From: Bacteroidales bacterium
Lineage (GTDB): Bacteria > Bacteroidota > Bacteroidia > Bacteroidales > UBA932
Assembly (NCBI GenBank): GCA_016286385.1
Contig: JAEESO010000007.1
Coordinates: 27,869-91,868 of the forward strand
Reading direction: 5' to 3'
DNA length: 64,000 nucleotides
Part shown: one piece after another, positions 1 to 64,000 of the stretch
Position numbering within the stretch: the stretch's first letter is position 1
Layout of the letters: each line of letters opens with the position of its first letter
Notes under the pieces: generated by a model
Database searches by the model: none
What the model saw: the letters and a program-made list of their open reading frames with translations, nothing else
Told to the model about the DNA's origin: nothing
Position numbers and translations under genes: made by a program

Positions 1-403
1 TATCTATGGCACTCTGCAGAAATGCGTAATCCTTGTCTTCCATGGCCGTGAGCATGCGCCTGAACAGATTTGCCATGAACACTGCGTCGTCAAACCAGAA
101 ACTCTGAAGATGGGGTTTGGAGGCACGGAGGACCGGATAGGAGGCGTCCTTGAGGAAACTCATTGAGAATGACCCCATATAGCCGTGGCAGCAGTTGTAG
201 TGCTTGAGAAGGATCCTCTTGCTTTCAGGGACTATGATAAGCTGCCCTGGGCCTATTAGGTAGTTCATCCCGTCAATATCGGCCAGGGCCTCTCCTTCCG
301 ACAGGAAGGCATATACATAGCGGTCCAGAATGTATCCGCTGATGTCTACAGGCTCCGTGTAGCCCTCAATCTTCAGTTCGTGAATTGTAATACCTGATTT
401 CAT
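1..403 (-). CDS. AraC-family transcriptional regulator, N-terminal part (cut by window edge)
   Basis: The reading frame opens with ATG at 403 and stays open to the window edge, giving 134 residues. The visible part has the beta-rich, cupin-like pattern of AraC-type sensor domains in Bacteroidales (a Y-L-I-G-P-G-Q-L-I-I-V-P strand-turn-strand near residues 49-60, then a segment rich in aromatic residues and helix). The helix-turn-helix that would prove the family lies beyond position 1, so the call is by similarity of the N-terminal domain only. The ATG lies one base downstream of the stop codon of the DUF5686 gene, so it is the distal gene of the lipid/envelope operon read leftwards from about 5266. 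Its target is unknown. Confidence 0.5.
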   Translation of the reverse strand, partial: MKSGITIHELKIEGYTEPVDISGYILDRYVYAFLSEGEALADIDGMNYLIGPGQLIIVPESKRILLKHYNCCHGYMGSFSMSFLKDASYPVLRASKPHLQSFWFDDAVFMANLFRRMLTAMEDKDYAFLQSAID

Positions 404-404
404 A

Positions 405-2888
405 CTAGAATTCTACATCCAGTCCTATATTAACTGTAAAGTTCTTTCCGTCTTCGCGGGGGTGTGTCACCCTCCAGTATGCGTCTACGCGTAGGATGCG
501 GAAGATGTTTGAGATGCCCACGCCAAGTTCCACGTAGGGGACTTCCAGTGTCTGGAGTTTCATGTTGTCCGGCACTATGAACATTCCGTGGTTGCGGTCG
601 TTGGCCTCAGTTAGAGTTCCCCATGCAAAACGGGCGGTCACAACTTCCCTGAGGTCAAGTTTTTTGAGGAGAGGAATCTTTCCAAGGAAGAATCCGTTGA
701 AATTGTGAACGTAATAACCGGTGAGCCAGCGGTCCGACGCAAACTCGAAGAAGTCCATACATGAGAAGGCCGATTTATCCAGGAAATACGACTGGTTGCC
801 CTCGTGGAGTTTGAGGAGGGTATAGGGGACCGATCCCCAGATGGCACCGCCCTGCAGCATGAATTTTCCAAATCCCACGGCCGTGGAAGGCACTTTCCAG
901 GTTATCTGGGCCTCTGTCTTGATGTATCCTATGTCTCCTTCGGTTATGCCCGGGATACCGCCGTAGACATCGAGTGTTATGACGGGGTATTTGGTGAAGA
1001 GGTAGTGCTTTAGGAAGTAGCCGCGGCTTACTCTCTCGTCAAAGGAGAAGCGGAGCTGCCCATGGACCTCGTTGGTTGAGTAGCTGTCCTGGATCTGGCC
1101 ATCCTCCCTCCTTATGTATTTCACAATGTCGTTGCCCCAGATGCGGGACTGGGTAAGTTGGAGGACGGAGTTAATCTCACGGCAGAATTCGTGGTCGTAG
1201 TGGATATCCAGGCTCCGGACCATATTGCGCTTGCTGCCGATGTCTTTGGCCAGGATGGAAGAGAAGACGTTGGGAACTGAAAACACTCCTGAACCGCTGC
1301 CAAACTGCTTGTAGTCATAGGTGGCGGTGACAAAGAGCTTGCGTGTCTTCTCCCTTCCAAGCATCCATTCAAGGGTGGCTTCGCCCTTTACTCCCTTGTC
1401 TCCGAATCCGTAGGCTACGTATCCTCCAAGGCGGAGTTTCTCATTCCATTCCTTGAGAGTGCGGCCCCCAAGCTGGAGCCGGAAGCCTTCCTGACCGGTG
1501 TAGGAGACTGTGCGGGCCCATCGGCCAAACTCAAATTTCCAGGGCTTTACTTCCACATAGTTGTTCACAAGGGTCCTTGCAACCCCGTACGTGCCCTTGT
1601 AAAGGTTCGTGCCCTGGAAGGTTTCCACCATCTCATAAATGCCCTGCTCCCTTTCAGTGAGCTCGTACGGGCGGGCATCGGCCCAATACTCCTCATCCCC
1701 GCCGGTGACGTCCCTCATCACCACAGCTTCCGTGGATGTGAGAGCGTCATGGTCTGTTATGGGGCCGATTTCCGGCACCTCATATTTCATGTTGCGGTTG
1801 GCAAGGAAGGAGACCAGCTTGGATTTATCGCTGACGCTGATGGAGAAATCAATGAACAGGTGCTCTTCATCGTAGAACCAGTGACCGCTGGGGAGGCGGC
1901 GGTTCACGATCTCAAAGTTGATGTGACGGATCCAGTTTACGTTGGAGGAAGGTGAGAGCTGGGCGTGGACGCTCCTTATGCCAAAATCCTCGGCATCAAA
2001 CTGCATCTCTCCGTCAAGTGTGGGGGATGTGACAAGGCTCTTGGGATGGAAGCGTAGGACGTACGTTTTTCGGCCTTCTACCTGCAGGCTGTCAACAAGG
2101 AAATAGTTGTAGAATATATGGGAGGACGCTGCTGCAGGGTTGGGGATTTCCAGGTTGAAAACGCCAATTGAAGGCTTGTAGAAGTTGGTCTTGAGGAGGT
2201 AGGAGCCCGTGAACTGGCGCACTACGTTGTCCTCTTCCAGGCCGGAAATACGGCTTGCGCGCATGACTTCCCTTATCCAGGACGGATTCTCCGAGTGGTA
2301 TACGTCAGAGACGTTTTCCGATATCATCACGGGGATGAAGGGCTTGCCAGTTATGGCCGATGTATCGGCATACTCCCTTATGAAGCCCACGTTCTTGTCC
2401 AGGACCTTGAGCTTCAGGAAATCCTCCATGTTGGTTACATCGAACTCTATCTTGGAGTAGAGGTGGGAACTCCAGTCAGGGCCGGCGTCCGGGTCATTCT
2501 TTGCAAGGGACTGGTCCAGCTTTTTGAGGACTGACTTGATATAGCGGTCGTCGGGCTTCACTATTGCTGCGTCCAGCTGGCGCTTGTCCGGGAGAAGGTG
2601 GAAGTTTATCTCAGAGAAGGCGCCCTTGTTCACCTCTATTGAAAGGGGCTCGTATCCAAGAAGCTGCGCCGTAAGGACCTTGGCGTCAGGGGAGCGCGTC
2701 TCTATGCTGAACCGCCCGTCCAAATCGGAGGTTATGCCGATGGTAGTGCCGTCAAAGTAGATTCCCACAAAAGGGAGAGGCTCTCCGGTTTCTGCATCAT
2801 ATACTCCGCCTCTTACACGCGTAGACTGTCCGGCTGCGTTAAATGCAGCCAGAAGCACTATGAGTGATATCAGAAGCCTCTTTATCAA
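405..2888 (-). CDS. DUF5686 outer-membrane protein with carboxypeptidase-regulatory-like domain
   Basis: An 827-residue protein with a signal peptide (residues 1-20, ending A-A-G-Q). A carboxypeptidase-regulatory-like beta-sandwich follows (about 25-105, with the G-x-V-x-D-x-x-T-G-E-P-L-P pattern common in Bacteroidota outer-membrane proteins), then a long DUF5686 region. The C-terminal third is rich in alternating aromatic strands and ends in F, as expected of an outer-membrane beta-barrel. The molecular function of DUF5686 is not known. The start is unusual: the only codon that keeps the complete signal peptide is TTG at 2888, which overlaps the TGA of the upstream SDR gene (TTGA). That argues for translational coupling. 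The downstream AraC-type gene starts one base after its stop. Confidence 0.8.
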   Translation of the reverse strand: MIKRLLISLIVLLAAFNAAGQSTRVRGGVYDAETGEPLPFVGIYFDGTTIGITSDLDGRFSIETRSPDAKVLTAQLLGYEPLSIEVNKGAFSEINFHLLPDKRQLDAAIVKPDDRYIKSVLKKLDQSLAKNDPDAGPDWSSHLYSKIEFDVTNMEDFLKLKVLDKNVGFIREYADTSAITGKPFIPVMISENVSDVYHSENPSWIREVMRASRISGLEEDNVVRQFTGSYLLKTNFYKPSIGVFNLEIPNPAAASSHIFYNYFLVDSLQVEGRKTYVLRFHPKSLVTSPTLDGEMQFDAEDFGIRSVHAQLSPSSNVNWIRHINFEIVNRRLPSGHWFYDEEHLFIDFSISVSDKSKLVSFLANRNMKYEVPEIGPITDHDALTSTEAVVMRDVTGGDEEYWADARPYELTEREQGIYEMVETFQGTNLYKGTYGVARTLVNNYVEVKPWKFEFGRWARTVSYTGQEGFRLQLGGRTLKEWNEKLRLGGYVAYGFGDKGVKGEATLEWMLGREKTRKLFVTATYDYKQFGSGSGVFSVPNVFSSILAKDIGSKRNMVRSLDIHYDHEFCREINSVLQLTQSRIWGNDIVKYIRREDGQIQDSYSTNEVHGQLRFSFDERVSRGYFLKHYLFTKYPVITLDVYGGIPGITEGDIGYIKTEAQITWKVPSTAVGFGKFMLQGGAIWGSVPYTLLKLHEGNQSYFLDKSAFSCMDFFEFASDRWLTGYYVHNFNGFFLGKIPLLKKLDLREVVTARFAWGTLTEANDRNHGMFIVPDNMKLQTLEVPYVELGVGISNIFRILRVDAYWRVTHPREDGKNFTVNIGLDVEF

Positions 2889-3679
2889 GAATACAGGGCG
2901 TTTATGAGAGAGAGTTTCCAGCTTTCGGGCAGAATCCGTGCCAGAAGGCCCACGGCCTTGTAATCCAGGCGGGGGATTACCCTTACTGCCATCTTTTTGC
3001 GTTTGAGTTGCTTAAGGATAGCCTTTGCTATTACCTCCGGCTTCATGCCGCCAAGCTCATCCTTCTCAATCTTGCGGAGGTTTTTCCTCAGGCTTTCATC
3101 ATACGGAGTGCCTTCTGAGGCATTGACTTTCCTGGCCTGGGTGAATCCGGTTGCAACGTCTCCGGGGAGGATGCTGCAGCATTGGATGCCTGTGCCTTTG
3201 AGTTCCATCCTGAGGCCTTCTGTAAGTGAAAGCATTGCCGCTTTGGCCGATGAATAGAAGACCTGGAAGGGGAGCTGGAGCACGGCCATTACGGACGTAA
3301 CCGTGATGATGCGCCCGTGGCCCTGCTTACGGAACACGGGAAGGCAGGCCTGGATGGTCTTGAGGGCACCAAAGTAGCAGGTCTCGAACTGAGCCCTGGC
3401 GTCTTCCTCCGTGGTGTACTCTACCGGGCCATAGATGCCGTTTCCTGCGTTGCAGATGACGGCATCTAGCCGGCCATCGGCCTCAAGTATCTGATCAACA
3501 GCTGCCTTGAGGGTGGCGGCGTCATTGACGTCCAGTTTTATGGGAACTATGCCGGGATGGGCCTCTGTGGCCGTTCCGCGCCTTGAGCCGGCATAGACTT
3601 TCATGCCTGCATTGGCCAAAACCTTTGCCGTTTCCGCGCCAATTCCACTGCTGCCGCCGGTGATGAGTACTATTTCCAT
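2885..3679 (-). CDS. short-chain dehydrogenase/reductase (SDR)
   Basis: A 264-residue classical SDR oxidoreductase using NAD(P). The cofactor motif T-G-G-S-S-G-I-G lies at residues 7-14 and N-A-G at 77-79. The catalytic serine is near 129 and the Y-S-S-A-K (YxxxK) pair at 142-146. The substrate cannot be read from sequence. Its neighbours are an acyltransferase and a CDP-alcohol phosphatidyltransferase, so a lipid or acyl-chain carbonyl substrate is a reasonable inference. The gene overlaps the acyltransferase gene by 10 bases at its start and the DUF5686 gene at its stop, so it is internal to one operon. Confidence 0.85.
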   Translation of the reverse strand: MEIVLITGGSSGIGAETAKVLANAGMKVYAGSRRGTATEAHPGIVPIKLDVNDAATLKAAVDQILEADGRLDAVICNAGNGIYGPVEYTTEEDARAQFETCYFGALKTIQACLPVFRKQGHGRIITVTSVMAVLQLPFQVFYSSAKAAMLSLTEGLRMELKGTGIQCCSILPGDVATGFTQARKVNASEGTPYDESLRKNLRKIEKDELGGMKPEVIAKAILKQLKRKKMAVRVIPRLDYKAVGLLARILPESWKLSLINALYS

Positions 3680-4530
3680 AATTGGCTTCTGTTTATGAAG
3701 TTATGGGGGACGGGGATAGAGTATACGCTGTCACGGAGGAATTGTTTGAACTGATCCTCCGGGATGGCTTTCTGGGCTTCAACGCTTATTGTGGGGCCGA
3801 TAATCACGCGCGGGTGGCTGCCCTTCTTGTTGAAAACCTCATGGAAGAGGCGTGTGAAGCGCAGTTTGTAGTGGATGAGGCCAAGAAGGTAGTAGAACAT
3901 GGAATTACGGTCGGCAAACCTTATGGGCACTATAGGAACGCCGGCCTTGCGGATAAGTCTTATGGCGGCATCCTGCCACTCCCTTTCACGGATAATCCAG
4001 CCTTCGCGGGGTTTTAGATCGGCCACGGCACCGGAAGGGAAAAGGATGAGTGGCTCTCCGCTTTTTATCTGTAGGAGGGCGCTCTTTACTCCGTTTATGC
4101 TGGTGGATGTGGTTTCCCTTTTTGTGGTGGTGGGATTCACTGAGATGAAATTGGGCTCCAGGCCCTTGATCCAACTCAGGAACTCATTTACCATGGCCTT
4201 TGCTCCGGGACGTTTGTGGCCTATGAGGTCTACCAGGCATATCCCGTCAAGATGGCCGTAAACGTGATTTGCTATCACTATGAAGGCACCTTCCGGAAGG
4301 CTTTCAAGGCGTTCGGGATTACCCACGGCGAAATCCACCTGGGCATAATCCAGAATGCCTTTTGCAAAGTCCGGCCCCGGTTTGGTCCCTTGCTTCCACA
4401 CGTAGTCGTGGAGTTCATTCACGTGGTCAATGCCCGTGAATTTGAGGGCCAGCCTGAAAAGAATCTTCCCCGCTTTTCCTTTGAAAACCGGGGAGAGTTT
4501 TACGGCGTCTTCTGGAGTTATGACCTGCAT
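3670..4530 (-). CDS. lysophospholipid acyltransferase family protein
   Basis: A 286-residue PlsC-like acyltransferase. The catalytic histidine block is N-H-V-Y-G-H-L-D (H89, D95), with the one-residue-longer spacing also seen in Bacteroidota 'hemolysin-type' acyltransferases (N-H-P-x-G-x-L-D). The glycerol-phosphate binding motif appears as F-P-S-G at 164-167 and a P-I-V-P-I block follows. It would acylate a lysophospholipid, or another acceptor such as an ornithine-type lipid, at the inner membrane. It sits between a CDP-alcohol phosphatidyltransferase gene (6 bases upstream) and an SDR gene (10-base overlap), which supports a role in membrane lipid assembly. The exact acceptor is unknown. 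Confidence 0.8.
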   Translation of the reverse strand: MQVITPEDAVKLSPVFKGKAGKILFRLALKFTGIDHVNELHDYVWKQGTKPGPDFAKGILDYAQVDFAVGNPERLESLPEGAFIVIANHVYGHLDGICLVDLIGHKRPGAKAMVNEFLSWIKGLEPNFISVNPTTTKRETTSTSINGVKSALLQIKSGEPLILFPSGAVADLKPREGWIIREREWQDAAIRLIRKAGVPIVPIRFADRNSMFYYLLGLIHYKLRFTRLFHEVFNKKGSHPRVIIGPTISVEAQKAIPEDQFKQFLRDSVYSIPVPHNFINRSQLWK

Positions 4531-4536
4531 CTTGCT

Positions 4537-5241
4537 CTAGTCCTTCTTAATTGGATCCTGCTGGTTGAAATACTTGAGGTCCTTGAAGAAACTTACTATA
4601 TAAGCTGCAAAGATTGCAAGTGCCGCAGCTACGGCAATGTAATCGAACAGGCCCACCTGGAAGTCGTTGTGGAAGATGGTGATGGGCTTTTTCCACTGTG
4701 AGAGCCAGGGGATGTAGATGAAGCAGATGTTTACGATGATAAGGATGAGGCGGAACTCCGTGGGACCCATTCCGGCGTATGTGAGGCGCATTTCACCTTT
4801 GAGGTGGCAATCTATGTAAACGTAGATACTGAGCATGAAATAAGCCACCAGGGCAAACATTGCAAAGCTCATGTTCACAAGGGGACTGAGGCCCACTCCC
4901 ACAAACATTATGGTTTCATTGATAACATCTACGTTGTGGTCAATGTAGAAGCCGTAGGTTTTGCGCTGGGTGTTCCTTACGCGTGCCAGGGAACCGTCCA
5001 GGGAATCTCCGAACCAGTTGATCACAAGGCCCAGGCAGGAAAGCCACAGCCAGTTCAAGTTAAGGTTTGCAAGGGCGTAACCCGTGGCCATTACGATGGC
5101 GCCCAGAAAGCCCACGAATGTGAGCATGTCTGAGGTAACCCAAGAGGGCATACGCTGTGCCAGCCACACCAGTACTTTCTTCTCCAGCGGGTTAAGAATT
5201 GAAGTTTGGATTCTTGCCGCCTGTTTTTTGTCTTCGGACAT
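4537..5241 (-). CDS. CDP-alcohol phosphatidyltransferase family protein
   Basis: A 234-residue multi-spanning inner-membrane enzyme. The family signature is complete: D79, D82-G83, A86-R87, G97, D101 and D105, in the D-x2-D-G-x2-A-R-x9-G-x3-D-x3-D arrangement that binds the CDP moiety and metal. About six hydrophobic segments flank it. It would transfer a phosphatidyl group from CDP-diacylglycerol to an alcohol acceptor. The acceptor is not clear, and a different gene (50120-50812) looks like the serine enzyme. It is the first gene of the leftward lipid operon. A TATCTTTG box on the minus strand (5273-5266) lies about 24 bases upstream of the ATG. Confidence 0.85.
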   Translation of the reverse strand: MSEDKKQAARIQTSILNPLEKKVLVWLAQRMPSWVTSDMLTFVGFLGAIVMATGYALANLNLNWLWLSCLGLVINWFGDSLDGSLARVRNTQRKTYGFYIDHNVDVINETIMFVGVGLSPLVNMSFAMFALVAYFMLSIYVYIDCHLKGEMRLTYAGMGPTEFRLILIIVNICFIYIPWLSQWKKPITIFHNDFQVGLFDYIAVAAALAIFAAYIVSFFKDLKYFNQQDPIKKD

Positions 5242-5265
5242 AGGTTTAAGTTATATATTAACTTA

Positions 5266-5302
5266 CAAAGATAAAAAATTTCCGCAGAAAACGCTAACTT
5301 TG
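5266..5302. promoter_or_regulatory. divergent promoter region with two TAnnTTTG boxes
   Basis: Two Bacteroidota -7 elements point away from each other between the lipid operon and the DUF5715 gene. TATCTTTG on the minus strand (5273-5266) serves the gene starting at 5241. TAACTTTG on the plus strand (5295-5302) ends only four bases before the ATG at 5307. No clear -33 TTTG is visible for either. Confidence 0.6.
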
Positions 5303-5306
5303 TGCT

Positions 5307-6017
5307 ATGAAACCTAAGTCAGTAGTTCTCCTTGCAGGTTCGGTGGTACTTTCCGGCCTTGTCCTATATGCATTTTTCAATGTCCGCAGCTGCGTCCGCG
5401 AAAAGCGCTGGCTGGCTCTTGGGCCCATTGAGAATCACCCTGTGCGCATCTATGATGTGAAATACGCCCGTGAATTCAATGACATGAATGATGTCCAGCT
5501 AAACGTGGCCCAGGCCATAGGCGTGCCGCCCGTGAAGGACAGGGAAGAGGCGGAAAAGATGAAGGACAAACTGGTTCTTCTGGAGGACTGTGAACTCTAC
5601 GAGATCCGGGAGCTTACCCATTCCATCCCGTATCTGGTGCCATCGGCCAAGGATCTGTTGGATGTTATCGGCCGTAATTTCCAGGATTCCCTGGCGTCCC
5701 ACGGCCTTAATCCCAACAAGCTGGTAATCACTTCCGTCCTGCGTACGGAGGCCGATGTAGCAGCCCTTCGGAAACGTAATACAAACGCCTCTGAGAACTC
5801 CACGCACCGCTACGGCACCACATTTGACCTGTCCTATTGGCGATATGTTAAGGTTGAGGAACTCCGCGGCCGTCCGTATGAGGACGTCCCTCCGGAGTAT
5901 CTTCGCGCCGTCCTCGGCCAGGTTCTTCGTGATATCCACAATGAGGGCCTCTGCTACATCAAGTACGAACGTAAGCAGAACTGCTTTCACATTACTGTGA
6001 GAACTAAAGGGAAATAA
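5307..6017 (+). CDS. DUF5715 family protein, M15-like zinc peptidase candidate
   Basis: A 236-residue protein with one N-terminal membrane segment (residues 5-24) and a soluble, presumably periplasmic, domain. Known DUF5715 proteins have no assigned activity. The sequence S165-T-H167-R-Y-G170-T-T-F-D174 matches the SxHxxGxxxD zinc signature of M15 D,D-carboxypeptidases, and a late C-F-H-I near residue 229 could supply the third ligand. A peptidoglycan-cleaving role is therefore likely, but it is inferred. The start ATG lies four bases after the -7 box, so the message should be leaderless or nearly so. No hairpin with a plus-strand T-run follows the stop. Confidence 0.7.
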   Translation: MKPKSVVLLAGSVVLSGLVLYAFFNVRSCVREKRWLALGPIENHPVRIYDVKYAREFNDMNDVQLNVAQAIGVPPVKDREEAEKMKDKLVLLEDCELYEIRELTHSIPYLVPSAKDLLDVIGRNFQDSLASHGLNPNKLVITSVLRTEADVAALRKRNTNASENSTHRYGTTFDLSYWRYVKVEELRGRPYEDVPPEYLRAVLGQVLRDIHNEGLCYIKYERKQNCFHITVRTKGK

Positions 6018-6131
6018 AAAAAGAAACGTCGGCCTTCACAGGCGGACGCTCTACTAACCACATAATTAATAACACTAAAACTAATAACCAATAGATTGAT
6101 TCCACTGAGAGAACCTCGCTTCCTCAATCCG
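6012..6131 (-). ncRNA. candidate small RNA with own promoter and terminator
   Basis: On the minus strand a full promoter (TTTG, 19-base spacer, TACCTTTG, with the -7 box at 6143-6136) is followed about 85 bases later by an intrinsic terminator. The terminator stem is C-G-T-C/G-A-C-G plus G-C-C-T/A-G-G-C with one symmetric mismatch and a 4-base loop (6048-6027), then a T-rich tract (6026-6012). Transcription from about 6130 would give an RNA of about 115-120 bases. No convincing reading frame lies between promoter and terminator. The longest start, an ATG about 40 bases before the hairpin, runs through the stem. It does not match a family I can name. Confidence 0.5.
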
Positions 6132-6135
6132 GATA

Positions 6136-6166
6136 CAAAGGTACTGCAAATTTTTGGATTTGCAAA
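6136..6166 (-). promoter_or_regulatory. promoter of the small RNA candidate
   Basis: Reading the minus strand: TTTG, then 19 bases, then TACCTTTG (6143-6136). This is the same layout as the tRNA and L25 promoters in this window (ATTG/TTTG, 19 bases, TACCTTTG). It points left into a stretch with no protein gene. Confidence 0.6.
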
Positions 6167-6426
6167 TTTTTTCAAAAGATTTTTTACAAAATTTTTTCAA
6201 AATATATCTAAAGTGTTGATAATCAGCAAGAAAATAATTTGGCGTTCTCCGAAACTGTCCGAAATATGGTAAATTGTTAGATAGTATTTCTATATTGATT
6301 ATCAATGTGTTAAAGAATATCGAAACCCTTCGAAATAATATAACGTGTTTCAAATTAAAAGTGGATTGTAAGCAAAAACTTACAATCCGTAACTTTTGAG
6401 TATTTTGAAAATTTCAATCAGAAATA
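6150..6426. other. AT-rich intergenic stretch
   Basis: Very AT-rich DNA between the small RNA promoter and the DUF1295 gene. It holds runs of A and T, a separated inverted repeat (TTGATAATCA at 6216-6225 and TGATTATCAA at 6296-6305), and the hairpin at 6363-6388. I see no gene, no DnaA-box cluster and no tRNA here. Confidence 0.6.
6360..6388 (-). terminator. probable terminator of the DUF1295 gene
   Basis: A perfect 10-base-pair stem (6363-6372 with 6379-6388) with a 6-base loop lies 38 bases downstream of the DUF1295 stop codon on the minus strand. It is followed by a weak T-rich stretch (ACTTTTAATTT). Confidence 0.5.
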
Positions 6427-7377
6427 TTACTTGTGAAAACGTTTGCCAGGAATGAATCTGGACACCTGGTTGCAGTATGCTTCATACTCCGGATACTTGC
6501 CGCCACTGATCTCTTCTGCGAGTGAAGAACTGCCAAGGAACAGGACTACAAGAAGAAGGCAGCCTATGATACTCCAGTTGAAAATGCCTATACCGGCGCC
6601 GATGGAGAACACGTAGAAGCAGATCCAGATGGACTGTTCCCCAAGGTAGTTTGGATGGCGGCTTACACCCCATAGACCCTGGGTGTTGAAACCAAGGTTG
6701 TAGGGCTCCGGGAGCTCTTCAAGTTTCTTGCCGCTATTGATCATGCCCCATTTGGTGGTCTGGAACACCCACTGCTGTTCATCGGCCACGGCTTCCCAGG
6801 CTATGAATCCAAGCATCAGCACTGCCGCTATGATATCTACAACGCCGAAGGGAACGGTGGAATTCATGCTTACCAGGGCGGGGAAGGTGGTCATAAGGAC
6901 CAGGGCGTTCTGGTATACGGAGATGAAGAACAGGTCAAAGAGCATCCAGCCCCAGCGGTTGCCGTTGAAGAACGGCCCCTCACGGAGAACACCCCAGCGG
7001 TAATCCTCTTCTCCTTCCCAGAATTTCCATCTGTATGCGCCTTTACGGGCAAAATTGAAGGTGAGGCGGGCTCCCCAGAGGGTGGCAAGGACTGCCATCA
7101 CTATAAGACGGGCGCTGAAACCGCCGTTGGCGGCAATTACCCAGGTGTAAACAGCGGGCAGAATGCTCCAGATTTTGTCCATCTGGGAATTGTTTCCGGT
7201 GAGTTCACCTACCACGAAGCAGTACAGCGCACTGCATCCGGCAATGATGCCAAGGGTCTTGAAGGTGGATAGTTGGAGATCGTCCAGTGCGGGCCCTACA
7301 TATATATAAAGGAGGGGGCACACAATCAGTGACAGGCCAAGCAATGTGGCAATGAGGGGGATATTCATCTTTTTCAT
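6427..7377 (-). CDS. DUF1295 domain membrane protein (steroid-reductase-like)
   Basis: A 316-residue integral membrane protein with roughly eight hydrophobic helices. The C-terminal half has the steroid 5-alpha-reductase/isoprenylcysteine-methyltransferase-like fold pattern, including a G-L-W-G-V-S-R-H-P-N-Y-L-G-E block near residues 250-263, where the R-H-P-N-Y cluster is the conserved cofactor-binding motif of this superfamily. It may reduce a lipid double bond or methylate a lipid; which one is unknown. The open frame extends further upstream, but I place the start at ATG 7377 because a TATCTTTG box (7390-7383) ends five bases before it and the longer version would overlap the upstream gene. 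Confidence 0.75.
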   Translation of the reverse strand: MKKMNIPLIATLLGLSLIVCPLLYIYVGPALDDLQLSTFKTLGIIAGCSALYCFVVGELTGNNSQMDKIWSILPAVYTWVIAANGGFSARLIVMAVLATLWGARLTFNFARKGAYRWKFWEGEEDYRWGVLREGPFFNGNRWGWMLFDLFFISVYQNALVLMTTFPALVSMNSTVPFGVVDIIAAVLMLGFIAWEAVADEQQWVFQTTKWGMINSGKKLEELPEPYNLGFNTQGLWGVSRHPNYLGEQSIWICFYVFSIGAGIGIFNWSIIGCLLLVVLFLGSSSLAEEISGGKYPEYEAYCNQVSRFIPGKRFHK

Positions 7378-7382
7378 AACCA

Positions 7383-7390
7383 CAAAGATA
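7383..7390 (-). promoter_or_regulatory. -7 box directly upstream of the DUF1295 gene
   Basis: TATCTTTG on the minus strand lies five bases before ATG 7377. It supports that start and implies a leaderless message. Confidence 0.55.
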
Positions 7391-7412
7391 AGCAAAATAT
7401 CTGATAATGAGA

Positions 7413-8366
7413 CTAAAGAAGCCGCTTGCGTAGATTCTCTATCATGTCCACCGTCATCTGATCCAGGGTGAAGGTGGGTTTCCAGTCCCATTCCTCACGG
7501 GCGCAGGAATCGTCCATGGAATCTGGCCAGGACGTGGCGATTGCCTGGCGTACGGGGTCTACCTCATAGCGCACCTTGAGGCCGGGGATGTACTCACGGA
7601 TCTTTGCAAAGAGCTGCTCCGGCTCAAAGCTCATGGACGCAATGTTGAAGGAATTGCGGTGTTTAAGGCGCGTTGGATCTGCTTCCATAAGCTGGATGGC
7701 GGCGTGAAGGGCATCCGGCATGTACATCATGTCCATGAAGGTGCCGGGAGCGATGGGGCAAACGAATTCCTCTCCCTTTACGGCCGAATAATATACCTCC
7801 ACGGCATAGTCCGTGGTGCCGCCTCCGGGAAGTGTGGTATAAGAGATAAGGCCCGGGAAACGCACGGAACGTGTGTCTACGCCATATTTATGGAAATAAT
7901 AATCCGAGAGGAGCTCCGTAGCAACCTTGGTGACGCCGTACATTGAACGGGGACGCTGGATAGTGTCCTGTGGAGTACCTACATGAGGCGTTTCAGGGCC
8001 GAAGGAGCCGATGGAAGATGGCGTAAACACCGCGCAGCCCTTCTCACGGGCAATCTCAAGGATATTCAGAAGGCCGTTCATCTGGATGTCCCAGGCAAGG
8101 AGTGGCTTTCTTTCTGCGACGGCGGAAAGCAGCGCCGCAAGGTTGTAGATGGTGTCTATATGGTACTTGTCCACAATGGCGGCAAGGCCGGCGGCGTCAC
8201 GGACATCGGCAATCTCAGACGGGCCGCTTTCAAGGAGCACGCCCTTGGGCTCTGCGCCCGGGATATAGCCTGCAACTACCGTTGAACCGGGGATTTCCCT
8301 CCTTATCTTCATTGTGAGCTCTGAGCCAATCTGGCCGGTTGAGCCTATGACAAGTACGTTTTTCAT
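7413..8366 (-). CDS. NAD-dependent L-threonine 3-dehydrogenase, SDR (GalE-like) type
   Basis: A 317-residue extended SDR with the NAD motif G-S-T-G-Q-I-G at residues 8-14, serines at 117-118 and the catalytic Y143-G-V-T-K147. Length and pattern match the UDP-galactose-epimerase-like threonine dehydrogenases, not the zinc-dependent Tdh. It oxidises threonine to 2-amino-3-oxobutanoate. The divergent neighbour 92 bases away is kbl, which cleaves that product with CoA, so the two form the threonine-to-glycine pathway. A TAAATTTG box on the minus strand (8393-8386) lies about 20 bases before the ATG. Confidence 0.88.
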   Translation of the reverse strand: MKNVLVIGSTGQIGSELTMKIRREIPGSTVVAGYIPGAEPKGVLLESGPSEIADVRDAAGLAAIVDKYHIDTIYNLAALLSAVAERKPLLAWDIQMNGLLNILEIAREKGCAVFTPSSIGSFGPETPHVGTPQDTIQRPRSMYGVTKVATELLSDYYFHKYGVDTRSVRFPGLISYTTLPGGGTTDYAVEVYYSAVKGEEFVCPIAPGTFMDMMYMPDALHAAIQLMEADPTRLKHRNSFNIASMSFEPEQLFAKIREYIPGLKVRYEVDPVRQAIATSWPDSMDDSCAREEWDWKPTFTLDQMTVDMIENLRKRLL

Positions 8367-8385
8367 ATTCTGCTTAAAGATTGTA

Positions 8386-8434
8386 CAAATTTATTCAATT
8401 TTGGTGGATTTTCAACATAAAAGAGTTAAATTTG
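8386..8434. promoter_or_regulatory. divergent promoters of the threonine degradation genes
   Basis: Opposed TAAATTTG boxes, 8393-8386 on the minus strand and 8427-8434 on the plus strand, lie in the 92-base gap between threonine dehydrogenase and kbl. The shared gap would let one regulator control both genes. No operator repeat is obvious. Confidence 0.55.
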
Positions 8435-8458
8435 AAAGCATAAAACCACTTAATCATC

Positions 8459-9649
8459 ATGTACGGAAAATTTCAAAAATACCTTCAGGATGAGCTTCAG
8501 GCCATCAAGGATGCAGGACTTTACAAGAATGAAAGGAATATAGCCAGCCCCCAGAGCGCAGAAATCACTCTTCAGGACGGCAGCAAGGCGCTCAATTTCT
8601 GCGCCAACAACTATCTTGGCCTGGCCGATAACCCCCGCCTCGCGGAGGCCGCCAAAAAAGCCATGGACAGCCGCGGCTACGGCATGTCTTCCGTACGTTT
8701 CATCTGCGGCACCCAGGACATCCACAAGGAGCTTGAGAAGGCAGTCTCAGAGTATTTCAGGACGGAGGACACTATCCTCTACGCAGCCTGCTTCGACGCA
8801 AACGGCGGCGTTTTCGAGCCCCTCTTCGGCCCTGAGGACGCCATAATCTCAGACTCCCTCAACCACGCTTCAATCATTGACGGCGTGCGTCTTTGCAAGG
8901 CCCAGCGTTTCCGTTATGCCAATGCCGATATGCAGGATCTTGAAGCCAAGCTCCAGGAAGCGCAGGCCTGCCGCCACAGGATCATAGTCACAGACGGTGT
9001 GTTCTCAATGGACGGCAACGTTGCCCCTATGGACAAGATCTGCGACCTAGCTGAGAAATACGACGCCCTTGTGATGGTGGACGAAAGCCACAGCGCCGGC
9101 GTTGTTGGCCCCACCGGCCACGGAGTTGCAGAGCAGTTTAACTGCTACGGCCGCATAGACATCTTCACCGGCACACTTGGAAAGGCCTTCGGTGGCGCAG
9201 TGGGAGGCTTTACAACCGGCCGAAAGGAAATCATAGATATGCTCAGGCAGCGCAGCCGCCCTTACCTGTTCTCAAATTCCATCCCGCCCATGATTGCCGG
9301 CGCAGGAATTGAAACCTTCAAGATCCTCAAGGAAAGCAACGCCCTTCATGACAAACTTATGCAGAACGTGGTGTATTTCCGTGAGAAGATGCTTGCCGCA
9401 GGCTTCGACATCAAACCCACCCAGAGCGCAATCTGCGCCGTAATGCTCTACGACGCCCCTCTGTCCCAGAAATTCGCCGCAGCAATGGCTAAGGAAGGCA
9501 TCTTTGTCACCGGTTTCTACTATCCCGTAGTGCCCAAGGGCCAGGCCCGTATCCGCGTCCAGCTCAGCGCTGCTCATGAGAAGGAGCACCTTGACAAGGC
9601 AATATCGGCATTCATCAAAGTAGGAAAAGAACTTGGAGTAATTAAGTAA
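8459..9649 (+). CDS. kbl: glycine C-acetyltransferase (2-amino-3-ketobutyrate CoA ligase)
   Basis: A 396-residue PLP enzyme of the alpha-oxoamine synthase group. It has the D-E-S-H block at 208-211 and the PLP lysine K242 in T-L-G-K-A-F-G-G. It splits 2-amino-3-oxobutanoate with CoA to glycine and acetyl-CoA. The length is normal for Kbl. The pairing with the SDR threonine dehydrogenase next door separates it from 8-amino-7-oxononanoate synthase, and no biotin genes are nearby. The C1B peptidase gene follows after one base, so they are co-transcribed. Confidence 0.92.
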   Translation: MYGKFQKYLQDELQAIKDAGLYKNERNIASPQSAEITLQDGSKALNFCANNYLGLADNPRLAEAAKKAMDSRGYGMSSVRFICGTQDIHKELEKAVSEYFRTEDTILYAACFDANGGVFEPLFGPEDAIISDSLNHASIIDGVRLCKAQRFRYANADMQDLEAKLQEAQACRHRIIVTDGVFSMDGNVAPMDKICDLAEKYDALVMVDESHSAGVVGPTGHGVAEQFNCYGRIDIFTGTLGKAFGGAVGGFTTGRKEIIDMLRQRSRPYLFSNSIPPMIAGAGIETFKILKESNALHDKLMQNVVYFREKMLAAGFDIKPTQSAICAVMLYDAPLSQKFAAAMAKEGIFVTGFYYPVVPKGQARIRVQLSAAHEKEHLDKAISAFIKVGKELGVIK

Positions 9650-9650
9650 T

Positions 9651-11003
9651 ATGAAAAAGACCTTTGCTTTAGCGCTGATGCTGCTTTCCATAGCGGCATT
9701 GGCCCAAAACAAGGCCGGAGGCATTTCGGCCGATATCTTGAAAGACCTTAACGCCTCATTCGAAGGCAATGCCGCCGACAAAGCCATCAGAAACGCCCTC
9801 AACAACACGTCTATGGCGGTGCTGGCAGCATCGGCCGATAAATCCGTGATGCCTGACACTGACTTCTCGGATGAAGTCAAGACCAAGGGCCGCACGGACC
9901 AGAAATCTTCCGGAAGGTGCTGGCTTTTCACCGGCCTCAATGTCCTTAGGGCCCAGATGATTGCCCGTCACAATCTGGATGAATTCACATTCTCACAGAA
10001 TTACCTCTTCTTCTATGACCAGCTGGAAAAGTCAAATCTTTTCCTCCAGGGCGTCATAGATACCCGTAAGCTTACCATGGAAGACCGCAAGGTAGACTGG
10101 CTGTTCTCCCATCCCATTGGTGACGGCGGCCAGTTCACGGGTGTGAGCAACCTTATCATGAAGTACGGCGTTGTGCCCTCTGAGGCTATGCCTGAGTCTT
10201 ATTCGGCCAACAATACATCGGCCATGCGCACCCAGTTAAGCCTTATCCTCAGGGAAGGCGGCCTCAAACTCCGCGCAGCAAAGGATAAGGATGTCCAGGC
10301 CCTCAAGCTGAGCATCCTGAAGGATGTTTACCGCGTCCTTGCCCTCTGCCTTGGCGTCCCTCCCAAGGAATTTACCTGGAGAAAAGACGGCAAAACCTAC
10401 ACCCCGCAGGAATTCTATCGGCAGTATCTTGGACAGGACCTTGAGAACAACTACGTGATGGTGATGAACAATCCCACCCTGGAGTACGGCAAGGTGTACG
10501 AGATAGACTATGACCGCCACGTCTATGACGGACAGAACTGGGTCTACGTGAACCTCCCCATGGACCGCATCAAGGAAATGGCCATCGCCTCCATCAAGGA
10601 CAACACCGCACTCTATTTCTCCTGTGACGTAGGGAAATTCCTGGACAGGAACAAAGGTGTGGCCGATATTGAAAACTTCGACTACCAGTCCCTCCTTGGC
10701 GTGAATTACGGCATGGATAAGTGTGACCGGATCCTTACTCACGCCAGCGGCTCCACCCACGCCATGACCCTCATTGCCGTGGATATCAAGGACGGAAAGC
10801 CTGTCAAATGGATGGTGGAAAACAGCTGGGGAGAGGCCAGCGGCTACAAGGGTAATATCATCATGACGGACGAATGGTTCGATAACTACATGTTCCGCCT
10901 TGTGGTAGAAAAAAAGTACGTCCCCGGGGACGTACTCTCGATGATGTCTCAGAAGCCGGTCCTTCTGCCGGCATGGGATCCTATGTTTGCGCCTGAAGAG
11001 TAG
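9651..11003 (+). CDS. C1B-family cysteine aminopeptidase (bleomycin hydrolase/PepC-like), exported
   Basis: A 450-residue protein with a signal peptide (residues 1-19, cut after A-L-A-Q). The papain-type triad is visible: C90 in S-G-R-C-W-L-F, a histidine near 370 in G-S-T-H-A-M-T, and an asparagine near 393 in E-N-S-W-G. This is the C1B family, which trims N-terminal residues from peptides; the signal peptide suggests it works in the periplasm. It starts one base after the kbl stop, so peptide and threonine catabolism are linked. Its 3' end faces the next gene across 8 bases, and a 9-pair imperfect stem (10995-11003 with 11015-11023) covers the end of this gene and the tail of the opposing one. 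Confidence 0.85.
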   Translation: MKKTFALALMLLSIAALAQNKAGGISADILKDLNASFEGNAADKAIRNALNNTSMAVLAASADKSVMPDTDFSDEVKTKGRTDQKSSGRCWLFTGLNVLRAQMIARHNLDEFTFSQNYLFFYDQLEKSNLFLQGVIDTRKLTMEDRKVDWLFSHPIGDGGQFTGVSNLIMKYGVVPSEAMPESYSANNTSAMRTQLSLILREGGLKLRAAKDKDVQALKLSILKDVYRVLALCLGVPPKEFTWRKDGKTYTPQEFYRQYLGQDLENNYVMVMNNPTLEYGKVYEIDYDRHVYDGQNWVYVNLPMDRIKEMAIASIKDNTALYFSCDVGKFLDRNKGVADIENFDYQSLLGVNYGMDKCDRILTHASGSTHAMTLIAVDIKDGKPVKWMVENSWGEASGYKGNIIMTDEWFDNYMFRLVVEKKYVPGDVLSMMSQKPVLLPAWDPMFAPEE

Positions 11004-11011
11004 GAGAAACC

Positions 11012-11833
11012 TTACTGCTCTTCCTTAACAATTTCACAGGGGATATCCTTGTGATAGATAAAGTCAAAAGTGGTTACGGCGGTATTGATTTCAAAATCCT
11101 CGTAACCGCTTATTGCAAATGAGTACCTTGCTCCCTCCCGGATAGCGGGATCTGAGGATGAGAACTTGATTGATGCGGGGCCGCGTACCTGGCGTCCCTC
11201 AATCAGCCCATAATCTTCCCACATGTTGACGAGATTCCTGAAATAGTACTCTGTATCGGCATATTCGTCAAGGATGTCTTCCTTAAGGTTATAGTCAAAG
11301 CAGTAGCTGTCACGGCTTGAGGGGGTGATGGTAATCATATCCTTGTCAAGGCCGATCTTGAAGGTGAGGTCCGACATTACCAGGGGATTGGTGTGGAATA
11401 CCTTTGAGACCGGCGTTCCGATAAACTCCTTTGCCTTGGGGTCTACCTGGAATACTACAATCTTATGGTCCGCGTCCGGAATAAGGTACGTGTAATCAAT
11501 CTCCTGTGTGCCCTGGTAGCAGAAAATCTGCTCGAAGGGGACCTCATAGCCTTCTTCCTCGCAGATGAGTTCCCAGCGCTCTTTGGAGAAGTCCACCTGA
11601 AATGCGGCGTTTTCCTGATCGGTCTTATTGAAGTAATCGGTAAGATTTACGTTGTCCAGTTTGCCGTAGCAGTAGTAGGCGTTGGGATTTGAAGGCACAA
11701 TGACCACCTTAGCCTTGGTGGAATGGACATTTGAGACCTGGATGTCAAATCCTGACAGTTGCATATGTTTGGCGGGGCAGGCGGTAAGGATGAGTCCTGC
11801 GGCGGCAATTATCAGTAAATTAAAGTATCTCAT
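11012..11833 (-). CDS. lipoprotein of unknown function
   Basis: A 273-residue protein with a lipoprotein signal (L-T-A-C, C19). The rest is beta-rich with scattered Tyr and Asp and no motif I recognise. Four cysteines after the lipobox might form disulfides. It is the last gene of the leftward tyrS operon; its ATG overlaps the TAA of the upstream hydrolase gene (TAATG), so the two are probably translated together. A partnership with that secreted hydrolase is possible but is not shown by sequence. Confidence 0.6.
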   Translation of the reverse strand: MRYFNLLIIAAAGLILTACPAKHMQLSGFDIQVSNVHSTKAKVVIVPSNPNAYYCYGKLDNVNLTDYFNKTDQENAAFQVDFSKERWELICEEEGYEVPFEQIFCYQGTQEIDYTYLIPDADHKIVVFQVDPKAKEFIGTPVSKVFHTNPLVMSDLTFKIGLDKDMITITPSSRDSYCFDYNLKEDILDEYADTEYYFRNLVNMWEDYGLIEGRQVRGPASIKFSSSDPAIREGARYSFAISGYEDFEINTAVTTFDFIYHKDIPCEIVKEEQ

Positions 11834-13047
11834 TACAGTTCTTTATTAACGGTGAACAGGAAACGGACAAAGCCTGCGCCATGGGCGCCATAGTTACCAA
11901 AGTCATAGGTCACATTCTGGCCTTTGAAATAGGTCTCGGCCTTTACGGAATTGATGAAAGGCACGGTTTTGTCCTCACGGCTGTGGAACATGAACATGGG
12001 CGCCTTGGGGGTGAAGTCCAGCACGGAGTTGAACATCAGGGACCTGTAGAGTTTCGCAGTTTTGGGATTGCGCTTGTCACGGCCTTCATCGGTCATGATG
12101 TCCCTGAGGCTCTTGGCGCCGATGAATCTGTTGATCTGCTGGACCGTGAAATTCTTGGAATTGATCCATTCCTTGTAGTTTGCAAGGAGGTTTGGCTTGA
12201 AGAAGTCCTGCATCTCGAGACCAAGATTCTCTCCGTAATTGACTCCCTGGACAATCATGGGAATGGCGCAGGGAATGCCCGTAAGGTCTTCTTCCACAGA
12301 AACGTCATAGGTGGAGGCAAGGTCATATGGGCCTGCGCCGGCATACACCTTCTTGATGGGGAGAGTGTCCCAGCATTCCTCCTGGATCATCCTCATTACG
12401 CCCACCGTGGTGGAACCGCCCTGGGAATATCCAAAGAGGATAACCTTGTCACTGAGGGGTTTGCGGCCGATATGCTCAAGGTACGGCTTCACGGCAAGGC
12501 CCATGTCCACAACTGCCCTTGCGGTGCTCTTCACGTGCATGTAGGGGTGGATGCGGTCCTTGGTGACGCCGAAGCCGATGTAATCGGCAATGACAACCGC
12601 GTAGCCCTTGGCGGCAAGGATTCCCTCAAGCGGGAAGGCCTCGGAGGGGCACTCGGGATTTGAGCCGATGGTGAAGTGGCTCACCAGGATCATATTCTTG
12701 ATCTCTCCTTTTTGTGGAAGGAGGATTTTTCCTGAAAGGGTGAGGGGAGAGCCGTCTACGTCATGCCCCTTGTAGGTACCGGCAATGTGAACCAGCGTAT
12801 TGCTGTTCATTGTGCCGATGAGGTTACGGGCAATCTCTACACCGGAAGTTTTGGCAACCTTGGTGTCAGGCTCATCATCATCTTCGAGAAACAGGATATC
12901 AGGGTTCAGTGACCCGTCCTGCATGAGGATGTCGGTACATTTTGTGGAAGTTACGTGGAAGGTGTCAAAGTCCACGTACTCTATATCCGGATGATGGCAG
13001 GCCCATAAAATGCCGATGCCAAGTAGTATAACAGGGATTCGTTTCAT
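11833..13047 (-). CDS. alpha/beta-hydrolase lipoprotein (lipase/esterase-like)
   Basis: A 404-residue protein with a lipoprotein signal (L-W-A-C). It has an alpha/beta-hydrolase fold: nucleophile elbow G-Y-S-Q-G-G near 209-214, an acidic residue in H-S-R-E-D-K-T-V-P, and a late histidine in G-A-H-G-A-G-F. The large cap region resembles secretory lipases. It probably hydrolyses esters at the cell surface or in the periplasm; the substrate is unknown. It lies 4 bases downstream of an outer-membrane protein gene and overlaps the next lipoprotein gene by one base. Confidence 0.75.
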   Translation of the reverse strand: MKRIPVILLGIGILWACHHPDIEYVDFDTFHVTSTKCTDILMQDGSLNPDILFLEDDDEPDTKVAKTSGVEIARNLIGTMNSNTLVHIAGTYKGHDVDGSPLTLSGKILLPQKGEIKNMILVSHFTIGSNPECPSEAFPLEGILAAKGYAVVIADYIGFGVTKDRIHPYMHVKSTARAVVDMGLAVKPYLEHIGRKPLSDKVILFGYSQGGSTTVGVMRMIQEECWDTLPIKKVYAGAGPYDLASTYDVSVEEDLTGIPCAIPMIVQGVNYGENLGLEMQDFFKPNLLANYKEWINSKNFTVQQINRFIGAKSLRDIMTDEGRDKRNPKTAKLYRSLMFNSVLDFTPKAPMFMFHSREDKTVPFINSVKAETYFKGQNVTYDFGNYGAHGAGFVRFLFTVNKEL

Positions 13048-13051
13048 CTTC

Positions 13052-13690
13052 TTACCAGATATAATTTACGCCCACAGAGAACAGCCTGGAGGCAAACATA
13101 TAAACGTCGTTGGCGCTTTTAAAGGCATTCAGCATGCCGATTTCAGCGGTGCCGTTCCAGTGCCCCTTTCCAACTCTCACGCCAACCAGGTTGAGGTTGA
13201 AGGCGGGGGCCGCCTCAAACTGCTTCTGGTTGTCAAAAGCCATCAGAAGTCCAAACGACAGTCCGGAATAGATATCAACCAACTCTGAGCGGAAGTATGT
13301 GAACCTAACGGAAGGGAGGATGCACAGGTTGTAGTTATTCACCCTGGTGGGATCCCCGATAATCTGACCCGAAGCATCCCTTACGCCTTCTTTCCAGAAT
13401 ATTCCCTCAAAGTCTGTCTGGACTCCGGCGCTGACAACATCCGTAAAAGAATACATGTAATCTGCAAAGATGTGGCCGGTGTATCCGTGGCCGAATTTGC
13501 CTGTAGAGCGGAATCCGGCCGGTAGGGTGGCTGAATCAAAGGTGCCTGGGGCGCTGGCGTGGAAGACCAGTGTCTCAAAGAGCATATCTCCCCAGCCAAC
13601 GCGCACCGAATGGCGCGAAGGGGGATTACCTGCAGCTGCAACTATTTGAAGGCAGGTAATAAGAGAGATTGAAAGCAGTAGTTTTTTCAT
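13052..13690 (-). CDS. small outer-membrane beta-barrel protein
   Basis: A 212-residue protein with a signal peptide (K-K-L-L-L-S-I-S start, cleavage near A-A-A-G). It has alternating aromatic strands and a C-terminal tryptophan, as in OmpW/OmpX-size barrels. No enzyme motif is seen. I place the start at ATG 13690 because it overlaps the TGA of the upstream permease gene (ATGA) and gives a clean signal peptide; the longer open frame up to 13753 lies inside the permease gene. Function unknown. Confidence 0.65.
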   Translation of the reverse strand: MKKLLLSISLITCLQIVAAAGNPPSRHSVRVGWGDMLFETLVFHASAPGTFDSATLPAGFRSTGKFGHGYTGHIFADYMYSFTDVVSAGVQTDFEGIFWKEGVRDASGQIIGDPTRVNNYNLCILPSVRFTYFRSELVDIYSGLSFGLLMAFDNQKQFEAAPAFNLNLVGVRVGKGHWNGTAEIGMLNAFKSANDVYMFASRLFSVGVNYIW

Positions 13691-14877
13691 ATCTTTCTTG
13701 ATGGTAAAAATGCCATTAGATAACCAATCACAGATACTCCTGCAGCAATCCACAGAAGATCCGTGATCTTAAGTGATACGGGATATGCATCCACAACAAA
13801 ATTTCCGGGCATTGCAATTATTCCAAAGCGCTGCTGTGCAAGGACCACACATACTCCGATGATCAGGCCGATAACCATCCCGAGCAGGGACACCATCCAG
13901 CCTTCCAGAAGGAAGACCCGGCGTATCATTCCGTCCGGTGCGCCCATAGCGCGAAGAGTGCCCATATCGGCCTCTTTCTCAATTATGAGCATCCTGAGGG
14001 AGCTGTAGATGTTGAACGCGATTATGATAACCACAAAGATGAGTATGAGGAAAATAGCAAGCTTTTCATACCTCATCATCTTGTATATGGATTCTTCCTG
14101 ACGGAAACGGTTGAGGACCTTAAGCTCCGGGCCGATCATGGACTGGAGCTCCTTTTCAAGGGATTCTCCGTACCCTGGAGCAACCCAAATCTCAAGGGAG
14201 GAGACCTCCGTTTCAAGCTCCAGAAGCTCCCTCATGGCCTCGATAGGGACCAGCATGAGTTTGGAATCAATCTCCGAATTGACGGAAATGACGCCTCCGG
14301 TAAGGGCTTTAACCTTCCGGAGCGACGCCTGCGGATTTGCGAGTGAGATGTTTTCCTTGCGGGATGGATAGTAGATCTCAAAGGGTGTCACAAAACGTGG
14401 ATTGAGGCCGATGCTATGCGCCAGGGCAGCCCCTGCAACCGCTGCGGACATTGCACCGCGGTGGAAAATCCAGGCTCCGTCAATGATGCTTTCCTTCAGG
14501 GGAGATTCTTCCTGTGCGGCCTCATCAATGCCTTTCACCCTTGCAAGGCTCTGGCGGCCTTCATAGGAGAGGAACACCTGCTCCTCAAGCACGCTGGAAA
14601 GCCTAAGGATGCGGCTGTCCTCAAGGATGGGGGCAAAGACCGCGCTGTCCGGGACAAAAAATTTCCCGGAGGCGGGCCTTATCACGAAATCAGGGTCTGA
14701 CGCCTCCAGGGACTGTCCAACAAGGGAATTGAAGCCGTTGAAAACCGAGAGAATGATTACGAGAGCTGCAGTGCCTATTGCCATACCTGCCACGCCAATG
14801 CCGGAGATCATGTTGATCACGTTATGGCTTTTCCGGGAAAAAAGGTACCGGATGGCAAATATGAGAGGAAGCTTCAC
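13687..14877 (-). CDS. LolC/LolE-type lipoprotein-releasing ABC transporter permease
   Basis: A 396-residue inner-membrane protein with one N-terminal helix (about 20-45), a large periplasmic domain, and three C-terminal helices (about 270-395) of the FtsX type, including M-G-T-L-R-A-M-G-A near the second helix. This is the LolC/E-MacB permease layout for extracting lipoproteins from the inner membrane. The start is GTG at 14877, which overlaps the TGA of rbfA. No ATPase gene is adjacent; a LolA-like carrier is encoded elsewhere in the window (31992). Confidence 0.85.
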   Translation of the reverse strand: MKLPLIFAIRYLFSRKSHNVINMISGIGVAGMAIGTAALVIILSVFNGFNSLVGQSLEASDPDFVIRPASGKFFVPDSAVFAPILEDSRILRLSSVLEEQVFLSYEGRQSLARVKGIDEAAQEESPLKESIIDGAWIFHRGAMSAAVAGAALAHSIGLNPRFVTPFEIYYPSRKENISLANPQASLRKVKALTGGVISVNSEIDSKLMLVPIEAMRELLELETEVSSLEIWVAPGYGESLEKELQSMIGPELKVLNRFRQEESIYKMMRYEKLAIFLILIFVVIIIAFNIYSSLRMLIIEKEADMGTLRAMGAPDGMIRRVFLLEGWMVSLLGMVIGLIIGVCVVLAQQRFGIIAMPGNFVVDAYPVSLKITDLLWIAAGVSVIGYLMAFLPSRKI

Positions 14878-15221
14878 TTTTTAAGCAGTTCCTCTATATG
14901 CTCTGCGTAGTCCAGGGTGGTGTCCAGGATGAAGATGAGTTCCGGGACAATCCTGAACTGTTTGGCTACAAGATGCCCCAGTTCTCCACGGAGAGCTTTG
15001 TTGCCATCCTGAAGGATCTGCATTACAGGACCCTGTTTCTCAGAGGGGAATATGCTCACGAAGACCTTGGCCACGGAAAGGTCAGGGCTTACGCGGACTT
15101 CGCTTACCGTTACCATGGCGCCGCCGAATGCGGCCATACCCTTGCTGCGAATAAGCTCGGCAAGGTCCTTCTGCAATTCTCTGGCAACTTTAAGCTGCCT
15201 TGTGCTTGCGGGTTTTTCCAT
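14874..15221 (-). CDS. rbfA: 30S ribosome-binding factor A
   Basis: A 115-residue protein with the KH-like fold of RbfA: an N-terminal helix rich in R, K, V and E, the V-S-x-V-x-V-S-P-D-L block near 46-56, and the C-terminal P-E-L-x-F-x-x-D-x-x-L-D segment. RbfA helps the maturation of 16S rRNA in the 30S subunit, notably in cold. It sits 2 bases downstream of tyrS and overlaps the lolE-like gene by four bases. Confidence 0.9.
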   Translation of the reverse strand: MEKPASTRQLKVARELQKDLAELIRSKGMAAFGGAMVTVSEVRVSPDLSVAKVFVSIFPSEKQGPVMQILQDGNKALRGELGHLVAKQFRIVPELIFILDTTLDYAEHIEELLKK

Positions 15222-15223
15222 AC

Positions 15224-16510
15224 CTACTTGATGTTGATGATGAAGTAGTTCTTCTTTCCCTTCTGGGCAAGGATGTAGTGACCGTTCACAATATCGGCCT
15301 CAGTGACCTCTGCGGCGATATCCGTTACTTTGTCCTTGTTGATTGCGATTCCTCCGCCCTGGATCATCTTGCGGGCCTCTCCCTTGGAGGGAAGGATGGC
15401 TGTCTTGACGGCAAGGAGGTCCATGATGTTCACGGGGAGATCGGCCTTGGGAAGGTCAAATGAGGGGACATCTCCAAAGACGGAGAGGAAGGTTCTCTCG
15501 TCCAGTTTACGGAGGGCCTCGGAGTTGCCGCTGAAGAGCATACGGGATGCTTCAATTGCGTTATCCAGGGCTTCCTGACCGTGGCACATACGGGTTACTT
15601 CCTCTGCAAGGACCTTCTGGAGTTCACGCGCGCCGGGGTTCTCCCTGTGGCGGGCGATGAGGCTCTCTATGGTCTCACGGTCCAGCATGGTGAAAATCTT
15701 GATGTAGCTTTCTGCGTCGTTATCGGCCACATTGAGCCAGAACTGGTAGAATTCATACGGGGAGGTACGCTCAGGATCCAGCCAGATGTTGCCCTTCTCC
15801 GTTTTTCCGAACTTTGTTCCGTCGGCCTTGCGGATAAGGGGGCAGGTGAGGGCGAAGGCCTGGCCGCCGTCCATGCGGCGGATGAGTTCCGTACCGGTGG
15901 TGATGTTGCCCCATTGGTCACTTCCGCCAAGCTGGAGGATGCAGCCCTTGTTCTTCCACAGCCAGTAGAAATCGTAGCCCTGCATAAGCTGGTAGGAGAA
16001 TTCCGTGAAGGACATACCCTCTGAGGAATCACGGGACAGGCGCTTTTTGACGCTGTCCTTAGCCATCATATAGTTTACGGTGATGTGCTTTCCTATGTCA
16101 CGGATGAAATTGATGAAGGTGTAGTCCTTCATCCAGTCATAGTTGTTCACAAGTTCCGCCTTGTTGGATGCATCCGAGTCAAAATCCAGGAAACGTGATA
16201 GCTGGGCCTTGATGCCTTCTACATTGTGACGGAGGGTTTCCTCGTCCAGGAGGTTTCTCTCCGCGCTTTTCATGGAGGGGTCACCGATCATACCGGTGGC
16301 GCCGCCAACCAGGGCGTAGGGCTTGTGGCCGCAGTTTTGGAAATGCTTCAGTATCATTACGCTCACAAGGTGGCCGATATGCAGGGAATCGGCCGTGGGG
16401 TCAATTCCTACATAAGCCGCCTGGGGGCCTTCCATAAGTTTCTCTTCCGTTCCGGGCATGATATCCTGGATCATGCCGCGCCATTTGAGCTCCTCTACAA
16501 AATTCTTCAT
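15224..16510 (-). CDS. tyrS: tyrosyl-tRNA synthetase
   Basis: A 428-residue class I synthetase with H-I-G-H at residues 44-47 and the KMSKS equivalent K-F-G-K-T near 232-236. The C-terminal S4-like RNA-binding domain ends the protein (from about 360). It charges tRNA-Tyr. It is the first gene of a leftward operon (tyrS, rbfA, lolE-like, outer-membrane protein, hydrolase, lipoprotein). A TATCTTTG box on the minus strand (16539-16532) is placed about 21 bases upstream. Confidence 0.96.
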
Positions 16511-16531
16511 AAGTAAAAATGATATAACCTA

Positions 16532-16559
16532 CAAAGATACAGATTTTTTTGTACTTTTG
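16532..16559. promoter_or_regulatory. divergent -7 boxes for tyrS and the M16 peptidase gene
   Basis: TATCTTTG on the minus strand (16539-16532) serves tyrS and TACTTTTG on the plus strand (16552-16559) serves the M16 gene. The two core promoters occupy opposite faces of the same 30 bases, so the polymerases would compete for the region. Confidence 0.55.
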
Positions 16560-16580
16560 TTTGTTAAACAATGATTCCAA

Positions 16581-19466
16581 ATGAAGAAACTGATTCTACT
16601 ATCCATTCTGGCAATTTCGGTCATTGCCTGCGGCCCCCGCTATGAAACCGTGAAAGGAGACCCCCTGGGCGCAAAGATCTGCACCCTTGACAACGGACTG
16701 AAGATCTATATGTCCGTGAATAAGGATGAACCCCGCATTCAGACATACATAGCCGTCCATGCCGGCGGAAAGGACGATCCCGCAGACAACACCGGCCTTG
16801 CCCATTACCTTGAGCACATGATGTTCAAGGGCACGGAACAGTTCGGTACCCAGGACTACGAGGCGGAAAAACCGCTTCTGGCCCAGATAGATTCGCTCTA
16901 TGACGTATACCGTACCCTTACGGATCCGGCCGATCGGGAAGCCCTGTACCACCAGATAGACTCCGTGAGCCTGGAGGCCTCAAAGATTGCCATTCCCAAT
17001 GAGTATGACAAGCTGATGTCAATAATAGGCTCTGAAGGTTCCAATGCATTTACGTCCAACGATGTAACCTGCTACGTTGAGGAGATCCCTTCAAACCAGA
17101 TAGAGAACTGGGCGCGCATTCAGGCCGATCGCTTCATGAACTGCGTCTTCCGCGGTTTCCATACGGAACTTGAGGCTGTCTACGAGGAAAAGAACATGGG
17201 CCTTACGGATGACGGCGAAAAAGCCATCGACGCCCTTGACAGTATGCTCTTTGTCCATCATCCATATGGCACCCAGACCGTTATCGGCACGCAGGATCAC
17301 CTTAAGAATCCTTCCCTGAGAGCCATCCGTCATCAGAAAGATACCTATTATGTTCCCAATAACGTTGCCATCTGCCTCTCCGGAGACTTTGACCCGGATC
17401 AGATGGTAAAGACCATCAAGAAGTATTTTGGTCAGTGGAAACCAAATCCCGCACTCCCTGAGCGCAGCATTGCTCCGGAAGATCCCATCATTGAGCCCAA
17501 GGTTAAGGACGTGTATGGCTATGACGCAGAGTTTGTCATGCTTGGCTGGCGCACTCCCGGAGAGTCTTTCCCTGAGAGCGAGATCTCTGAGATTGCAGGA
17601 GACATCCTGTACAACGGTAATGCCGGCCTTGTAGACCGCAACCTCCTTCAGTCCCAGGCCATCCTGGGTGGCGGATTCTTTAATTACAACCGCTCAGACT
17701 GGGGACTGCTGCTTGCCGAGGGCATGCCTAAGGAAGGCCAGAGCCTTCAGAACGTGCTTGATCTCCTCCTTGGGGAGGTAGATAAACTCCGTAGGGGTGA
17801 GTTCTCAGAGGAGCTTCTTGAGGCCGTGAAGGCAAACTATAAATTATCGGCCATGGAGGGCCTTACCTCCAACCGCTACCGCACAACGCTCTTTATGAAT
17901 TCCTTCATAAACGGAACTTCCTGGAAATGGGAGGCCGGAAAACTTGACAGGATGAGTAAGGTTTCAAAGGAGGACGTTGTGGCCTGGGCCAATAAATATC
18001 TCCCTGAGGACGGCTATGCTGTTGTTTTCAAGCACCTTGGAGAGGATAAGAGCATAAAGAAGATAGACGCCCCCAAGATTACCCCCATCTACACCAACAG
18101 GGACAAGCAGAGCGCCTTCCTCGCAGAGATTGCAGCCAGTGAGCCCGCTCCCATTGAGCCAGTCTTCGTGGACTATGAGAAGGATATGACCGTGGCCGAT
18201 TTTGACGGCCTCAGGCTCCTGTACAAGAAAAACGAGAGGAATGACATTGCCTCCCTTGCTTTCCGTTACGACCGCGGATCGGACAATGACCCGGTACTAT
18301 CCATAGCCGCCGATTATTTCTCATATCTTGGCTCTGACAAATACACCGCAGAGGACTTTGCCATGAAGCTCTACGGCCTTGCCTGTAGCGCTACTCCCCG
18401 TGTGGGCGGAAACACCACCGCAATATCCCTTACAGGCCTTTCAGAGAATCTGCCCGCCGCCCTTGAAGCGCTGGAGTATCAGCTCCGTAACGTGCAACCT
18501 GATGAAGATATCCTCTCTGAGCTCAAGGCCGATATCCTCCGCTCCCGCGAAGACTCAAAGAAGAACCAGAGGGCCTGCAGCAGCGCTCTTCAGAATTATC
18601 TCACCTACGGTCCAGAGTATATCAAGGCCGGAACTCTTACTAACGCGGCTGTATCGGCCCTGGAATCTGAAGACGTCCTTGAATCCCTGGAAGAGCTCCT
18701 TGAAAAGCAGCATACCATATTATATTATGGTCCGGCATCGCTCGATGAGGTGAAGGAGATGCTCTCAAAGTATCATCCCACGGATGAGCTTGAGCCACTG
18801 GAGAAGACTCATCCCGCAAAGCGCCTCACGCCCTCTGCAAAGGTTTATGTGAGCCATTACGATTCCCGCCAGTTCAACTACGTGCAGTACTCGGACCGCG
18901 GGGAAGGCTTCTCCCTGGATGAGGCTCCTTACATTGATCTTTTCAACGAGTATTACGGCGGCGGCATGAATGCCATCGTGTTCCAGGAGATGAGAGAGTC
19001 CCGCGCTCTGGCTTACGGCGCCGGCGCCTGGCTCTCAGAGCCCGCCTTCAAGGCCGATACCTACTCCTTCCGCGCCTACATAGCCTCCCAGAACGACAAA
19101 CTCCGCAAGGCTGTGGAGGGCTTTGAGGAAATAATCGAAACCCTGCCGGAAGCCCCCGAGAACCTTGAAATCGCAAAGGCTGCAATACTTGGAAAGCTCC
19201 GCACCCAGCGATTGATAGGGGAGCAGGTTCTCTACAGCTACCTCCAGGCCCAGGAGCTTGGTCTGACTGAGCCCCGTGAGAAGCTTATCTTCGAGAAAGT
19301 GGGTGCTCTCACTATGGAAGATCTGAAGGCCACCCACGCCAAATGGATTGCCGGCCGCACCTACAACTACGCCATCCTGGGGGATACCAGGGACATGGAT
19401 ATGGCCTACCTGAAGACCCTTGGCCCCGTCCAGATAGTGCCCTTGACGGAAATCTTTGGCTACTAA
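16581..19466 (+). CDS. M16-family zinc metallopeptidase lipoprotein
   Basis: A 961-residue protein with a lipoprotein signal (S-V-I-A-C, C17) and two insulinase-type halves. The inverted zinc motif H75-Y-L-E78-H79 is followed by the downstream glutamate region E-A-V-Y-E-E-K-N (about 200-207). Only the N-terminal half carries the metal site, as usual for this family. It would degrade peptides in the periplasm or at the outer membrane. It stands alone between a divergent promoter and a 26-base palindrome that probably ends the transcript. Confidence 0.9.
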   Translation: MKKLILLSILAISVIACGPRYETVKGDPLGAKICTLDNGLKIYMSVNKDEPRIQTYIAVHAGGKDDPADNTGLAHYLEHMMFKGTEQFGTQDYEAEKPLLAQIDSLYDVYRTLTDPADREALYHQIDSVSLEASKIAIPNEYDKLMSIIGSEGSNAFTSNDVTCYVEEIPSNQIENWARIQADRFMNCVFRGFHTELEAVYEEKNMGLTDDGEKAIDALDSMLFVHHPYGTQTVIGTQDHLKNPSLRAIRHQKDTYYVPNNVAICLSGDFDPDQMVKTIKKYFGQWKPNPALPERSIAPEDPIIEPKVKDVYGYDAEFVMLGWRTPGESFPESEISEIAGDILYNGNAGLVDRNLLQSQAILGGGFFNYNRSDWGLLLAEGMPKEGQSLQNVLDLLLGEVDKLRRGEFSEELLEAVKANYKLSAMEGLTSNRYRTTLFMNSFINGTSWKWEAGKLDRMSKVSKEDVVAWANKYLPEDGYAVVFKHLGEDKSIKKIDAPKITPIYTNRDKQSAFLAEIAASEPAPIEPVFVDYEKDMTVADFDGLRLLYKKNERNDIASLAFRYDRGSDNDPVLSIAADYFSYLGSDKYTAEDFAMKLYGLACSATPRVGGNTTAISLTGLSENLPAALEALEYQLRNVQPDEDILSELKADILRSREDSKKNQRACSSALQNYLTYGPEYIKAGTLTNAAVSALESEDVLESLEELLEKQHTILYYGPASLDEVKEMLSKYHPTDELEPLEKTHPAKRLTPSAKVYVSHYDSRQFNYVQYSDRGEGFSLDEAPYIDLFNEYYGGGMNAIVFQEMRESRALAYGAGAWLSEPAFKADTYSFRAYIASQNDKLRKAVEGFEEIIETLPEAPENLEIAKAAILGKLRTQRLIGEQVLYSYLQAQELGLTEPREKLIFEKVGALTMEDLKATHAKWIAGRTYNYAILGDTRDMDMAYLKTLGPVQIVPLTEIFGY

Positions 19467-19495
19467 CCTTCTGATAATCAGCCTATTGTCCAAAG

Positions 19496-19521
19496 TCGGG
19501 TGCACCTGCAGGTGCACCCGA
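19496..19521 (+). terminator. 26-base perfect palindrome, likely terminator
   Basis: Every base of 19496-19521 pairs with its mirror (half-site T-C-G-G-G-T-G-C-A-C-C-T-G). It begins 29 bases after the M16 stop and is followed by ATTATTTATAAG, a weak U-tract. A transcript would fold into a stem of about 11 pairs. A dimeric-protein binding site is the alternative reading. Confidence 0.5.
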
Positions 19522-19584
19522 TTATTTATAAGTGATTGAGTATCAGTGAGATGCGCGTCAATTATTAATTTTTTACAATTTTTT

Positions 19585-19615
19585 ATTGCAATTCAATAAT
19601 TAATTATTATCTTTG
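19585..19615 (+). promoter_or_regulatory. promoter of the flotillin operon
   Basis: ATTG at 19585-19588, a 19-base spacer, and TATCTTTG at 19608-19615. The layout matches the Bacteroidota -33/-7 consensus and lies 26 bases before the ATG at 19642. Confidence 0.65.
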
Positions 19616-19641
19616 CAAAAGAAACCAAAATCTTTTGCACA

Positions 19642-20235
19642 ATGATCACATTATGGTGGGCCGGTCTTACCCCGGTTATGAAGATCCTCTGGGTGGCAAC
19701 ACTTGCCGCTACCCTGATTTTCATCATTCAAAGTATCCTCACTTTTGTGGGCGCAGACGCAGACGCCAGCGCAGACTTTGACATTGACGGTGATGCCGAT
19801 ATGTCAATGGACGGCGCCAGCCTGTACAGCTTCCGCAACTTCGTGAACTTTATCCTGGGCTTTGGCTGGAGTGCAATCCTCCTGCAGCCCTCCATCTCCT
19901 CCTGGCCGGTGCTCATCCTGGTGTCGGTGATTATCGGCGTAGCCCTTGTTGCCGGCGTGATGTACCTTTTCAAATGGCTTGCAAGCATGCAGCAAAGCGG
20001 CAACATCAACCTTGAAAAATCTGCCGCAGGAGCGGAAGGCACTGTTTACCTTACTATTCCTGGCGCACGCGCAGGAAAGGGAAAGGTCCAGATTACCATC
20101 TCCGGAGCAGTCCGTGAGTATGACGCCGTTTATGAGGGAGAATCGGCCCTCAAGACAGGAACTCCCATCCGCGTTGTGGATGTAATTGATTCCAACACCC
20201 TCCTTGTAGAAGACATTAACACTTATACCGTATAA
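19642..20235 (+). CDS. NfeD-like membrane protein, flotillin partner
   Basis: A 197-residue protein with a helix at 12-35, an Asp-rich linker (about 40-57), two more helices (about 65-112), and a C-terminal beta-rich OB-fold domain (about 130-197) like that of NfeD/YuaF proteins. These usually sit beside SPFH proteins and act with them in membrane microdomains; the gene here lies 3 bases before a flotillin-type gene, which fits. The Asp-rich loop (alternating D and A/S/G) is unusual and may bind divalent ions. Confidence 0.75.
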   Translation: MITLWWAGLTPVMKILWVATLAATLIFIIQSILTFVGADADASADFDIDGDADMSMDGASLYSFRNFVNFILGFGWSAILLQPSISSWPVLILVSVIIGVALVAGVMYLFKWLASMQQSGNINLEKSAAGAEGTVYLTIPGARAGKGKVQITISGAVREYDAVYEGESALKTGTPIRVVDVIDSNTLLVEDINTYTV

Positions 20236-20238
20236 ATT

Positions 20239-21606
20239 ATGCCTACACTTACCCTTATCCTCATCCTTGTGGCCGTGCTCTTCGTGACGCTGGCCGCTAT
20301 CCTCAGGCGCTACAGGCGCTGCCCCTCAGACAAGATTCTGGTAATTTACGGTAAAACCGGCCGCTCTTCATCGGCCCGTTGCGTACACGGTGGCGCAGCA
20401 TTCATCTGGCCCGTGTTCCAGGATTATGCATATCTGGACCTCAAGCCTATCTCCATCGAGTGCAACCTCACCAACGCCCTTTCCAAGCAGAATATCCGCG
20501 TAGACGTTCCCTGCCGCTTCACCGTTGGTATCTCCACGGAGCAGGAGGTCATGACAAACGCCGCAGAGCGTCTCCTTGGCCTCTCCACAGACAGCATCCA
20601 GAGCATCGCTACGGATATCCTCTTCGGTCAGCTCCGTCTTGTTATTGCAACCATGGACATCGAGGAAATCAACGCCGATAGGGACAAATTCCTTGCAAGC
20701 GTCTCCGCAAACGTGGAGGCAGAGCTCCGTAAGATCGGCCTTAAACTCATCAACGTGAACGTCACCGATATCCGTGACGAATCCGGCTACATCGAGGCCC
20801 TCGGTAAGGAAGCCGCCGCAAAGGCCATCAACGACGCAAAGAAGAGCGTCGCAGAGCAGAACCGTTACGGTGAAACCGGTAAGGCAAATGCCGATAAAGA
20901 CACCCGTGTGAACGTTGCCGCCGCAGACGCAGATGCCGTGAAGGGTGAGAACAACGCCCGTATAGAGATCGCAAATTCCGACGCCCTCCGCCGTCAGAAG
21001 ACCGCTGAGGCAGACCGCCTTGCAGTGGCCGCAGAAAAGGTTCAGGCCGCAAAGGCCCTGGAGGAAGCCTATCAGAGTGAGCGTGACGCTGAACTTGCAC
21101 GTGCAGAACGTGAAGAGGCTACCCAGAAGGCAAACATCGTGGTTGCCGCAGAGATTGACAAGCAGAAGAAGATCATCGAGGCCGAGGCCGAAGCAGAGCA
21201 GATCCGCCGCAAGGCAAAGGGTGAAGCAGACGCTATCTTCGCAAGGATGGACGCGCAGGCACGCGGTATCCAGGAAGTCCTCAATAAGCAGGCCGAAGGT
21301 TTCCGCAACCTGGTTGGAGCCGCTGAAGGTGACGCCCAGAAGGCTGTCCTCATGATGATTGCCGATAAACTCCCTGAACTTGTCAAGACCCAGGTAGAGG
21401 CCGTCAAGGGCATCAACATTGACAAGGTAACCGTATGGGATACCGGCTCAAATGCCAACGGAAAAACCGCCACTTCCAACTTCATCTCCGGTATGATGCA
21501 GTCCGTACCTCCGCTCCAGGACCTCTTCAAGATGGCCGGTATGGAACTTCCCTCATACCTGAAGGGTAAGCCGGAAGAGCAGGCTCAGCCAGAGAAGGAG
21601 GAGTAA
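20239..21606 (+). CDS. flotillin-type SPFH/Band-7 protein
   Basis: A 455-residue protein with one N-terminal membrane segment (residues 3-23), an SPFH domain (about 30-190), and a long Ala/Glu/Lys-rich coiled coil (about 195-350) with repeated A-E-A-E and K-A-K-G-E-A units, as in YqiK/flotillins. It scaffolds membrane microdomains as oligomers. The operon partner upstream is NfeD-like. Downstream an Xre-type regulator gene overlaps its stop codon (TAATG). Confidence 0.88.
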   Translation: MPTLTLILILVAVLFVTLAAILRRYRRCPSDKILVIYGKTGRSSSARCVHGGAAFIWPVFQDYAYLDLKPISIECNLTNALSKQNIRVDVPCRFTVGISTEQEVMTNAAERLLGLSTDSIQSIATDILFGQLRLVIATMDIEEINADRDKFLASVSANVEAELRKIGLKLINVNVTDIRDESGYIEALGKEAAAKAINDAKKSVAEQNRYGETGKANADKDTRVNVAAADADAVKGENNARIEIANSDALRRQKTAEADRLAVAAEKVQAAKALEEAYQSERDAELARAEREEATQKANIVVAAEIDKQKKIIEAEAEAEQIRRKAKGEADAIFARMDAQARGIQEVLNKQAEGFRNLVGAAEGDAQKAVLMMIADKLPELVKTQVEAVKGINIDKVTVWDTGSNANGKTATSNFISGMMQSVPPLQDLFKMAGMELPSYLKGKPEEQAQPEKEE

Positions 21607-21812
21607 TGCCCATCATCACTAATATAGATGTCATGCTGGCCCGCCGGAAGATGTCTTCCGGTGAGCTGGCAGAGAAGATTGGCATTACCCCCGCCAACCT
21701 CTCCATCCTCAAGACCGGCAAGGCCAAGGCCGTGAGGCTGTCCACCATGGATGCCCTCTGCAAGGCCCTGGACTGCCAGCCAGGGGATCTGCTGGAATAT
21801 AAACCGGATTAG
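21606..21812 (+). CDS. small Xre/Cro-family helix-turn-helix regulator
   Basis: A 68-residue protein that is almost entirely one helix-turn-helix domain (YozG-like): residues 19-45 form the two DNA-contact helices (S-S-G-E-L-A-E-K-I-G-I-T-P-A-N-L-S) and the C-terminal C-Q-P-G-D-L-L-E is typical. It overlaps the flotillin stop by one base, so it is made with the microdomain proteins and may control that operon. This is inferred from position only. Confidence 0.8.
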   Translation: MPIITNIDVMLARRKMSSGELAEKIGITPANLSILKTGKAKAVRLSTMDALCKALDCQPGDLLEYKPD

Positions 21813-21849
21813 CCCGTGGCGTTAAACGGCTAACATTCAATAAGTTATG

Positions 21850-21885
21850 CAAATTAGGGTGCGCGTTTTTGCGCACCCTAATTTG
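21850..21885. terminator. bidirectional terminator between the flotillin operon and umuDC
   Basis: A perfect 15-base-pair stem (21850-21864 with 21871-21885) around a GTTTTT loop, placed between two convergent genes (stops at 21812 and 21925). The flanking A/T-rich arms give U-rich ends in both directions. Confidence 0.7.
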
Positions 21886-21924
21886 TGTAATACACTTATC
21901 TTCAATCATTTAGCTCCACGGCTT

Positions 21925-23187
21925 TTACTTTACGGTTACCTTGGGAATATCGCTCCAGAGTGTGGTGTAGTGGGGGGAGCGGTGCTCCTGGGCCATATGG
22001 AACTGCCCGTCTCCCTGGGCGCCCCAGAGAAGGGCCCCGTTGCCAAAACTCTTGTGAATGGTGTCAAGGACCTTGGAGAGGTTTTCGTCTCGCTCCATCG
22101 TATCGGTATCGGCCCAGATGGAGGCCGATGCCCCCTCCGCGGGGATAATCTTTGTGAACACAACTCCGGCTTTCTTGTAGCCGAAACCAGGCCGGAAGAG
22201 GCTCCTTGCCGTCTTTATGGCCGACGTGACGATGGTACGGTAGTCGGCCGCCCCGTCCGGAAAAACCGTGTACAGGCCGCCGCTTGTCTGGGGGAGGCTC
22301 TCCTTGAAGCGGTTGGTCATTGCAAAGACGGCCATTTCCGTTGCCAGGGTGTTCTGGGCGCGGAGTTTTGCCGTGGCGCGTGAGGCAAAGGTTGCTATCT
22401 GCTCCGTGAATTCCTGAAGGGTTGTCACCTCGTGGGCAAAACTGCGGGAGATGCAGATACTCTGCTTGGGCTCTATCATGTCCTCGAACTCTATGCAGGG
22501 GATGCCCATGAGCTCCTTCCAGGTGCGGAATCCGGGGAGGTTGAAGAGTTTACGGACGGTTGTTTCCTGCAGCTGACAATAATCCCAGGCGGTTTTGACG
22601 CCCATATCGGCCAGTTTTTTAAAGCTGCGGCGGCCGATTCCCCATACGTCTTCCACAGGGAAAGTCCGGAGCACTTTTTCTATGTCCTGAGGCCGATACA
22701 TGAAGCATCCGCCCTGGAGTTTGGGGTATTTCTTGCATAGTTTGGAGGCAATCTTCGCAAGGGTCTTGGTAGGGGAGATGCCCACTGAGACAGGTATGGC
22801 GGTGAGGCGCCGGCACTCCCTTGAAATGGTCTTTGCGAGGGCGTCAAAATCGGCCTCCATGCCCGTCAGGTCAAGGAAGGCCTCATCTATGGAGTACACT
22901 TCCACCGACGGTGCAAAGCCTCTCAGGACTTCCTGTACGCGGGCCGACATATCCCCGTACAGCGCAAAGTTGGAGGAGAAAACCGCAACGTTGTTGCGCT
23001 CTATGATGGGTTTTATCTTGAAATAAGGATCTCCCATCTTGATGCCAAGGGCCTTGGCCTCGTTGCTGCGGGCTATGGCGCAGCCGTCGTTGTTTGACAG
23101 CACAATAACGGGCTTCCCGTTCAGTTCAGGACGGAAAACCCTTTCGCAGGAAGCGAAAAAATTGTTGCAGTCGGCAAGGGCGTACAT
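21925..23187 (-). CDS. umuC: Y-family DNA polymerase V catalytic subunit
   Basis: A 420-residue translesion polymerase. The catalytic acids are visible in D6-C-N-N-F-F and in S-I-D-E-A-F-L-D (about 98-105), with the P-F-x-x-K-P-I-x-E-R-N-N-V-type finger region between. A little-finger domain and a UmuC-specific C-terminus complete it; the length is normal for UmuC. It lies 3 bases after the umuD gene. The bidirectional hairpin at 21850 ends the transcript. Confidence 0.94.
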   Translation of the reverse strand: MYALADCNNFFASCERVFRPELNGKPVIVLSNNDGCAIARSNEAKALGIKMGDPYFKIKPIIERNNVAVFSSNFALYGDMSARVQEVLRGFAPSVEVYSIDEAFLDLTGMEADFDALAKTISRECRRLTAIPVSVGISPTKTLAKIASKLCKKYPKLQGGCFMYRPQDIEKVLRTFPVEDVWGIGRRSFKKLADMGVKTAWDYCQLQETTVRKLFNLPGFRTWKELMGIPCIEFEDMIEPKQSICISRSFAHEVTTLQEFTEQIATFASRATAKLRAQNTLATEMAVFAMTNRFKESLPQTSGGLYTVFPDGAADYRTIVTSAIKTARSLFRPGFGYKKAGVVFTKIIPAEGASASIWADTDTMERDENLSKVLDTIHKSFGNGALLWGAQGDGQFHMAQEHRSPHYTTLWSDIPKVTVK

Positions 23188-23190
23188 CCT

Positions 23191-23607
23191 CTATGCTTTC
23201 TTGATAACCCAGGTCACTACGCCCCAGATAAGGAAATCGTTGTCCGGGCCCACCGGAATGGGCTTGAATTTGCGGTTGTGTTCATTGCATGGGACAAGGG
23301 TGGCGCCCTGAGGGCCGATTTCAACGCGCTTTACGGTATATTCTCCGTCTATGAAACACACCGCCTTGCAGTCATTGTAGGGCTCCACCGCGCGGTCCAC
23401 GATGATTATGTCGCCCTCGTCCATATCGGCATCCACCATGGAAACACCGTCTATCCGGAAGAAGAACGTGGAGGCATTGTGCCTCACAAGGAGTTTCACA
23501 AGGTCCAGTTTCTCACGGAAATCGTCGGCGGGGGAGGGAAATCCCGCTTTCACTTCACCCAGAGGGCTTTCAAAACTCTCTATATTTTCAATCGGCTGTG
23601 GAATCAT
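23191..23607 (-). CDS. umuD: UmuD-type S24 self-processing protein
   Basis: A 138-residue LexA/UmuD-type peptidase. The self-cleavage site is A21-G22, the catalytic serine S56 (G-V-S-M) and the lysine K93 (Y-T-V-K-R). After cleavage the C-terminal part would join UmuC to form polymerase V. It is the first gene of umuDC. The -7 box TATCTTTG on the minus strand (23619-23612) ends four bases before the ATG. I see no classical LexA operator, but the Bacteroidota SOS box is poorly known. Confidence 0.92.
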   Translation of the reverse strand: MIPQPIENIESFESPLGEVKAGFPSPADDFREKLDLVKLLVRHNASTFFFRIDGVSMVDADMDEGDIIIVDRAVEPYNDCKAVCFIDGEYTVKRVEIGPQGATLVPCNEHNRKFKPIPVGPDNDFLIWGVVTWVIKKA

Positions 23608-23611
23608 AATC

Positions 23612-23639
23612 CAAAGATACGCTTTTTTTACTATATTTG
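23612..23639. promoter_or_regulatory. back-to-back -7 boxes for umuDC and the manC-type gene
   Basis: TATCTTTG (minus, 23619-23612) and TATATTTG (plus, 23632-23639) lie 12 bases apart. Each ends 4 to 6 bases before its start codon (23607 and 23646). Confidence 0.6.
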
Positions 23640-23645
23640 CGTGTT

Positions 23646-24686
23646 ATGAACACACACGTAGTTATTATGGCCGGTGGAATTGGCAGCAGGCTTTGGCCCC
23701 TCTCCACACCGGATGTACCTAAACAGTTTATTGATATTCTTGGCGTTGGACGCTCACTGATCCAACTTACCGTAGACCGTTTTGCCCCGCTTTGCCGCCC
23801 GGAGAACTTCTGGGTGGTAACCGGAGAGAAGTATGTGGATCTTGTGAAGGAGCAGCTTCCCGCCATCCCTCAGGACCAGATCCTTGCAGAACCCGAGGGC
23901 CGCAACACCGCCCCCTGCATAGCTTACGCTTCCTGGAAAATCCAGCGCAAGGACCCTGATGCCAATATTGTAGTTACTCCCGCAGATGCCCTGGTCCTGC
24001 GCACTGAGGAGTTCGCGCACACCATTGCCAAAGCCCTGGAGTTTACGCAGGAGCGTGACGCCATTGTCACCGTTGGCATTGCACCCACCCGTCCGGAAAC
24101 TGGCTACGGCTACATCCATGCCGCAGAAGCCCTCCGCGGCCAGCTGGTGAAAGTGAGTGAATTCAAGGAAAAACCGGATCTTGATACAGCCATAGGCTAT
24201 CTTGAAGACGGTCACTATTTCTGGAACGCCGGCATCTTCGTGTGGAACGTGAACACCATTGTCACGGAACTTCGTAACTACGCTCCCCAGATTGCCGGAG
24301 TGATGGATGAACTGGCCCCTTCTTTCTTCACGGATAAGGAACAGGAGGATCTCCGCCGCCTTTTCCACACCTGTGAGAAAATCTCCATAGACTATGCCGT
24401 GATGGAGAAAAGCCCCCGCATCTTCGTGATTGCGGAGGACCTTGCCTGGTCCGATCTTGGCAGCTGGGGCTCCGTCATGACACATCTTAAGGCCGATGAA
24501 GACGGCAATGCCGCCGTGGGTCAGGATGTGCGTCTTTTCGACTGCTCTAACTGCCTTGTACACGTTGCCTCTGAGAAGACCGTGGTGGTGGAGGGCCTTG
24601 ATGGTTACATAGTTGCAGAGTCAAAGGACAAGCTTCTTGTATGCCGCCTCTCGCAGGAGCAGCACATCAAAGAATATTCCGCGTAA
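23646..24686 (+). CDS. mannose-1-phosphate guanylyltransferase
   Basis: A 346-residue nucleotidyltransferase with the signature G-G-I-G-S-R-L-W-P-L-S at residues 10-20 and the F-W-N-A-G-I-F-V-W block near 195-203. It makes GDP-mannose from mannose-1-phosphate and GTP, for glycans and GDP-fucose. The isomerase domain of long ManC proteins is absent. I use ATG 23646, not the in-frame TTG at 23637, because the TTG lies inside the -7 box. Confidence 0.9.
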   Translation: MNTHVVIMAGGIGSRLWPLSTPDVPKQFIDILGVGRSLIQLTVDRFAPLCRPENFWVVTGEKYVDLVKEQLPAIPQDQILAEPEGRNTAPCIAYASWKIQRKDPDANIVVTPADALVLRTEEFAHTIAKALEFTQERDAIVTVGIAPTRPETGYGYIHAAEALRGQLVKVSEFKEKPDLDTAIGYLEDGHYFWNAGIFVWNVNTIVTELRNYAPQIAGVMDELAPSFFTDKEQEDLRRLFHTCEKISIDYAVMEKSPRIFVIAEDLAWSDLGSWGSVMTHLKADEDGNAAVGQDVRLFDCSNCLVHVASEKTVVVEGLDGYIVAESKDKLLVCRLSQEQHIKEYSA

Positions 24687-24703
24687 AAATTTTTAAAAAT
24701 TTT

Positions 24704-24734
24704 ATTGCGGATTCAAAAAAAGTTACTACCTTTG
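24704..24734 (+). promoter_or_regulatory. promoter of the lysine tRNA pair
   Basis: ATTG (24704-24707), a 19-base spacer, TACCTTTG (24727-24734), then the first tRNA 22 bases later. The same arrangement occurs before the L25 gene and the small RNA candidate. Confidence 0.7.
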
Positions 24735-24755
24735 CAATCCCGATTTGGGACGGAG

Positions 24756-24828
24756 GACTCGTTAGCTCAGTTGGTAGAGCACAACACTTTTAATGTTGGG
24801 GTCTCGGGTTCGAGCCCCGAACGGGTCA
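24756..24828 (+). tRNA. tRNA-Lys (anticodon TTT)
   Basis: The complete cloverleaf can be drawn. Acceptor G-A-C-T-C-G-T pairs with A-C-G-G-G-T-C, the D arm is A-G-C-T-C-A-G-T-T-G-G-T, the anticodon loop is C-T-T-T-T-A-A with stem C-A-A-C-A/T-G-T-T-G, and the T arm contains G-G-T-T-C-G-A. CCA is not encoded. It lies 14 bases before a second lysine tRNA. Confidence 0.95.
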
Positions 24829-24842
24829 CAAGACATACACCA

Positions 24843-24910
<68 letters not shown>

Positions 24911-24918
<8 letters not shown>

Positions 24919-24956
24919 AAAAAGGACGCAAGAAATTGCGTCCTTTTTTGGTGCAC
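24911..24956 (+). terminator. tRNA operon terminator whose stem reaches into the tRNA 3' end
   Basis: A perfect 21-base-pair stem (24911-24931 with 24936-24956) around GAAA. The inner GGACGCAA/TTGCGTCC part with the T6 run (24944-24949) is a standard terminator. The outer part pairs the last tRNA bases and CCA with downstream sequence. Confidence 0.85.
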
Positions 24957-25059
24957 TCCTGTTTTCAACATTGATTGAAGGGGCTCCGCCCCCTCAAACA
25001 CCCCCTTGTCGGCCTTCGGCCTCCGACCATCGCGGAAATTGCGTCCTTTTTTAGTGCAC
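24932..25059 (+). repeat. 25-base direct repeat flanking a GC-rich hairpin element
   Basis: 24932-24956 and 25035-25059 are identical except for one base (G to A). Between them lie about 78 bases that include GGGGCTCCGCCCC and GGCCTTCGGCC hairpins. This may be a duplicated terminator or the scar of a small element inserted at the tRNA end. Confidence 0.6.
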
Positions 25060-25128
25060 GATAATGCCATTATGTCAGTTGCTGATAATAGGACCGATAT
25101 TTGAAGCAAGGCGGGAAACATCTATGAT

Positions 25129-25872
25129 ATGGGTATTTTCAAGTGGATTACAGGAATACTTGGATGGGTGACGCTAGGGCCCATCGGAGGGCTTATAGGA
25201 TATATTTTTGGATCACTTTTTGAAGGCCGGGCGGAAATCCCGTTCCAGCAGGGAGAGTCCGCAACCAGGAGGGCTTACTCTGCGTCTGAGCAGCGGAACA
25301 GTTTCCTTGTGAGCCTTCTTGTACTCTCATCGGCCGTGATAAGGGCCGACGGAAAGGTCCACCAGAAGGAACTTGATACCGTCAGGGACTTCATCCAGCG
25401 GAATTTCGGGCCACAGGCAGTCCCGGAAGCGATGAGAATCCTTGAGGGCCTGAATGCCCGTCAGGTGAATATCTATGAGGTGGGTCCCCAGATAGCCACC
25501 TACATGAACTATTCCCAGAGGCTCCAGCTATTCCACTACCTGGTCCAGATCGCCATTGCGGACGGAGACTTTGCAAAGAGCGAAAAGGGCGTTCTGGAGG
25601 CGATAGGAGCCACTATCGGCCTTAATGGGGCGGATATTAATTCCGTCATTGCCATGTTCTACAAGGACACCAATTCCGCCTATACCGTGCTTGGGATTAC
25701 TCCAAGTGCCACTGACGATGAAGTTCGTACCGCATACCGCAAGATGGCCATGAAGAACCACCCGGACAAGGTTGCAACCCTTGGTCCTGACGTCCAGAAA
25801 GCAGCTGCAGAGAAGTTCCGTCAGGTACAGGAGGCGTATGAGGCTATAAAGAAAGAAAGAGGAATGAACTGA
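25129..25872 (+). CDS. TerB-DnaJ (DjlA-like) co-chaperone
   Basis: A 247-residue protein with a glycine-rich hydrophobic N-terminus (about 5-30) that may anchor it in the membrane, a TerB-like helical domain (about 55-175), and a C-terminal J domain (from about 183) with H211-P-D213. This is the DjlA layout, stimulating DnaK at the membrane. It lies 27 bases before the addA-type gene, which has its own -7 box. Confidence 0.85.
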   Translation: MGIFKWITGILGWVTLGPIGGLIGYIFGSLFEGRAEIPFQQGESATRRAYSASEQRNSFLVSLLVLSSAVIRADGKVHQKELDTVRDFIQRNFGPQAVPEAMRILEGLNARQVNIYEVGPQIATYMNYSQRLQLFHYLVQIAIADGDFAKSEKGVLEAIGATIGLNGADINSVIAMFYKDTNSAYTVLGITPSATDDEVRTAYRKMAMKNHPDKVATLGPDVQKAAAEKFRQVQEAYEAIKKERGMN

Positions 25873-25899
25873 CGGAGATTTTTAGTATATTTGTAAGGT

Positions 25900-28872
25900 A
25901 TGCTGAAGATTCTCAAGGCGTCGGCGGGTTCCGGCAAAACATACAATCTGGCAAAAGAGTACATAAGACTGATTGTCATGAGCAATCAGCCGGATGCATA
26001 CAGGCATGTCCTGGCTGTGACTTTTACCAATAAGGCTACGGACGAGATGAAGCGCCGCATACTGAAGGAACTCCATACCCTGTCCAAGGCTCCGGATGAG
26101 TCAAAGTATCTGGATTACCTCACAAAGGAAACAGGCCTTGATAAGACATCCCTTCAGAAACGTGCCCAGTCTCAGCTCTCGGGCATCCTTCATGATTATT
26201 CCGCCTTTGCAGTCTCTACCATAGACCGCTTTTTCCAGCAGACTCTCCGCGCTTTTTCAAGGGAGATAGGCCAGTTCTCCTCCTATCAGGTTCAGCTGGA
26301 CCGTGATGAACTGGTTCAAGAGAGCGTGGACAGGGTACTTGACAGCATATCAGAGGAAGACGAAGCCGTCCTTGACTGGCTCACTGAAAGTGCAAAATGG
26401 GACCTTCAGCAGAAGGGCTGGTTTTCAATAGAGGGAAGGCTCAGGGATATGGCCGCCAGCCTTGGAAAACTCCAGGAAGAAAAGCGCCGTCTCTTCTCAC
26501 GAGACAAACTCCAGGAGGTAGGGAAGGCCTGCCGTGAAGTGAAAGGTGCCTGGGAGACGCGTGTAAGGGAATCGGCCCGGAAGGTAATTGACATGGTGGC
26601 AGCCTGCGGCCTCACAACGGACGATTTCAACAGGAAGTTCCTCACCGTCATCTATAATTACAAGGATGCAGGAAAGGAGATAAAGAAGCCCACGGATGCT
26701 TTTACACGCAAGGCTCTGAACCCTGACGAGTGGTTCAGCAAGGCAAACGCCGGAAAGTTCATGCCCATGGTCCGGGGCATGCTGGAAGGCCCTCTGGAAG
26801 AGTTTATCGGCCTTTTTGATGCACCATACAGGGTGTTCCGCACGGCCGACCTTATCTCCAGGCAGATTTATTCCCTTGGGATGGCTTCTGAGCTGGCCGA
26901 TGCCTTCCAGGATATCCAGAAGGAGAAAAACGTCATTTCCATAGATGATTCCAACACCATCCTCAGGAACATCATAGACGGTACAGACACGCCTTTCATA
27001 TATGAGAAACTGGGCGTGAGGTTTGAAGATTTCCTCCTTGATGAGTTCCAGGACACTTCCGACGTCCAGTGGGATAATTTCCGTCCTCTGCTTCATGGGA
27101 GCATCGACGAAGGCCATGATTCCCTGGTGGTGGGAGACGTAAAGCAAAGCATCTACCGCTGGAGAGGAAGCGACTGGGACCTCCTTGGAACACGCCTTGA
27201 GCAGGAATTCTCAAATCCCAACATTAATCCTCTGAAGGAAAACTGGCGCACCTGCAGGGAGATTGTCAATTTCAACAACGAGTTTTTTGAATTTGCGGCA
27301 GGGCAGCTTGGCGTTCAGGACCTTTATGCCGATGTAGAGCAGATCCCCAGGTTTCATGACCCTTCCCCGGGCAGCGTTGACGTAGTGTTTACGGATGATG
27401 AAATGGGGGAGATATTCTCAACGCTAGAGACCCTCAGGAATGCTCATGCAAAATGGGCCGATATAGCCATCCTGGTGCGGGGAAACGATGACGGCGCGGC
27501 CATTGCCTCTGAACTGGTGGCAAGGAATATCCCCGTGGTCTCAGATGATTCCCTGTACGTGAAAGCATCGGCCACTGTAAGGCGCCTTGTGTCTCAACTA
27601 TCCCTTGTGGATACCCCCCATGATGAAGAAAAGCCGTCCGTGGCCGGCTTCCTGGCCTCTTCCCTTGGTATAAACATTCCGGAGCGCTACCATTCCCTCA
27701 CAGACCTTGCCGAATCCCTCCTTAGGGATATATCGGCCGCAAAACCGGATGTTTTCAAGGCGGAAATCCCTTACATCCAGTCCTTCATGGATTACCTTCA
27801 GGACTGGGTGAGCCAGAACGGCAACAACCTTTCCGCCTTCCTGCGGGCCTGGGCCGGGGCGGATCCCAAGATTGCATCCCCGCAGTCAGGAGACTCCGTG
27901 CGCATAATGACGGTCCATAAGTCCAAAGGCCTGGAATTTCCCTATGTGATTTTCCCGTTCGCGGAAAAGGTGAACCTGTATAAGCATTCGTCCTACTGGT
28001 GCAGCCCGGAGACGGAGGGAACTCCGCTTGAGGGCAGGGCCGATGGAAATTATTATGTAGACCTTACTGATTCCACGGCCGATACACTGTTCAGGTCCAA
28101 TTATGAGGAGGAACGCCGCAGACAGACCATAGACAACATAAACATATTCTATGTGGCCCTGACAAGGCCCATTTACGGACTTAAGGTGATTGCGGCAAAT
28201 CCGCCCGCTAATATGTCTGAGCCCAAGAATCTGTCCCAGGTCCTCTATCTTTTTACTGAGGGCCAGGTCTTAAGCCGAGGAGAGCTACGGGACTTCTCCA
28301 CCATAAAGAGAGAGGAAAGTGCCTCCAGTGTCATTGAAACCGGTTATCCGTCATTTCCTGCAAGCAGCGGAGACCGCCTTAAGTTCTCTCCGGAAGCAGC
28401 CGATTACTTTGGGGAGGATGGGTCTTATGGCCCTGAAGCCAGCCGCAGAATTAGGGGCAATGTCCTTCACGGCATCCTTTCAAGGGTTGTAGTGGCCCAT
28501 GACCTTCCGGCTGCCGTTGATGCCGCAGTCCTGTCCGGCGAATTGCCCTCAAGCAGCAGGGATGAGGCTCTCAGTTTCCTTGAGGCCAGAATTTCCTCCG
28601 TCAGTGACAGGGGATGGTTCTCCCCGGAGGTGAAAGTCAGATCCGAAGAATCCGTCCTTGTACCTGGAGAGGGGGAGTATCGGCCCGACAGAGTGGTTAT
28701 CCATCCCGGCGGCAAGGTGGACATAGTGGATTTCAAGTTTGGAAAGGAGGAGTCAAAATACCTCTCCCAGGTGCGCCGGTACGTTAACCTTTACCGCCGC
28801 ATGGGATTTGAAAAAGTTGACGGATACCTTTGGTATTTGGACGATAATTTAATTAACTTTGTAGCTGATTAA
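25900..28872 (+). CDS. addA: AddA-type UvrD/Rep helicase with C-terminal PD-(D/E)XK nuclease
   Basis: A 990-residue protein with Walker A (A-S-A-G-S-G-K-T, 7-14), motif II D-E-F-Q-D near 377-381, a Q-S-I-Y-R-W-R-G motif, and a motif V/VI region near M-T-V-H-K-S-K-G-L-E (about 670-679). The C-terminus carries a RecB-type nuclease (D-I-V-D-F-K). It fits AddA, the helicase-nuclease that resects double-strand breaks until Chi. The AddB partner is encoded separately at 46083. A TATATTTG box (25886-25893) ends 6 bases before ATG 25900. Confidence 0.85.
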   Translation: MLKILKASAGSGKTYNLAKEYIRLIVMSNQPDAYRHVLAVTFTNKATDEMKRRILKELHTLSKAPDESKYLDYLTKETGLDKTSLQKRAQSQLSGILHDYSAFAVSTIDRFFQQTLRAFSREIGQFSSYQVQLDRDELVQESVDRVLDSISEEDEAVLDWLTESAKWDLQQKGWFSIEGRLRDMAASLGKLQEEKRRLFSRDKLQEVGKACREVKGAWETRVRESARKVIDMVAACGLTTDDFNRKFLTVIYNYKDAGKEIKKPTDAFTRKALNPDEWFSKANAGKFMPMVRGMLEGPLEEFIGLFDAPYRVFRTADLISRQIYSLGMASELADAFQDIQKEKNVISIDDSNTILRNIIDGTDTPFIYEKLGVRFEDFLLDEFQDTSDVQWDNFRPLLHGSIDEGHDSLVVGDVKQSIYRWRGSDWDLLGTRLEQEFSNPNINPLKENWRTCREIVNFNNEFFEFAAGQLGVQDLYADVEQIPRFHDPSPGSVDVVFTDDEMGEIFSTLETLRNAHAKWADIAILVRGNDDGAAIASELVARNIPVVSDDSLYVKASATVRRLVSQLSLVDTPHDEEKPSVAGFLASSLGINIPERYHSLTDLAESLLRDISAAKPDVFKAEIPYIQSFMDYLQDWVSQNGNNLSAFLRAWAGADPKIASPQSGDSVRIMTVHKSKGLEFPYVIFPFAEKVNLYKHSSYWCSPETEGTPLEGRADGNYYVDLTDSTADTLFRSNYEEERRRQTIDNINIFYVALTRPIYGLKVIAANPPANMSEPKNLSQVLYLFTEGQVLSRGELRDFSTIKREESASSVIETGYPSFPASSGDRLKFSPEAADYFGEDGSYGPEASRRIRGNVLHGILSRVVVAHDLPAAVDAAVLSGELPSSSRDEALSFLEARISSVSDRGWFSPEVKVRSEESVLVPGEGEYRPDRVVIHPGGKVDIVDFKFGKEESKYLSQVRRYVNLYRRMGFEKVDGYLWYLDDNLINFVAD
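28854..28861 (+). promoter_or_regulatory. internal -7 box before the DUF4290-ftsK-lolA genes
   Basis: TAACTTTG lies inside the last codons of addA, 24 bases before ATG 28886. It would allow ftsK to be expressed independently of addA. Confidence 0.45.
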
Positions 28873-28885
28873 AAAGAGAATCTAT

Positions 28886-29545
28886 ATGGAAGCGAGCGAG
28901 AACAGCGTCAAACTATATTACAACACTGAAGTAGAGAAACTTGCAATGCCGGAGTACGGAAGGCTTGTCCTCAAGATGGTAGAGCAGCTGAAGGACATCC
29001 CGGACCGTGCAAAGCGCAGCGAACAGGCAGCGGCCGTGGTAAAGGTCATGGAAAGCCTTAATCCCCAGGTCCACCAGCAGGAAAACTGGCTCCAGAAGCT
29101 TTGGGACCATCTTTATATCATCGCCGGCTATGACCTTGACATTGATTCTCCGTTCCCCATGCCGGAGCCAGATGTAATCAGCAGCCGTCCGGACCCTATC
29201 CCCCTCAACACAAAGCCCATCAGGGCCCGTCATTACGGACGTAACATAGAGAGCATCCTGGACCTAATAGCATCTGAACCTGAAGGGGAAGAGAAAACTG
29301 AGATGCTCCGCTGCCTTGCCATCTATATGAGGCAGCAGTACCTTATCTGGAACAAGGATACAGTCTCCGACGCTACCATCTTCCAGGATATCGAGCGTCT
29401 GTCAGGAGGCCGCGTAAAGGTCCCTGAAAGCCTTGAACTGAGCAAGATCTCCGAGGGCGTGTCATTCTCCCGTCCAGGAATGAACCTGGGTTATGGCAAA
29501 CCCCAGAAATTCAACCGCGGCTTCCGCAAAAAGGGTAAGAAATAA
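28886..29545 (+). CDS. DUF4290 family protein
   Basis: A 219-residue soluble protein with Y-Y-N-T-E near residues 11-15 and a conserved R-x-Y-G-R-N-I-E block near 114-121, typical of the DUF4290 family of Bacteroidota. It has a basic, glycine-rich tail (N-R-G-F-R-K-K-G-K-K). Its function is not known; the tail may bind nucleic acid. It overlaps ftsK by one base (TAATG), a pairing that suggests a link with chromosome processing or division. Confidence 0.8.
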   Translation: MEASENSVKLYYNTEVEKLAMPEYGRLVLKMVEQLKDIPDRAKRSEQAAAVVKVMESLNPQVHQQENWLQKLWDHLYIIAGYDLDIDSPFPMPEPDVISSRPDPIPLNTKPIRARHYGRNIESILDLIASEPEGEEKTEMLRCLAIYMRQQYLIWNKDTVSDATIFQDIERLSGGRVKVPESLELSKISEGVSFSRPGMNLGYGKPQKFNRGFRKKGKK

Positions 29546-31995
29546 TGGGACTGTTCACTAAATACCTGGACCGCATGAGTGAAAGGAAGCGGGAGGGCAT
29601 CCGCCTTGCGGGGATAGCCCTCGTGCTGCTTTTTACCGTTATCCTGACCGTTTCCGTCACTTCCTATGTCTTCACCTGGAAGCAGGACCAGAGCGTGGCA
29701 TCGGCCCCTGCAGGCACGCAGGTCGCCAATGCCGCTGCAGAGACAGGTTTTTCACTTGGGAAGTTCCTTGTGACGGATAGTTTCGGCCTTGCCGCATTCT
29801 GCATTGTGGCTTTCTTCTTTGCCTGGAGCGTAAAGCTGGTGAAGCCGGGAATCAATATGAGTCTCCGTAAATGGTTCTACGGCATGCTCACCCTGAGTTT
29901 TCTCCTATCATGGATACTGGCCTTGACCGGCATGCTTGCGGGCTGGGATACCCTCTTTGGAGGCGGTCTTGGAGGTAGGGCAGCGCAGGCTGTAGTGGGC
30001 TTCTCCGTTGCAAAACTAGGTGAGTTTATAACTATTCCCATCCTCCTTGTACTTCTTGGCATCTGGCTATATTGCATGAGCAGCCGCTTTGCAGATTTCA
30101 TGATGGGCAAGAAGCCGGAAAGGAATCCGGACGAAGAACCCGTGGAAGAACCTCAGGTACAGGTTGCGCCTGTGACTGCGGCCGGTTTTGTGACCTCTGA
30201 TACATCGGCCCCCTCGGAACCTGAGAAGGAGAAAAAGCCACGTAGGCCACTTTTCAAAAAGAAGAATCCGGAAGAGATTGCCGGTCAGGCCGGCAATGAC
30301 GGGAAAGTTGGCAATGACGGAAATGCCGGTGAAGCCTCAACAGGGGAGGAGAACGGCATTAACGTGGTTACGGACGACACCCTTGAACAGGAGGTGAAAG
30401 AACCCCTGAAGCCCATTGACAACCGTCTGGACCCGCCGGATGGCCTTCCAAAGTACAAGGTCCCTTCCCTCAATATCCTTGGAGACCATCTGTATGGCCG
30501 CCATGAGGTGTCCCAGGACGAACTCAGCCGCAACAACAATAAAATCCGCGCAACCCTTGCAAGTTACCGCATCCAGGTGCGTGACGTCACTGCCATCGTA
30601 GGCCCTACGGTAACCCTCTATAAGGTTTATCCGGCTCCGGGCGTGAAGATTGCGGCCATCAAGCAGCTCCAGGAAGATATCGGCATATCCCTTAATGCAA
30701 AGGGCGTCCGTATCACCACTCTATCGGATTCAGTTGGCATTGAGGTTGCCAATGACAAAGCCTCCATTGTGCCCCTGAAGTCACTGCTCAACGACGCAGC
30801 GTTCCGTGAATCCAAGGCGGAACTCCCCGTTGCAATAGGCTACACCATTTCCCAGCAGGTGAAGGTCTTTGACCTGGCCGATGCCCCGCACCTCCTGGTT
30901 GCCGGTGCCACCAAGCAGGGTAAGTCCGTGGGCCTGAACGTAATTGTGGCATCGCTTCTGTACTCCAAGCATCCCTCGGAGCTCAAGTTTGTGTTTGTGG
31001 ACCCCAAGATGGTGGAATTCTCCTCCTACGCAAGCCTGCTGCACCACTATCTTGCCGTGTTGCCCAATGCCGGCAGCGAGCAGGATGAGAAGGACCATGC
31101 CATTGTGAAAAACGCCAAAGACGCGGCTGCGGTGCTCCAGTCCCTGTGCGTAGAGATGGATTCCCGCTATGAACTGCTCTCCAAGGGCCTTGTGAACAAT
31201 ATCAAGCTCTATAACAACAAATGGAAGGAGCATCACCTCAGGGCCGATGAAGGACATCACTTCCTTCCTTACATAGTAACGGTGATAGATGAGTACGCAG
31301 ACCTTACGATGTCTGTTGGTGCCGGACCTGAATCCAAGGCCCTGGCGCGCTCCATCACTACTTCCGTCATCCGTCTTGCCCAGAAGGGACGTGCCGCAGG
31401 TCTTCATGTGATCCTGGCTACACAGCGTCCTACTGTAGATGTGATTACCGGCCTTATCAAGGCCAACTTCCCCATGAGAATAGCCTTCAGGGTTACCTCC
31501 CGCATAGATTCCGCCACCATCCTGGACCAGCCAGGAGCAGACAAGCTGATTGGCCGCGGAGACATGCTCCTTTACAGCGGCGTAGAGATGGAGCGTGTAC
31601 AGTGCGCATTCATCTCCAACGATGAGATTGTGGATCTTACCAATGCAGTTGGGGAGCAGATAGGCTTCCAGAAGAGTTATAATACGCCGTACTATCTGCC
31701 GGAACCTCCCGCCGCAGACGGAAGTGACGGCTCAGACGGTGGAATGGTGGACATGAAGCAGCTTGATGAGCGCTTTGAGGAAGCCGCCCGTATGATAGTA
31801 ATCAATCAAAGAGGCTCTACTTCAGACCTTCAGCGCCGTCTTGGCATGGGATATGCAAAAGCAGGTAGAGTGATGGACCAGCTTGAAGCCGCCGGCATCG
31901 TGGGCCCGCAGAACGGGGCCAAGCCGCGTGAGGTTCTTGTGAAGGACATCGCAGAACTTGAAGAAAAACTTGCACATTTCATGCAACAGCAATGA
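29545..31995 (+). CDS. ftsK: DNA translocase FtsK
   Basis: An 816-residue protein with four N-terminal membrane helices (about 20-190), an acidic, low-complexity linker (about 195-290), an alpha-beta motor domain with Walker A (G-A-T-K-Q-G-K-S, about 454-461), and a C-terminal gamma winged helix (about 752-800, with S-D-L-Q-R-R-L-G-M-G-Y) that reads polar DNA sequences. It pumps chromosome termini through the septum for XerCD resolution. A Xer-type recombinase gene lies at 40043. It overlaps the lolA-like gene by 4 bases. Confidence 0.96.
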   Translation: MGLFTKYLDRMSERKREGIRLAGIALVLLFTVILTVSVTSYVFTWKQDQSVASAPAGTQVANAAAETGFSLGKFLVTDSFGLAAFCIVAFFFAWSVKLVKPGINMSLRKWFYGMLTLSFLLSWILALTGMLAGWDTLFGGGLGGRAAQAVVGFSVAKLGEFITIPILLVLLGIWLYCMSSRFADFMMGKKPERNPDEEPVEEPQVQVAPVTAAGFVTSDTSAPSEPEKEKKPRRPLFKKKNPEEIAGQAGNDGKVGNDGNAGEASTGEENGINVVTDDTLEQEVKEPLKPIDNRLDPPDGLPKYKVPSLNILGDHLYGRHEVSQDELSRNNNKIRATLASYRIQVRDVTAIVGPTVTLYKVYPAPGVKIAAIKQLQEDIGISLNAKGVRITTLSDSVGIEVANDKASIVPLKSLLNDAAFRESKAELPVAIGYTISQQVKVFDLADAPHLLVAGATKQGKSVGLNVIVASLLYSKHPSELKFVFVDPKMVEFSSYASLLHHYLAVLPNAGSEQDEKDHAIVKNAKDAAAVLQSLCVEMDSRYELLSKGLVNNIKLYNNKWKEHHLRADEGHHFLPYIVTVIDEYADLTMSVGAGPESKALARSITTSVIRLAQKGRAAGLHVILATQRPTVDVITGLIKANFPMRIAFRVTSRIDSATILDQPGADKLIGRGDMLLYSGVEMERVQCAFISNDEIVDLTNAVGEQIGFQKSYNTPYYLPEPPAADGSDGSDGGMVDMKQLDERFEEAARMIVINQRGSTSDLQRRLGMGYAKAGRVMDQLEAAGIVGPQNGAKPREVLVKDIAELEEKLAHFMQQQ

Positions 31996-32522
31996 GACGC
32001 CTTGTTCTTACAGCCATATCCCTATTAGTCTGTGCGCTTTCTAACGCACAGGGGGTAAGCATCCCTCAGCTTGACCGTGCGGCAGGAAAGAGGGTCAGTT
32101 TCCACTATGAGTACAACCTTTCAAAGGACGGCGGAGCCTTTTCCAAGGTCACGGAAGGGGATGTCCTTGTAGAGGACAATGCCTACAGGCTGGATGGCCT
32201 TGGCCTCACCATAGTTTGTGACGGCGTAACCCGCTGGACCTATGACCCTTCGGCAGGGGAGGTAGTAATAGAAAGTGCGGAGCAGGATAACATCCTCACA
32301 AATCCCGCTCTCCTTATCAGTTCCTACCGCGGCTATGGGAATGCGCTTCACGTGAAAGGCGGCTCCAGGGACAGCCTGGACGTTGTCTATGACGTTGACG
32401 ATGACGTAAAGGCGCGTTTTGTCCTCAAGGGCATAATCTATGGTGAGCAGAAAGGAAAAAGCGACTTCACTTTTGATGTGACGTCGCTTCCTGAGAATTC
32501 TGTGATAACGGATTTACGTTAA
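31992..32522 (+). CDS. LolA-like outer-membrane lipoprotein carrier
   Basis: A 176-residue protein with a signal peptide (residues 1-19, ending S-N-A-Q) and the half-barrel pattern of LolA: V-L-V-E-D-N-A-Y-R-L, then G-V-T-R-W-T-Y-D-P near 75-83. It should shuttle lipoproteins across the periplasm, working with a LolC/E permease such as that at 13687. The ATG overlaps the ftsK stop (ATGA). Its end overlaps the convergent FISUMP gene by four bases. Confidence 0.8.
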   Translation: MRRLVLTAISLLVCALSNAQGVSIPQLDRAAGKRVSFHYEYNLSKDGGAFSKVTEGDVLVEDNAYRLDGLGLTIVCDGVTRWTYDPSAGEVVIESAEQDNILTNPALLISSYRGYGNALHVKGGSRDSLDVVYDVDDDVKARFVLKGIIYGEQKGKSDFTFDVTSLPENSVITDLR

Positions 32523-33436
32523 TTCTTCACACATCTTACGCTGAGGGCAAGGGAGGTTTTGCTTCCGTTGCCCTTCATTATTTCAGGGTTGTCATAGAGG
32601 ATGTAGCGGAACTGGGCCATATCTTCACCTGAGGCGGAGTCTGATGCCGTCCAGAAAGCTGCCATCTCTCCGTAGCGACGGAATCTGTCCGTACTTGCAG
32701 TAGTGTCAAGATAACCCACGGGCATTGCGTTGAAACCGGTTGCGTTGGTGATGTCCTGGCCGATGGCTGGTTCCCACATGCGGTTGTCAAGGAACTTTGC
32801 AGGAGCCATTAGCTCTCCGGCGTCTGTTCCAAGGGCATCCCATTCTGCAGCGGTGGGAAGGTGCCAGCCGTCAGGGCAGATGGTCTGGGCTTCATCCCAT
32901 GTGTAGAACTTGCCGAATACGGTGTCTACCACGCTGGAGTTCTTGTAGGAGAAGCCAAAATCCGCATCATGCATATTGAATGCCGACCACTCCTTTCCGC
33001 CGATAGTTGCGGTTGGAGCGGAACCCGTGCCAGATAGGGCATCGATAGGGTCAATGGCCTTGAAGGAGGTTACGATGCTTGAGTTATAAAAACCGTTTGC
33101 AAAGGCATAGCATGCGACCTGGTAGTTTCCAAGGGAGTCTATGCGGTACTTGAATTCAGGATTCTCTGTCTTTATATCCCTTGAAAGGGTATCCTTCTTT
33201 GCCGAATTCACCTGCCAGTACAGGCCGATGACCTTGGGCATTGAGCCCTTTGACGCTGATATCTGAGATGTTGCGGCATGGAAAACCAGCTCATCTCCCA
33301 CGGCTACGTAAGGGACGGCCTCATTGATGGTGAGACCCTGTAGGGAGGGAGTGTTGTCTGTTGCTTCTGTTTTCTTGCAGGCGGGAAGGGAAAGGATGCC
33401 GGAAAGGATAACGGTGAATAGTATGGTTTTTCTCAT
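32519..33436 (-). CDS. FISUMP-domain lipoprotein
   Basis: A 305-residue lipoprotein (lipobox L-P-A-C) with an Ig-like N-terminal region (about 35-125) and a C-terminal Fibrobacter-succinogenes-major-paralogue (FISUMP) domain. This is recognisable by C-P-D-G-W-H-L-P-T-A-A-E-W, A-T-G-F-N-A-M-P-V-G-Y, and the end S-V-R-C-V-K. Such domains occur on many surface proteins of Bacteroidota; the role is not established. It converges on the lolA-like gene (4-base overlap). Confidence 0.8.
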   Translation of the reverse strand: MRKTILFTVILSGILSLPACKKTEATDNTPSLQGLTINEAVPYVAVGDELVFHAATSQISASKGSMPKVIGLYWQVNSAKKDTLSRDIKTENPEFKYRIDSLGNYQVACYAFANGFYNSSIVTSFKAIDPIDALSGTGSAPTATIGGKEWSAFNMHDADFGFSYKNSSVVDTVFGKFYTWDEAQTICPDGWHLPTAAEWDALGTDAGELMAPAKFLDNRMWEPAIGQDITNATGFNAMPVGYLDTTASTDRFRRYGEMAAFWTASDSASGEDMAQFRYILYDNPEIMKGNGSKTSLALSVRCVKN

Positions 33437-33493
33437 TGTCTCAATATAATTGACGCAAATATCGTGATTTTTTTGTAATATTGCGCAAATATC

Positions 33494-34513
33494 ATGCTAT
33501 ATAATTTGAGAAAAGTCCTGTCCATACTGGGTGCCATGCTGGCCATAATCTCCTGCGGTGAACGTGGCCGATATGTCCAGATTACGGGCGTTGCCCAGTC
33601 TGTGAATTACTCCGTAAAGTTCAATATAAACGGGGTCGATGTGCCTGTGGACCAGATAAGGGACAGTGTGGATGCAATCCTCTCAAATATTGATTACTCC
33701 CTTTCCGGGTATAACAAGGAGTCCCTCCTGTCACGTTTCAATGCCGGAGAAGTTATCAGGCCCAATGACCTTTTCATTGAGATGTACGGCATTGGATACA
33801 ACATGTGGGAACGCTCCGGGGGCGCCGTGGACTGTGCCGCCGGCCCTCTTTTCGATTCCTGGGGATTCGGCTTCCGCAGCAGTTCTTTCCCAACGGATGA
33901 GGAAATCTCCGCGCTCCTTGGAAAAATCGGCCAGAAAAATCTCCCTAAAGAGCTTCCAATTGCCCCTGACGGCACTTTGGATCCCGCATCCATGGGTAAT
34001 CCCAAACTCAATTACAATGCAATTGCGCAGGGCTATACCTCAGATGTGATTGCCCGCTATCTCTATAGTCTTGGTGTGAAGGACATGCTTGTTGACATCG
34101 GAGAAATCTGGTGCGACGGCCTCAATCCCTCAGGTGAGCCTTGGGCTGTTGGAGTAGACCGTCCTTCTGGGGAAGAGCTTAAGGATGTCTGGACATCGGA
34201 GGGGAAACCTGCCGGAATCACTACTTCAGGCAACTACCGCAAATTCTTTGTCCGTGACGGGAAGAAGTACTCCCACACCATCAATCCTGTCACCGGATAC
34301 CCCGTAGAGCACAGTCTTCTAAGTGCAACGGTAGTATCCAAGGTGAGTTCAGCAGAGTCCGATGCCATAGCCACCTGGTGCATGGTGGTTGGGCTTGAGA
34401 AGGCTCAGGAGATAATTCTTGGGGATTCCCGGCTTGAAGGATATCTTACTTATGCCGATGAAAACGGTGATACGAAAGAATGGATGTCTCCGGGATTCCG
34501 GCTCAGGAACTGA
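33494..34513 (+). CDS. apbE: FAD:protein FMN transferase lipoprotein
   Basis: A 339-residue ApbE-type protein with a lipoprotein signal (I-I-S-C). Family features include A-Q-G-Y near 178-181, G-E-I-W near 200 and the H-T-I-N-P-x-T-G-Y-P motif near 261-270. It attaches FMN covalently to threonine of periplasmic or membrane flavoproteins such as the Na+-pumping NADH dehydrogenase or the Rnf complex. It overlaps the convergent comEC-like gene by 11 bases. Confidence 0.9.
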   Translation: MLYNLRKVLSILGAMLAIISCGERGRYVQITGVAQSVNYSVKFNINGVDVPVDQIRDSVDAILSNIDYSLSGYNKESLLSRFNAGEVIRPNDLFIEMYGIGYNMWERSGGAVDCAAGPLFDSWGFGFRSSSFPTDEEISALLGKIGQKNLPKELPIAPDGTLDPASMGNPKLNYNAIAQGYTSDVIARYLYSLGVKDMLVDIGEIWCDGLNPSGEPWAVGVDRPSGEELKDVWTSEGKPAGITTSGNYRKFFVRDGKKYSHTINPVTGYPVEHSLLSATVVSKVSSAESDAIATWCMVVGLEKAQEIILGDSRLEGYLTYADENGDTKEWMSPGFRLRN

Positions 34514-35573
34514 TTACGGTTAAAACCCATACAAGCAGGCGGCTCAGGCCGTCTGTTATTGTTATAAGCATGCCCGGACACCATCCAAGGCCGGAGAGGG
34601 CTATGGTTATGACGGCAACCCACATGAGCACAGTCACTATAGGTATGGCCATTAGGTTGGTAAGGAGGAAGTGCCTGGGGAAAGTGCCGAACTTGATCCA
34701 GGCAAGGGGGCCGGTGAAGAGTTGGCAGGAGATTGCGATGGCGGCCATCTGCCAGATTCTCCGTATGGGGTTGAATCTGGAGCCTTCAGGGTACCACTTT
34801 TCAAGGACCGGGTAAAGGAGCACAATTCCAGCCATGGCAAGGTATGAGAGCTGGAATCCAAGGCTCCGTATGACGCCGGGATTGATCACGAGCTGGATAA
34901 GAAGTGCAAGGCACAGCACCCTGGAAGGCTTCCGGCGCCTTCCGGAGAGGGTGCATATCTCTCCAATAAGAATAAAGAGGAATGCCCTGACTATTGACGG
35001 TCCGGCTCCGGTCATGATCGTGAACCAGGCGGCAGCAGTAACCACGATGATTGCCCTGGCCCATTTTGCCGCCCGGGATTTGCCAAGGGGCAGGGTGAGC
35101 TTGTCAAATATAAGGTACAGTATGCCCATATGCAGCCCTGAGAGGGCCAGGATATGGGATGCCCCGCTACCCCTGAACGCCTGGACGGTTTCCCGGCTGA
35201 GGCCGCTTTTATCTCCTGTGAGAAGGGCCGTGAGAAGGGGAGAGGTTACATCGGCCTTGAAAGGGATGCGGGAAATGAGAGCCTTCAACTTAAGGGCCGA
35301 TTCCAGGGCTATGCCCTCCAGGAAAGAGCCTTCTCCATGAAATGGAATGGCCGATGCCGATACGAATACTCCAAGAGAGAGGAAAGCAAGCAGGAGGATG
35401 GGAGGACCGGCCTTGATGCGGCGAAGCGCCGGGCCGCAGAAAACGGGGACTGAGACTATTGGAAGGAGGATTGCAGGAAGGATCCACGGCGAGTTCTGGG
35501 AAACAACCGCCCCCACTGCCACTCCCGCTGTGAACATTACCGACAGCGCCTCTATGCTTTTCGCCTCAGCCAT
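34503..35573 (-). CDS. comEC: ComEC/Rec2-family membrane protein, short form
   Basis: A 356-residue protein with about eight to ten hydrophobic helices and the hallmark G-A-S-H-I-L-A-L-S-G-L-H near residues 140-151, which defines the ComEC channel domain. Both the N-terminal DUF4131 region of full-length ComEC and the C-terminal metallo-beta-lactamase domain are missing or very reduced. It would carry single-stranded DNA into the cell in natural transformation, if active. I use ATG 35573; a TTG at 35588 is also possible. The end overlaps the convergent apbE gene by 11 bases. Confidence 0.8.
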   Translation of the reverse strand: MAEAKSIEALSVMFTAGVAVGAVVSQNSPWILPAILLPIVSVPVFCGPALRRIKAGPPILLLAFLSLGVFVSASAIPFHGEGSFLEGIALESALKLKALISRIPFKADVTSPLLTALLTGDKSGLSRETVQAFRGSGASHILALSGLHMGILYLIFDKLTLPLGKSRAAKWARAIIVVTAAAWFTIMTGAGPSIVRAFLFILIGEICTLSGRRRKPSRVLCLALLIQLVINPGVIRSLGFQLSYLAMAGIVLLYPVLEKWYPEGSRFNPIRRIWQMAAIAISCQLFTGPLAWIKFGTFPRHFLLTNLMAIPIVTVLMWVAVITIALSGLGWCPGMLITITDGLSRLLVWVLTVISS

Positions 35574-35596
35574 ATGCGAAATTAGCAATTATTTCG

Positions 35597-35604
35597 TATA
35601 TTTG
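35597..35604 (+). promoter_or_regulatory. -7 box of the acetate kinase operon
   Basis: TATATTTG lies 40 bases before ATG 35645, giving a leader of about 35 bases that contains an A-rich stretch (AAAATAAAACTAAACCACAA) where a Shine-Dalgarno site would normally be. Confidence 0.55.
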
Positions 35605-35644
35605 CATGGATATAGTGAAAATAAAACTAAACCACAATAAACAT

Positions 35645-36859
35645 ATGATCATTCTAGTTATCAACTGCGGCAGCTCTTCCATCAAGTATCAGCTTCTGGA
35701 CATGAAGAGCGACGACGTCTTTGATGTCATTGCCAAAGGTATCGCAGAGAAAATCGGCCTTCCCGCCGGTATCCTGCAGTACGCTCCCGCCGGTAAGGAT
35801 AAAATTGTCACGGACATTCCCATTCCGGACCACAAAGTGGGTATGCAGCTCATCCTCGCTGCCCTCATAGATCCTAAGACCGGCGTTCTGAAGTCCCTTG
35901 AGGACATTGAGGCCGTAGGTCACCGTATAGTGCAGGGCGGTGATTTCTTCTCAGGTTCAGTCCTTGTCAACGACGACGTCCTCTCAAAGATTGAATTCTG
36001 CGCAGATTTCGCCCCACTTCACAACCCCGCCCACCTTCTGGGTATCAGGGCCATGCAGGATGCACTTCCTACGGTCCCTCAGGTTGTAACCTTCGATACA
36101 GCATTCCACCAGACCATGCCGTCATACGCTTATATGTATGGTCTGCCCTATGAGTATTATGAGAAATACCGCGTACGCCGTTACGGCGCCCACGGCACAT
36201 CCCATCAGTTTGTTGCAGGCGTAGGTGCAAAACTCTGCGGCCTGGACATCAATAACTCCAAGATCATCACATGCCACCTTGGCGCCGGCAGTTCAATCTG
36301 CGCCATCCAGAACGGCAAGTGCGTGGATACCTCCATGGGTTTCACCCCGCTTGAAGGTATGATCATGGGCACCCGCGTGGGTAACATTGACGCCAATGCA
36401 GTGCTCTATCTTGAGAAGAAACTTGGCGTGGATCCGGATGAAATGACCACCATCCTCAACCGCAAGTCCGGATTCCTGGGCATTTCCACCGTCACATCAG
36501 ACGCCCGTGAGCTTGATGAGCTTGCAAATAACGGTGATCCCAAGGCAAAGCTCGTACTCAAGAAGTACACCTATGACATCATAAAGAATATCGGCTCATA
36601 TGTAGCTGCCATGAACGGCGTGGACCTGATTGTCTTCACAGGTGGCATCGGGGAGCACAACTCACGCCTTCGCCGCCGCGTGCTTGAGAACTTCTCCCAC
36701 CTTGGCCTCAAGGTAGACTACGAAGCAAACGTCGCATGGGGAGAGGATGCCATCATCTCTACGGAAGATTCCAAGGTGAAGGCTGCCCTCATCTGCACCA
36801 ACGAGGAACTTGTGATTGCACGTGATACCATGCATCTTGTACTTGATAATCAGGAATAA
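35645..36859 (+). CDS. ackA: acetate kinase
   Basis: A 404-residue sugar-kinase-fold enzyme with N-C-G-S-S-S-I-K (phosphate 1 loop) near residues 6-13, the H-G-T-S-H motif near 179-183 and G-G-I-G-E-H-N near 333-339. It forms ATP and acetate from acetyl phosphate. The start is ATG 35645: upstream in-frame codons precede any family similarity and sit next to the -7 box. The phosphotransacylase gene follows after 5 bases, completing the substrate-level ATP pathway. Confidence 0.95.
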   Translation: MIILVINCGSSSIKYQLLDMKSDDVFDVIAKGIAEKIGLPAGILQYAPAGKDKIVTDIPIPDHKVGMQLILAALIDPKTGVLKSLEDIEAVGHRIVQGGDFFSGSVLVNDDVLSKIEFCADFAPLHNPAHLLGIRAMQDALPTVPQVVTFDTAFHQTMPSYAYMYGLPYEYYEKYRVRRYGAHGTSHQFVAGVGAKLCGLDINNSKIITCHLGAGSSICAIQNGKCVDTSMGFTPLEGMIMGTRVGNIDANAVLYLEKKLGVDPDEMTTILNRKSGFLGISTVTSDARELDELANNGDPKAKLVLKKYTYDIIKNIGSYVAAMNGVDLIVFTGGIGEHNSRLRRRVLENFSHLGLKVDYEANVAWGEDAIISTEDSKVKAALICTNEELVIARDTMHLVLDNQE

Positions 36860-36864
36860 AAACT

Positions 36865-37770
36865 ATGATAAAGAATTTCAACGAACTTTTCGCAGAGCTT
36901 AAGGCAAAGGGTATCTGCAAGAAAATGATTGCCGCATGGGGTGTAGATTCACATACCATCGAAGCCGCTTCGCTTGCTTCCGACCAGGGTTTTGTAAAAG
37001 TGACTCTGGTTGGTGACAGGGACCTTATTGCAAAGGTGTGCGATGAATGCAGGATTGACATTGCAAAGTTTGAGATAGTGGACATCAAGGATGAGCTCAA
37101 GGCTGTTGCAGAGGCTGTCCGCATGGTCCATGACGGTGAGGGAGATGTCCTTATGAAGGGCCTTTGCTCCACGGATAAATTCCTCCGCGCCATCCTCAAC
37201 AAGGAAGTCGGCCTCCTTCCTCCCAAGGGCCTTCTTTCCCACGTTGGCGTAATCGAGAATCCCAATTACCACAAGCTCATCTTCATCACCGATATGGCCG
37301 TTATACCCGCTCCGGATTTCCGCCAGAAGGTGAAGATGGCAGGCTTCGTTACCGGCGTGGCCCGTTCATTCGGCATTGCAATGCCTAAGATCGCCTTTAT
37401 CGCTGCCTCTGAGCAGATGCTGGATTCTATGCCCGCCTGCATTGAGGGTGCAATGCTTGCAAAGATGTGCGACCGCGGCCAGATCAAGGCCATCGGCGAC
37501 GGCCCTCTTGCCCTTGACGTTGCCATTGATGAGGAATCAGTCCAGATCAAGAAACTCACTTCTCCCGTTGCCGGAGACGCAGACTGCCTGCTCTTCCCCA
37601 ACATAGAGAGTGCAAACGTATTCTGGAAAACCAACTCCAAACTTGCCGTGGGCGTACGCCAGGCCGGTTTCCTGGTAGGAACCAAGGTTCCCTGCATCCT
37701 TGCCTCCCGCGCAGATTCAGTAGACGTGAAGCTCAATTCAATCGCTTCCGCAGTAATGTCAGTTAAATAA
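36865..37770 (+). CDS. phosphate acyltransferase (phosphate butyryltransferase/acetyltransferase family)
   Basis: A 301-residue enzyme of the PTA/PTB family, of the short Ptb-like length and not the long Pta with an extra DRTGG domain. It has M-K-G-L near 91-94 and D-G-P-L-A-L-D near 213-219. It converts acyl-CoA to acyl phosphate for the kinase encoded just upstream. Whether the preferred substrate is acetyl-CoA or butyryl-CoA cannot be read from sequence, but the partner is a typical acetate kinase. The operon ends in a strong hairpin at 37778. Confidence 0.85.
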   Translation: MIKNFNELFAELKAKGICKKMIAAWGVDSHTIEAASLASDQGFVKVTLVGDRDLIAKVCDECRIDIAKFEIVDIKDELKAVAEAVRMVHDGEGDVLMKGLCSTDKFLRAILNKEVGLLPPKGLLSHVGVIENPNYHKLIFITDMAVIPAPDFRQKVKMAGFVTGVARSFGIAMPKIAFIAASEQMLDSMPACIEGAMLAKMCDRGQIKAIGDGPLALDVAIDEESVQIKKLTSPVAGDADCLLFPNIESANVFWKTNSKLAVGVRQAGFLVGTKVPCILASRADSVDVKLNSIASAVMSVK

Positions 37771-37777
37771 TAACGTC

Positions 37778-37803
37778 ATGCCCGGCCAGACCGGGCATCT
37801 TTT
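37778..37803 (+). terminator. terminator after the phosphotransacylase gene
   Basis: A stem of 8 pairs (A-T-G-C-C-C-G-G with its complement, 37778-37785 and 37791-37798) with a 5-base loop, then CTTTTAAT. Confidence 0.8.
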
Positions 37804-37814
37804 AATAGTTTTAT

Positions 37815-38570
37815 ATGAGAAAGTATATCGTAGCAGGGAACTGGAAAATGAATACCACCGTTCCCGAAGGTGTTGAACTTGCAAAGGCAGTTGTTGCAGC
37901 TGCAAAGAATCTTCCTGCAAACGTAGAGCTTGTCGTTGCTCCTCCTTTCACCCATCTTGCACTTGTCAAAGATGCCCTTAAGGGCTCCAAGGTAAAACTC
38001 AGCGCCCAGAACTGCGCAGACCATGAGAAGGGTGCATATACCGGTGAGGTAGCAGTCAATATGCTTACTTCAATCGGCTGTGAATACACCATCCTTGGTC
38101 ACAGTGAGCGCCGCCAGTATTACGGAGAGACCGACGAAAAGCTTGTCGTAAAGACTAAGCTCGCCCTTGAGGCAGGTCTTAAGGTTATCCTCTGCGTAGG
38201 TGAGAACCTTGATGAGCGTGAGGCCGGCAAGCACTTTGAAGTTGTCACTGCCCAGACCAAGAACGTCCTCTATAACTTCACCGCAGAAGATATGGCAAAT
38301 GTGGTGATTGCCTACGAGCCCGTATGGGCGATCGGCACAGGCAAAACCGCCACTGCAGCACAGGCCGAGGAAATCCACGCCTGCATCCGCAGCGTCATCG
38401 AGGAAAAATTCGGCGCGCAGGTGGCCGATGACATGACCATCCTCTACGGCGGCTCCTGCAAGCCTTCAAATGCAAAGGAACTCTTCGCGGAGAAGGATAT
38501 CGACGGTGGTCTCATCGGAGGTGCAGCCCTCAAGGCCGATGACTTCCTTGGCATTGCCACAAGCTTCTGA
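37815..38570 (+). CDS. tpiA: triose-phosphate isomerase
   Basis: A 251-residue TIM barrel. Key residues are K11 in G-N-W-K-M-N, the histidine in L-G-H-S-E-R-R near 94-99, the base glutamate in A-Y-E-P-V-W-A-I-G-T-G near 168, and the phosphate loop G-G-S near 214. It interconverts dihydroxyacetone phosphate and glyceraldehyde 3-phosphate. It is separated from the upstream operon by a terminator. Confidence 0.97.
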   Translation: MRKYIVAGNWKMNTTVPEGVELAKAVVAAAKNLPANVELVVAPPFTHLALVKDALKGSKVKLSAQNCADHEKGAYTGEVAVNMLTSIGCEYTILGHSERRQYYGETDEKLVVKTKLALEAGLKVILCVGENLDEREAGKHFEVVTAQTKNVLYNFTAEDMANVVIAYEPVWAIGTGKTATAAQAEEIHACIRSVIEEKFGAQVADDMTILYGGSCKPSNAKELFAEKDIDGGLIGGAALKADDFLGIATSF

Positions 38571-38574
38571 TTTT

Positions 38575-38605
38575 TTTGTAAATACAAAAATTATTATTAC
38601 CTTTG
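38575..38605 (+). promoter_or_regulatory. promoter of the L25-pth operon
   Basis: TTTG (38575-38578), 19 bases, TACCTTTG (38598-38605). The transcript would have a leader of about 80 bases with a small A-rich/U-rich stem (about 38613-38634) near its 5' end and another (GTGCT/AGCAC) near 38647-38664. Regulation by the leader is possible but unproven. Confidence 0.65.
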
Positions 38606-38690
38606 CGCGCTTAAAAAAGCCGCAAAGGTTTTTTGGTGCAATGGGGTGCTTGAAAAAGAGCACTGAGTAACACATTTTTAAATTAAAAAG

Positions 38691-39284
38691 ATGAAACATT
38701 TCACTCTTAATGGCGAAGTTCGCCAGAAGGGCAACAAGGCCGTCATGAAGGCCTTCCGCCGTCAGGGTCTGGTTCCCTGCAACCTCTATGGTGAGGGTAT
38801 CAAGGACAACATCCTTTTCACTGTAAACGAGAAAGAGCTCAAGGGTCTTACCCACACTCCCGCTTCTTACATCGTAGACCTCAACCTGGGCGGTAAAACC
38901 TACACCGCAGTGGCTCATGAGTATCAGTGGCACCCGGTAGAGGACAACTGCCTCCACGTAGACTTCCTCGCAGTTGATGAGAGCAAGCCCATCGTGATCA
39001 GCGTTCCCCTCTCAATTACCGGTCACCCCAAGGGTGTGCAGGCCGGTGGTAAGTTCGTTCAGAGCGCTCGCAGCCTCAAGGTTTGCGGTCTCATGAAGAA
39101 CCTCCCTGACCAGCTTGACATCGATGTGACTCCGCTGGAGCTTGACAAGAGGATGGTTGCCGGTGACCTCAAGTTTGAGGGTCTCCAGATTGTCTCTGAC
39201 AAGAACACCATCATCTGCTCCGTCAAGACCACCCGTGCTATGCAGCAGGCCGCTCAGGAAGCAGCCAAGGCAGCTCAGGAGTAG
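38691..39284 (+). CDS. rplY: 50S ribosomal protein L25/general stress protein Ctc
   Basis: A 197-residue protein: an L25 domain (about 5-92) that binds 5S rRNA, followed by the C-terminal beta domain of the long Ctc form (about 97-180) and a short Ala/Gln-rich tail. It is followed by pth after 12 bases, the usual pairing in Bacteroidota. Confidence 0.94.
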   Translation: MKHFTLNGEVRQKGNKAVMKAFRRQGLVPCNLYGEGIKDNILFTVNEKELKGLTHTPASYIVDLNLGGKTYTAVAHEYQWHPVEDNCLHVDFLAVDESKPIVISVPLSITGHPKGVQAGGKFVQSARSLKVCGLMKNLPDQLDIDVTPLELDKRMVAGDLKFEGLQIVSDKNTIICSVKTTRAMQQAAQEAAKAAQE

Positions 39285-39296
39285 TTCTCTAGGTAA

Positions 39297-39902
39297 ATGG
39301 AGTATCTCGTTGTCGGTCTGGGGAATATTGGCGCAGAATACGCCAATACCCGTCACAACATGGGATTTATGGTATTGGATGCCTGGGCTCAGGCATCCAA
39401 TGTCCTTTTCAGGACAGACCGCTACGGTTCCGTGGCGGAGGTGTCTTTCAAAGGCAGGTGGTTTGTGCTCCTGAAGCCCTCCACCTATATGAATCTGAGC
39501 GGAAAGGCGGTACGCTACTGGATGCAGCAGCTTAATCTGCCACTTGAGAATCTGATAGTGATATCGGATGACATCAATCTTCCGTTCGGATCCATCCGCA
39601 TGAGGGCCAACGGCTCTTCAGGCGGTCACAACGGCCTTGAAAACATCACTGAATGTCTTGAAACAGACAAATGGACCAGGATCCGTGTTGGGATTGGCAA
39701 CCAGTTTTCTCACGGCTGCCAGATAGACTATGTCCTTGGAGAGCTGTCGGAGGAAGAAAAGAAAGCGGTTCCGGACCTTGCGGCCAGAATTATTCAGGGG
39801 TGCAAGGATTTCTCCACCATTGGCGTGCAAAGGGCAATGAGCGCCCTCAATACAAAGCCTAAACCGGTATCTCCGGAGCCACAAAAACCGGTGGAGGAAT
39901 AA
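39297..39902 (+). CDS. pth: peptidyl-tRNA hydrolase
   Basis: A 201-residue enzyme with N10 (G-L-G-N), the catalytic H20 (T-R-H-N-M-G) and an aspartate near 93 (S-D-D). The substrate-binding G-G-H-N-G-L block lies near 110-115. It releases peptides from peptidyl-tRNA that fell off ribosomes. The last 15 residues are a proline-rich tail. A strong terminator follows. Confidence 0.95.
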   Translation: MEYLVVGLGNIGAEYANTRHNMGFMVLDAWAQASNVLFRTDRYGSVAEVSFKGRWFVLLKPSTYMNLSGKAVRYWMQQLNLPLENLIVISDDINLPFGSIRMRANGSSGGHNGLENITECLETDKWTRIRVGIGNQFSHGCQIDYVLGELSEEEKKAVPDLAARIIQGCKDFSTIGVQRAMSALNTKPKPVSPEPQKPVEE

Positions 39903-39910
39903 TTTTTCAA

Positions 39911-39956
39911 AAAACGTTGCAAAAATTTTCATTTTTTTTGCAACGTTTTATTTTTT
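39911..39956 (+). terminator. terminator of the L25-pth operon
   Basis: A 15-base-pair stem (39911-39925 with 39935-39949) around a 9-base loop, then ATTTTTT. The A/T-rich outer part allows some use from the opposite strand as well. Confidence 0.85.
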
Positions 39957-39997
39957 CCTGCATCTATATAGTAGGTTTAGGTTTTAGTACACGTCAA

Positions 39998-40042
39998 GAA
40001 ACCGGCACTCCAGGCTCAGTCTTGAAGGCCGGTTTTCTTGTT
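39998..40042. repeat. second hairpin between pth and the Xer gene
   Basis: C-A-A-G-A-A-A-C-C-G-G-C pairs with G-C-C-G-G-T-T-T-T-C-T-T-G with one bulge and a loop of about 21 bases. It ends just before the stop codon of the convergent Xer gene and may insulate the two transcripts. Confidence 0.4.
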
Positions 40043-40900
40043 TTATCGGCGTGGATGATGCTCCAGGACGGCTTTGTGCCAGGTTGATGAGTCTATGTGG
40101 GTGTAAATTTCCGTAGTGAGGATTGATTCGTGTCCCAGCATTTCCTGGACAATCCTTAAATCGGCCCCGTTTTCTATGAGATGGGTGGCAAAGGAGTGAC
40201 GGAATGTGTGAGGGGAGATTTCCTTATGGATTCCGGCAATTATGGCCTGCTTTTTTACAAGGTTGAAGATAGAAACGCGGCTTAGGGATTTTCCAAACTT
40301 ATTGAGAAAAAGAATGTCTTCCTGAGCCCTGGAATAGGGAAGAGGCCTTTCCTTAAGGTATGCCTTGATTGCATCGGCCGCCATTTCTCCAAGCGGAACC
40401 AGGCGCTGCTTGTCTCCTTTGCCAATCACATCCACAAATCCGTCCTCAAAGTTAATTCTGGAAATGCGCAGAGCCGCAGCTTCCGAGACGCGCAGCCCAC
40501 AGCCGTAAAGTACCTCAAGGATGGCGCGGTCCCGCTTGCCGGAAGGTGCCTTTAGGTCTACTGAATCCATTATGGCCGATACTTCCTCAACGCTTAGAAC
40601 CGCGGGAAGGTATTTTCCAAGTTTAGGGGAGTCTACAAGCGCCGCGGGATTCTCTTTTACCTCTCCCTCCTGCACGCACCAGTCAAAGAAGTTCCTGAGA
40701 GAACTCAGTATCCTTGCGGAACTCCTCTTTGATACATCAATTGATCCAAGATAATTCTCTATGTCTGTGGATGTTATTCTCTTTAGATCAAGCCCTGAGT
40801 GCTGGAGGAAAGACTTTACATCGTGACAATAGGATGCCACCGTGTTAGGTGACATCCTACGCTCTATCATAAGGTAATTCCTGTATTCCTGAAGAATCAC
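40043..40900 (-). CDS. xerD: site-specific tyrosine recombinase XerC/XerD type
   Basis: A 285-residue integrase with an N-terminal core-binding SAM-like domain (about 1-90) and the catalytic residues: R in G-L-R-V-S-E near 151, H-T-F-R-H (H and R near 228-232), H in L-G-H-E-S, and the nucleophile Y266 in I-Y-T-H-I. The length fits chromosomal XerC/D, which resolves dimers at dif with FtsK (encoded at 29545). The start is GTG at 40900, overlapping the TGA of the DPP III gene. Confidence 0.85.
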   Translation of the reverse strand: MILQEYRNYLMIERRMSPNTVASYCHDVKSFLQHSGLDLKRITSTDIENYLGSIDVSKRSSARILSSLRNFFDWCVQEGEVKENPAALVDSPKLGKYLPAVLSVEEVSAIMDSVDLKAPSGKRDRAILEVLYGCGLRVSEAAALRISRINFEDGFVDVIGKGDKQRLVPLGEMAADAIKAYLKERPLPYSRAQEDILFLNKFGKSLSRVSIFNLVKKQAIIAGIHKEISPHTFRHSFATHLIENGADLRIVQEMLGHESILTTEIYTHIDSSTWHKAVLEHHPRR

Positions 40901-42900
40901 AGCGTACCGTATTTCTTGCCGTAGAGGAGCATCTGGCCAAGGTAGTCGTCGGTATACACGGGGACGTAATCCTTGACTGATCCGTCCTCTCCGTAGACTA
41001 TCTGGATTTCAGGATTGATAAAGCCTCCGTAAGGCTTGAGATTCAGGGCCTTGTAGCGCTCCAGGACCTCCTTGTGGAGTTCCGGGTCAATATTCACTGC
41101 GTAAGTCTCTATGAGAGCCTTGCCGGCCTCATAGTCTCCTTCGCTCTTGATTCTCTGGATTTCTCCAAGGAGCTCCGCAAACAGGGCGCGGAGTTTTACG
41201 TAGTCGTTGACTACAAAGTAGGTTTTGCCATTTCGGACCTTTTTCTCGATGACCTTGTCCTTGGCACCCTTCTCAAGGCACCATTCCGCCACAAGTTTAC
41301 GGTTTTGCATATGGGCTTCTGTGTTGGGGCGCCCGAGTTCCACGCGGGTGAACTGGACCATGAGGCCGTTGCGGATGTAATTTGCGTACTCTGCCTTATA
41401 TGCCTCCGGATCCGGCATAATGCCAAGTTCCACCATCTTGGGGTCTGCGGTGTAGTATAGGCCAAAAAGGTCTGCGCGGGCTTCTTCAAGGGCCGAGGCA
41501 TATTCTCCCATGGCGGTGGTGCTCACACCGGGAAGGAGCTGGCCGGAGCCATGGCCCAGGCACTCATGGAGGTCTGTATGGATTTCACTTGCAATGGTGC
41601 CCCACTTTTTCTCCATCTCAATCTCCTTGTCGTTGTATGCGAACTCCTTGAGGGTGCTTGCGGGCAGCTCCTGGGCCGCATAATCATAGGTGTGGGTGAT
41701 GTTTGCGATGGTTACGCTCTTGGAGCCGTGCTCCTTGCGGATCCAGTCGGCATTAGGAAGATTTATGCCGATAGGTGTTGAAGGATAACTGTCTCCGGCA
41801 AGGCATACTGCGTTGATGACCTTGGCCGATACCCCCTTCACCTTCTCCTTGCGGAAACGGGGATCTACGGGGGAGTGATCCTCGAACCACTGGGCATTTG
41901 CGCTGAGGGTTTCCGTGCGGCGGGATGCCTCAAAGTCCTTGATGTTCACGTAGCCCTCCCAGGATGCCTTGCGGCCAAGAGGGTCATTGTAATCCTCAAT
42001 GAAACCGTTGATGAAGTCCACTGTGCCGATGGTATCCTTTACCCATTCGATGTTGAATTCGTCCCATTTACGGAGATCTCCGGTGTTATAATATTCAATA
42101 AGGAGACCGAGCGCGCGTTTCTGGATGTCGTTTTCCGCAACCTCGCGGGCCTTGGACAGTTCCTCACATATCTTTTCAATGGCAGGGGAGTAGATGCCGC
42201 CTATCTTCCAGGGTAGTTCGCGGATAACGCCGTCCTTACCCTTCACCACCTTGGTGTTGAGACCGTAGGAGATGGGGTGAGGGTCTGAGGGGTCTACTAT
42301 TCCGGCGTAATATTTCTCAACCTCTGCTCGGGTGACATTGTCATAGAAGTTTACGGCCGATAACTTCACAATGTCTCCGGAAGTTTCTGTAGAACGCCTC
42401 TGGGGATAGATTGCGGGGTCATAGATGATGTCCAGAAGCTCCGGATCATCAATGCCGGCTTCTTTCAGAAGGGATGCAAAGTACTCCTTTGGGCAGGCCG
42501 GGAAAAACTTGTCTTCCGCATAATGGTGGTGAATGCCGTTAGAGAAGAATACCCTCTTGGCATATACCAGGAAGTCCTGCCACTCAGGGCTGTCCTCCAC
42601 ATTGGTTTCAAGGATGGCCTCAATGGCGTGACGAACCCTGAGGTTGTCCTTGCAGTTCTGGTCCCAGAGTATGTCACGGCCGTATTTTGCGGCCTCTGCA
42701 AGATGGAATGCATACTCTTTCTGCTGCAGCGAGAGATTCTCCCATCCAGGAATCTGGTACCGCATGACCTTCAGGTCTGCGAATGAATCTATGGTGTACT
42801 TGAAATCATTCTGGGCTTTCTGGCCGGGGCCCGAACATGCGCCGGCAAGGGCGGCGGCTCCTATAACAATCATCATTCTAACAATATGTTTCATACGCAT
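40897..42900 (-). CDS. dipeptidyl peptidase III (M49) lipoprotein
   Basis: A 667-residue protein with a lipoprotein signal (A-G-A-C). The zinc site is H-E-C-L-G-H near 443-448 (the HExxGH form specific to M49), with the second motif E-E-A-R-A-D near 474-479. It removes dipeptides from short peptides, here presumably in the periplasm or on the surface. A TATATTTG box on the minus strand (42925-42918) rules out the longer GTG start at 42918; ATG 42894 is an alternative. It is co-transcribed with the Xer gene. Confidence 0.88.
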   Translation of the reverse strand: MRMKHIVRMMIVIGAAALAGACSGPGQKAQNDFKYTIDSFADLKVMRYQIPGWENLSLQQKEYAFHLAEAAKYGRDILWDQNCKDNLRVRHAIEAILETNVEDSPEWQDFLVYAKRVFFSNGIHHHYAEDKFFPACPKEYFASLLKEAGIDDPELLDIIYDPAIYPQRRSTETSGDIVKLSAVNFYDNVTRAEVEKYYAGIVDPSDPHPISYGLNTKVVKGKDGVIRELPWKIGGIYSPAIEKICEELSKAREVAENDIQKRALGLLIEYYNTGDLRKWDEFNIEWVKDTIGTVDFINGFIEDYNDPLGRKASWEGYVNIKDFEASRRTETLSANAQWFEDHSPVDPRFRKEKVKGVSAKVINAVCLAGDSYPSTPIGINLPNADWIRKEHGSKSVTIANITHTYDYAAQELPASTLKEFAYNDKEIEMEKKWGTIASEIHTDLHECLGHGSGQLLPGVSTTAMGEYASALEEARADLFGLYYTADPKMVELGIMPDPEAYKAEYANYIRNGLMVQFTRVELGRPNTEAHMQNRKLVAEWCLEKGAKDKVIEKKVRNGKTYFVVNDYVKLRALFAELLGEIQRIKSEGDYEAGKALIETYAVNIDPELHKEVLERYKALNLKPYGGFINPEIQIVYGEDGSVKDYVPVYTDDYLGQMLLYGKKYGTL

Positions 42901-42917
42901 AGGTTGTACGTTTTGCA

Positions 42918-42945
42918 CAAATATATAAAAAAATCACTAACTTTG
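42918..42945. promoter_or_regulatory. divergent -7 boxes for the DPP III and clostripain-like genes
   Basis: TATATTTG on the minus strand (42925-42918) and TAACTTTG on the plus strand (42938-42945), 12 bases apart. The start codons follow at 42900 and 42955. Confidence 0.6.
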
Positions 42946-42954
42946 TATGATACA

Positions 42955-44304
42955 ATGAAGTATTTACTCAAAATACCCGGAGTCCTTTTGCTCCTTGTCC
43001 TTATGGCACTGGCACCCTCCTGCGCCAAGGATCCGTATTTTGACATAGACTCTTCCGGAAAGGAAGCCACGCCGTCTGGCCCTGATACAAAGGGCCGCGT
43101 TTCTCCCGTCATAGACCGCAACGTCATGATAATGATCTCCGGCGGCAGGAATTCCCTTTCAGGCTATCTGAAGACAGACCTGGATGAACTGGAGGCCAGC
43201 GAAATCCCCGTGGGAAAATATGCTTCCGGTAACGTTCTTGTCATTATTTCCCGTATCGGTTACAGCAAGACCGCTGAAACTCCTTGCGTAATGTACAGGG
43301 CGTATCGTGATAAGGACGGGAATGTGAAGAGGGACACCCTTAAAAAGTGGGGCGGATTTACCCCCCTGTTTGGAGAAAGCACCCTTAAGGATGCCCTACA
43401 GACCGTTGTAGATGAATTTCCGGGAAGCCATTACGGCATAGTGCTGTCTTCCCATGGCACCGGTTATCTCCCGGATGGCTATTATAAGGATCCTGAAGCA
43501 TATGAGGCCGCTCACGGAGCAACTGCCCAAACCTTTTCACTGAGGGGCCGCCGCAGCATAATAGGGGAGAAGTTCCCTCCCATCCCGGAATATCCTGCCG
43601 TAAAGTCAATCGGCCAGGACGATGACCCCACTCCCGTTGAGATGGAACTGAGGGCATTCCGTGACGCCATTCCGTGCCACATGGATTATATCCTGCTGGA
43701 TGCCTGCCTGATGGGCTGTGTGGAGGTAGCGTATGAGCTCAGGGATAAGGCCAGTATCATTGGCTTCTCTCCAACGGAGATTCTCGCCGACGGCTTTGAT
43801 TACAAACTCATCGCGTCCCGCCTCCTTCAGGAAGAACCGGACCCGGTGCAGGTGTGCAAGGACTATTTCTACCAGTATAAGAAGCCGGACGGCACCACAT
43901 CCTCCTCATCGGCATATGCTACAATATCGGTGGTAGATACTGAGCATCTTGACGGACTTGCGGATGCATGCCGGGATATTTTCGAGAAATACCGTGAAAA
44001 GATAAATGCCGTTAACGCAGGTAAAGTACAGATTTATTATCGTATGGACAGGCATTTTTTCTACGACCTCAGGGATATCGTGGCAAAGGCCGGGGCTTCC
44101 GCAGAGGACCTCGCCGTACTGGATGAGGCTCTTGGAAAAGTTATAGTATACAAGGACCATACAGACTATTTCTTCAGCATTCCCATAAAGGACAACACCT
44201 ATTCCGGTCTGTCAATGTATCTTCCTCCCAAGGGCTCTGAAGTCCTGGATAAGTTCTATAAGGAGAATCTGGACTGGAACGCCGCAACGCAATTAGTTAA
44301 GTAA
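42955..44304 (+). CDS. clostripain-like (C11) cysteine peptidase lipoprotein
   Basis: A 449-residue protein with a lipoprotein signal (A-P-S-C, C21). The C11 catalytic dyad is visible: H in S-S-H-G-T-G near 167 and C in D-A-C-L-M-G near 250. C11 peptidases usually cut after arginine or lysine and activate by self-cleavage. The start at 42955 follows the TAACTTTG box by 9 bases; the longer open frame lies across the promoter. The sppA gene follows 6 bases later. Confidence 0.85.
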   Translation: MKYLLKIPGVLLLLVLMALAPSCAKDPYFDIDSSGKEATPSGPDTKGRVSPVIDRNVMIMISGGRNSLSGYLKTDLDELEASEIPVGKYASGNVLVIISRIGYSKTAETPCVMYRAYRDKDGNVKRDTLKKWGGFTPLFGESTLKDALQTVVDEFPGSHYGIVLSSHGTGYLPDGYYKDPEAYEAAHGATAQTFSLRGRRSIIGEKFPPIPEYPAVKSIGQDDDPTPVEMELRAFRDAIPCHMDYILLDACLMGCVEVAYELRDKASIIGFSPTEILADGFDYKLIASRLLQEEPDPVQVCKDYFYQYKKPDGTTSSSSAYATISVVDTEHLDGLADACRDIFEKYREKINAVNAGKVQIYYRMDRHFFYDLRDIVAKAGASAEDLAVLDEALGKVIVYKDHTDYFFSIPIKDNTYSGLSMYLPPKGSEVLDKFYKENLDWNAATQLVK

Positions 44305-44310
44305 CAGGAT

Positions 44311-46080
44311 ATGAAAGAATTTGTAAAAACCATGCTGGCGGTGATCTGCGCACTCATCGTGCTCAGGATCCTTGCCTTCTTCCTCATGATCATAATGTTT
44401 GCCGGCGCCATTGCCGGCGGCTCCGGCACTCCTCTTCCCAAGGAGGGCGTGCTGGATGTGGATATGTCCAAATTCGTCATCACGGAACAGACCCAGGAGA
44501 ATCCGGTCCCTTCATTTTCCATGGCAGGCATGCAGATGCCGGATGCACAAATCGGCCTTCTGGATGCAATTAGGGGCATTGAAGCCGCTGCCGCAGATCC
44601 CGGTGTAAAGTACATTCTGCTTCGCCCGGAAGGCGCAACCATGGGATTGTCTGACGCAGAGGAATTCCGCCGTGCGCTCTCTGAATTCCGCCGCAGCGGA
44701 AAGCCTGTCATTGCATGGCTGGAGTCTCCGGCAAACGGCTCATACTACATCTCAACGGTGGCAGACAAGATTTATCTCTCATCTTACCACGGCTTCAGCT
44801 ATCAGCTTATCGGCTTGTCTTCACAGATGATGTTTGTGAAGGACATCCTTGACAAGCTTGGCGTGAACGTCCAACTCATCCGTCACGGAAAGTATAAGAG
44901 CGCGGGTGAGATGTTCATCCGCAGCAGCGCTTCCCCTGAGAACCGTGAGCAGAACCAGGTCATGATCAATTCTGCTTGGAGGGTTATTACCGCCGCCATT
45001 TCTGATGCCAGGGAGATTTCCCCTGAAAAATTCAACGCCCTTGTGGATAACCTTGCACTTGCAGAACCTGAAGATTTCCTTGCCGCAGGCCTTGTAGACG
45101 GCCTTATGACGCGCTCGGAGCTTGTAGAGAAGCTTTGCACCCTTGCGGGTGTAGAGTCTGAGGAAAAGCTTAAGCTCATTCCTTTTGCGGATTACGCCAT
45201 TGCCAAGGTAAAACCCACCCTCAGGCCCAATGTGGCCATCATTTATGCCGATGGCGAAATAGTTGACGGTGACGATCTTATGGAAATTGCCGGAGACCGT
45301 TTTGTGCGTGAGATAAACAAAGTGGCAAAAGATGACGCCATCAAGGCCGTGGTCCTTCGCGTGAACTCTCCCGGCGGCAGCGTGGCTGCATCTGTAAAGA
45401 TCAGGACCGCCCTTGACAGCCTTCAGGCTCATAAGCCCCTTGTAGCCTCATTCGGCAACTATGCCGCTTCCGGCGGATACTGGATTTCCAACGGCTGCGA
45501 GAAGATTTATGCCGATGCAAATACAATTACAGGCTCAATCGGCGTATTCTCCATGATTCCGGAATTCTCCAAGGTTACAAAGAAAGTTGGCGTAAACTTT
45601 GAGTTCGTGGGCTCAAACAAGCACTCGGACATGTATAGCCTCATGCGCCCCTTCGACAAAGCGGAACTTGATTATCAGCAGGCAAGCGTGGAGGATATCT
45701 ACGAGAGCTTTGTGAATCTTGTGGCCGATGGCCGTAAGATGGCACCCTCGGCCGTAGACGCCATTGCCCAGGGCCGCGTATGGATGGGTTCTGACGCCCT
45801 TGAAATAGGTCTGGTGGATGAAATCGGCACTCTTCAGGACGCCATTGCATATGCGGCAACACTTGCCGGAATTGCCCCCGACGATGCCCGCATTGCAGCA
45901 TTCCCTGCACCTCTTACCTTTGCGGAGCAGCTCATGGAGAGCCTTGGTCAGAGTAATACTGAGCCTTCAATCCTTGCCGGTACTCCCTTTGAGGGCATGA
46001 GCGCGGAGGTCAGTTCAGTCCTTTCCGCCCAGCCCGGTAAGCCAATGGCCCGCATGCCTTACGCCTACGTTATAAAGTAA
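44311..46080 (+). CDS. sppA: signal peptide peptidase SppA, 67-kDa type
   Basis: A 589-residue protein with one N-terminal membrane helix (about 10-32) and two SppA repeats. The Lys base lies in H-G-K-Y-K-S-A-G near 193-200 in the first repeat and the Ser nucleophile in Y-A-A-S-G-G-Y-W near 386 in the second. That is the split-dyad layout of the long form. It degrades cleaved signal peptides in the inner membrane. The addB-type gene starts with GTG two bases after its stop. Confidence 0.94.
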   Translation: MKEFVKTMLAVICALIVLRILAFFLMIIMFAGAIAGGSGTPLPKEGVLDVDMSKFVITEQTQENPVPSFSMAGMQMPDAQIGLLDAIRGIEAAAADPGVKYILLRPEGATMGLSDAEEFRRALSEFRRSGKPVIAWLESPANGSYYISTVADKIYLSSYHGFSYQLIGLSSQMMFVKDILDKLGVNVQLIRHGKYKSAGEMFIRSSASPENREQNQVMINSAWRVITAAISDAREISPEKFNALVDNLALAEPEDFLAAGLVDGLMTRSELVEKLCTLAGVESEEKLKLIPFADYAIAKVKPTLRPNVAIIYADGEIVDGDDLMEIAGDRFVREINKVAKDDAIKAVVLRVNSPGGSVAASVKIRTALDSLQAHKPLVASFGNYAASGGYWISNGCEKIYADANTITGSIGVFSMIPEFSKVTKKVGVNFEFVGSNKHSDMYSLMRPFDKAELDYQQASVEDIYESFVNLVADGRKMAPSAVDAIAQGRVWMGSDALEIGLVDEIGTLQDAIAYAATLAGIAPDDARIAAFPAPLTFAEQLMESLGQSNTEPSILAGTPFEGMSAEVSSVLSAQPGKPMARMPYAYVIK

Positions 46081-46082
46081 TA

Positions 46083-48845
46083 GTGGATCCGTTCCTCAGG
46101 CAGGTGGCCTTACACTACTATGAAGGCCATCATATAGAGCAAACCTGCTTTGTTTTCCCTAACCGCCGTTCCCTGGTGTTTTTCCGTAAATACCTTGGAG
46201 GCCTGGTTAGGGAAAGGCCTCTTCTGGCGCCTCAGATGTATACCATCAACGATTTCTTCTACAGGGTATATGATGTCCACGCCACAGATAAGCTTCACCT
46301 GCTTCTGGAACTGTATGACTGCTACAAGGCCCTTAATCCGGAGGCGGAGCCTCTTGATGAGTTCATGTTTTGGGGAGACGTTATCCTCAGTGACTTTGAC
46401 GACATTGACAAATACCTTGTAGATGCCCGCGGGCTCTTCCGTAATGTCTCCGATTTCAAGGAGATCCAGGATACATATGAGTATCTTACGGAGAATCAGG
46501 AAGAGGCAATTGTGCATTTCCTGTCTCATTTCAAAGACTCAAGGCAGCTTGAAAGGGGAGTGAAGGGAAAGTTCGTAAAACTCTGGAACATTCTCTTCCC
46601 GCTATATGAGAGTTTTGGGAAACGCCTCAGGGAGAAAGGCATGGCCTATGAGGGGATGGTATACCGTTCGGTGGCTTCAGGGCTTAAGGATGGAGCATCG
46701 GTCAAGGACCTCCTGGAGCCTGTTTTTCCGGACACTCAGAAGTATGTCTTTGTGGGTCTGAATGCTCTCAATGAGTGTGAGAAGCTGCTCCTGAGGAGAA
46801 TGCGGGATGCACGTCTGGCCGATTTCTGCTGGGATTATGTGAGCTCAATGATCAGGGACAGGGACAACAAGTCCTCTTTCTTCATGAAAAAGAACGTGGA
46901 GGAGTTCCCTCAGGCATTTGAGACAGATTCGGCCGGCTTGGCGGTGCCAAGTATTACCGTGGTTGACGTCCCGTCTTCCGTAGGGCAGGCAAAGCTTGCC
47001 CCATGGATACTTGGTCAGACTTCCGGTGACAGCGTAGAGACTGCTTTTGTGCTTCCTGACGAGTCCCTTCTTCTTCCGCTTCTGAATTCCATCCCTCCGT
47101 CATTTGACTCTATCAATGTGACCATGGGATATCCCATGTCGGGAAGTGCCGTGTATACGCTTCTGGATGCCCTGGGTTCAATGCAGCTGAGGCTGAGGAA
47201 GCGGCCGGACGGCTGGTATTTCTACCATGCCGCAGTGAGGGAAGTGTTTGCCTCGGGCCTTTTCCGTGAACTTCTTGGAGAGGATGAGATAAGTAAGGTG
47301 GAAGCCGTGAAAGCGGCAGCAAAATACTATATCCCTCTGAAGGACCTTCAGGGCTGCCCTGTGCTTGATGTCATCTTCCGTCCGGTGATTGAAGATGTCA
47401 CGGTGGCATCGGCCATGCAGAACCACCGCACGGAGGAGTATTTCTCTGAGGTTATCGGCCTTGTTGGGCGCACCCTTACCGGAAAATCCCAGATGCTTCT
47501 TGAACTGGATTTTGCAAAGCGCTGCCATACTGAGTTGAATATCTTGAAAGGGACAGACCTTGATGTGCTTCCCGCTACGCATATGAGGGTTATGCAAAGG
47601 CTTCTTCAGGGCATTTCCGTGCCGTTCAGGGGAGAGCCTCTGAAGGGCCTTCAGATCATGGGGCCCCTTGAAACCCGTGCCCTGGACTTCAAGTATCTTG
47701 TGGTCCTGAGCGCCAATGAAGGCATGTTCCCAAGGCACAGCGTCAGTTCCTCATTCATTCCGCCGGAACTCCGCAAAGGCTTCGGCCTGCCTACGTATGA
47801 GTCCCAGGATGCCGTGTGGGCCTATTATTTCTATAGGATGATTCAGCGCCCGGAGCATGTGTGGCTTGTGTATGACAGCCGTACTGAAGGCCTTAAGTCC
47901 GGGGAGGAGAGCAGGTATATCAAGCAGCTTGAGTATCATTTTGGCGTGAAACTGGAAAGGCTAACCGCCGCCCCTCCCATGGAGGCCCCAAGGCCGGAGG
48001 AAGAGTTAGTAAAGACTCAGGAAGATGTGGATGCCATCAGGGAAAAACTTTTGTCGGCATCGGCAATCAATAATTATGCGGAATGCCCGGCAAAGTTCTA
48101 CTACCAGGCCGTGAAGGGGCTTAAAACTGACGATGAAGTTGCAGAATCCCTTGATTCACGGATGCTTGGTAACGTCTTCCATCATGTCATGGAGGATCTC
48201 TACGGCAGAGCTCCTGTCATAACCAGGGAAATGATAGAATCCTTCAGGAAGGACGTGAAGGGCCTTAAGGCGCTTATCCGGCAGAAGGTGCTGGATGAGA
48301 TGCATTCCATAGAGGTGACTGGCCGAAACCTTGTCCTGGAGGAAGTAATCCTGGACTACGTGCTGTCTACCCTTGGGCATGATGCTGCCCTCCTTGCTGC
48401 TTCTGACGGAACTGAAGGGTTCAGGATTATCGGCCTTGAAAAGCATCTGTATGGCAGTTTTGGCGGATTCAAGTTCCACGGTTACATAGACAGGCTGGAT
48501 AGTTACAGGGAAGGAGAAGTGCGCGTTGTGGACTACAAGACAGGTAAGGTGGAGGATGGGGACGGTGGTCCAAAGATTGCCATGCAGCTGTTCATCTATA
48601 ATTTGCTCTGCCATCAGGAGCGTTCCCTTGCCGGAAAACAACTGGTGGATTCCATCTACTCAATTCGTCATATGTACACCGGGAATCTCCCGGAAATGCC
48701 TGAGGATCCTGAAGTGACAAAAGAAATGACAGCAAAGCTTGAGACTATGCTGTCTGATATTGCCAATCTTGATATTCCATGGAGCCGCACGGAAGACAGG
48801 AACATCTGTTCCAGATGCGATTTCAAGGATATCTGCGGACGCTAG
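46083..48845 (+). CDS. addB: AddB-type PD-(D/E)XK nuclease, inactive-helicase subunit
   Basis: A 920-residue protein starting with GTG. The N-terminal region resembles a helicase without a good Walker A. The C-terminal nuclease has V-V-D-Y-K-T-G near 817-823. Cysteines in Y-A-E-C-P near 666 and in C-S-R-C-D-F-K-D-I-C at the very end form the split 4Fe-4S cluster typical of AddB. With AddA (25900) it should form the Chi-regulated resection enzyme. It is unusual that the two genes are 20 kb apart in different operons. The end overlaps the Hsp15-like gene by four bases. Confidence 0.82.
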   Translation: MDPFLRQVALHYYEGHHIEQTCFVFPNRRSLVFFRKYLGGLVRERPLLAPQMYTINDFFYRVYDVHATDKLHLLLELYDCYKALNPEAEPLDEFMFWGDVILSDFDDIDKYLVDARGLFRNVSDFKEIQDTYEYLTENQEEAIVHFLSHFKDSRQLERGVKGKFVKLWNILFPLYESFGKRLREKGMAYEGMVYRSVASGLKDGASVKDLLEPVFPDTQKYVFVGLNALNECEKLLLRRMRDARLADFCWDYVSSMIRDRDNKSSFFMKKNVEEFPQAFETDSAGLAVPSITVVDVPSSVGQAKLAPWILGQTSGDSVETAFVLPDESLLLPLLNSIPPSFDSINVTMGYPMSGSAVYTLLDALGSMQLRLRKRPDGWYFYHAAVREVFASGLFRELLGEDEISKVEAVKAAAKYYIPLKDLQGCPVLDVIFRPVIEDVTVASAMQNHRTEEYFSEVIGLVGRTLTGKSQMLLELDFAKRCHTELNILKGTDLDVLPATHMRVMQRLLQGISVPFRGEPLKGLQIMGPLETRALDFKYLVVLSANEGMFPRHSVSSSFIPPELRKGFGLPTYESQDAVWAYYFYRMIQRPEHVWLVYDSRTEGLKSGEESRYIKQLEYHFGVKLERLTAAPPMEAPRPEEELVKTQEDVDAIREKLLSASAINNYAECPAKFYYQAVKGLKTDDEVAESLDSRMLGNVFHHVMEDLYGRAPVITREMIESFRKDVKGLKALIRQKVLDEMHSIEVTGRNLVLEEVILDYVLSTLGHDAALLAASDGTEGFRIIGLEKHLYGSFGGFKFHGYIDRLDSYREGEVRVVDYKTGKVEDGDGGPKIAMQLFIYNLLCHQERSLAGKQLVDSIYSIRHMYTGNLPEMPEDPEVTKEMTAKLETMLSDIANLDIPWSRTEDRNICSRCDFKDICGR

Positions 48846-49225
48846 AAATCAAGAGTGTCCCAAAGCTGTTCAATATCCCTGCGGTCCTTCTTGGTGGGAC
48901 GGCCGGCACCGCGGTCCCTGGTAACAAAGAAGGTCTCTACGGGAGCGCGAAGCTTCTGGAGTTCTTCTTCGGGGGTAAGGTTTTCTGCATAATCCGGAAC
49001 CAGTTTGGCTCCAACGCGTTTATCCAGGCCGTCAATTACCCTGAAGGTGTAGTTTACCGCCCCTTTCCTTACACTAATGATATCTCCAGGACGGACATCC
49101 TTTGAAGGCTTGGCGTTTACTCCGCCAATCTTCACCTTGCCGCCACTACAGGCCTCTGTGGCTTCAGTGCGGGTTTTGAACACCCTTATTGCCCAAAGGT
49201 ATTTGTCAATCCTGACGTCCATCAT
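48842..49225 (-). CDS. Hsp15-like S4 RNA-binding protein
   Basis: A 127-residue protein with an S4 domain (about 3-50: R-I-D-K-Y-L-W, T-R-T-E-A-T-E-A-C) and a basic C-terminal tail (G-A-G-R-P-T-K-K-D-R-R), as in HslR/Hsp15, which rescues 50S subunits carrying stalled chains after heat shock. It overlaps the upstream isomerase-like gene by 20 bases. Confidence 0.88.
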   Translation of the reverse strand: MMDVRIDKYLWAIRVFKTRTEATEACSGGKVKIGGVNAKPSKDVRPGDIISVRKGAVNYTFRVIDGLDKRVGAKLVPDYAENLTPEEELQKLRAPVETFFVTRDRGAGRPTKKDRRDIEQLWDTLDF

Positions 49226-50144
49226 CTACAGGTTCAGATACAATATCATCATCCGGCCTGGGGTCCATCCTCACTTCAAGGATAACTGTTCCTGGTGCGG
49301 CGGGAAGGAGGGCAAAGTCCGTAACTTCTGCCGGAACCATAACAAGTTCACCCTTCTTGGCCTTATAGTTATTGTTATCGGCCTCAATTATTGCCTCTCC
49401 TTCAAGGGTGATGTAAAGGAGGAAGGTGTCGTCAAGGTCCCGGTGGCTTTTGAGAGCCTGGGAAAGGGGAATGCGGTTTGCTGTGAACTGGGGGAGAGAC
49501 ACTATTAGGCTTCCTTCAGGCCTTGGAAGGGGATTGCTCCAGGCTCCAAGGTCTATAAGGTCAAAGGCTTCTTCCAGATCTGTCTCCAGATTGAAACTCA
49601 GCTCCGATGCCTCGGATATTTCCAGAATAGTAACATCCTTTGCAGCGTAAACGGTTCCCGGGGTGATGAGGTAGAATTCTCCCTTGCCGGGCTTAACCTT
49701 ATGAAGAAGGCTGTCCACACTGCCGTCAAGGCTTGCCTGGTATAACTGCTCTGCACCAACGGCTTTCTTGAATCCAAGGTAGAGTGCGGCGTCTTTTCCG
49801 GCATCCTCAACATACCACAGGGCCGTTTTTCCAAAGGCGTCGTAGCGTTGCTCGGCCGATTCATCATCTGGGTTGAGGTGAATGGGAGTGCGGCCCTTTA
49901 CATGCATTCTCTTGATGAGCACGGGAAACTGCGTTCCATACCAGTCAAAGGAAGTTTCTCCGGATACCCTTTCCAGATATGTTTGCATTATGTCGGAAAG
50001 AGTATTCCCTCCCAGCCAGCCTTCGCTGGCCATAGAGTCAATGAATCCTAGATCGGCCAGTTTATATTCTATGCTGCCCCAGGGAGTGTCCTGCCTGTCC
50101 GGAAGGAATTTCAGGGGAGTCAGCTTTTTGGTTTCGCTATCCAT
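49206..50144 (-). CDS. class I mannose-6-phosphate isomerase homologue lacking the zinc ligands
   Basis: A 312-residue cupin-type protein that aligns along its length with class I phosphomannose isomerases (P-W-G start, F-P-V-L-I-K, P-D-D-E, G-K-T-x-x-W-Y-V, T-P-G-T-V). All four expected zinc ligands are changed. The usual Q-V-H-P reads H-L-N-P (Q to H, H to N), the Glu in T-E-M-W-Y is Ala, and the late G-T-V-H is G-T-V-Y. It is probably not a normal isomerase; a sugar-phosphate sensor or an altered enzyme is possible. It overlaps pssA by 25 bases and the S4 gene by 20. Confidence 0.7.
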   Translation of the reverse strand: MDSETKKLTPLKFLPDRQDTPWGSIEYKLADLGFIDSMASEGWLGGNTLSDIMQTYLERVSGETSFDWYGTQFPVLIKRMHVKGRTPIHLNPDDESAEQRYDAFGKTALWYVEDAGKDAALYLGFKKAVGAEQLYQASLDGSVDSLLHKVKPGKGEFYLITPGTVYAAKDVTILEISEASELSFNLETDLEEAFDLIDLGAWSNPLPRPEGSLIVSLPQFTANRIPLSQALKSHRDLDDTFLLYITLEGEAIIEADNNNYKAKKGELVMVPAEVTDFALLPAAPGTVILEVRMDPRPDDDIVSEPVDDGRQD

Positions 50145-50812
50145 ATGATAAGATTTTCCACAATGTAGGAGCTGAACACAAGCAGCACTGCTATGCTCCA
50201 GTTAAGGCGGAGGATGGCCGTTACGGCTATGGATGCAAGCACCAGGATGATGAGTACTATATGCTTGGCGTCCAGGAGTTTATGGCCCTTTGCTATCTTG
50301 ATGGAGAACATGGGGATCTCACTCACAAGGAGAAGGCCCATCACCACAGAGAAAGCCGGAATGAACCACACCGGAAGGGCAATTCCGCTGTAGCACAGCG
50401 CGCCGCTCATAATGGCCGATGTAGGAGTGGCAACTCCTATGAAATCCGTGCTCTGGCGCTCATCCACGTTGAACTTTGCAAGCCTGAGGGCGCTCATGAG
50501 GGCAAGGAAAACGGGTATGTAGCACAGCCATTGGGGTGAAAGGCTGGAATTCACCGATGCATACACAAGCATTACCGATGGAAGTACCCCGAAGCTCACC
50601 ATATCACACAGTGAGTCCAGTTCCTTGCCTATTGGGGAGTATGCCTTCAGAAGCCTTGCGGCAAGGCCGTCGCAGAAATCGAATAAGGCGGCGGCAAGCA
50701 TAAGGAGAAAGGCCAGGTCTGTCCTTCCCACTATAGCGGCCATCACCCCGATAACTCCGCATAGGAGATTCATCAGGGTGATAGTGTTGGGAATGTGCTT
50801 TTTGATGCTCAT
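50120..50812 (-). CDS. pssA: CDP-diacylglycerol-serine O-phosphatidyltransferase
   Basis: A 230-residue membrane enzyme with the complete CDP-alcohol motif: D45, D48-G49, A52-R53, G62, D66, D70. Length and sequence fit the PssA subfamily, making phosphatidylserine, the precursor of phosphatidylethanolamine. No decarboxylase gene is adjacent. It starts one base after the stop of the C1 peptidase gene. Confidence 0.9.
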   Translation of the reverse strand: MSIKKHIPNTITLMNLLCGVIGVMAAIVGRTDLAFLLMLAAALFDFCDGLAARLLKAYSPIGKELDSLCDMVSFGVLPSVMLVYASVNSSLSPQWLCYIPVFLALMSALRLAKFNVDERQSTDFIGVATPTSAIMSGALCYSGIALPVWFIPAFSVVMGLLLVSEIPMFSIKIAKGHKLLDAKHIVLIILVLASIAVTAILRLNWSIAVLLVFSSYIVENLIIWIAKPKS

Positions 50813-51979
50813 TTATTTGAGGCCGATCTTTTTGAGGATATCCTTGGGAACGGCGTTCTTATTGACTAGGATATTGAGGGTTTTGCCCTTTAGATAGTTC
50901 TCCGACATGTACCAGATGCCCTTGTATTCACCGGTTTCTCCCCAGGAGTTCTTGATGATGTAATACTTGGTGCCGTTCTGGTCCTTGGCGGTGCCGTAGA
51001 GATGCATGCCGTGGTCGTCGGTGGAAGTTTTTTCGTCGTAGTAATCCTGACGTAGTTCCTGGGTTACCTCAATTTCCTTTATTGAGGCTTTCTCTGCGGG
51101 CTTTTCATCTGCCTTTCCAACCCAGCGCTCCTGGTCTGAGCCGGAAGTTGCAAGGGCCTCCATGTCAATGAGGATTGCAAGGCCGTCACGGGTGAAACCG
51201 GGCTCTGAGACATCTCCGCCCCATGCTACGGTGTAGCCTTTATCCACGGCGTTGTCAATGATGGCCATGAATTCATCAAGCGGAACGTTCCAAGAGGGAG
51301 TGCAGCGCCAGTTGTCTTCAACCTCCATTGCAAAGGCGGTATAGAAGGGATGATGGGTGTAGGAAGTGAAGCCGATATAGTCTTCAAGCTTGATTCCAAG
51401 GGCATCTCCCTTGATAACCTTATCTTCAGGAATCTCTCCCATATATGCGTCCAGGATGCCTTCAACGCCCTTGGGCCATACCTTGGTGAGTTTCTTGTTG
51501 GGGTTCTTGACCACTGCGTCTACGTAACCCTTGAGGACTGCGTCAAGCTCTGCCTGAACGGGTTTGTCATAGCCGTACTGGAAGCCGGAATAATCGGACT
51601 GATTAATGAGTCCATAGGTTTTAGCGACTTCCAGGACATCTCCGAAGTCTGAGCCAGCGGCATAATTGAGTTTGCCATCCATACGGACATATTTGATGGA
51701 ACGGTCATAGTAGGCCTTCCTTACCACGAACATCTCCGAGAAGTCAGGATACAGGGCGGGATCCTTCAGGTTCTTTGCCTTGATAATCTCACTTTCAAGG
51801 AAAGATATGGTGCTGAAGCACCAGCAGGTGCCGCTGCGGTACTGGTTCTTGATGGACGTGACTGGATTCTCCTTAACGGTGGTGAACTGGTAATCCTTTG
51901 CCTTCACGGGGCTGGGTGCCCTCTGCGCGAAGGTGTTGAGGCATAGAGCCAAAAGTGCTAGGCTTAGAATCTTCTTCAT
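50813..51979 (-). CDS. C1-family cysteine peptidase (aminopeptidase C-like), exported
   Basis: A 388-residue protein with a signal peptide (ends N-T-F-A-Q). The triad is C52 (G-T-C-W-C), a histidine in D-D-H-G-M-H near 325, and an asparagine in K-N-S-W-G near 347. It is a paralogue of the larger enzyme at 9651. The start is ATG 51979, after a TATTTTTG box on the minus strand (52003-51996); the longer frame would run through the promoter. pssA follows directly. Confidence 0.85.
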   Translation of the reverse strand: MKKILSLALLALCLNTFAQRAPSPVKAKDYQFTTVKENPVTSIKNQYRSGTCWCFSTISFLESEIIKAKNLKDPALYPDFSEMFVVRKAYYDRSIKYVRMDGKLNYAAGSDFGDVLEVAKTYGLINQSDYSGFQYGYDKPVQAELDAVLKGYVDAVVKNPNKKLTKVWPKGVEGILDAYMGEIPEDKVIKGDALGIKLEDYIGFTSYTHHPFYTAFAMEVEDNWRCTPSWNVPLDEFMAIIDNAVDKGYTVAWGGDVSEPGFTRDGLAILIDMEALATSGSDQERWVGKADEKPAEKASIKEIEVTQELRQDYYDEKTSTDDHGMHLYGTAKDQNGTKYYIIKNSWGETGEYKGIWYMSENYLKGKTLNILVNKNAVPKDILKKIGLK

Positions 51980-52029
51980 CTTAAACGTATTTTTACAAAA
52001 ATAAGGATTTTTTAGTAAATTTGCACCTA

Positions 52030-53097
52030 ATGATGGAAAGAAAAGCAATACTTGTAGCAGCCCTTGTGGCCGCCTTTGCCATATCCTGCCGGGAAAAAGG
52101 CCCAGAGCCTCGTCCTGCGGTACCCCTTGTATATACTGTGGCCAGTGATTCATCCGGTCTTGGCCGCCTTGCCGCCCGTGCAGGGCACGTTGGCGTAAAT
52201 GGCCGCATTGCCCTGTTTGGTGAACGCTCGGAAGGCATCTACCTTTCCCGCCGTTTCCAGAGCGTGGACAGAAGGGATAACATTGACGGTCGCGCCCACA
52301 GGGATTCCCTGCCGGATTTTGCAGGTGAAACCTTTGATGTGATAATGGATGCCTACAATGAGCCCTATGCCAGTTTCCTCACGGATTCAGTTGGTATTGA
52401 CAGCCTCCGTGAGACTGCCGTGAGGGGCGCCCTCTTTGCATGGGACAGCCTTTCGCAGGCAAAGATCATAGTGTTTACATCGGCCCTTCATGCCCGCTAC
52501 GGAATGTTTGACGTAGATACTCTCCAGCAGCTTAAGGGCGGTACATGCCGTCTTATGTCTCCTGTACATGAGAGCCTGAAGGCTGCCGTCCGTGGCGGAG
52601 CCAAAAATATTGCCGTTTGGGCTTCAGAACCTGTCAGGGACTCAAAAGTATATGAGAGCGTGTTTGATGAGATGGGCCTTGAGGGAAGCGTTATTTCCAT
52701 CACCCCGGATCCCGCCCTTGATATATGCACGGAATTCCGCAGCGTCCTGAGGCAATACAGGCTCACAGGCCACAAGATGGATGCACTTATCCTGGACGGT
52801 TACGGCAAGGATCCCGCCCCGCTCTGGTCAGAGATCCCCATCATCCGCCGTGCTGCAACGGAGGAGGAAGATGCATTCTCCGCAATGCTTCCCCAGAATT
52901 TCCAGATCCTTGATCCCGGTGCATGCATCGTTGATGCCGTCTATGCCCTTTTACGTGAAGAGAATCTTTTCACGCACAGGATCCATCGGCCTTCCGTAAG
53001 GTACTTCGTCACAGAGGAATCCCTTGAAGGAGGGCTTCAGAAAGTGCCCCTAAGCGCCCAATATGTCCAGTCAGAGTATGTTCCCCATATCAATTAG
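52030..53097 (+). CDS. lipoprotein of unknown function
   Basis: A 355-residue protein with a lipoprotein signal (A-I-S-C). No family motif is evident. The body alternates short strands and helices (for example K-I-I-V-F-T and D-A-L-I-L-D), which suggests a Rossmann-like or periplasmic-binding-like fold; that is only an impression. The start is ATG 52030 (or 52033), six bases after TAAATTTG (52016-52023). Its end overlaps the exonuclease gene by 35 bases. Confidence 0.6.
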   Translation: MMERKAILVAALVAAFAISCREKGPEPRPAVPLVYTVASDSSGLGRLAARAGHVGVNGRIALFGERSEGIYLSRRFQSVDRRDNIDGRAHRDSLPDFAGETFDVIMDAYNEPYASFLTDSVGIDSLRETAVRGALFAWDSLSQAKIIVFTSALHARYGMFDVDTLQQLKGGTCRLMSPVHESLKAAVRGGAKNIAVWASEPVRDSKVYESVFDEMGLEGSVISITPDPALDICTEFRSVLRQYRLTGHKMDALILDGYGKDPAPLWSEIPIIRRAATEEEDAFSAMLPQNFQILDPGACIVDAVYALLREENLFTHRIHRPSVRYFVTEESLEGGLQKVPLSAQYVQSEYVPHIN

Positions 53098-53716
53098 CCC
53101 GGAAGAAATAGCAAAGCTTGAACTTGTTTCCTTTCCCGGGGAAATTGTGCTGGTGGACTCCCTGAACGATACCTTCTATGCCGCTCTCCGCTATCTGAGA
53201 CGCCAGAAAGTGCTTGGTTTTGACACTGAGACCCGTCCCACTTTTACTCAGGACCAGCATTCCAACGGAACTGCTCTCCTTCAGCTTTCAGGTGCCACCA
53301 GGGCCTATCTTTTCCGTGTCCAGAAAACCGGCATTCCGCGCCGTCTGGCCGCTATCCTTGCAAATCCCGCAATCATTAAGGTTGGCGCCGCAACCATAGA
53401 CGATGTCCGCGGCCTCCAGAAATACGCATCTTTCAAACCGGGCGGTTTCCTGGACCTCCAATCAAAGGTTTGGGAGTATGGTATCCGCGACAAATCCGTC
53501 AAGAAGATGACCGCCATTATCCTTGGGGTCAAGATTTCCAAGGCCCAGCAGCTTTCAAACTGGGAAGCGGATCGCCTCTCGGAAAGCCAGCTTCGTTATG
53601 CCGCCACAGATGCCTGGGTGTGCCGTGAGATGTACATGAAACTGCTTAAATCAGAAAAGAATCCACTCTCGGATGAAGAGCTTCATCCGGAAAGATACCG
53701 TCAAGACAATGGATAG
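53063..53716 (+). CDS. RNase D-like 3'-5' exonuclease (DEDDy)
   Basis: A 217-residue protein. The DEDDy residues are D54 and E56 in G-F-D-T-E-T, an aspartate in I-D-D near 112-114, and the Y-A-A-T-D (YxxxD) motif near 177-181. It would trim RNA or DNA 3' ends. There is no HRDC domain, so it is a short form. The alternative start ATG 53078 would reduce the overlap with the lipoprotein gene. The methyltransferase gene overlaps its end by 8 bases. Confidence 0.85.
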   Translation: MSSQSMFPISISPEEIAKLELVSFPGEIVLVDSLNDTFYAALRYLRRQKVLGFDTETRPTFTQDQHSNGTALLQLSGATRAYLFRVQKTGIPRRLAAILANPAIIKVGAATIDDVRGLQKYASFKPGGFLDLQSKVWEYGIRDKSVKKMTAIILGVKISKAQQLSNWEADRLSESQLRYAATDAWVCREMYMKLLKSEKNPLSDEELHPERYRQDNG

Positions 53717-54902
53717 AATCATTCTGAAACCCCGCAGGGAGGAATCCATCCTGCGTTACCATCCCTGGGTATTCTCCGGGGCCATAGCCCAGATTGTGGG
53801 GCATCCCGCAGAAGGAGACCTAGTGAGCGTAGTTGGGGCCGATGGCAAACAGCTTGCATGCGGCCATTATCAGATTGGCTCCATTGCTGTAAGGATCCTG
53901 AGTTTTGACGAGGACCCTATTAAGCCGGATTTCTGGACGCTGATGCTCTCCAGGGCACTCAGACTTCGTGAGGCAATGGGACTTGCAGGATCGGCCCAGA
54001 CCAACTGTTACAGGCTGGTGCATGGGGAAGGGGACGGTCTTCCAGGCCTTATTCTAGACTATTATGACGGCGTTTGCGTGCTTCAGGCCCATTCAGTTGG
54101 CATGTTCCGCGCCAAAAACGCTATTGCCGATGCCCTCCGGGAGGTTTACGGAGACAGCTTGAAAGCTGTTTATGACAAAAGTTCCGGTACCGCGCCCTTC
54201 AAGGCCGGTCTGGAACTCATTGACGGCTATCTGTGGAAAGCCCCCGGTTTTGATGCCGATGAATCCGTAGTCCTTGAAAATGGCAACAAATTCCTTGTGA
54301 ACTGGAACGAAGGCCAGAAGACAGGCTTCTTCCTTGACCAGAGAGAGAACCGTGCCCGTGTAGGCGCACTTGCCCGCGGCCGCAATGTGCTTAACCTTTT
54401 CTGCTACACTGGTGGTTTTTCCATATACGCCCTTGCCGGCGGAGCGAAGCACGTCGATTCCGTGGACAGCAGCGCCCGCGCCATGGCCATGGTGGACCGT
54501 AACGTGGAACTCAACGGCTTCACCCCGGAGCAGCACACTTCATATTGTGCCGATGCAATAGACTTTGTAAAGAACGTACCTGATGGCTCGTATGACCTCA
54601 TGATAGTGGATCCTCCGGCATTCGCAAAGCACAGGGGAGCTCTCAAAAACGCCCTCAGGGCATATCAGAGGCTCAATGCCGCCGCAATTTCCAAGGTGGC
54701 TCCGGGCGGCTTCGTATTCACCTTCAGCTGCTCGCAGGTGGTGGACAAAGAGGCCTTTGCCCTGGCCGTTTTCTCCGCCGCCGCGGAAACAGGCCGTAGC
54801 GTCCGCATCCTTGACCGCCTGAACCAGCCCGGGGATCACTCCGTGAACATCTATCATCCGGAAGGCGAATACCTCAAGGGCCTTCTCCTGTATGTAGAAT
54901 AA
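53709..54902 (+). CDS. rlmI: RlmI-like 23S rRNA methyltransferase
   Basis: A 397-residue protein with an N-terminal PUA domain (about 2-75) and a SAM-dependent methyltransferase domain with L-N-L-F-C-Y-T-G-G-F near 229-238, a V-D-S acidic loop, and I-V-D-P-P-A-F near 301-307. The S-C-S block near 344 is typical. RlmI methylates 23S rRNA at C1962 in E. coli. I use ATG 53709 because it starts directly at the PUA domain. Confidence 0.88.
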   Translation: MDRIILKPRREESILRYHPWVFSGAIAQIVGHPAEGDLVSVVGADGKQLACGHYQIGSIAVRILSFDEDPIKPDFWTLMLSRALRLREAMGLAGSAQTNCYRLVHGEGDGLPGLILDYYDGVCVLQAHSVGMFRAKNAIADALREVYGDSLKAVYDKSSGTAPFKAGLELIDGYLWKAPGFDADESVVLENGNKFLVNWNEGQKTGFFLDQRENRARVGALARGRNVLNLFCYTGGFSIYALAGGAKHVDSVDSSARAMAMVDRNVELNGFTPEQHTSYCADAIDFVKNVPDGSYDLMIVDPPAFAKHRGALKNALRAYQRLNAAAISKVAPGGFVFTFSCSQVVDKEAFALAVFSAAAETGRSVRILDRLNQPGDHSVNIYHPEGEYLKGLLLYVE

Positions 54903-55155
54903 AAGGGACCGTAGAAAGATCCCGGCCCCTTTGGAAGCGCAACTGTTACGTTGACCGATCATGTCCACGACATACAGATATTGCGGCGCAAATGTATGGC
55001 CGATAGACCTGACTGACAAGAAATGGCGTGAATGGATTGTCTCTCGGCAGTTGATTCATTATCAGGAACTTATGATGCCGTGGTGGATAAGTTGAATACA
55101 AAAAATGCCCCTGGGATATTTCCAGGGGCATTTTTGTGTAGGAAAAAAATCGGCT
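54903..55155. other. 253-base intergenic stretch
   Basis: No gene is supported. After the rlmI stop a weak GGG/CCC stem (54905-54932) could end that transcript. The middle part contains one ATCGGCC-type heptamer (54998-55004). The right end carries the bidirectional terminator at 55098-55137. Confidence 0.5.
55098..55137. terminator. bidirectional terminator
   Basis: A 10-pair GC-rich stem (A-T-G-C-C-C-C-T-G-G with 55122-55131), extended by A/T pairs to T-runs on both sides. It ends the leftward small-lipoprotein gene and can also stop readthrough from rlmI. Confidence 0.8.
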
Positions 55156-55650
55156 TTACAGAAATTCCGACAGCCTTCTGTAAGTGGATTTTGACACCGT
55201 GGAAGTCTGGATTGCGCCGGATGGAAGCAGGTCTTCATGGATGTCAATGGTTTCTATTGTGAGGGTACTGGCCGATATCGAGAAATGACCGTATTCCATC
55301 TCCCTGCCACTCTGTACCATAAACAGGACATCGTTTCTGACAATGTAAACATTTTTGATGGAAAGCTTCCAAGATGCGCTGTAATTGTCCCAGATATACT
55401 CAGAGAATTCATACTGGTTGCCGGATATGTTTCGGATGGCCAGTTGGGTGTCCATCTGAGTTTTGGGATTGAACGGGTCCAAGGGAGTGACAATATCCTC
55501 TTCTACTACTCCATTTACGCTGGTAACCATCTCATAGCGGATGAGCCCCCAGTTGCCCTCAAGAAGCACCTGGTCAAAGAAATCTTTCCCACAGGATGAT
55601 GTAAAACAAAGGCCGATAACGGCTGCAAGAAGGTAAATTATTCTTTTCAT
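55156..55650 (-). CDS. small lipoprotein of unknown function
   Basis: A 164-residue lipoprotein (lipobox T-S-S-C) with a beta-rich body of the lipocalin-like type common in Bacteroidales (G-N-W-x-L-I-R-Y near 33-40, repeated polar strands). No enzyme motif. A TATCTTTG box on the minus strand (55662-55655) ends four bases before the ATG. Confidence 0.65.
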   Translation of the reverse strand: MKRIIYLLAAVIGLCFTSSCGKDFFDQVLLEGNWGLIRYEMVTSVNGVVEEDIVTPLDPFNPKTQMDTQLAIRNISGNQYEFSEYIWDNYSASWKLSIKNVYIVRNDVLFMVQSGREMEYGHFSISASTLTIETIDIHEDLLPSGAIQTSTVSKSTYRRLSEFL

Positions 55651-55654
55651 ATTG

Positions 55655-55683
55655 CAAAGATAGTGATTTCTTGATTATATTTG
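55655..55683. promoter_or_regulatory. divergent -7 boxes for the small lipoprotein and ygiQ genes
   Basis: TATCTTTG (minus, 55662-55655) and TATATTTG (plus, 55676-55683). The starts lie 4 and 8 bases beyond them. Confidence 0.6.
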
Positions 55684-55691
55684 CATCACTT

Positions 55692-57611
55692 ATGGCAGAG
55701 GAATCACAATCATATATGTTTCCCACGTCCGTAAAGGAGGTGGAGGCCCTTGGATGGGATTACATTGACATTATCCTTTTTTCCGGAGACGCATTCATAG
55801 ACCACCCCTCCTTTGGGACGGCCGTGATTGCAAGGTGGCTCCAGAAATGGGGCTACCGCGTTGCAGTGGTGCCTCAGCCCAACTGGAGGGACGATCTCCG
55901 TGATTTCCGTAAACTCGGCCGCCCCAGGCTGTACTTCGGCCTTAATTCCGGCGCCATGGACTCAATGGTAAACCATTACACGGCCTCCAAGCGCCTTCGC
56001 CACGACGACGCCTACACCCCTGACGGCAAGGCCGGCGCCCGCCCGGATTACGCAGTAACTGTGTACACCAAAATCCTCAAGGAACTGTATCCTGACATTC
56101 CCGTGGTCATTGGCGGCATTGAGGCATCCCTTAGGCGCCTTACTCACTACGACTACTGGAAAGACTGCCTCATGCCCTCCGTCCTGGTCACTTCCGGGGC
56201 CGATTACCTCTGCTACGGCATGGGGGAGCGCCCTATGCTGGAGCTCACAAAAGGCATAGAAAAGGGCTGGCCTCGCCATAAGATGCAGCAGATTCCGCAG
56301 ATAGCCTTCTATGTAGACGGTAAGGTGCCGGACTGGGCACTCACGCCCGAATCGTCGCTTCGCGACCCCTCCCATCCTGCGGATGGGCCCCTCCCTCTTA
56401 CGCGGCCGAGGGTGGCCACGGATTCTGGCGTAAGTGCCCGGTCCGGCATCCTGGTGCTACATAGTTTTGAGGAGTGCCAGAAGGATAAGAGGGCTTTTGC
56501 GGAAAATTTCCACTGGATAGAGACGCACGCCAACATGATGCATCCGGATACCATCCTGGAGCCGGTAGGGGACGGGTATGTACAGATCAATCCGCCATAT
56601 CCGCCGGCAACGCAGGAGGAGATGGATTCATTCTGGGACCTTCCGTTCACAAAACTGCCACATCCCAGGTACAAGGGCAAGCGCATTCCTGCGTACGATA
56701 TGATAAAGTTCTCCGTAAATACCCACAGAGGCTGTTTTGGAGGCTGTAACTTCTGCACAATTGCCGCTCATCAGGGAAAGTTCATCCAAAGCCGCAGCGA
56801 GGCTTCCATCCTTAAGGAAGTGAAGGAACTGAATAATCTTCCGGATTTTGCAGGTAATATATCGGACGTAGGGGCTCCTACGGCCAACATGTATGGAATG
56901 CATGGCAAAAACCTGGAGATCTGCGACAAATGCAAGCGCCGCAGCTGCCTTTTCCCGGCGCGGTGCCCCAACCTTGACTGTGACCACACCCGCCTGATGG
57001 AACTCTATAAGAAGATAGACTCCACCAAGGGCATCAGGCACAGCTATATCGGCAGCGGTATCCGCTACGACCTCTTCCTTACAGAGGACGGTTTTGTGGA
57101 CAACAGCTCAAAACCATATCTCAAAACCCTTGTCCTGGACCATACTTCAGGCAGGTTAAAAGTGGCCCCGGAGCACACTGAGGACCATGTTCTCCAAAAG
57201 ATGGCCAAACCCACGTTCAGGCTCTTCGAGCGCCTCCGCAAGGAATTTGACAAGATAAACCGTGACGCCGGGACTCATGTGGGCCTTGTACCTTATTTTA
57301 TATCATCACACCCGGGGTGCACTCTCAAGGACATGGAGTGCCTTGCCAACCATCCCGCACTGAAGGGTATCTGGATGGACCAGGTGCAGGATTTCACCCC
57401 TACACCAATGACCACATCGTCCGTTATGTTCTACAGCGGAATAGACCCCAGGGACATGAAACCGGTGTTTGTGGAGCGTGACCAGGAGCGCAAAATGAGG
57501 CAAAAATCATATTTCTTTAAAAATTCTTCAAAAAAAAGCGAAAAGCCCTTGCAAGGTTCAAAACAAAAGCCTAATATTGCAGGCGGAAAACCCAAACCTA
57601 AGAAGAAGTAA
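55692..57611 (+). CDS. ygiQ: YgiQ-family radical SAM protein
   Basis: A 639-residue protein with a YgiQ N-terminal domain (about 1-330), the radical SAM cluster motif C-F-G-G-C-N-F-C (CxxxCxxC, about 348-355), and a further cysteine-rich stretch I-C-D-K-C-K-R-R-S-C near 413-422 that may bind a second cluster. The C-terminus is a basic, low-complexity tail. The reaction is not established for the family. ATG 55692 is preferred to the TTG inside the -7 box. Confidence 0.9.
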   Translation: MAEESQSYMFPTSVKEVEALGWDYIDIILFSGDAFIDHPSFGTAVIARWLQKWGYRVAVVPQPNWRDDLRDFRKLGRPRLYFGLNSGAMDSMVNHYTASKRLRHDDAYTPDGKAGARPDYAVTVYTKILKELYPDIPVVIGGIEASLRRLTHYDYWKDCLMPSVLVTSGADYLCYGMGERPMLELTKGIEKGWPRHKMQQIPQIAFYVDGKVPDWALTPESSLRDPSHPADGPLPLTRPRVATDSGVSARSGILVLHSFEECQKDKRAFAENFHWIETHANMMHPDTILEPVGDGYVQINPPYPPATQEEMDSFWDLPFTKLPHPRYKGKRIPAYDMIKFSVNTHRGCFGGCNFCTIAAHQGKFIQSRSEASILKEVKELNNLPDFAGNISDVGAPTANMYGMHGKNLEICDKCKRRSCLFPARCPNLDCDHTRLMELYKKIDSTKGIRHSYIGSGIRYDLFLTEDGFVDNSSKPYLKTLVLDHTSGRLKVAPEHTEDHVLQKMAKPTFRLFERLRKEFDKINRDAGTHVGLVPYFISSHPGCTLKDMECLANHPALKGIWMDQVQDFTPTPMTTSSVMFYSGIDPRDMKPVFVERDQERKMRQKSYFFKNSSKKSEKPLQGSKQKPNIAGGKPKPKKK

Positions 57612-57613
57612 TT

Positions 57614-57985
57614 ATGGCAGACATTAAGAAGAGACACGTAGTAAGCTTTGAGAAGATGAATGCATTGCATCCGGATCTGGCTGCCGCTTTTCAAGAGAAA
57701 TATCCCAAGGGCTTCAGTGACTACCTGAATGACCTTGTCAAATACCCCAAGCCGGACGGCACCAGTTTCTATGCCGTCACGGTAGAAACCTCAGATGCTA
57801 TATACCTTGTAAAGATCAACGTCAAGACGGATGACCTTGAGGATGTAGCCCGCTGGCTTGAAGGAGAGGAAGATGCAGAAACGGAGGCAGTGGCCGGCGG
57901 CGCACCGGATTCACCTGAAGATTCCGGAGAAACCCTTCCAGATGACAACATCGCCCAGTATTCTTCCGGCGCAGATGATGAATAA
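57614..57985 (+). CDS. conserved Bacteroidales protein encoded behind ygiQ
   Basis: A 123-residue acidic protein. The first 85 residues form a compact domain (K-R-H-V-V-S-F-E-K near 6-14, then A-V-T-V-E-T-S-D-A-I-Y-L-V-K-I-N-V), and the last 35 are low-complexity Asp/Glu/Gly. It starts two bases after the ygiQ stop, so it may work with that protein. I do not recognise a function. Confidence 0.65.
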   Translation: MADIKKRHVVSFEKMNALHPDLAAAFQEKYPKGFSDYLNDLVKYPKPDGTSFYAVTVETSDAIYLVKINVKTDDLEDVARWLEGEEDAETEAVAGGAPDSPEDSGETLPDDNIAQYSSGADDE

Positions 57986-59744
57986 GTTTATATGGGCCCC
58001 TCTGAGGGCCCTTTTGCGTAAGGTGCCTGAGAGTACGGCGCTGCTTGGCTTGTCGGTGGTGACAGGCCTTCTTTGCGGTTTGGCCGCAGTGGCGCTCAAG
58101 GTCTCCATCCACGCAATCCAGGGCTGGCTCTCCTCCGGGATAATGCCGGGTAGCCGCCTTCCTTATCTGGTGCTTCCGGGCGTTGGCATGCTCCTCAGCC
58201 TTCTTATTGTGAAGTATCTGGTGAGGGATAATATCGGCCATGGGGTGACAAAGGTTCTGCAGGCCGTTTCAAAGAATGAATCCAAGATAAAGCGCCACAA
58301 CATCTGGTCGTCCCTTGTAACCAGCGCCCTTACCATCGGGTTTGGCGGTTCTGTGGGTGCCGAGGCCCCAATTGTATATACCGGCGCTGCAATAGGCTCA
58401 AATCTGGGCCGATACACCGGAATGTCCTACCGCGGCATGACCCTTCTCCTTGGATGTGGCGCTGCCGGAGCCGTTGCGGGCATCTTCAACGCCCCGCTTG
58501 CCGGCGTGCTGTTCACTCTGGAGATCCTCCTTTTCAACCTCTCCATGTCTGGGATACTGCCGCTTCTTCTGAGCTCCATATCGGCCACGCTGGTAAGCTA
58601 TCTGTGCCTTGGAAGGGTGAGCCCGTTTGCTGCAACAATTGTGGACTTCCGGATGGGAAATGTGCCGTTCTACCTGCTTCTGGGCATGCTCTGCGGCCTT
58701 TTCTCCCTGTATTTCATACACACTACCCTTGGGATGGAAGACCGCCTGTCACGCTTTAAGAACCCTTACCTCAAGTGGCTGGTGAGTTCCGTGGCGCTGG
58801 GGCTTCTCATCTTCCTTTTCCCGCCGCTTCACGGAGAAGGCTACAACTTCCTGGGACCGCTCCTTAACGGGCTGGATCCTGCAATTGGAAATGGTACGCC
58901 AATGGGCGTTCTTATGAGATTTGGCTGGGGAGTGCCGCTGTTTTTCCTTCTGGTAGCGTTCCTCAAGGTGTTCTCTATGACTTTCACAAACGCCGGCGGG
59001 GGAGTGGGAGGAACATTCGGCCCTACGCTTTTTGTGGGCGCGCTTGTGGGGTTTGTTGTGGCCGATGTCCTTAACCTGATTGCCCCCGGTGCCGTTCCCG
59101 TTGCCAATTTTGTGCTTGTGGGTATGGCTGGCCTCATGGCGGGCGTAATGCAGGCGCCGCTAACCGCTATCTTCCTCATCGCAGAGATTTCCGGTGGGTA
59201 TGAGCTGTTGGTGCCTCTAATCATTACATCGGCCGTAGCATATGGTACAACGCGTATCTTTGAGAAATATTCAATCTACACAAAGCGTATAGCAGCTTCC
59301 GGAGAGCTCCTTACCCATGAGGCCGATAAAGCCGTCCTCACCCTCCTCAGGATGGATGACCTTCTGGAGAAGGATTTCCTCCCAGTCAGGATGGATTATA
59401 CCCTTGGAAAACTTGTGGAGGCCGTTTCTTCCAGTGAACGTTCGCTTTTCCCGGTAGTTGATGCACGCGGCCGGTTCCAGGGCTACGTTACGCTTGGAGA
59501 TATCCGTAAGGACATGTTCCGCCCGGAGCTATATGAGCAGCGTCACGTTTTCAATTACCTCAAAACTGCCCCTGAATACGTTTATCCGCAGGATTCCATG
59601 GAGGCCGTAATGCGTAAGTTTGAAAAAACCGGCGCCTGGAACCTTCCCGTTGTGGATGATGACAGGAAATACCTTGGTTTCCTGTCCAAATCCAAGATCT
59701 TCAATGCCTACAGGGAATCCCTCAAAGACTTTTCACAGGACTAG
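57975..59744 (+). CDS. ClC-family chloride channel/antiporter with CBS domains
   Basis: A 589-residue protein with about ten or more membrane helices and the ClC signatures G-H-G-V near 85, G-S-V-G-A-E-A-P near 125-132 (the gating Glu is kept), and G-G-T-F-G-P near 346-351. Two C-terminal CBS domains (about 465-575) follow. It moves chloride, perhaps in exchange for protons. The start is ATG 57975, overlapping the previous gene by 11 bases; the longer frame lies inside that gene. Confidence 0.9.
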   Translation: MMNKFIWAPLRALLRKVPESTALLGLSVVTGLLCGLAAVALKVSIHAIQGWLSSGIMPGSRLPYLVLPGVGMLLSLLIVKYLVRDNIGHGVTKVLQAVSKNESKIKRHNIWSSLVTSALTIGFGGSVGAEAPIVYTGAAIGSNLGRYTGMSYRGMTLLLGCGAAGAVAGIFNAPLAGVLFTLEILLFNLSMSGILPLLLSSISATLVSYLCLGRVSPFAATIVDFRMGNVPFYLLLGMLCGLFSLYFIHTTLGMEDRLSRFKNPYLKWLVSSVALGLLIFLFPPLHGEGYNFLGPLLNGLDPAIGNGTPMGVLMRFGWGVPLFFLLVAFLKVFSMTFTNAGGGVGGTFGPTLFVGALVGFVVADVLNLIAPGAVPVANFVLVGMAGLMAGVMQAPLTAIFLIAEISGGYELLVPLIITSAVAYGTTRIFEKYSIYTKRIAASGELLTHEADKAVLTLLRMDDLLEKDFLPVRMDYTLGKLVEAVSSSERSLFPVVDARGRFQGYVTLGDIRKDMFRPELYEQRHVFNYLKTAPEYVYPQDSMEAVMRKFEKTGAWNLPVVDDDRKYLGFLSKSKIFNAYRESLKDFSQD

Positions 59745-59785
59745 AGTTTGTCTGAGACCGGATTTGAAAAGTGCAGGAAATCAGT

Positions 59786-59793
59786 TATATTTG
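59786..59793 (+). promoter_or_regulatory. -7 box of the split-zinc-ribbon membrane protein gene
   Basis: TATATTTG ends four bases before ATG 59798, implying a leaderless message. Confidence 0.55.
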
Positions 59794-59797
59794 TAGC

Positions 59798-61432
59798 ATG
59801 CGCTACAAAAAAAACATACTGTATTATTCTCTGGCCATTGTTGTCACGGCCGCTGCATTATACGCATTTACCTCTGTAGGGGAGCCAAAGGATCCGCTGC
59901 CATCAGAGTGGAATATGACCACACTCGCACAGGCCTATATGTATTTCAGCGACAGCCGTGACGTCATGACGGATTTCAGCGGCAAAAAATCGGCCGATAT
60001 CCCCCCGCGGAAACTTGTTGCAAAAGGCTCCAATATGAAGGTACTGGGCTTTGTGGAAGATGATTTCGCCCTATGGGTGGAACATCCTGACGGAGACCGC
60101 GGCTGGATGAAGATGTCGGATTTCAGCCATGAGTTTATTCTGGCCGACAAAGAGCGGTTTCAGACGGCCAAAAAGGATTCCACAATAAAGTTCAAGGCCG
60201 GTGCGACATTCACCTACAAGGGGGTGGACAGCAAAGAAAAGGATATCCTTCTTATAGAGAATGACCTTGGCGTGTTCAGACTGAGCCGCCGCAAGGACCT
60301 TGTGATAAAAGAGGTCATGAACGACGGTCACTGGAAGTATTGTGTCAATGGTTCCCGCCGGTCTGTCAGGACCAAGGCAGGGTTTGAGGAACTTGTCATG
60401 GGAAAGGACCTTGCTACGGTGGAGGCTTCTCTGAACACTCCGGCGCAGATGGTCCGGAATATCGGCAAAAATAACTGTAAAGCCACATTCAACGTGTGGG
60501 TTTACTGCATCAACATGGTCAAGGACAAAAAGAAGGCCCAGTACATGAGGCCCGTCCTCACTCTTGAGAACGGCGCAGTCACAGGAGTTGAATATGAATT
60601 CAGGCACGGCGCCCGTCCTTGGCTCAGATATGTCCCTCTATGGAGATTTGTGGCCGATAAACTTTCCTGCCTCACAGAGGACACTATTTACAATTCCTTC
60701 AACTGTTTTTACTATCCGGCGCTTACACGGGGGCGCAATCTTGACTTTGTAATCTGGCTGCTGATACCTTTTGTCCTCCTTGGGTGGCTGGTGTACAATC
60801 TGGCAACTCCTCTTCTGCCATTCTTTGTCCTTATGATTCTTCTGCAGCGTCCGTGGCCGTTCAAACCTCTGGGAAACACTTTTGTCAATATCAGTTTTAC
60901 AGTCATTGCGCTTGCCTGCTGTTATATATGGCTCATAGCTCTTATGATTATGAACTGGGGCCTTATTATAGCACTGCCCATTATGCTGCCCCTCATCGGC
61001 CTTGTGGGCTCTTTCGAGATGGTAGCCAGAACCGTAGAGTACCGCTGCCCTCAGTGCAAGTATATAGATACCTATGTCTTCAGCCACAGGGAATGGCTGG
61101 AAGAGTATCAGGACAGGCGTGACGAGGTCCGGCCAGAATACCTTGGCAGTGAGGTTGTGCGCTCATGGAAAACCTGGACCCATCACTGGGGTCAGGATGA
61201 ATATGGCAATAAGTACAGCTATGACACCGACAAAAAGACACACGAGGAAGTCGAGACCACCTGGAGAAACCATCGGTACGGAGTCCTGTACCGCATAAGG
61301 CCATACCGTGACTGGGAAAAGTGCCAACGCTGTGGCAAAATGCGTTATACCTACGGTGAGGTGCGGGAAGAATTGAACCGTGAATATAAAGGGTCCACTA
61401 TTTCAACAGATTCCAGCGTAAACACTTACTGA
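59798..61432 (+). CDS. membrane protein of unknown function with SH3-like domains and split zinc ribbon
   Basis: A 544-residue protein. It has an N-terminal helix (about 5-24), two SH3-like beta segments (about 63-105 and 120-160), then a predicted globular part, and about four helices (about 305-415). A C-terminal domain follows, with C-P-Q-C near 421-424 and C-Q-R-C near 509-512, which could bind zinc although 85 residues apart. The region between is rich in Trp, Tyr and charged residues. No named family is recognised. Confidence 0.55.
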   Translation: MRYKKNILYYSLAIVVTAAALYAFTSVGEPKDPLPSEWNMTTLAQAYMYFSDSRDVMTDFSGKKSADIPPRKLVAKGSNMKVLGFVEDDFALWVEHPDGDRGWMKMSDFSHEFILADKERFQTAKKDSTIKFKAGATFTYKGVDSKEKDILLIENDLGVFRLSRRKDLVIKEVMNDGHWKYCVNGSRRSVRTKAGFEELVMGKDLATVEASLNTPAQMVRNIGKNNCKATFNVWVYCINMVKDKKKAQYMRPVLTLENGAVTGVEYEFRHGARPWLRYVPLWRFVADKLSCLTEDTIYNSFNCFYYPALTRGRNLDFVIWLLIPFVLLGWLVYNLATPLLPFFVLMILLQRPWPFKPLGNTFVNISFTVIALACCYIWLIALMIMNWGLIIALPIMLPLIGLVGSFEMVARTVEYRCPQCKYIDTYVFSHREWLEEYQDRRDEVRPEYLGSEVVRSWKTWTHHWGQDEYGNKYSYDTDKKTHEEVETTWRNHRYGVLYRIRPYRDWEKCQRCGKMRYTYGEVREELNREYKGSTISTDSSVNTY

Positions 61433-61534
61433 TTTAATCCTGTTAAAAACGTGGCCGGGCGGCGGCCGGGATACCACTTCATGTCCAACACGGCAATGTA
61501 CTATCCCGCCTTCAGCGTAAGGTACGCGTTCTAA
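61433..61534 (+). pseudogene. possible remnant of an outer-membrane protein C-terminus
   Basis: After the stop of the previous gene, an open stretch of about 33 codons in another frame ends M-Y-Y-P-A-F-S-V-R-Y-A-F-stop. An aromatic, F-ending strand is the usual end of TonB-dependent receptors and other beta-barrels. There is no start codon or upstream part. It may be the tail of a deleted gene; a chance match is possible. Confidence 0.3.
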
Positions 61535-61555
61535 CCTGAACTCTTTTGTTTTATG

Positions 61556-61587
61556 AGCGGACAGAGCAAACTGCCCGCTTTTTTTTT
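61556..61587 (+). terminator. terminator upstream of tex
   Basis: A-G-C-G-G plus C-A-G pairs with C-T-G plus C-C-G-C-T around a 6-base loop with one mismatch, then nine T. It lies 38 bases before the tex ATG. Confidence 0.8.
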
Positions 61588-61624
61588 GCCCGGGCAGAGG
61601 AAAATCACTATATTCGTATCACTT

Positions 61625-63763
61625 ATGAAAGATATATATGTAAACCACATAGCGGGACTTCTTGGCGTTCAGCCCTGGCAGGTCCTGAACTGCGCAGAAC
61701 TGTTTGAAGACGGCTGCACCGTGCCCTTTATCAGCCGTTACCGTAAGGAGCGCACCGGCGGCCTCACTGACATTGAAGTTGCTGAGGTTAAGCACTGGGC
61801 CGATGTTTTTTCCGAAATGGAAAAGCGCAAGGAACTGATCCTGAAGACCATAAAGGAAGCGGGCAAACTTACCCCGGAACTAGAGAAGGAAATTGAGGAT
61901 TGCGTGAGTTCTCCCCGCCTTGAAGACATATACCTCCCGTTCCGTCCCAAGAGAAAGACCCGCGCAACTATGGCAATCGCCGCCGGTCTGGAACCCCTTG
62001 CCAATCTTCTTTGGAGCGGCAAGTCCCGTAACCCTGAGGCCGATGCCAGGAAGTTCGTCAAAGGGGACATCAAGGATGCAGAAGCAGCCCTTGGCGGCGC
62101 CCGAGACATTATGGCGGAACGAATCAGTGAAACCGCTTCCTTCAGGGAGACTCTCCGCGGCATTTACCGCACAAGAAGAGTGGAATCGGCCGTAACAAAA
62201 AAAGGCCAGGAGGACCCTGAGGCAGCAAAGTACCGCAGCTATTTCAAATTCTCGCAGCCCATCTCAAAAATCCCTTCCCACAACCTTCTGGCTATGCTCA
62301 GGGCTCAGGGAGAGGGCTTCCTTCGCGTAAGCATAGACGCAGATCCGGAGAAATGCGGCAATAAAATCTACTATGACTTCTGCCAGGAGCACGGCTACCC
62401 CTCACGCGAAAGCGGTGAGCAGATCCGGATGGCCGTAGACGACGGCTTCAAGCGCCTTCTTGACCCTTCCATCACCACGGAAATCCTAAACGAGGCCAAG
62501 GAAAAGGCCGATATAGAGTCCGTGCAGGTATTTGGGGAGAACCTTAGGCAACTTCTTCTGGCACCCCCCGTGGGCCAGAAGCGCGTAATGGCAATAGACC
62601 CCGGTTTCCGTACCGGCTGCAAGGTTGTGTGCCTGGATGCCCAGGGCAATCTCCTTTGCCACGACGTTATCTACCCCCATCCTCCTGTTCCCAAAAAGAT
62701 TGAGGCAATAACCAAGGTGGCGGACCTCGTTGAGAAGTATGACATCGAGGTCATTGCCATAGGCAACGGCACTGCAGGCCGTGAAACAGAGGATTTCATC
62801 CGTAAGGTAGGCCTCCCGGAGAGCATCCGCGTGTTCTCCGTGAGTGAAGACGGCGCCTCCGTGTATTCCGCATCGGATGTGGGCCGGGAGGAATTCCCGC
62901 AATATGACGTTACGGTGCGCGGGGCTGTATCTATCGGCCGCAGGCTTATGGATCCTCTTTCTGAACTTGTGAAGATAGACCCCAAATCCCTTGGCGTTGG
63001 ACAGTATCAGCACGACGTAGACCAGAATCTCCTGCATGAGAAACTGGACGCCACGGTGGAAAGCTGCGTGAACTCCGTTGGCGTGAACCTTAACACGGCT
63101 AGCCCCTGGCTGCTCAGATACGTGAGCGGAATTGGCCCAGCCCTTTCCAAGGCAATTGTGGACTACAGGGCATCTAACGGGGATTTCCGTTCACGTGAAG
63201 AACTCCTGAAAGTTCCACGCCTTGGCGCCAAAGTCTACCAGCAGTGCGCCGGTTTCCTCCGTATTCACGGAGCAGAGAATCCTCTGGACAATTCCGCCGT
63301 GCACCCTGAGTCCTATCACATTGTGGACAAGATGGCCCGGAGCCTTCAGGTCACAACCAAGGAACTTGTTGGCAATGAGGATCTTTGCTCAAAACTGAAT
63401 GCCCAGGACTTTGTGGAGAAAGACTTCGGCCTTCCCACCGTCAACGACATTATTCAGGAACTCAAAAAGCCCGGCAGGGATCCCCGTGAAACTGCCCAGG
63501 AATTCTCATTTGCGGATGACATCCGAGACATAGAGGACCTCAAGATTGGGATGGAACTTCCCGGCATTGTGACCAACCTTACCGCCTTCGGGGCGTTTGT
63601 GGATATCGGCCTTCACGAAAACGGCCTCATCCACGCTTCCAACATGGGAGAGAGGGGAATGGCCGTGCCCTCCAAGGTCCTGAAGCTGCACCAGCAAATA
63701 AAAGTCCAGGTCCTGAATGTGGACCTGGAGCGTAAAAGGATAGGGTTGAAACTTCTCAAATAA
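61625..63763 (+). CDS. tex: Tex-family RNA-binding transcriptional accessory protein
   Basis: A 712-residue protein: Tex N-terminal helical domain (about 1-185), YqgF/RuvC-like domain with A-I-D-P-G-F-R-T-G near 325-333, helix-hairpin-helix region (about 490-560), and a C-terminal S1 domain (about 640-712). It binds nucleic acid and acts in transcription. The start is ATG 61625; a longer frame from 61553 lies in the terminator. A TATATTCG element (one mismatch to the -7 consensus) lies a few bases upstream. Confidence 0.94.
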   Translation: MKDIYVNHIAGLLGVQPWQVLNCAELFEDGCTVPFISRYRKERTGGLTDIEVAEVKHWADVFSEMEKRKELILKTIKEAGKLTPELEKEIEDCVSSPRLEDIYLPFRPKRKTRATMAIAAGLEPLANLLWSGKSRNPEADARKFVKGDIKDAEAALGGARDIMAERISETASFRETLRGIYRTRRVESAVTKKGQEDPEAAKYRSYFKFSQPISKIPSHNLLAMLRAQGEGFLRVSIDADPEKCGNKIYYDFCQEHGYPSRESGEQIRMAVDDGFKRLLDPSITTEILNEAKEKADIESVQVFGENLRQLLLAPPVGQKRVMAIDPGFRTGCKVVCLDAQGNLLCHDVIYPHPPVPKKIEAITKVADLVEKYDIEVIAIGNGTAGRETEDFIRKVGLPESIRVFSVSEDGASVYSASDVGREEFPQYDVTVRGAVSIGRRLMDPLSELVKIDPKSLGVGQYQHDVDQNLLHEKLDATVESCVNSVGVNLNTASPWLLRYVSGIGPALSKAIVDYRASNGDFRSREELLKVPRLGAKVYQQCAGFLRIHGAENPLDNSAVHPESYHIVDKMARSLQVTTKELVGNEDLCSKLNAQDFVEKDFGLPTVNDIIQELKKPGRDPRETAQEFSFADDIRDIEDLKIGMELPGIVTNLTAFGAFVDIGLHENGLIHASNMGERGMAVPSKVLKLHQQIKVQVLNVDLERKRIGLKLLK

Positions 63764-63800
63764 TTCCGTAATTCCAGGCTCTGATCTGTTGTCCGGCCGC

Positions 63801-63890
63801 CCCGCGGAACAACAATGGCCCTTTTTGTGTCTCCAGCTGCTCTCCAGACCGTCCCGCGGAACAAAAATGGCCGTTTTTGTGTCCCCAGCT
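63801..63890 (+). repeat. 52-base-period tandem repeat
   Basis: Units 63801-63838 and 63853-63890 agree in 35 of 38 bases. Each contains CCCGCGGAAC, an AATGGCC core and TTTTTGTG. The second unit can fold into ACAAAAA/TTTTTGT hairpins, so the units may also act as terminators of tex. Confidence 0.7.
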
Positions 63891-63970
63891 TGTCTTTCCC
63901 TGAAAAAAGTTGACTCGCAAACACGAGTTAACAATGTTTATTTATCGAACAACACTAAGGGATCAGTATT

Positions 63971-64000
63971 ATGAAAAAGCAATCGACTTGTATTATAAGG
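63971..64000 (+). CDS. start of a possible gene, cut by window edge
   Basis: An ATG at 63971 followed by ten open codons (M-K-K-Q-S-T-C-I-I-R). The K-K start is signal-peptide-like but too short to judge. An inverted repeat ACTCG/CGAGT (about 63912-63928) lies upstream. Confidence 0.3.
   Translation, partial: MKKQSTCIIR

What the first reader, a model, noticed from the sequence alone, without database searches (positions are those of the whole stretch)
1..64000. Heptamer ATCGGCC/GGCCGAT occurs about 113 times, roughly 13-fold above chance
A hand scan found 55 ATCGGCC and 58 GGCCGAT on the plus strand. Base composition predicts about 9 in total. Spacing averages about 570 bases across the whole window, in genes of both strands and in at least one intergenic site (54998). 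In genes it is read in different frames (Ser-Ala, Ile-Gly, Ala-Asp), so codon bias alone is a poor explanation. Two sites are the 10-base palindrome ATCGGCCGAT (9830-9839, 59988-59997). The near-equal orientation argues against a strongly polar KOPS-type signal. Candidates are a DNA uptake sequence, a Chi-like site for the AddAB enzyme encoded here, a nucleoid-protein site, or a HIP1-like methylation-linked repeat. No uptake sequence is established for Bacteroidota as far as I know.
Basis: partly seen in the sequence, partly recalled or inferred. Interest (0 to 1): 0.85.

Follow-up and report, generated by a model that had tools for sequence, protein, structure and literature searches.

The report
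Genome-wide ATCGGCC tag with dialects
An uncultured Bacteroidales bacterium carries the seven-letter DNA word ATCGGCC about 3,900 times, roughly seven times more in the sampled genes than its codon use predicts, and a close relative favours TTCGGCC, in part at the very same places, so the word is likely a self-tag read by a DNA-handling protein that remains to be found.

Summary
The window has 115 copies (55 ATCGGCC, 60 GGCCGAT) against 8.7 expected from composition; the genome has 3,900 against 298 for the reversed word. Codon shuffling predicts 80 copies in the sampled genes, and 598 are there. The excess is on both strands and between genes, without polarity and with random gaps. Sites are conserved above background in four of six motif-rich relatives (two not significantly). 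The strongest result is new: the relative UBA4230 favours TTCGGCC (3,128 copies against 1,702 ATCGGCC), and where TCGGCC is kept, A-to-T occurred at 10 of 25 sites against 11 of 567 background sites. This dialect switch points to a factor that reads the sequence. In most of the clade TCG is depleted outside the motif. Known pilus uptake machinery, three methylase families and the MmeI-type enzyme found do not fit; polarity and AddB distribution argue against Chi. Best guess: a self-DNA tag working like Neisseria uptake-sequence dialects, with an unknown receptor (0.35). Rivals are a HIP1-like repair- or modification-linked repeat and an unpolarised Chi. My literature searches found no report of it.

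The parts
1..64000 (.). 115 copies of the heptamer; start positions on the + strand, + = ATCGGCC, - = GGCCGAT: 278+ 768- 1520+ 1677+ 1763- 2355- 3245- 3476+ 3795- 4018+ 5642+ 5667+ 5750- 6781+ 8623- 9728- 9830+ 9833- 10217+ 10661- 11350- 12465- 13866- 13966+ 14130- 14406- 15293+ 15440+ 15722+ 16372- 16388+ 16928- 17123- 17846+ 18194- 18527- 18653+ 19052- 20142+ 20370+ 20734+ 22108+ 22123- 22606+ 22632- 22691- 22849+ 23313- 24491- 25329+ 25615+ 26571+ 26806+ 26895- 27456- 27567+ 27732+ 28038- 28077- 28679+ 29700+ 30204+ 30876- 31242- 32758- 33223- 33566- 33926+ 35250+ 35295- 35349- 35753+ 38423- 38534- 40160+ 40373+ 40574- 41824- 42355- 43609+ 44551+ 45723- 46817- 47408+ 47454+ 48429+ 49377+ 49854- 50052+ 50414- 50821- 52479+ 52985+ 53837- 53990+ 54998- 55270- 55611- 56198- 58233+ 58407- 58580+ 59060- 59228+ 59321- 59989+ 59992- 60652- 60995+ 61798- 62038- 62185+ 62506- 62933+ 63605+
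   Evidence: exact scan
9830..9839 (.). ATCGGCCGAT, two overlapping copies in opposite orientation
59989..59998 (.).
54998..55004 (-). copy between ORFs of at least 250 aa (one ends at 54902, the next begins at 55671)
25900..28872 (+). AddA-like helicase (UvrD helicase domains), candidate partner if the motif is Chi-like
   Evidence: Pfam; naming it AddA is an inference from the domains and the AddB-like gene at 46083
46083..48845 (+). AddB-like protein (PD-(D/E)XK nuclease domain), candidate reader if the motif is Chi-like
   Evidence: Pfam; relatives in 295 of 300 genus genomes; naming it AddB is an inference
34503..35588 (-). ComEC N-terminal-domain protein (361 aa), candidate inner-membrane channel if the motif is an uptake tag
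   Evidence: NCBIfam TIGR00360

Best explanation
ATCGGCC is a genome-wide DNA tag whose excess, conservation and dialect switch are shown here, and it likely works like the DNA uptake sequences of Neisseria: an unidentified receptor would prefer DNA carrying the tag, and recombination of that DNA would spread and keep the tag. Shown: the word is far above codon-preserving expectation in genes, in both orientations, and above Markov expectation between genes; core positions 2 to 6 (TCGGC) are strict in the window's genome while positions 1 (A or T) and 7 (C, less often A) vary between lineages; sites are conserved above background in four of six relatives; UBA4230 has shifted to TTCGGCC, at 10 of 55 aligned sites in place of ATCGGCC; spacing is random and unpolarised. 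Inferred: that a protein reads it, that the accumulation is driven by biased uptake and recombination and not by another form of selection, and that the receptor is not a type IV pilin, because no T2SS/type IV pilus ATPase above the family cut-off was found in 20 motif-rich genomes.
For: Excess: 598 in genes against 80 by codon shuffle; xxA TCG GCC frame 186 against 6.7; top 7-mer among all 7-mers by that test. Strictly intergenic DNA: 34 in 26.2 kb against 3.0, 3.5 and 5.5 by order-1, -2 and -3 models (the order-1 figure printed was an integer overflow and was recomputed). Specificity: of the 21 single-base variants only ATCGGCA is clearly raised (248 against 82, 3.0x); AACGGCC, ACCGGCC, TTCGGCC and ATGGGCC are at 1.3 to 1.6x, the rest at 1.1x or less. 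Conservation: 58/80, 46/65, 49/76, 34/58, 14/27 and 11/24 sites kept in six motif-rich relatives against GC-matched 7-mer backgrounds of 0.50, 0.445, 0.415, 0.38, 0.35 and 0.32; the first four have p of 0.002 or less, the last two 0.10 and 0.19; in UBA4230 12/55 against 0.28. Dialect: UBA4230 whole genome TTCGGCC 3128 (reversed control 582) and ATCGGCC 1702 (217); the window's genome has 771 and 3900; A-to-T at motif position 1 in 10 of 25 sites that keep TCGGCC, background 11 of 567, Fisher 6.6e-10. Other dialects: both A and T in G286, CATCGGC followed by A or C in G120. Orientation: sense 310 and antisense 288 in genes, heterogeneity chi2 9.4 on 20 df. Precedents: eight Neisseriaceae DUS dialects share an invariant 3-base core (PMC3630211, passages seen); Riemerella columbina, of the Bacteroidota, prefers its own DNA in transformation (PMC7965970, section 16 read). 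ComEC-like gene at 34503-35588.
Against: No competence is known here and no receptor was found. T2SSE (PF00437) is over the cut-off in 0 of 20 motif-rich genomes and 5 of 20 motif-poor ones, so the known Neisseria/Haemophilus-type machinery seems absent. DUS genomes have many inverted pairs at terminators (PMC3630211, passages); here there are 18 overlapping palindromes and no excess of other close pairs in 444 kb, apart from three near-identical intergenic inverted pairs. The excess (about 7x for a 7-mer) is small beside known DUS (recalled). Integrase-bearing stretches still carry the motif: 25 copies in 33.4 kb, genic O/E 2.5 to 5, so a clear self/foreign contrast was not seen. ComEC-region matches also occur in motif-poor relatives, so ComEC does not discriminate. 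The depletion of TCG outside the motif is not explained by uptake.
Confidence: 0.35

Rival explanations
1. HIP1-like repeat: the motif is the footprint of a DNA modification or mismatch-repair process centred on the TCG core. Repair or modification would favour mutations that complete the motif, while cytosines of TCG elsewhere decay to TTG or TCA.
For: Density of about 1480 per Mb in the window's genome (3900 in 2.64 Mb) lies in the HIP range of about 500 to 2500 per Mb (PMC4390886, passages); deviations from HIP1 are also greatest at the outer positions (section 13) and the author proposes a repair ratchet (section 18 part 1). TCG outside the motif is 0.45, 0.51 and 0.53 of expectation in G000, UBA4230 and G019 and 0.99 in motif-poor G016+G144; Spearman -0.79 with WTCGGCC O/E over 49 loci, which share ancestry. 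Where motif-poor relatives have TCG the window keeps 14.8%, against 25 to 33% for ACG, CCG and GCG, mainly through TTG and TCA.
Against: The word is not palindromic. Matches at E <= 0.001 in 20 motif-rich and 20 motif-poor genomes: PF01555 6 and 11, PF00145 11 and 9, PF02384 5 and 13; G019, G235, G265 and G347 have none of the three. These searches catch MmeI-type enzymes only weakly and other methylase families were not searched. The MmeI-type enzymes of G000, G231 and G123 carry the pairs K-D, E-R and E-R that specify a last base G or C, not the T of GGCCGAT. Gaps are exponential, not evened out as a distance-limited repair signal would give. Motif-rich G123 has near-normal TCG, 0.91, and G286 0.88; motif-poor G186 has 0.82.
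Confidence: 0.25
2. Chi-like site: AddAB, encoded in the window, recognises ATCGGCC as single-stranded DNA and switches from degradation to recombination, so the chromosome is selected to carry many copies.
For: Short non-palindromic word, AddA-like and AddB-like genes in the window, over-representation of the order of or above E. coli Chi (O/E 2.29 in PMC3784561, passages; other models than mine).
Against: No polarity: 351 against 338 by GC-skew sign of the stretch, heterogeneity p 0.98, whereas Chi is usually leading-strand biased (recalled). AddB is found in 295 of 300 genus genomes and in 118 of 118 of high quality, including genomes such as G016, G144, G013 and G041 in which no comparable word stands out in the sampled 50 to 69 kb of coding DNA.
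Confidence: 0.2
3. Binding site of a nucleoid, chromosome-structure or other DNA-binding protein whose many sites are selected genome-wide.
For: Dense, unpolarised and present in all 19 further stretches of the genome, 0.25 to 2.38 per kb; the dialect switch fits a change in any DNA-binding protein.
Against: Nearly all-or-none recognition of seven bases is unusual for a nucleoid protein (recalled); no candidate protein was found.
Confidence: 0.15
4. Side effect of codon usage, codon pairs, composition or assembly.
For: Some other words rise 2 to 3 fold by the same codon shuffle. CATCGAC, top word of two clades by Markov model, was mostly explained by codons.
Against: 598 against 80 after codon shuffling; five of six frame/strand classes exceed every one of the 200 shuffles (3.5x to 28x), the sixth (5 against 2.5, maximum 7) does not; intergenic excess; present in assemblies named RUG, RGIG and UBA; site-specific dialect switch.
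Confidence: 0.02

Closest known systems
DNA uptake sequence (DUS) dialects of Neisseriaceae, and the uptake signal sequence of Pasteurellaceae
   Same: Non-palindromic short word in great excess, both orientations, clade-limited dialects with an invariant core and changing outer bases (PMC3630211, passages; Pasteurellaceae recalled).
   Different: Seven bases instead of 9 to 12, no excess of inverted terminator pairs, no type IV pilus ATPase in the motif-rich genomes searched, no known competence, different phylum.
HIP1 and other highly iterated palindromes of cyanobacteria
   Same: Similar density, variants at outer positions, present in some lineages and not in others (PMC4390886).
   Different: Not palindromic; no methylase of the three families searched goes with it; random gaps.
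Chi sites of RecBCD and AddAB
   Same: Short asymmetric word in excess; AddA-like and AddB-like genes in the window.
   Different: No polarity, dialect switch between close relatives, excess absent in AddB-bearing relatives.
MmeI-family (type IIL) restriction-modification enzymes
   Same: Read 6 to 8 base asymmetric words (PMC4081073, passages) with the methylated A second from the end (recalled in part), a form that GGCCGAT and GGCCGAA share.
   Different: The three enzymes found have specificity residues for a final G or C, and such systems usually lead to avoidance, not excess (recalled).

Membership tests
DNA uptake sequence (DUS/USS) | Genome-wide excess of a specific short word in both orientations | tested here: met
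DNA uptake sequence (DUS/USS) | Dialects in related species around an invariant core | tested here: met
DNA uptake sequence (DUS/USS) | Type IV pilus uptake machinery (receptor pilin) | tested here: not met
   PF00437 over cut-off in 0 of 20 motif-rich genomes; pilins themselves not searched
DNA uptake sequence (DUS/USS) | Inverted pairs at terminators (Neisseria type) | tested here: not met
   three near-identical intergenic inverted pairs are the exception
DNA uptake sequence (DUS/USS) | Preferential uptake or transformation of tagged DNA | not testable with these tools
   needs a culture
Chi site of AddAB/RecBCD | Enzyme encoded in the genome | tested here: met
Chi site of AddAB/RecBCD | Orientation bias along the replichore (usual, not universal; recalled) | tested here: not met
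   the assembly is in contigs, so by stretch and GC skew only
Chi site of AddAB/RecBCD | Attenuates the nuclease and stimulates recombination | not testable with these tools
   biochemistry needed
HIP (highly iterated palindrome) | Palindrome | tested here: not met
   the word ATCGGCC itself; 81 palindromes ATCGGCCGAT take up 162 of 3,900 occurrences
HIP (highly iterated palindrome) | Co-occurrence with a methylase for an internal site | tested here: inconclusive
   not met for three Pfam families; other families not searched
HIP (highly iterated palindrome) | Density of about 500 to 2500 per Mb | tested here: met
   about 1480 per Mb; range
Target of an MmeI-family enzyme | Specificity residues match the last base of the word | tested here: not met
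   K-D in G000, E-R in G231 and G123 at positions 806/808

The most novel reading that the evidence does not exclude
A clade of uncultured Bacteroidales writes a self-recognition tag, A/T-TCGGC-C/A, across its genomes and changes its dialect site by site as species diverge: the first uptake-type dialect system outside Neisseriaceae and Pasteurellaceae, working without type IV pili and accompanied by purging of the tag's TCG core from the rest of the genome.
Probability: 0.3. Interest if true: 0.9.

Novelty: new variant of a known kind. Interest (0 to 1): 0.74.

Why it matters
Genome-wide iterated words of this strength are known in few lineages (recalled), and each marks a major DNA process (uptake, recombination or repair).

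Tried and rejected
CATCGAC/GTCGATG looked like another dialect in L066-69, L071, L077 and in L079-81 by Markov model; codon shuffling gave 117 against 74 (L066-69, L071) and 64 against 42 (L079-81), so it was dropped. G036 looked enriched by the reversed-word control, but codon shuffling gave 13 against 13.7: that control is crude in GC-rich genomes. Current hypermutability of TCG: its loss rate between close relatives (0.181) is like that of ACG, CCG and GCG (0.185 to 0.221), so the depletion is older or near equilibrium. A Vsr-type mutational origin was not supported: the states found in relatives at motif sites are spread over all seven positions. Attempt to polarise gains on the window's branch: 0 gains and 4 losses under a strict rule, too few to use. 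Five trios gave motif loss rates of 0.174, 0.209, 0.111, 0.000 and 0.263 against control rates of 0.260, 0.322, 0.365, 0.230 and 0.372, on few and overlapping sites, suggestive only. The MmeI-family lead was tested by its specificity residues and rejected. Integrase regions as foreign DNA were inconclusive. Literature: one search found 0 papers; one search found 97 papers that hold the letters ATCGGCC, of which 15 were listed (titles and starts of abstracts seen, none on this); the listings show no report of this motif; only an open-licence library was searched.
Full report
OBSERVATION. The window holds 55 ATCGGCC and 60 GGCCGAT, 115 in all, against 8.7 by base composition and 19.6 by an order-3 Markov model. 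The genome in which it lies (G000, 2.64 Mb in 78 contigs) holds 1916 + 1984 copies and 147 + 151 of the word read backwards. All 19 further stretches of that genome carry it, 0.25 to 2.38 per kb.

NOT CODON USE. Genes were called by an ORF and codon-likelihood script in 20 stretches (444 kb, 281 genes, 82% coding) and synonymous codons were shuffled within genes 200 times: 598 observed, mean 80.2, maximum 101. Sense frame 2 (xxA TCG GCC) has 186 against 6.7 and antisense frame 2 (Ala-Asp) 256 against 34.9; the weakest class has 5 against 2.5, within the shuffles. Of 739 TCG codons 186 lie in the motif. Of all 7-mers ATCGGCC ranks first by this test. In strictly intergenic DNA there are 34 copies in 26.2 kb against 3.0 to 5.5 expected by order-1 to order-3 models (the order-1 figure printed was an overflow error). 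The genic ratio is 6.4 to 8.2 in all five GC classes of genes.

SHAPE. Positions 1 to 6 are sharp in G000; at position 7 ATCGGCA is raised 3.0x; four other single-base variants are at 1.3 to 1.6x and the rest at 1.1x or less. Orientation is balanced by stretch (heterogeneity chi2 9.4 on 20 df), by GC-skew sign (351 against 338) and by gene strand (310 against 288). Gaps between copies follow an exponential law (sd/mean 1.06, n = 669) apart from 18 overlapping palindromes ATCGGCCGAT, so neither regular spacing nor an excess of stem-loop pairs is seen; 5-kb bins are somewhat overdispersed (variance/mean 1.6) and follow GC.

DISTRIBUTION. Among 300 genomes of its genus, G000 included, the whole-genome count runs from 18 (G175) to 4066 (G169). 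G316 of this genus has the same counts for two words and their controls as the genome of Candidatus Cryptobacteroides fimicaballi reached through L084, so the genus is probably Cryptobacteroides; the titles of the nearest named records speak of rumen, reticulum or RUG/UBA assemblies. On an FtsK tree of 54 rows the motif-rich label (38 rows by my O/E threshold; 11 poor, 5 ungrouped) needs three changes, against 10.2 in shuffles: an old trait of a clade. In another clade of 10 rows, 8 are poor (L066, L067, L068, L069, L071, L077, L079, L086) and two stand in between (L080 14/8, L081 13/6). Matches to the window's ComEC region are listed for L066, L068, L077, L080 and L081 of that clade among the three longest matches shown for each. 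AddB is in 295 of 300 genomes and in 118 of 118 of high quality.

DIALECTS. UBA4230 (L044, 80% DNA identity to the window) has TTCGGCC as its top word, genome-wide 3128 TTCGGCC (control 582) against 1702 ATCGGCC (control 217), where G000 has 771 and 3900. By codon shuffle over 16 pieces UBA4230 has TTCGGCC 317/58, ATCGGCC 169/41, TTCGGCA 152/52 and ATCGGCA 82/38. Of 55 aligned G000 motif sites 12 are unchanged and 10 read TTCGGCC; among the 25 of them that keep TCGGCC, A-to-T is 10, against 11 of 567 at comparable 7-mers (Fisher 6.6e-10). G286 uses A and T alike (64/17.9 and 72/24.6); G120 prefers CATCGGC with A or C after it; G123 adds words around GGCATCG. Of 24 genome or clade samples, ATCGGCC (in UBA4230 TTCGGCC) ranks first in 11 and ATCGGCC second in 2 (G120, G156); it does not lead in G121 (2 kb of coding sample only), G036, G211 (ATCGGCC 3/4.3, ATCGGCA 17/5.8) and 8 motif-poor samples. 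In the poor G013, G016, G041, G067, G144 and G186 the top words are TCCGGA-like or others at 2.2 to 4.4 fold.

CONSERVATION. Six motif-rich relatives keep 58/80, 46/65, 49/76, 34/58, 14/27 and 11/24 of the aligned G000 sites; GC-matched backgrounds are 0.50, 0.445, 0.415, 0.38, 0.35 and 0.32 (p = 5e-5, 3e-5, 6e-5, 0.002, 0.10, 0.19). The relatives are not independent of each other. In a smaller set TCG codons inside the motif are kept 26/26 at 82 to 85% identity against 36/65 outside it; at 87 to 89% it is 24/26 against 37/56; the other four codons of the motif show smaller, mixed or no differences.

TCG DEPLETION. Outside the motif TCG is at 0.45 of the codon-shuffle expectation in G000, 0.51 in UBA4230, 0.53 in G019 and 0.99 in motif-poor G016+G144; in the three rich genomes it is low for every flanking base. 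Over 49 loci WTCGGCC O/E and TCG O/E outside it correlate at -0.79 (the loci share ancestry). The depletion is on both strands and in short intergenic DNA (0.64); where motif-poor relatives have TCG the window keeps 14.8%, with TTG 17.7% and TCA 15.8% as main replacements. G123 (0.91) and G286 (0.88) are motif-rich with little depletion, and motif-poor G186 has 0.82. I cannot explain this; any mechanism should.

MECHANISM. A dialect switch at homologous sites by a transversion that is otherwise rare means that something recognises the word and that single sites are gained or kept because of it; mutation bias alone would hardly do this (inference). For 20 motif-rich and 20 motif-poor genomes chosen by me from the counts: PF01555 6 and 11 with a match at E <= 0.001, PF00145 11 and 9, PF02384 5 and 13, so none of these methylase families tracks the motif. 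G000 encodes an MmeI-family enzyme (L251:1435-4218; Pfam MmeI domains; PDB 5hr4, E 5.9e-203) and a type ISP enzyme (L250:1238-4279). In MmeI, E806-R808 gives a final C and K806-D808 a final G (PMC4833311 and PMC4081073, passages); G000 has K-D and G231 and G123 have E-R, so none should read GGCCGAT. T2SSE is above its cut-off in 0 of 20 rich genomes, which removes the known DUS machinery; but Riemerella, of the Bacteroidota, transforms with partly unknown proteins (PMC8459023, abstract and section 20) and R. columbina prefers its own DNA (PMC7965970, section 16). I therefore commit to an uptake-type self-tag with an unknown reader at 0.35, a HIP1-like repair- or modification-linked repeat at 0.25, an unpolarised Chi at 0.2 and another DNA-binding protein at 0.15.

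Noticed in passing
L251:1435-4218 (G000) and L252:1309-4092 (G231): MmeI-family genes beside the same transporter gene, 500/510 identical in the first 510 residues but 148/330 in residues 511-840 (rest of the methylase and recognition domain): a swap of specificity between close relatives.
   Followed up: partly
L250:1238-4279 (G000): Type ISP restriction-modification protein of 1013 aa (Type_ISP_C domain); the next ORF looks HNH-like by eye.
   Followed up: no
genome-wide, most of the motif-rich clade: TCG/CGA trinucleotides are well below codon-shuffle expectation (about half in G000, UBA4230 and G019), with TTG and TCA as the main replacements.
   Followed up: partly
L056 (RUG13987), L045, L046, L091: GATC is strongly avoided (O/E 0.02 in L056, 0.18 to 0.25 in the others), possibly a lineage-specific restriction effect.
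   Followed up: no
L006:8146, L007:15995, L018:12605 (all G000): Three near-identical intergenic inverted pairs GGCCGATT...AATCGGCC-like, 30 bases apart, in otherwise similar sequence: a small dispersed repeat that carries two motif copies.
   Followed up: no
L003:1-9043 (G000:C5:40001-49043): Longest motif-free stretch seen, 9 kb, in a stretch of lower GC with large genes; no annotation was made.
   Followed up: no
several genus genomes, e.g. G000, G013, G016, G067, G186: TCCGGA-type words are 2.5 to 3.4 fold above codon-shuffle expectation in motif-rich and motif-poor genomes alike.
   Followed up: no
window 34503-35588, - strand: ComEC-like protein of only 361 aa, matching the ComEC N-terminal-domain model.
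   Followed up: no
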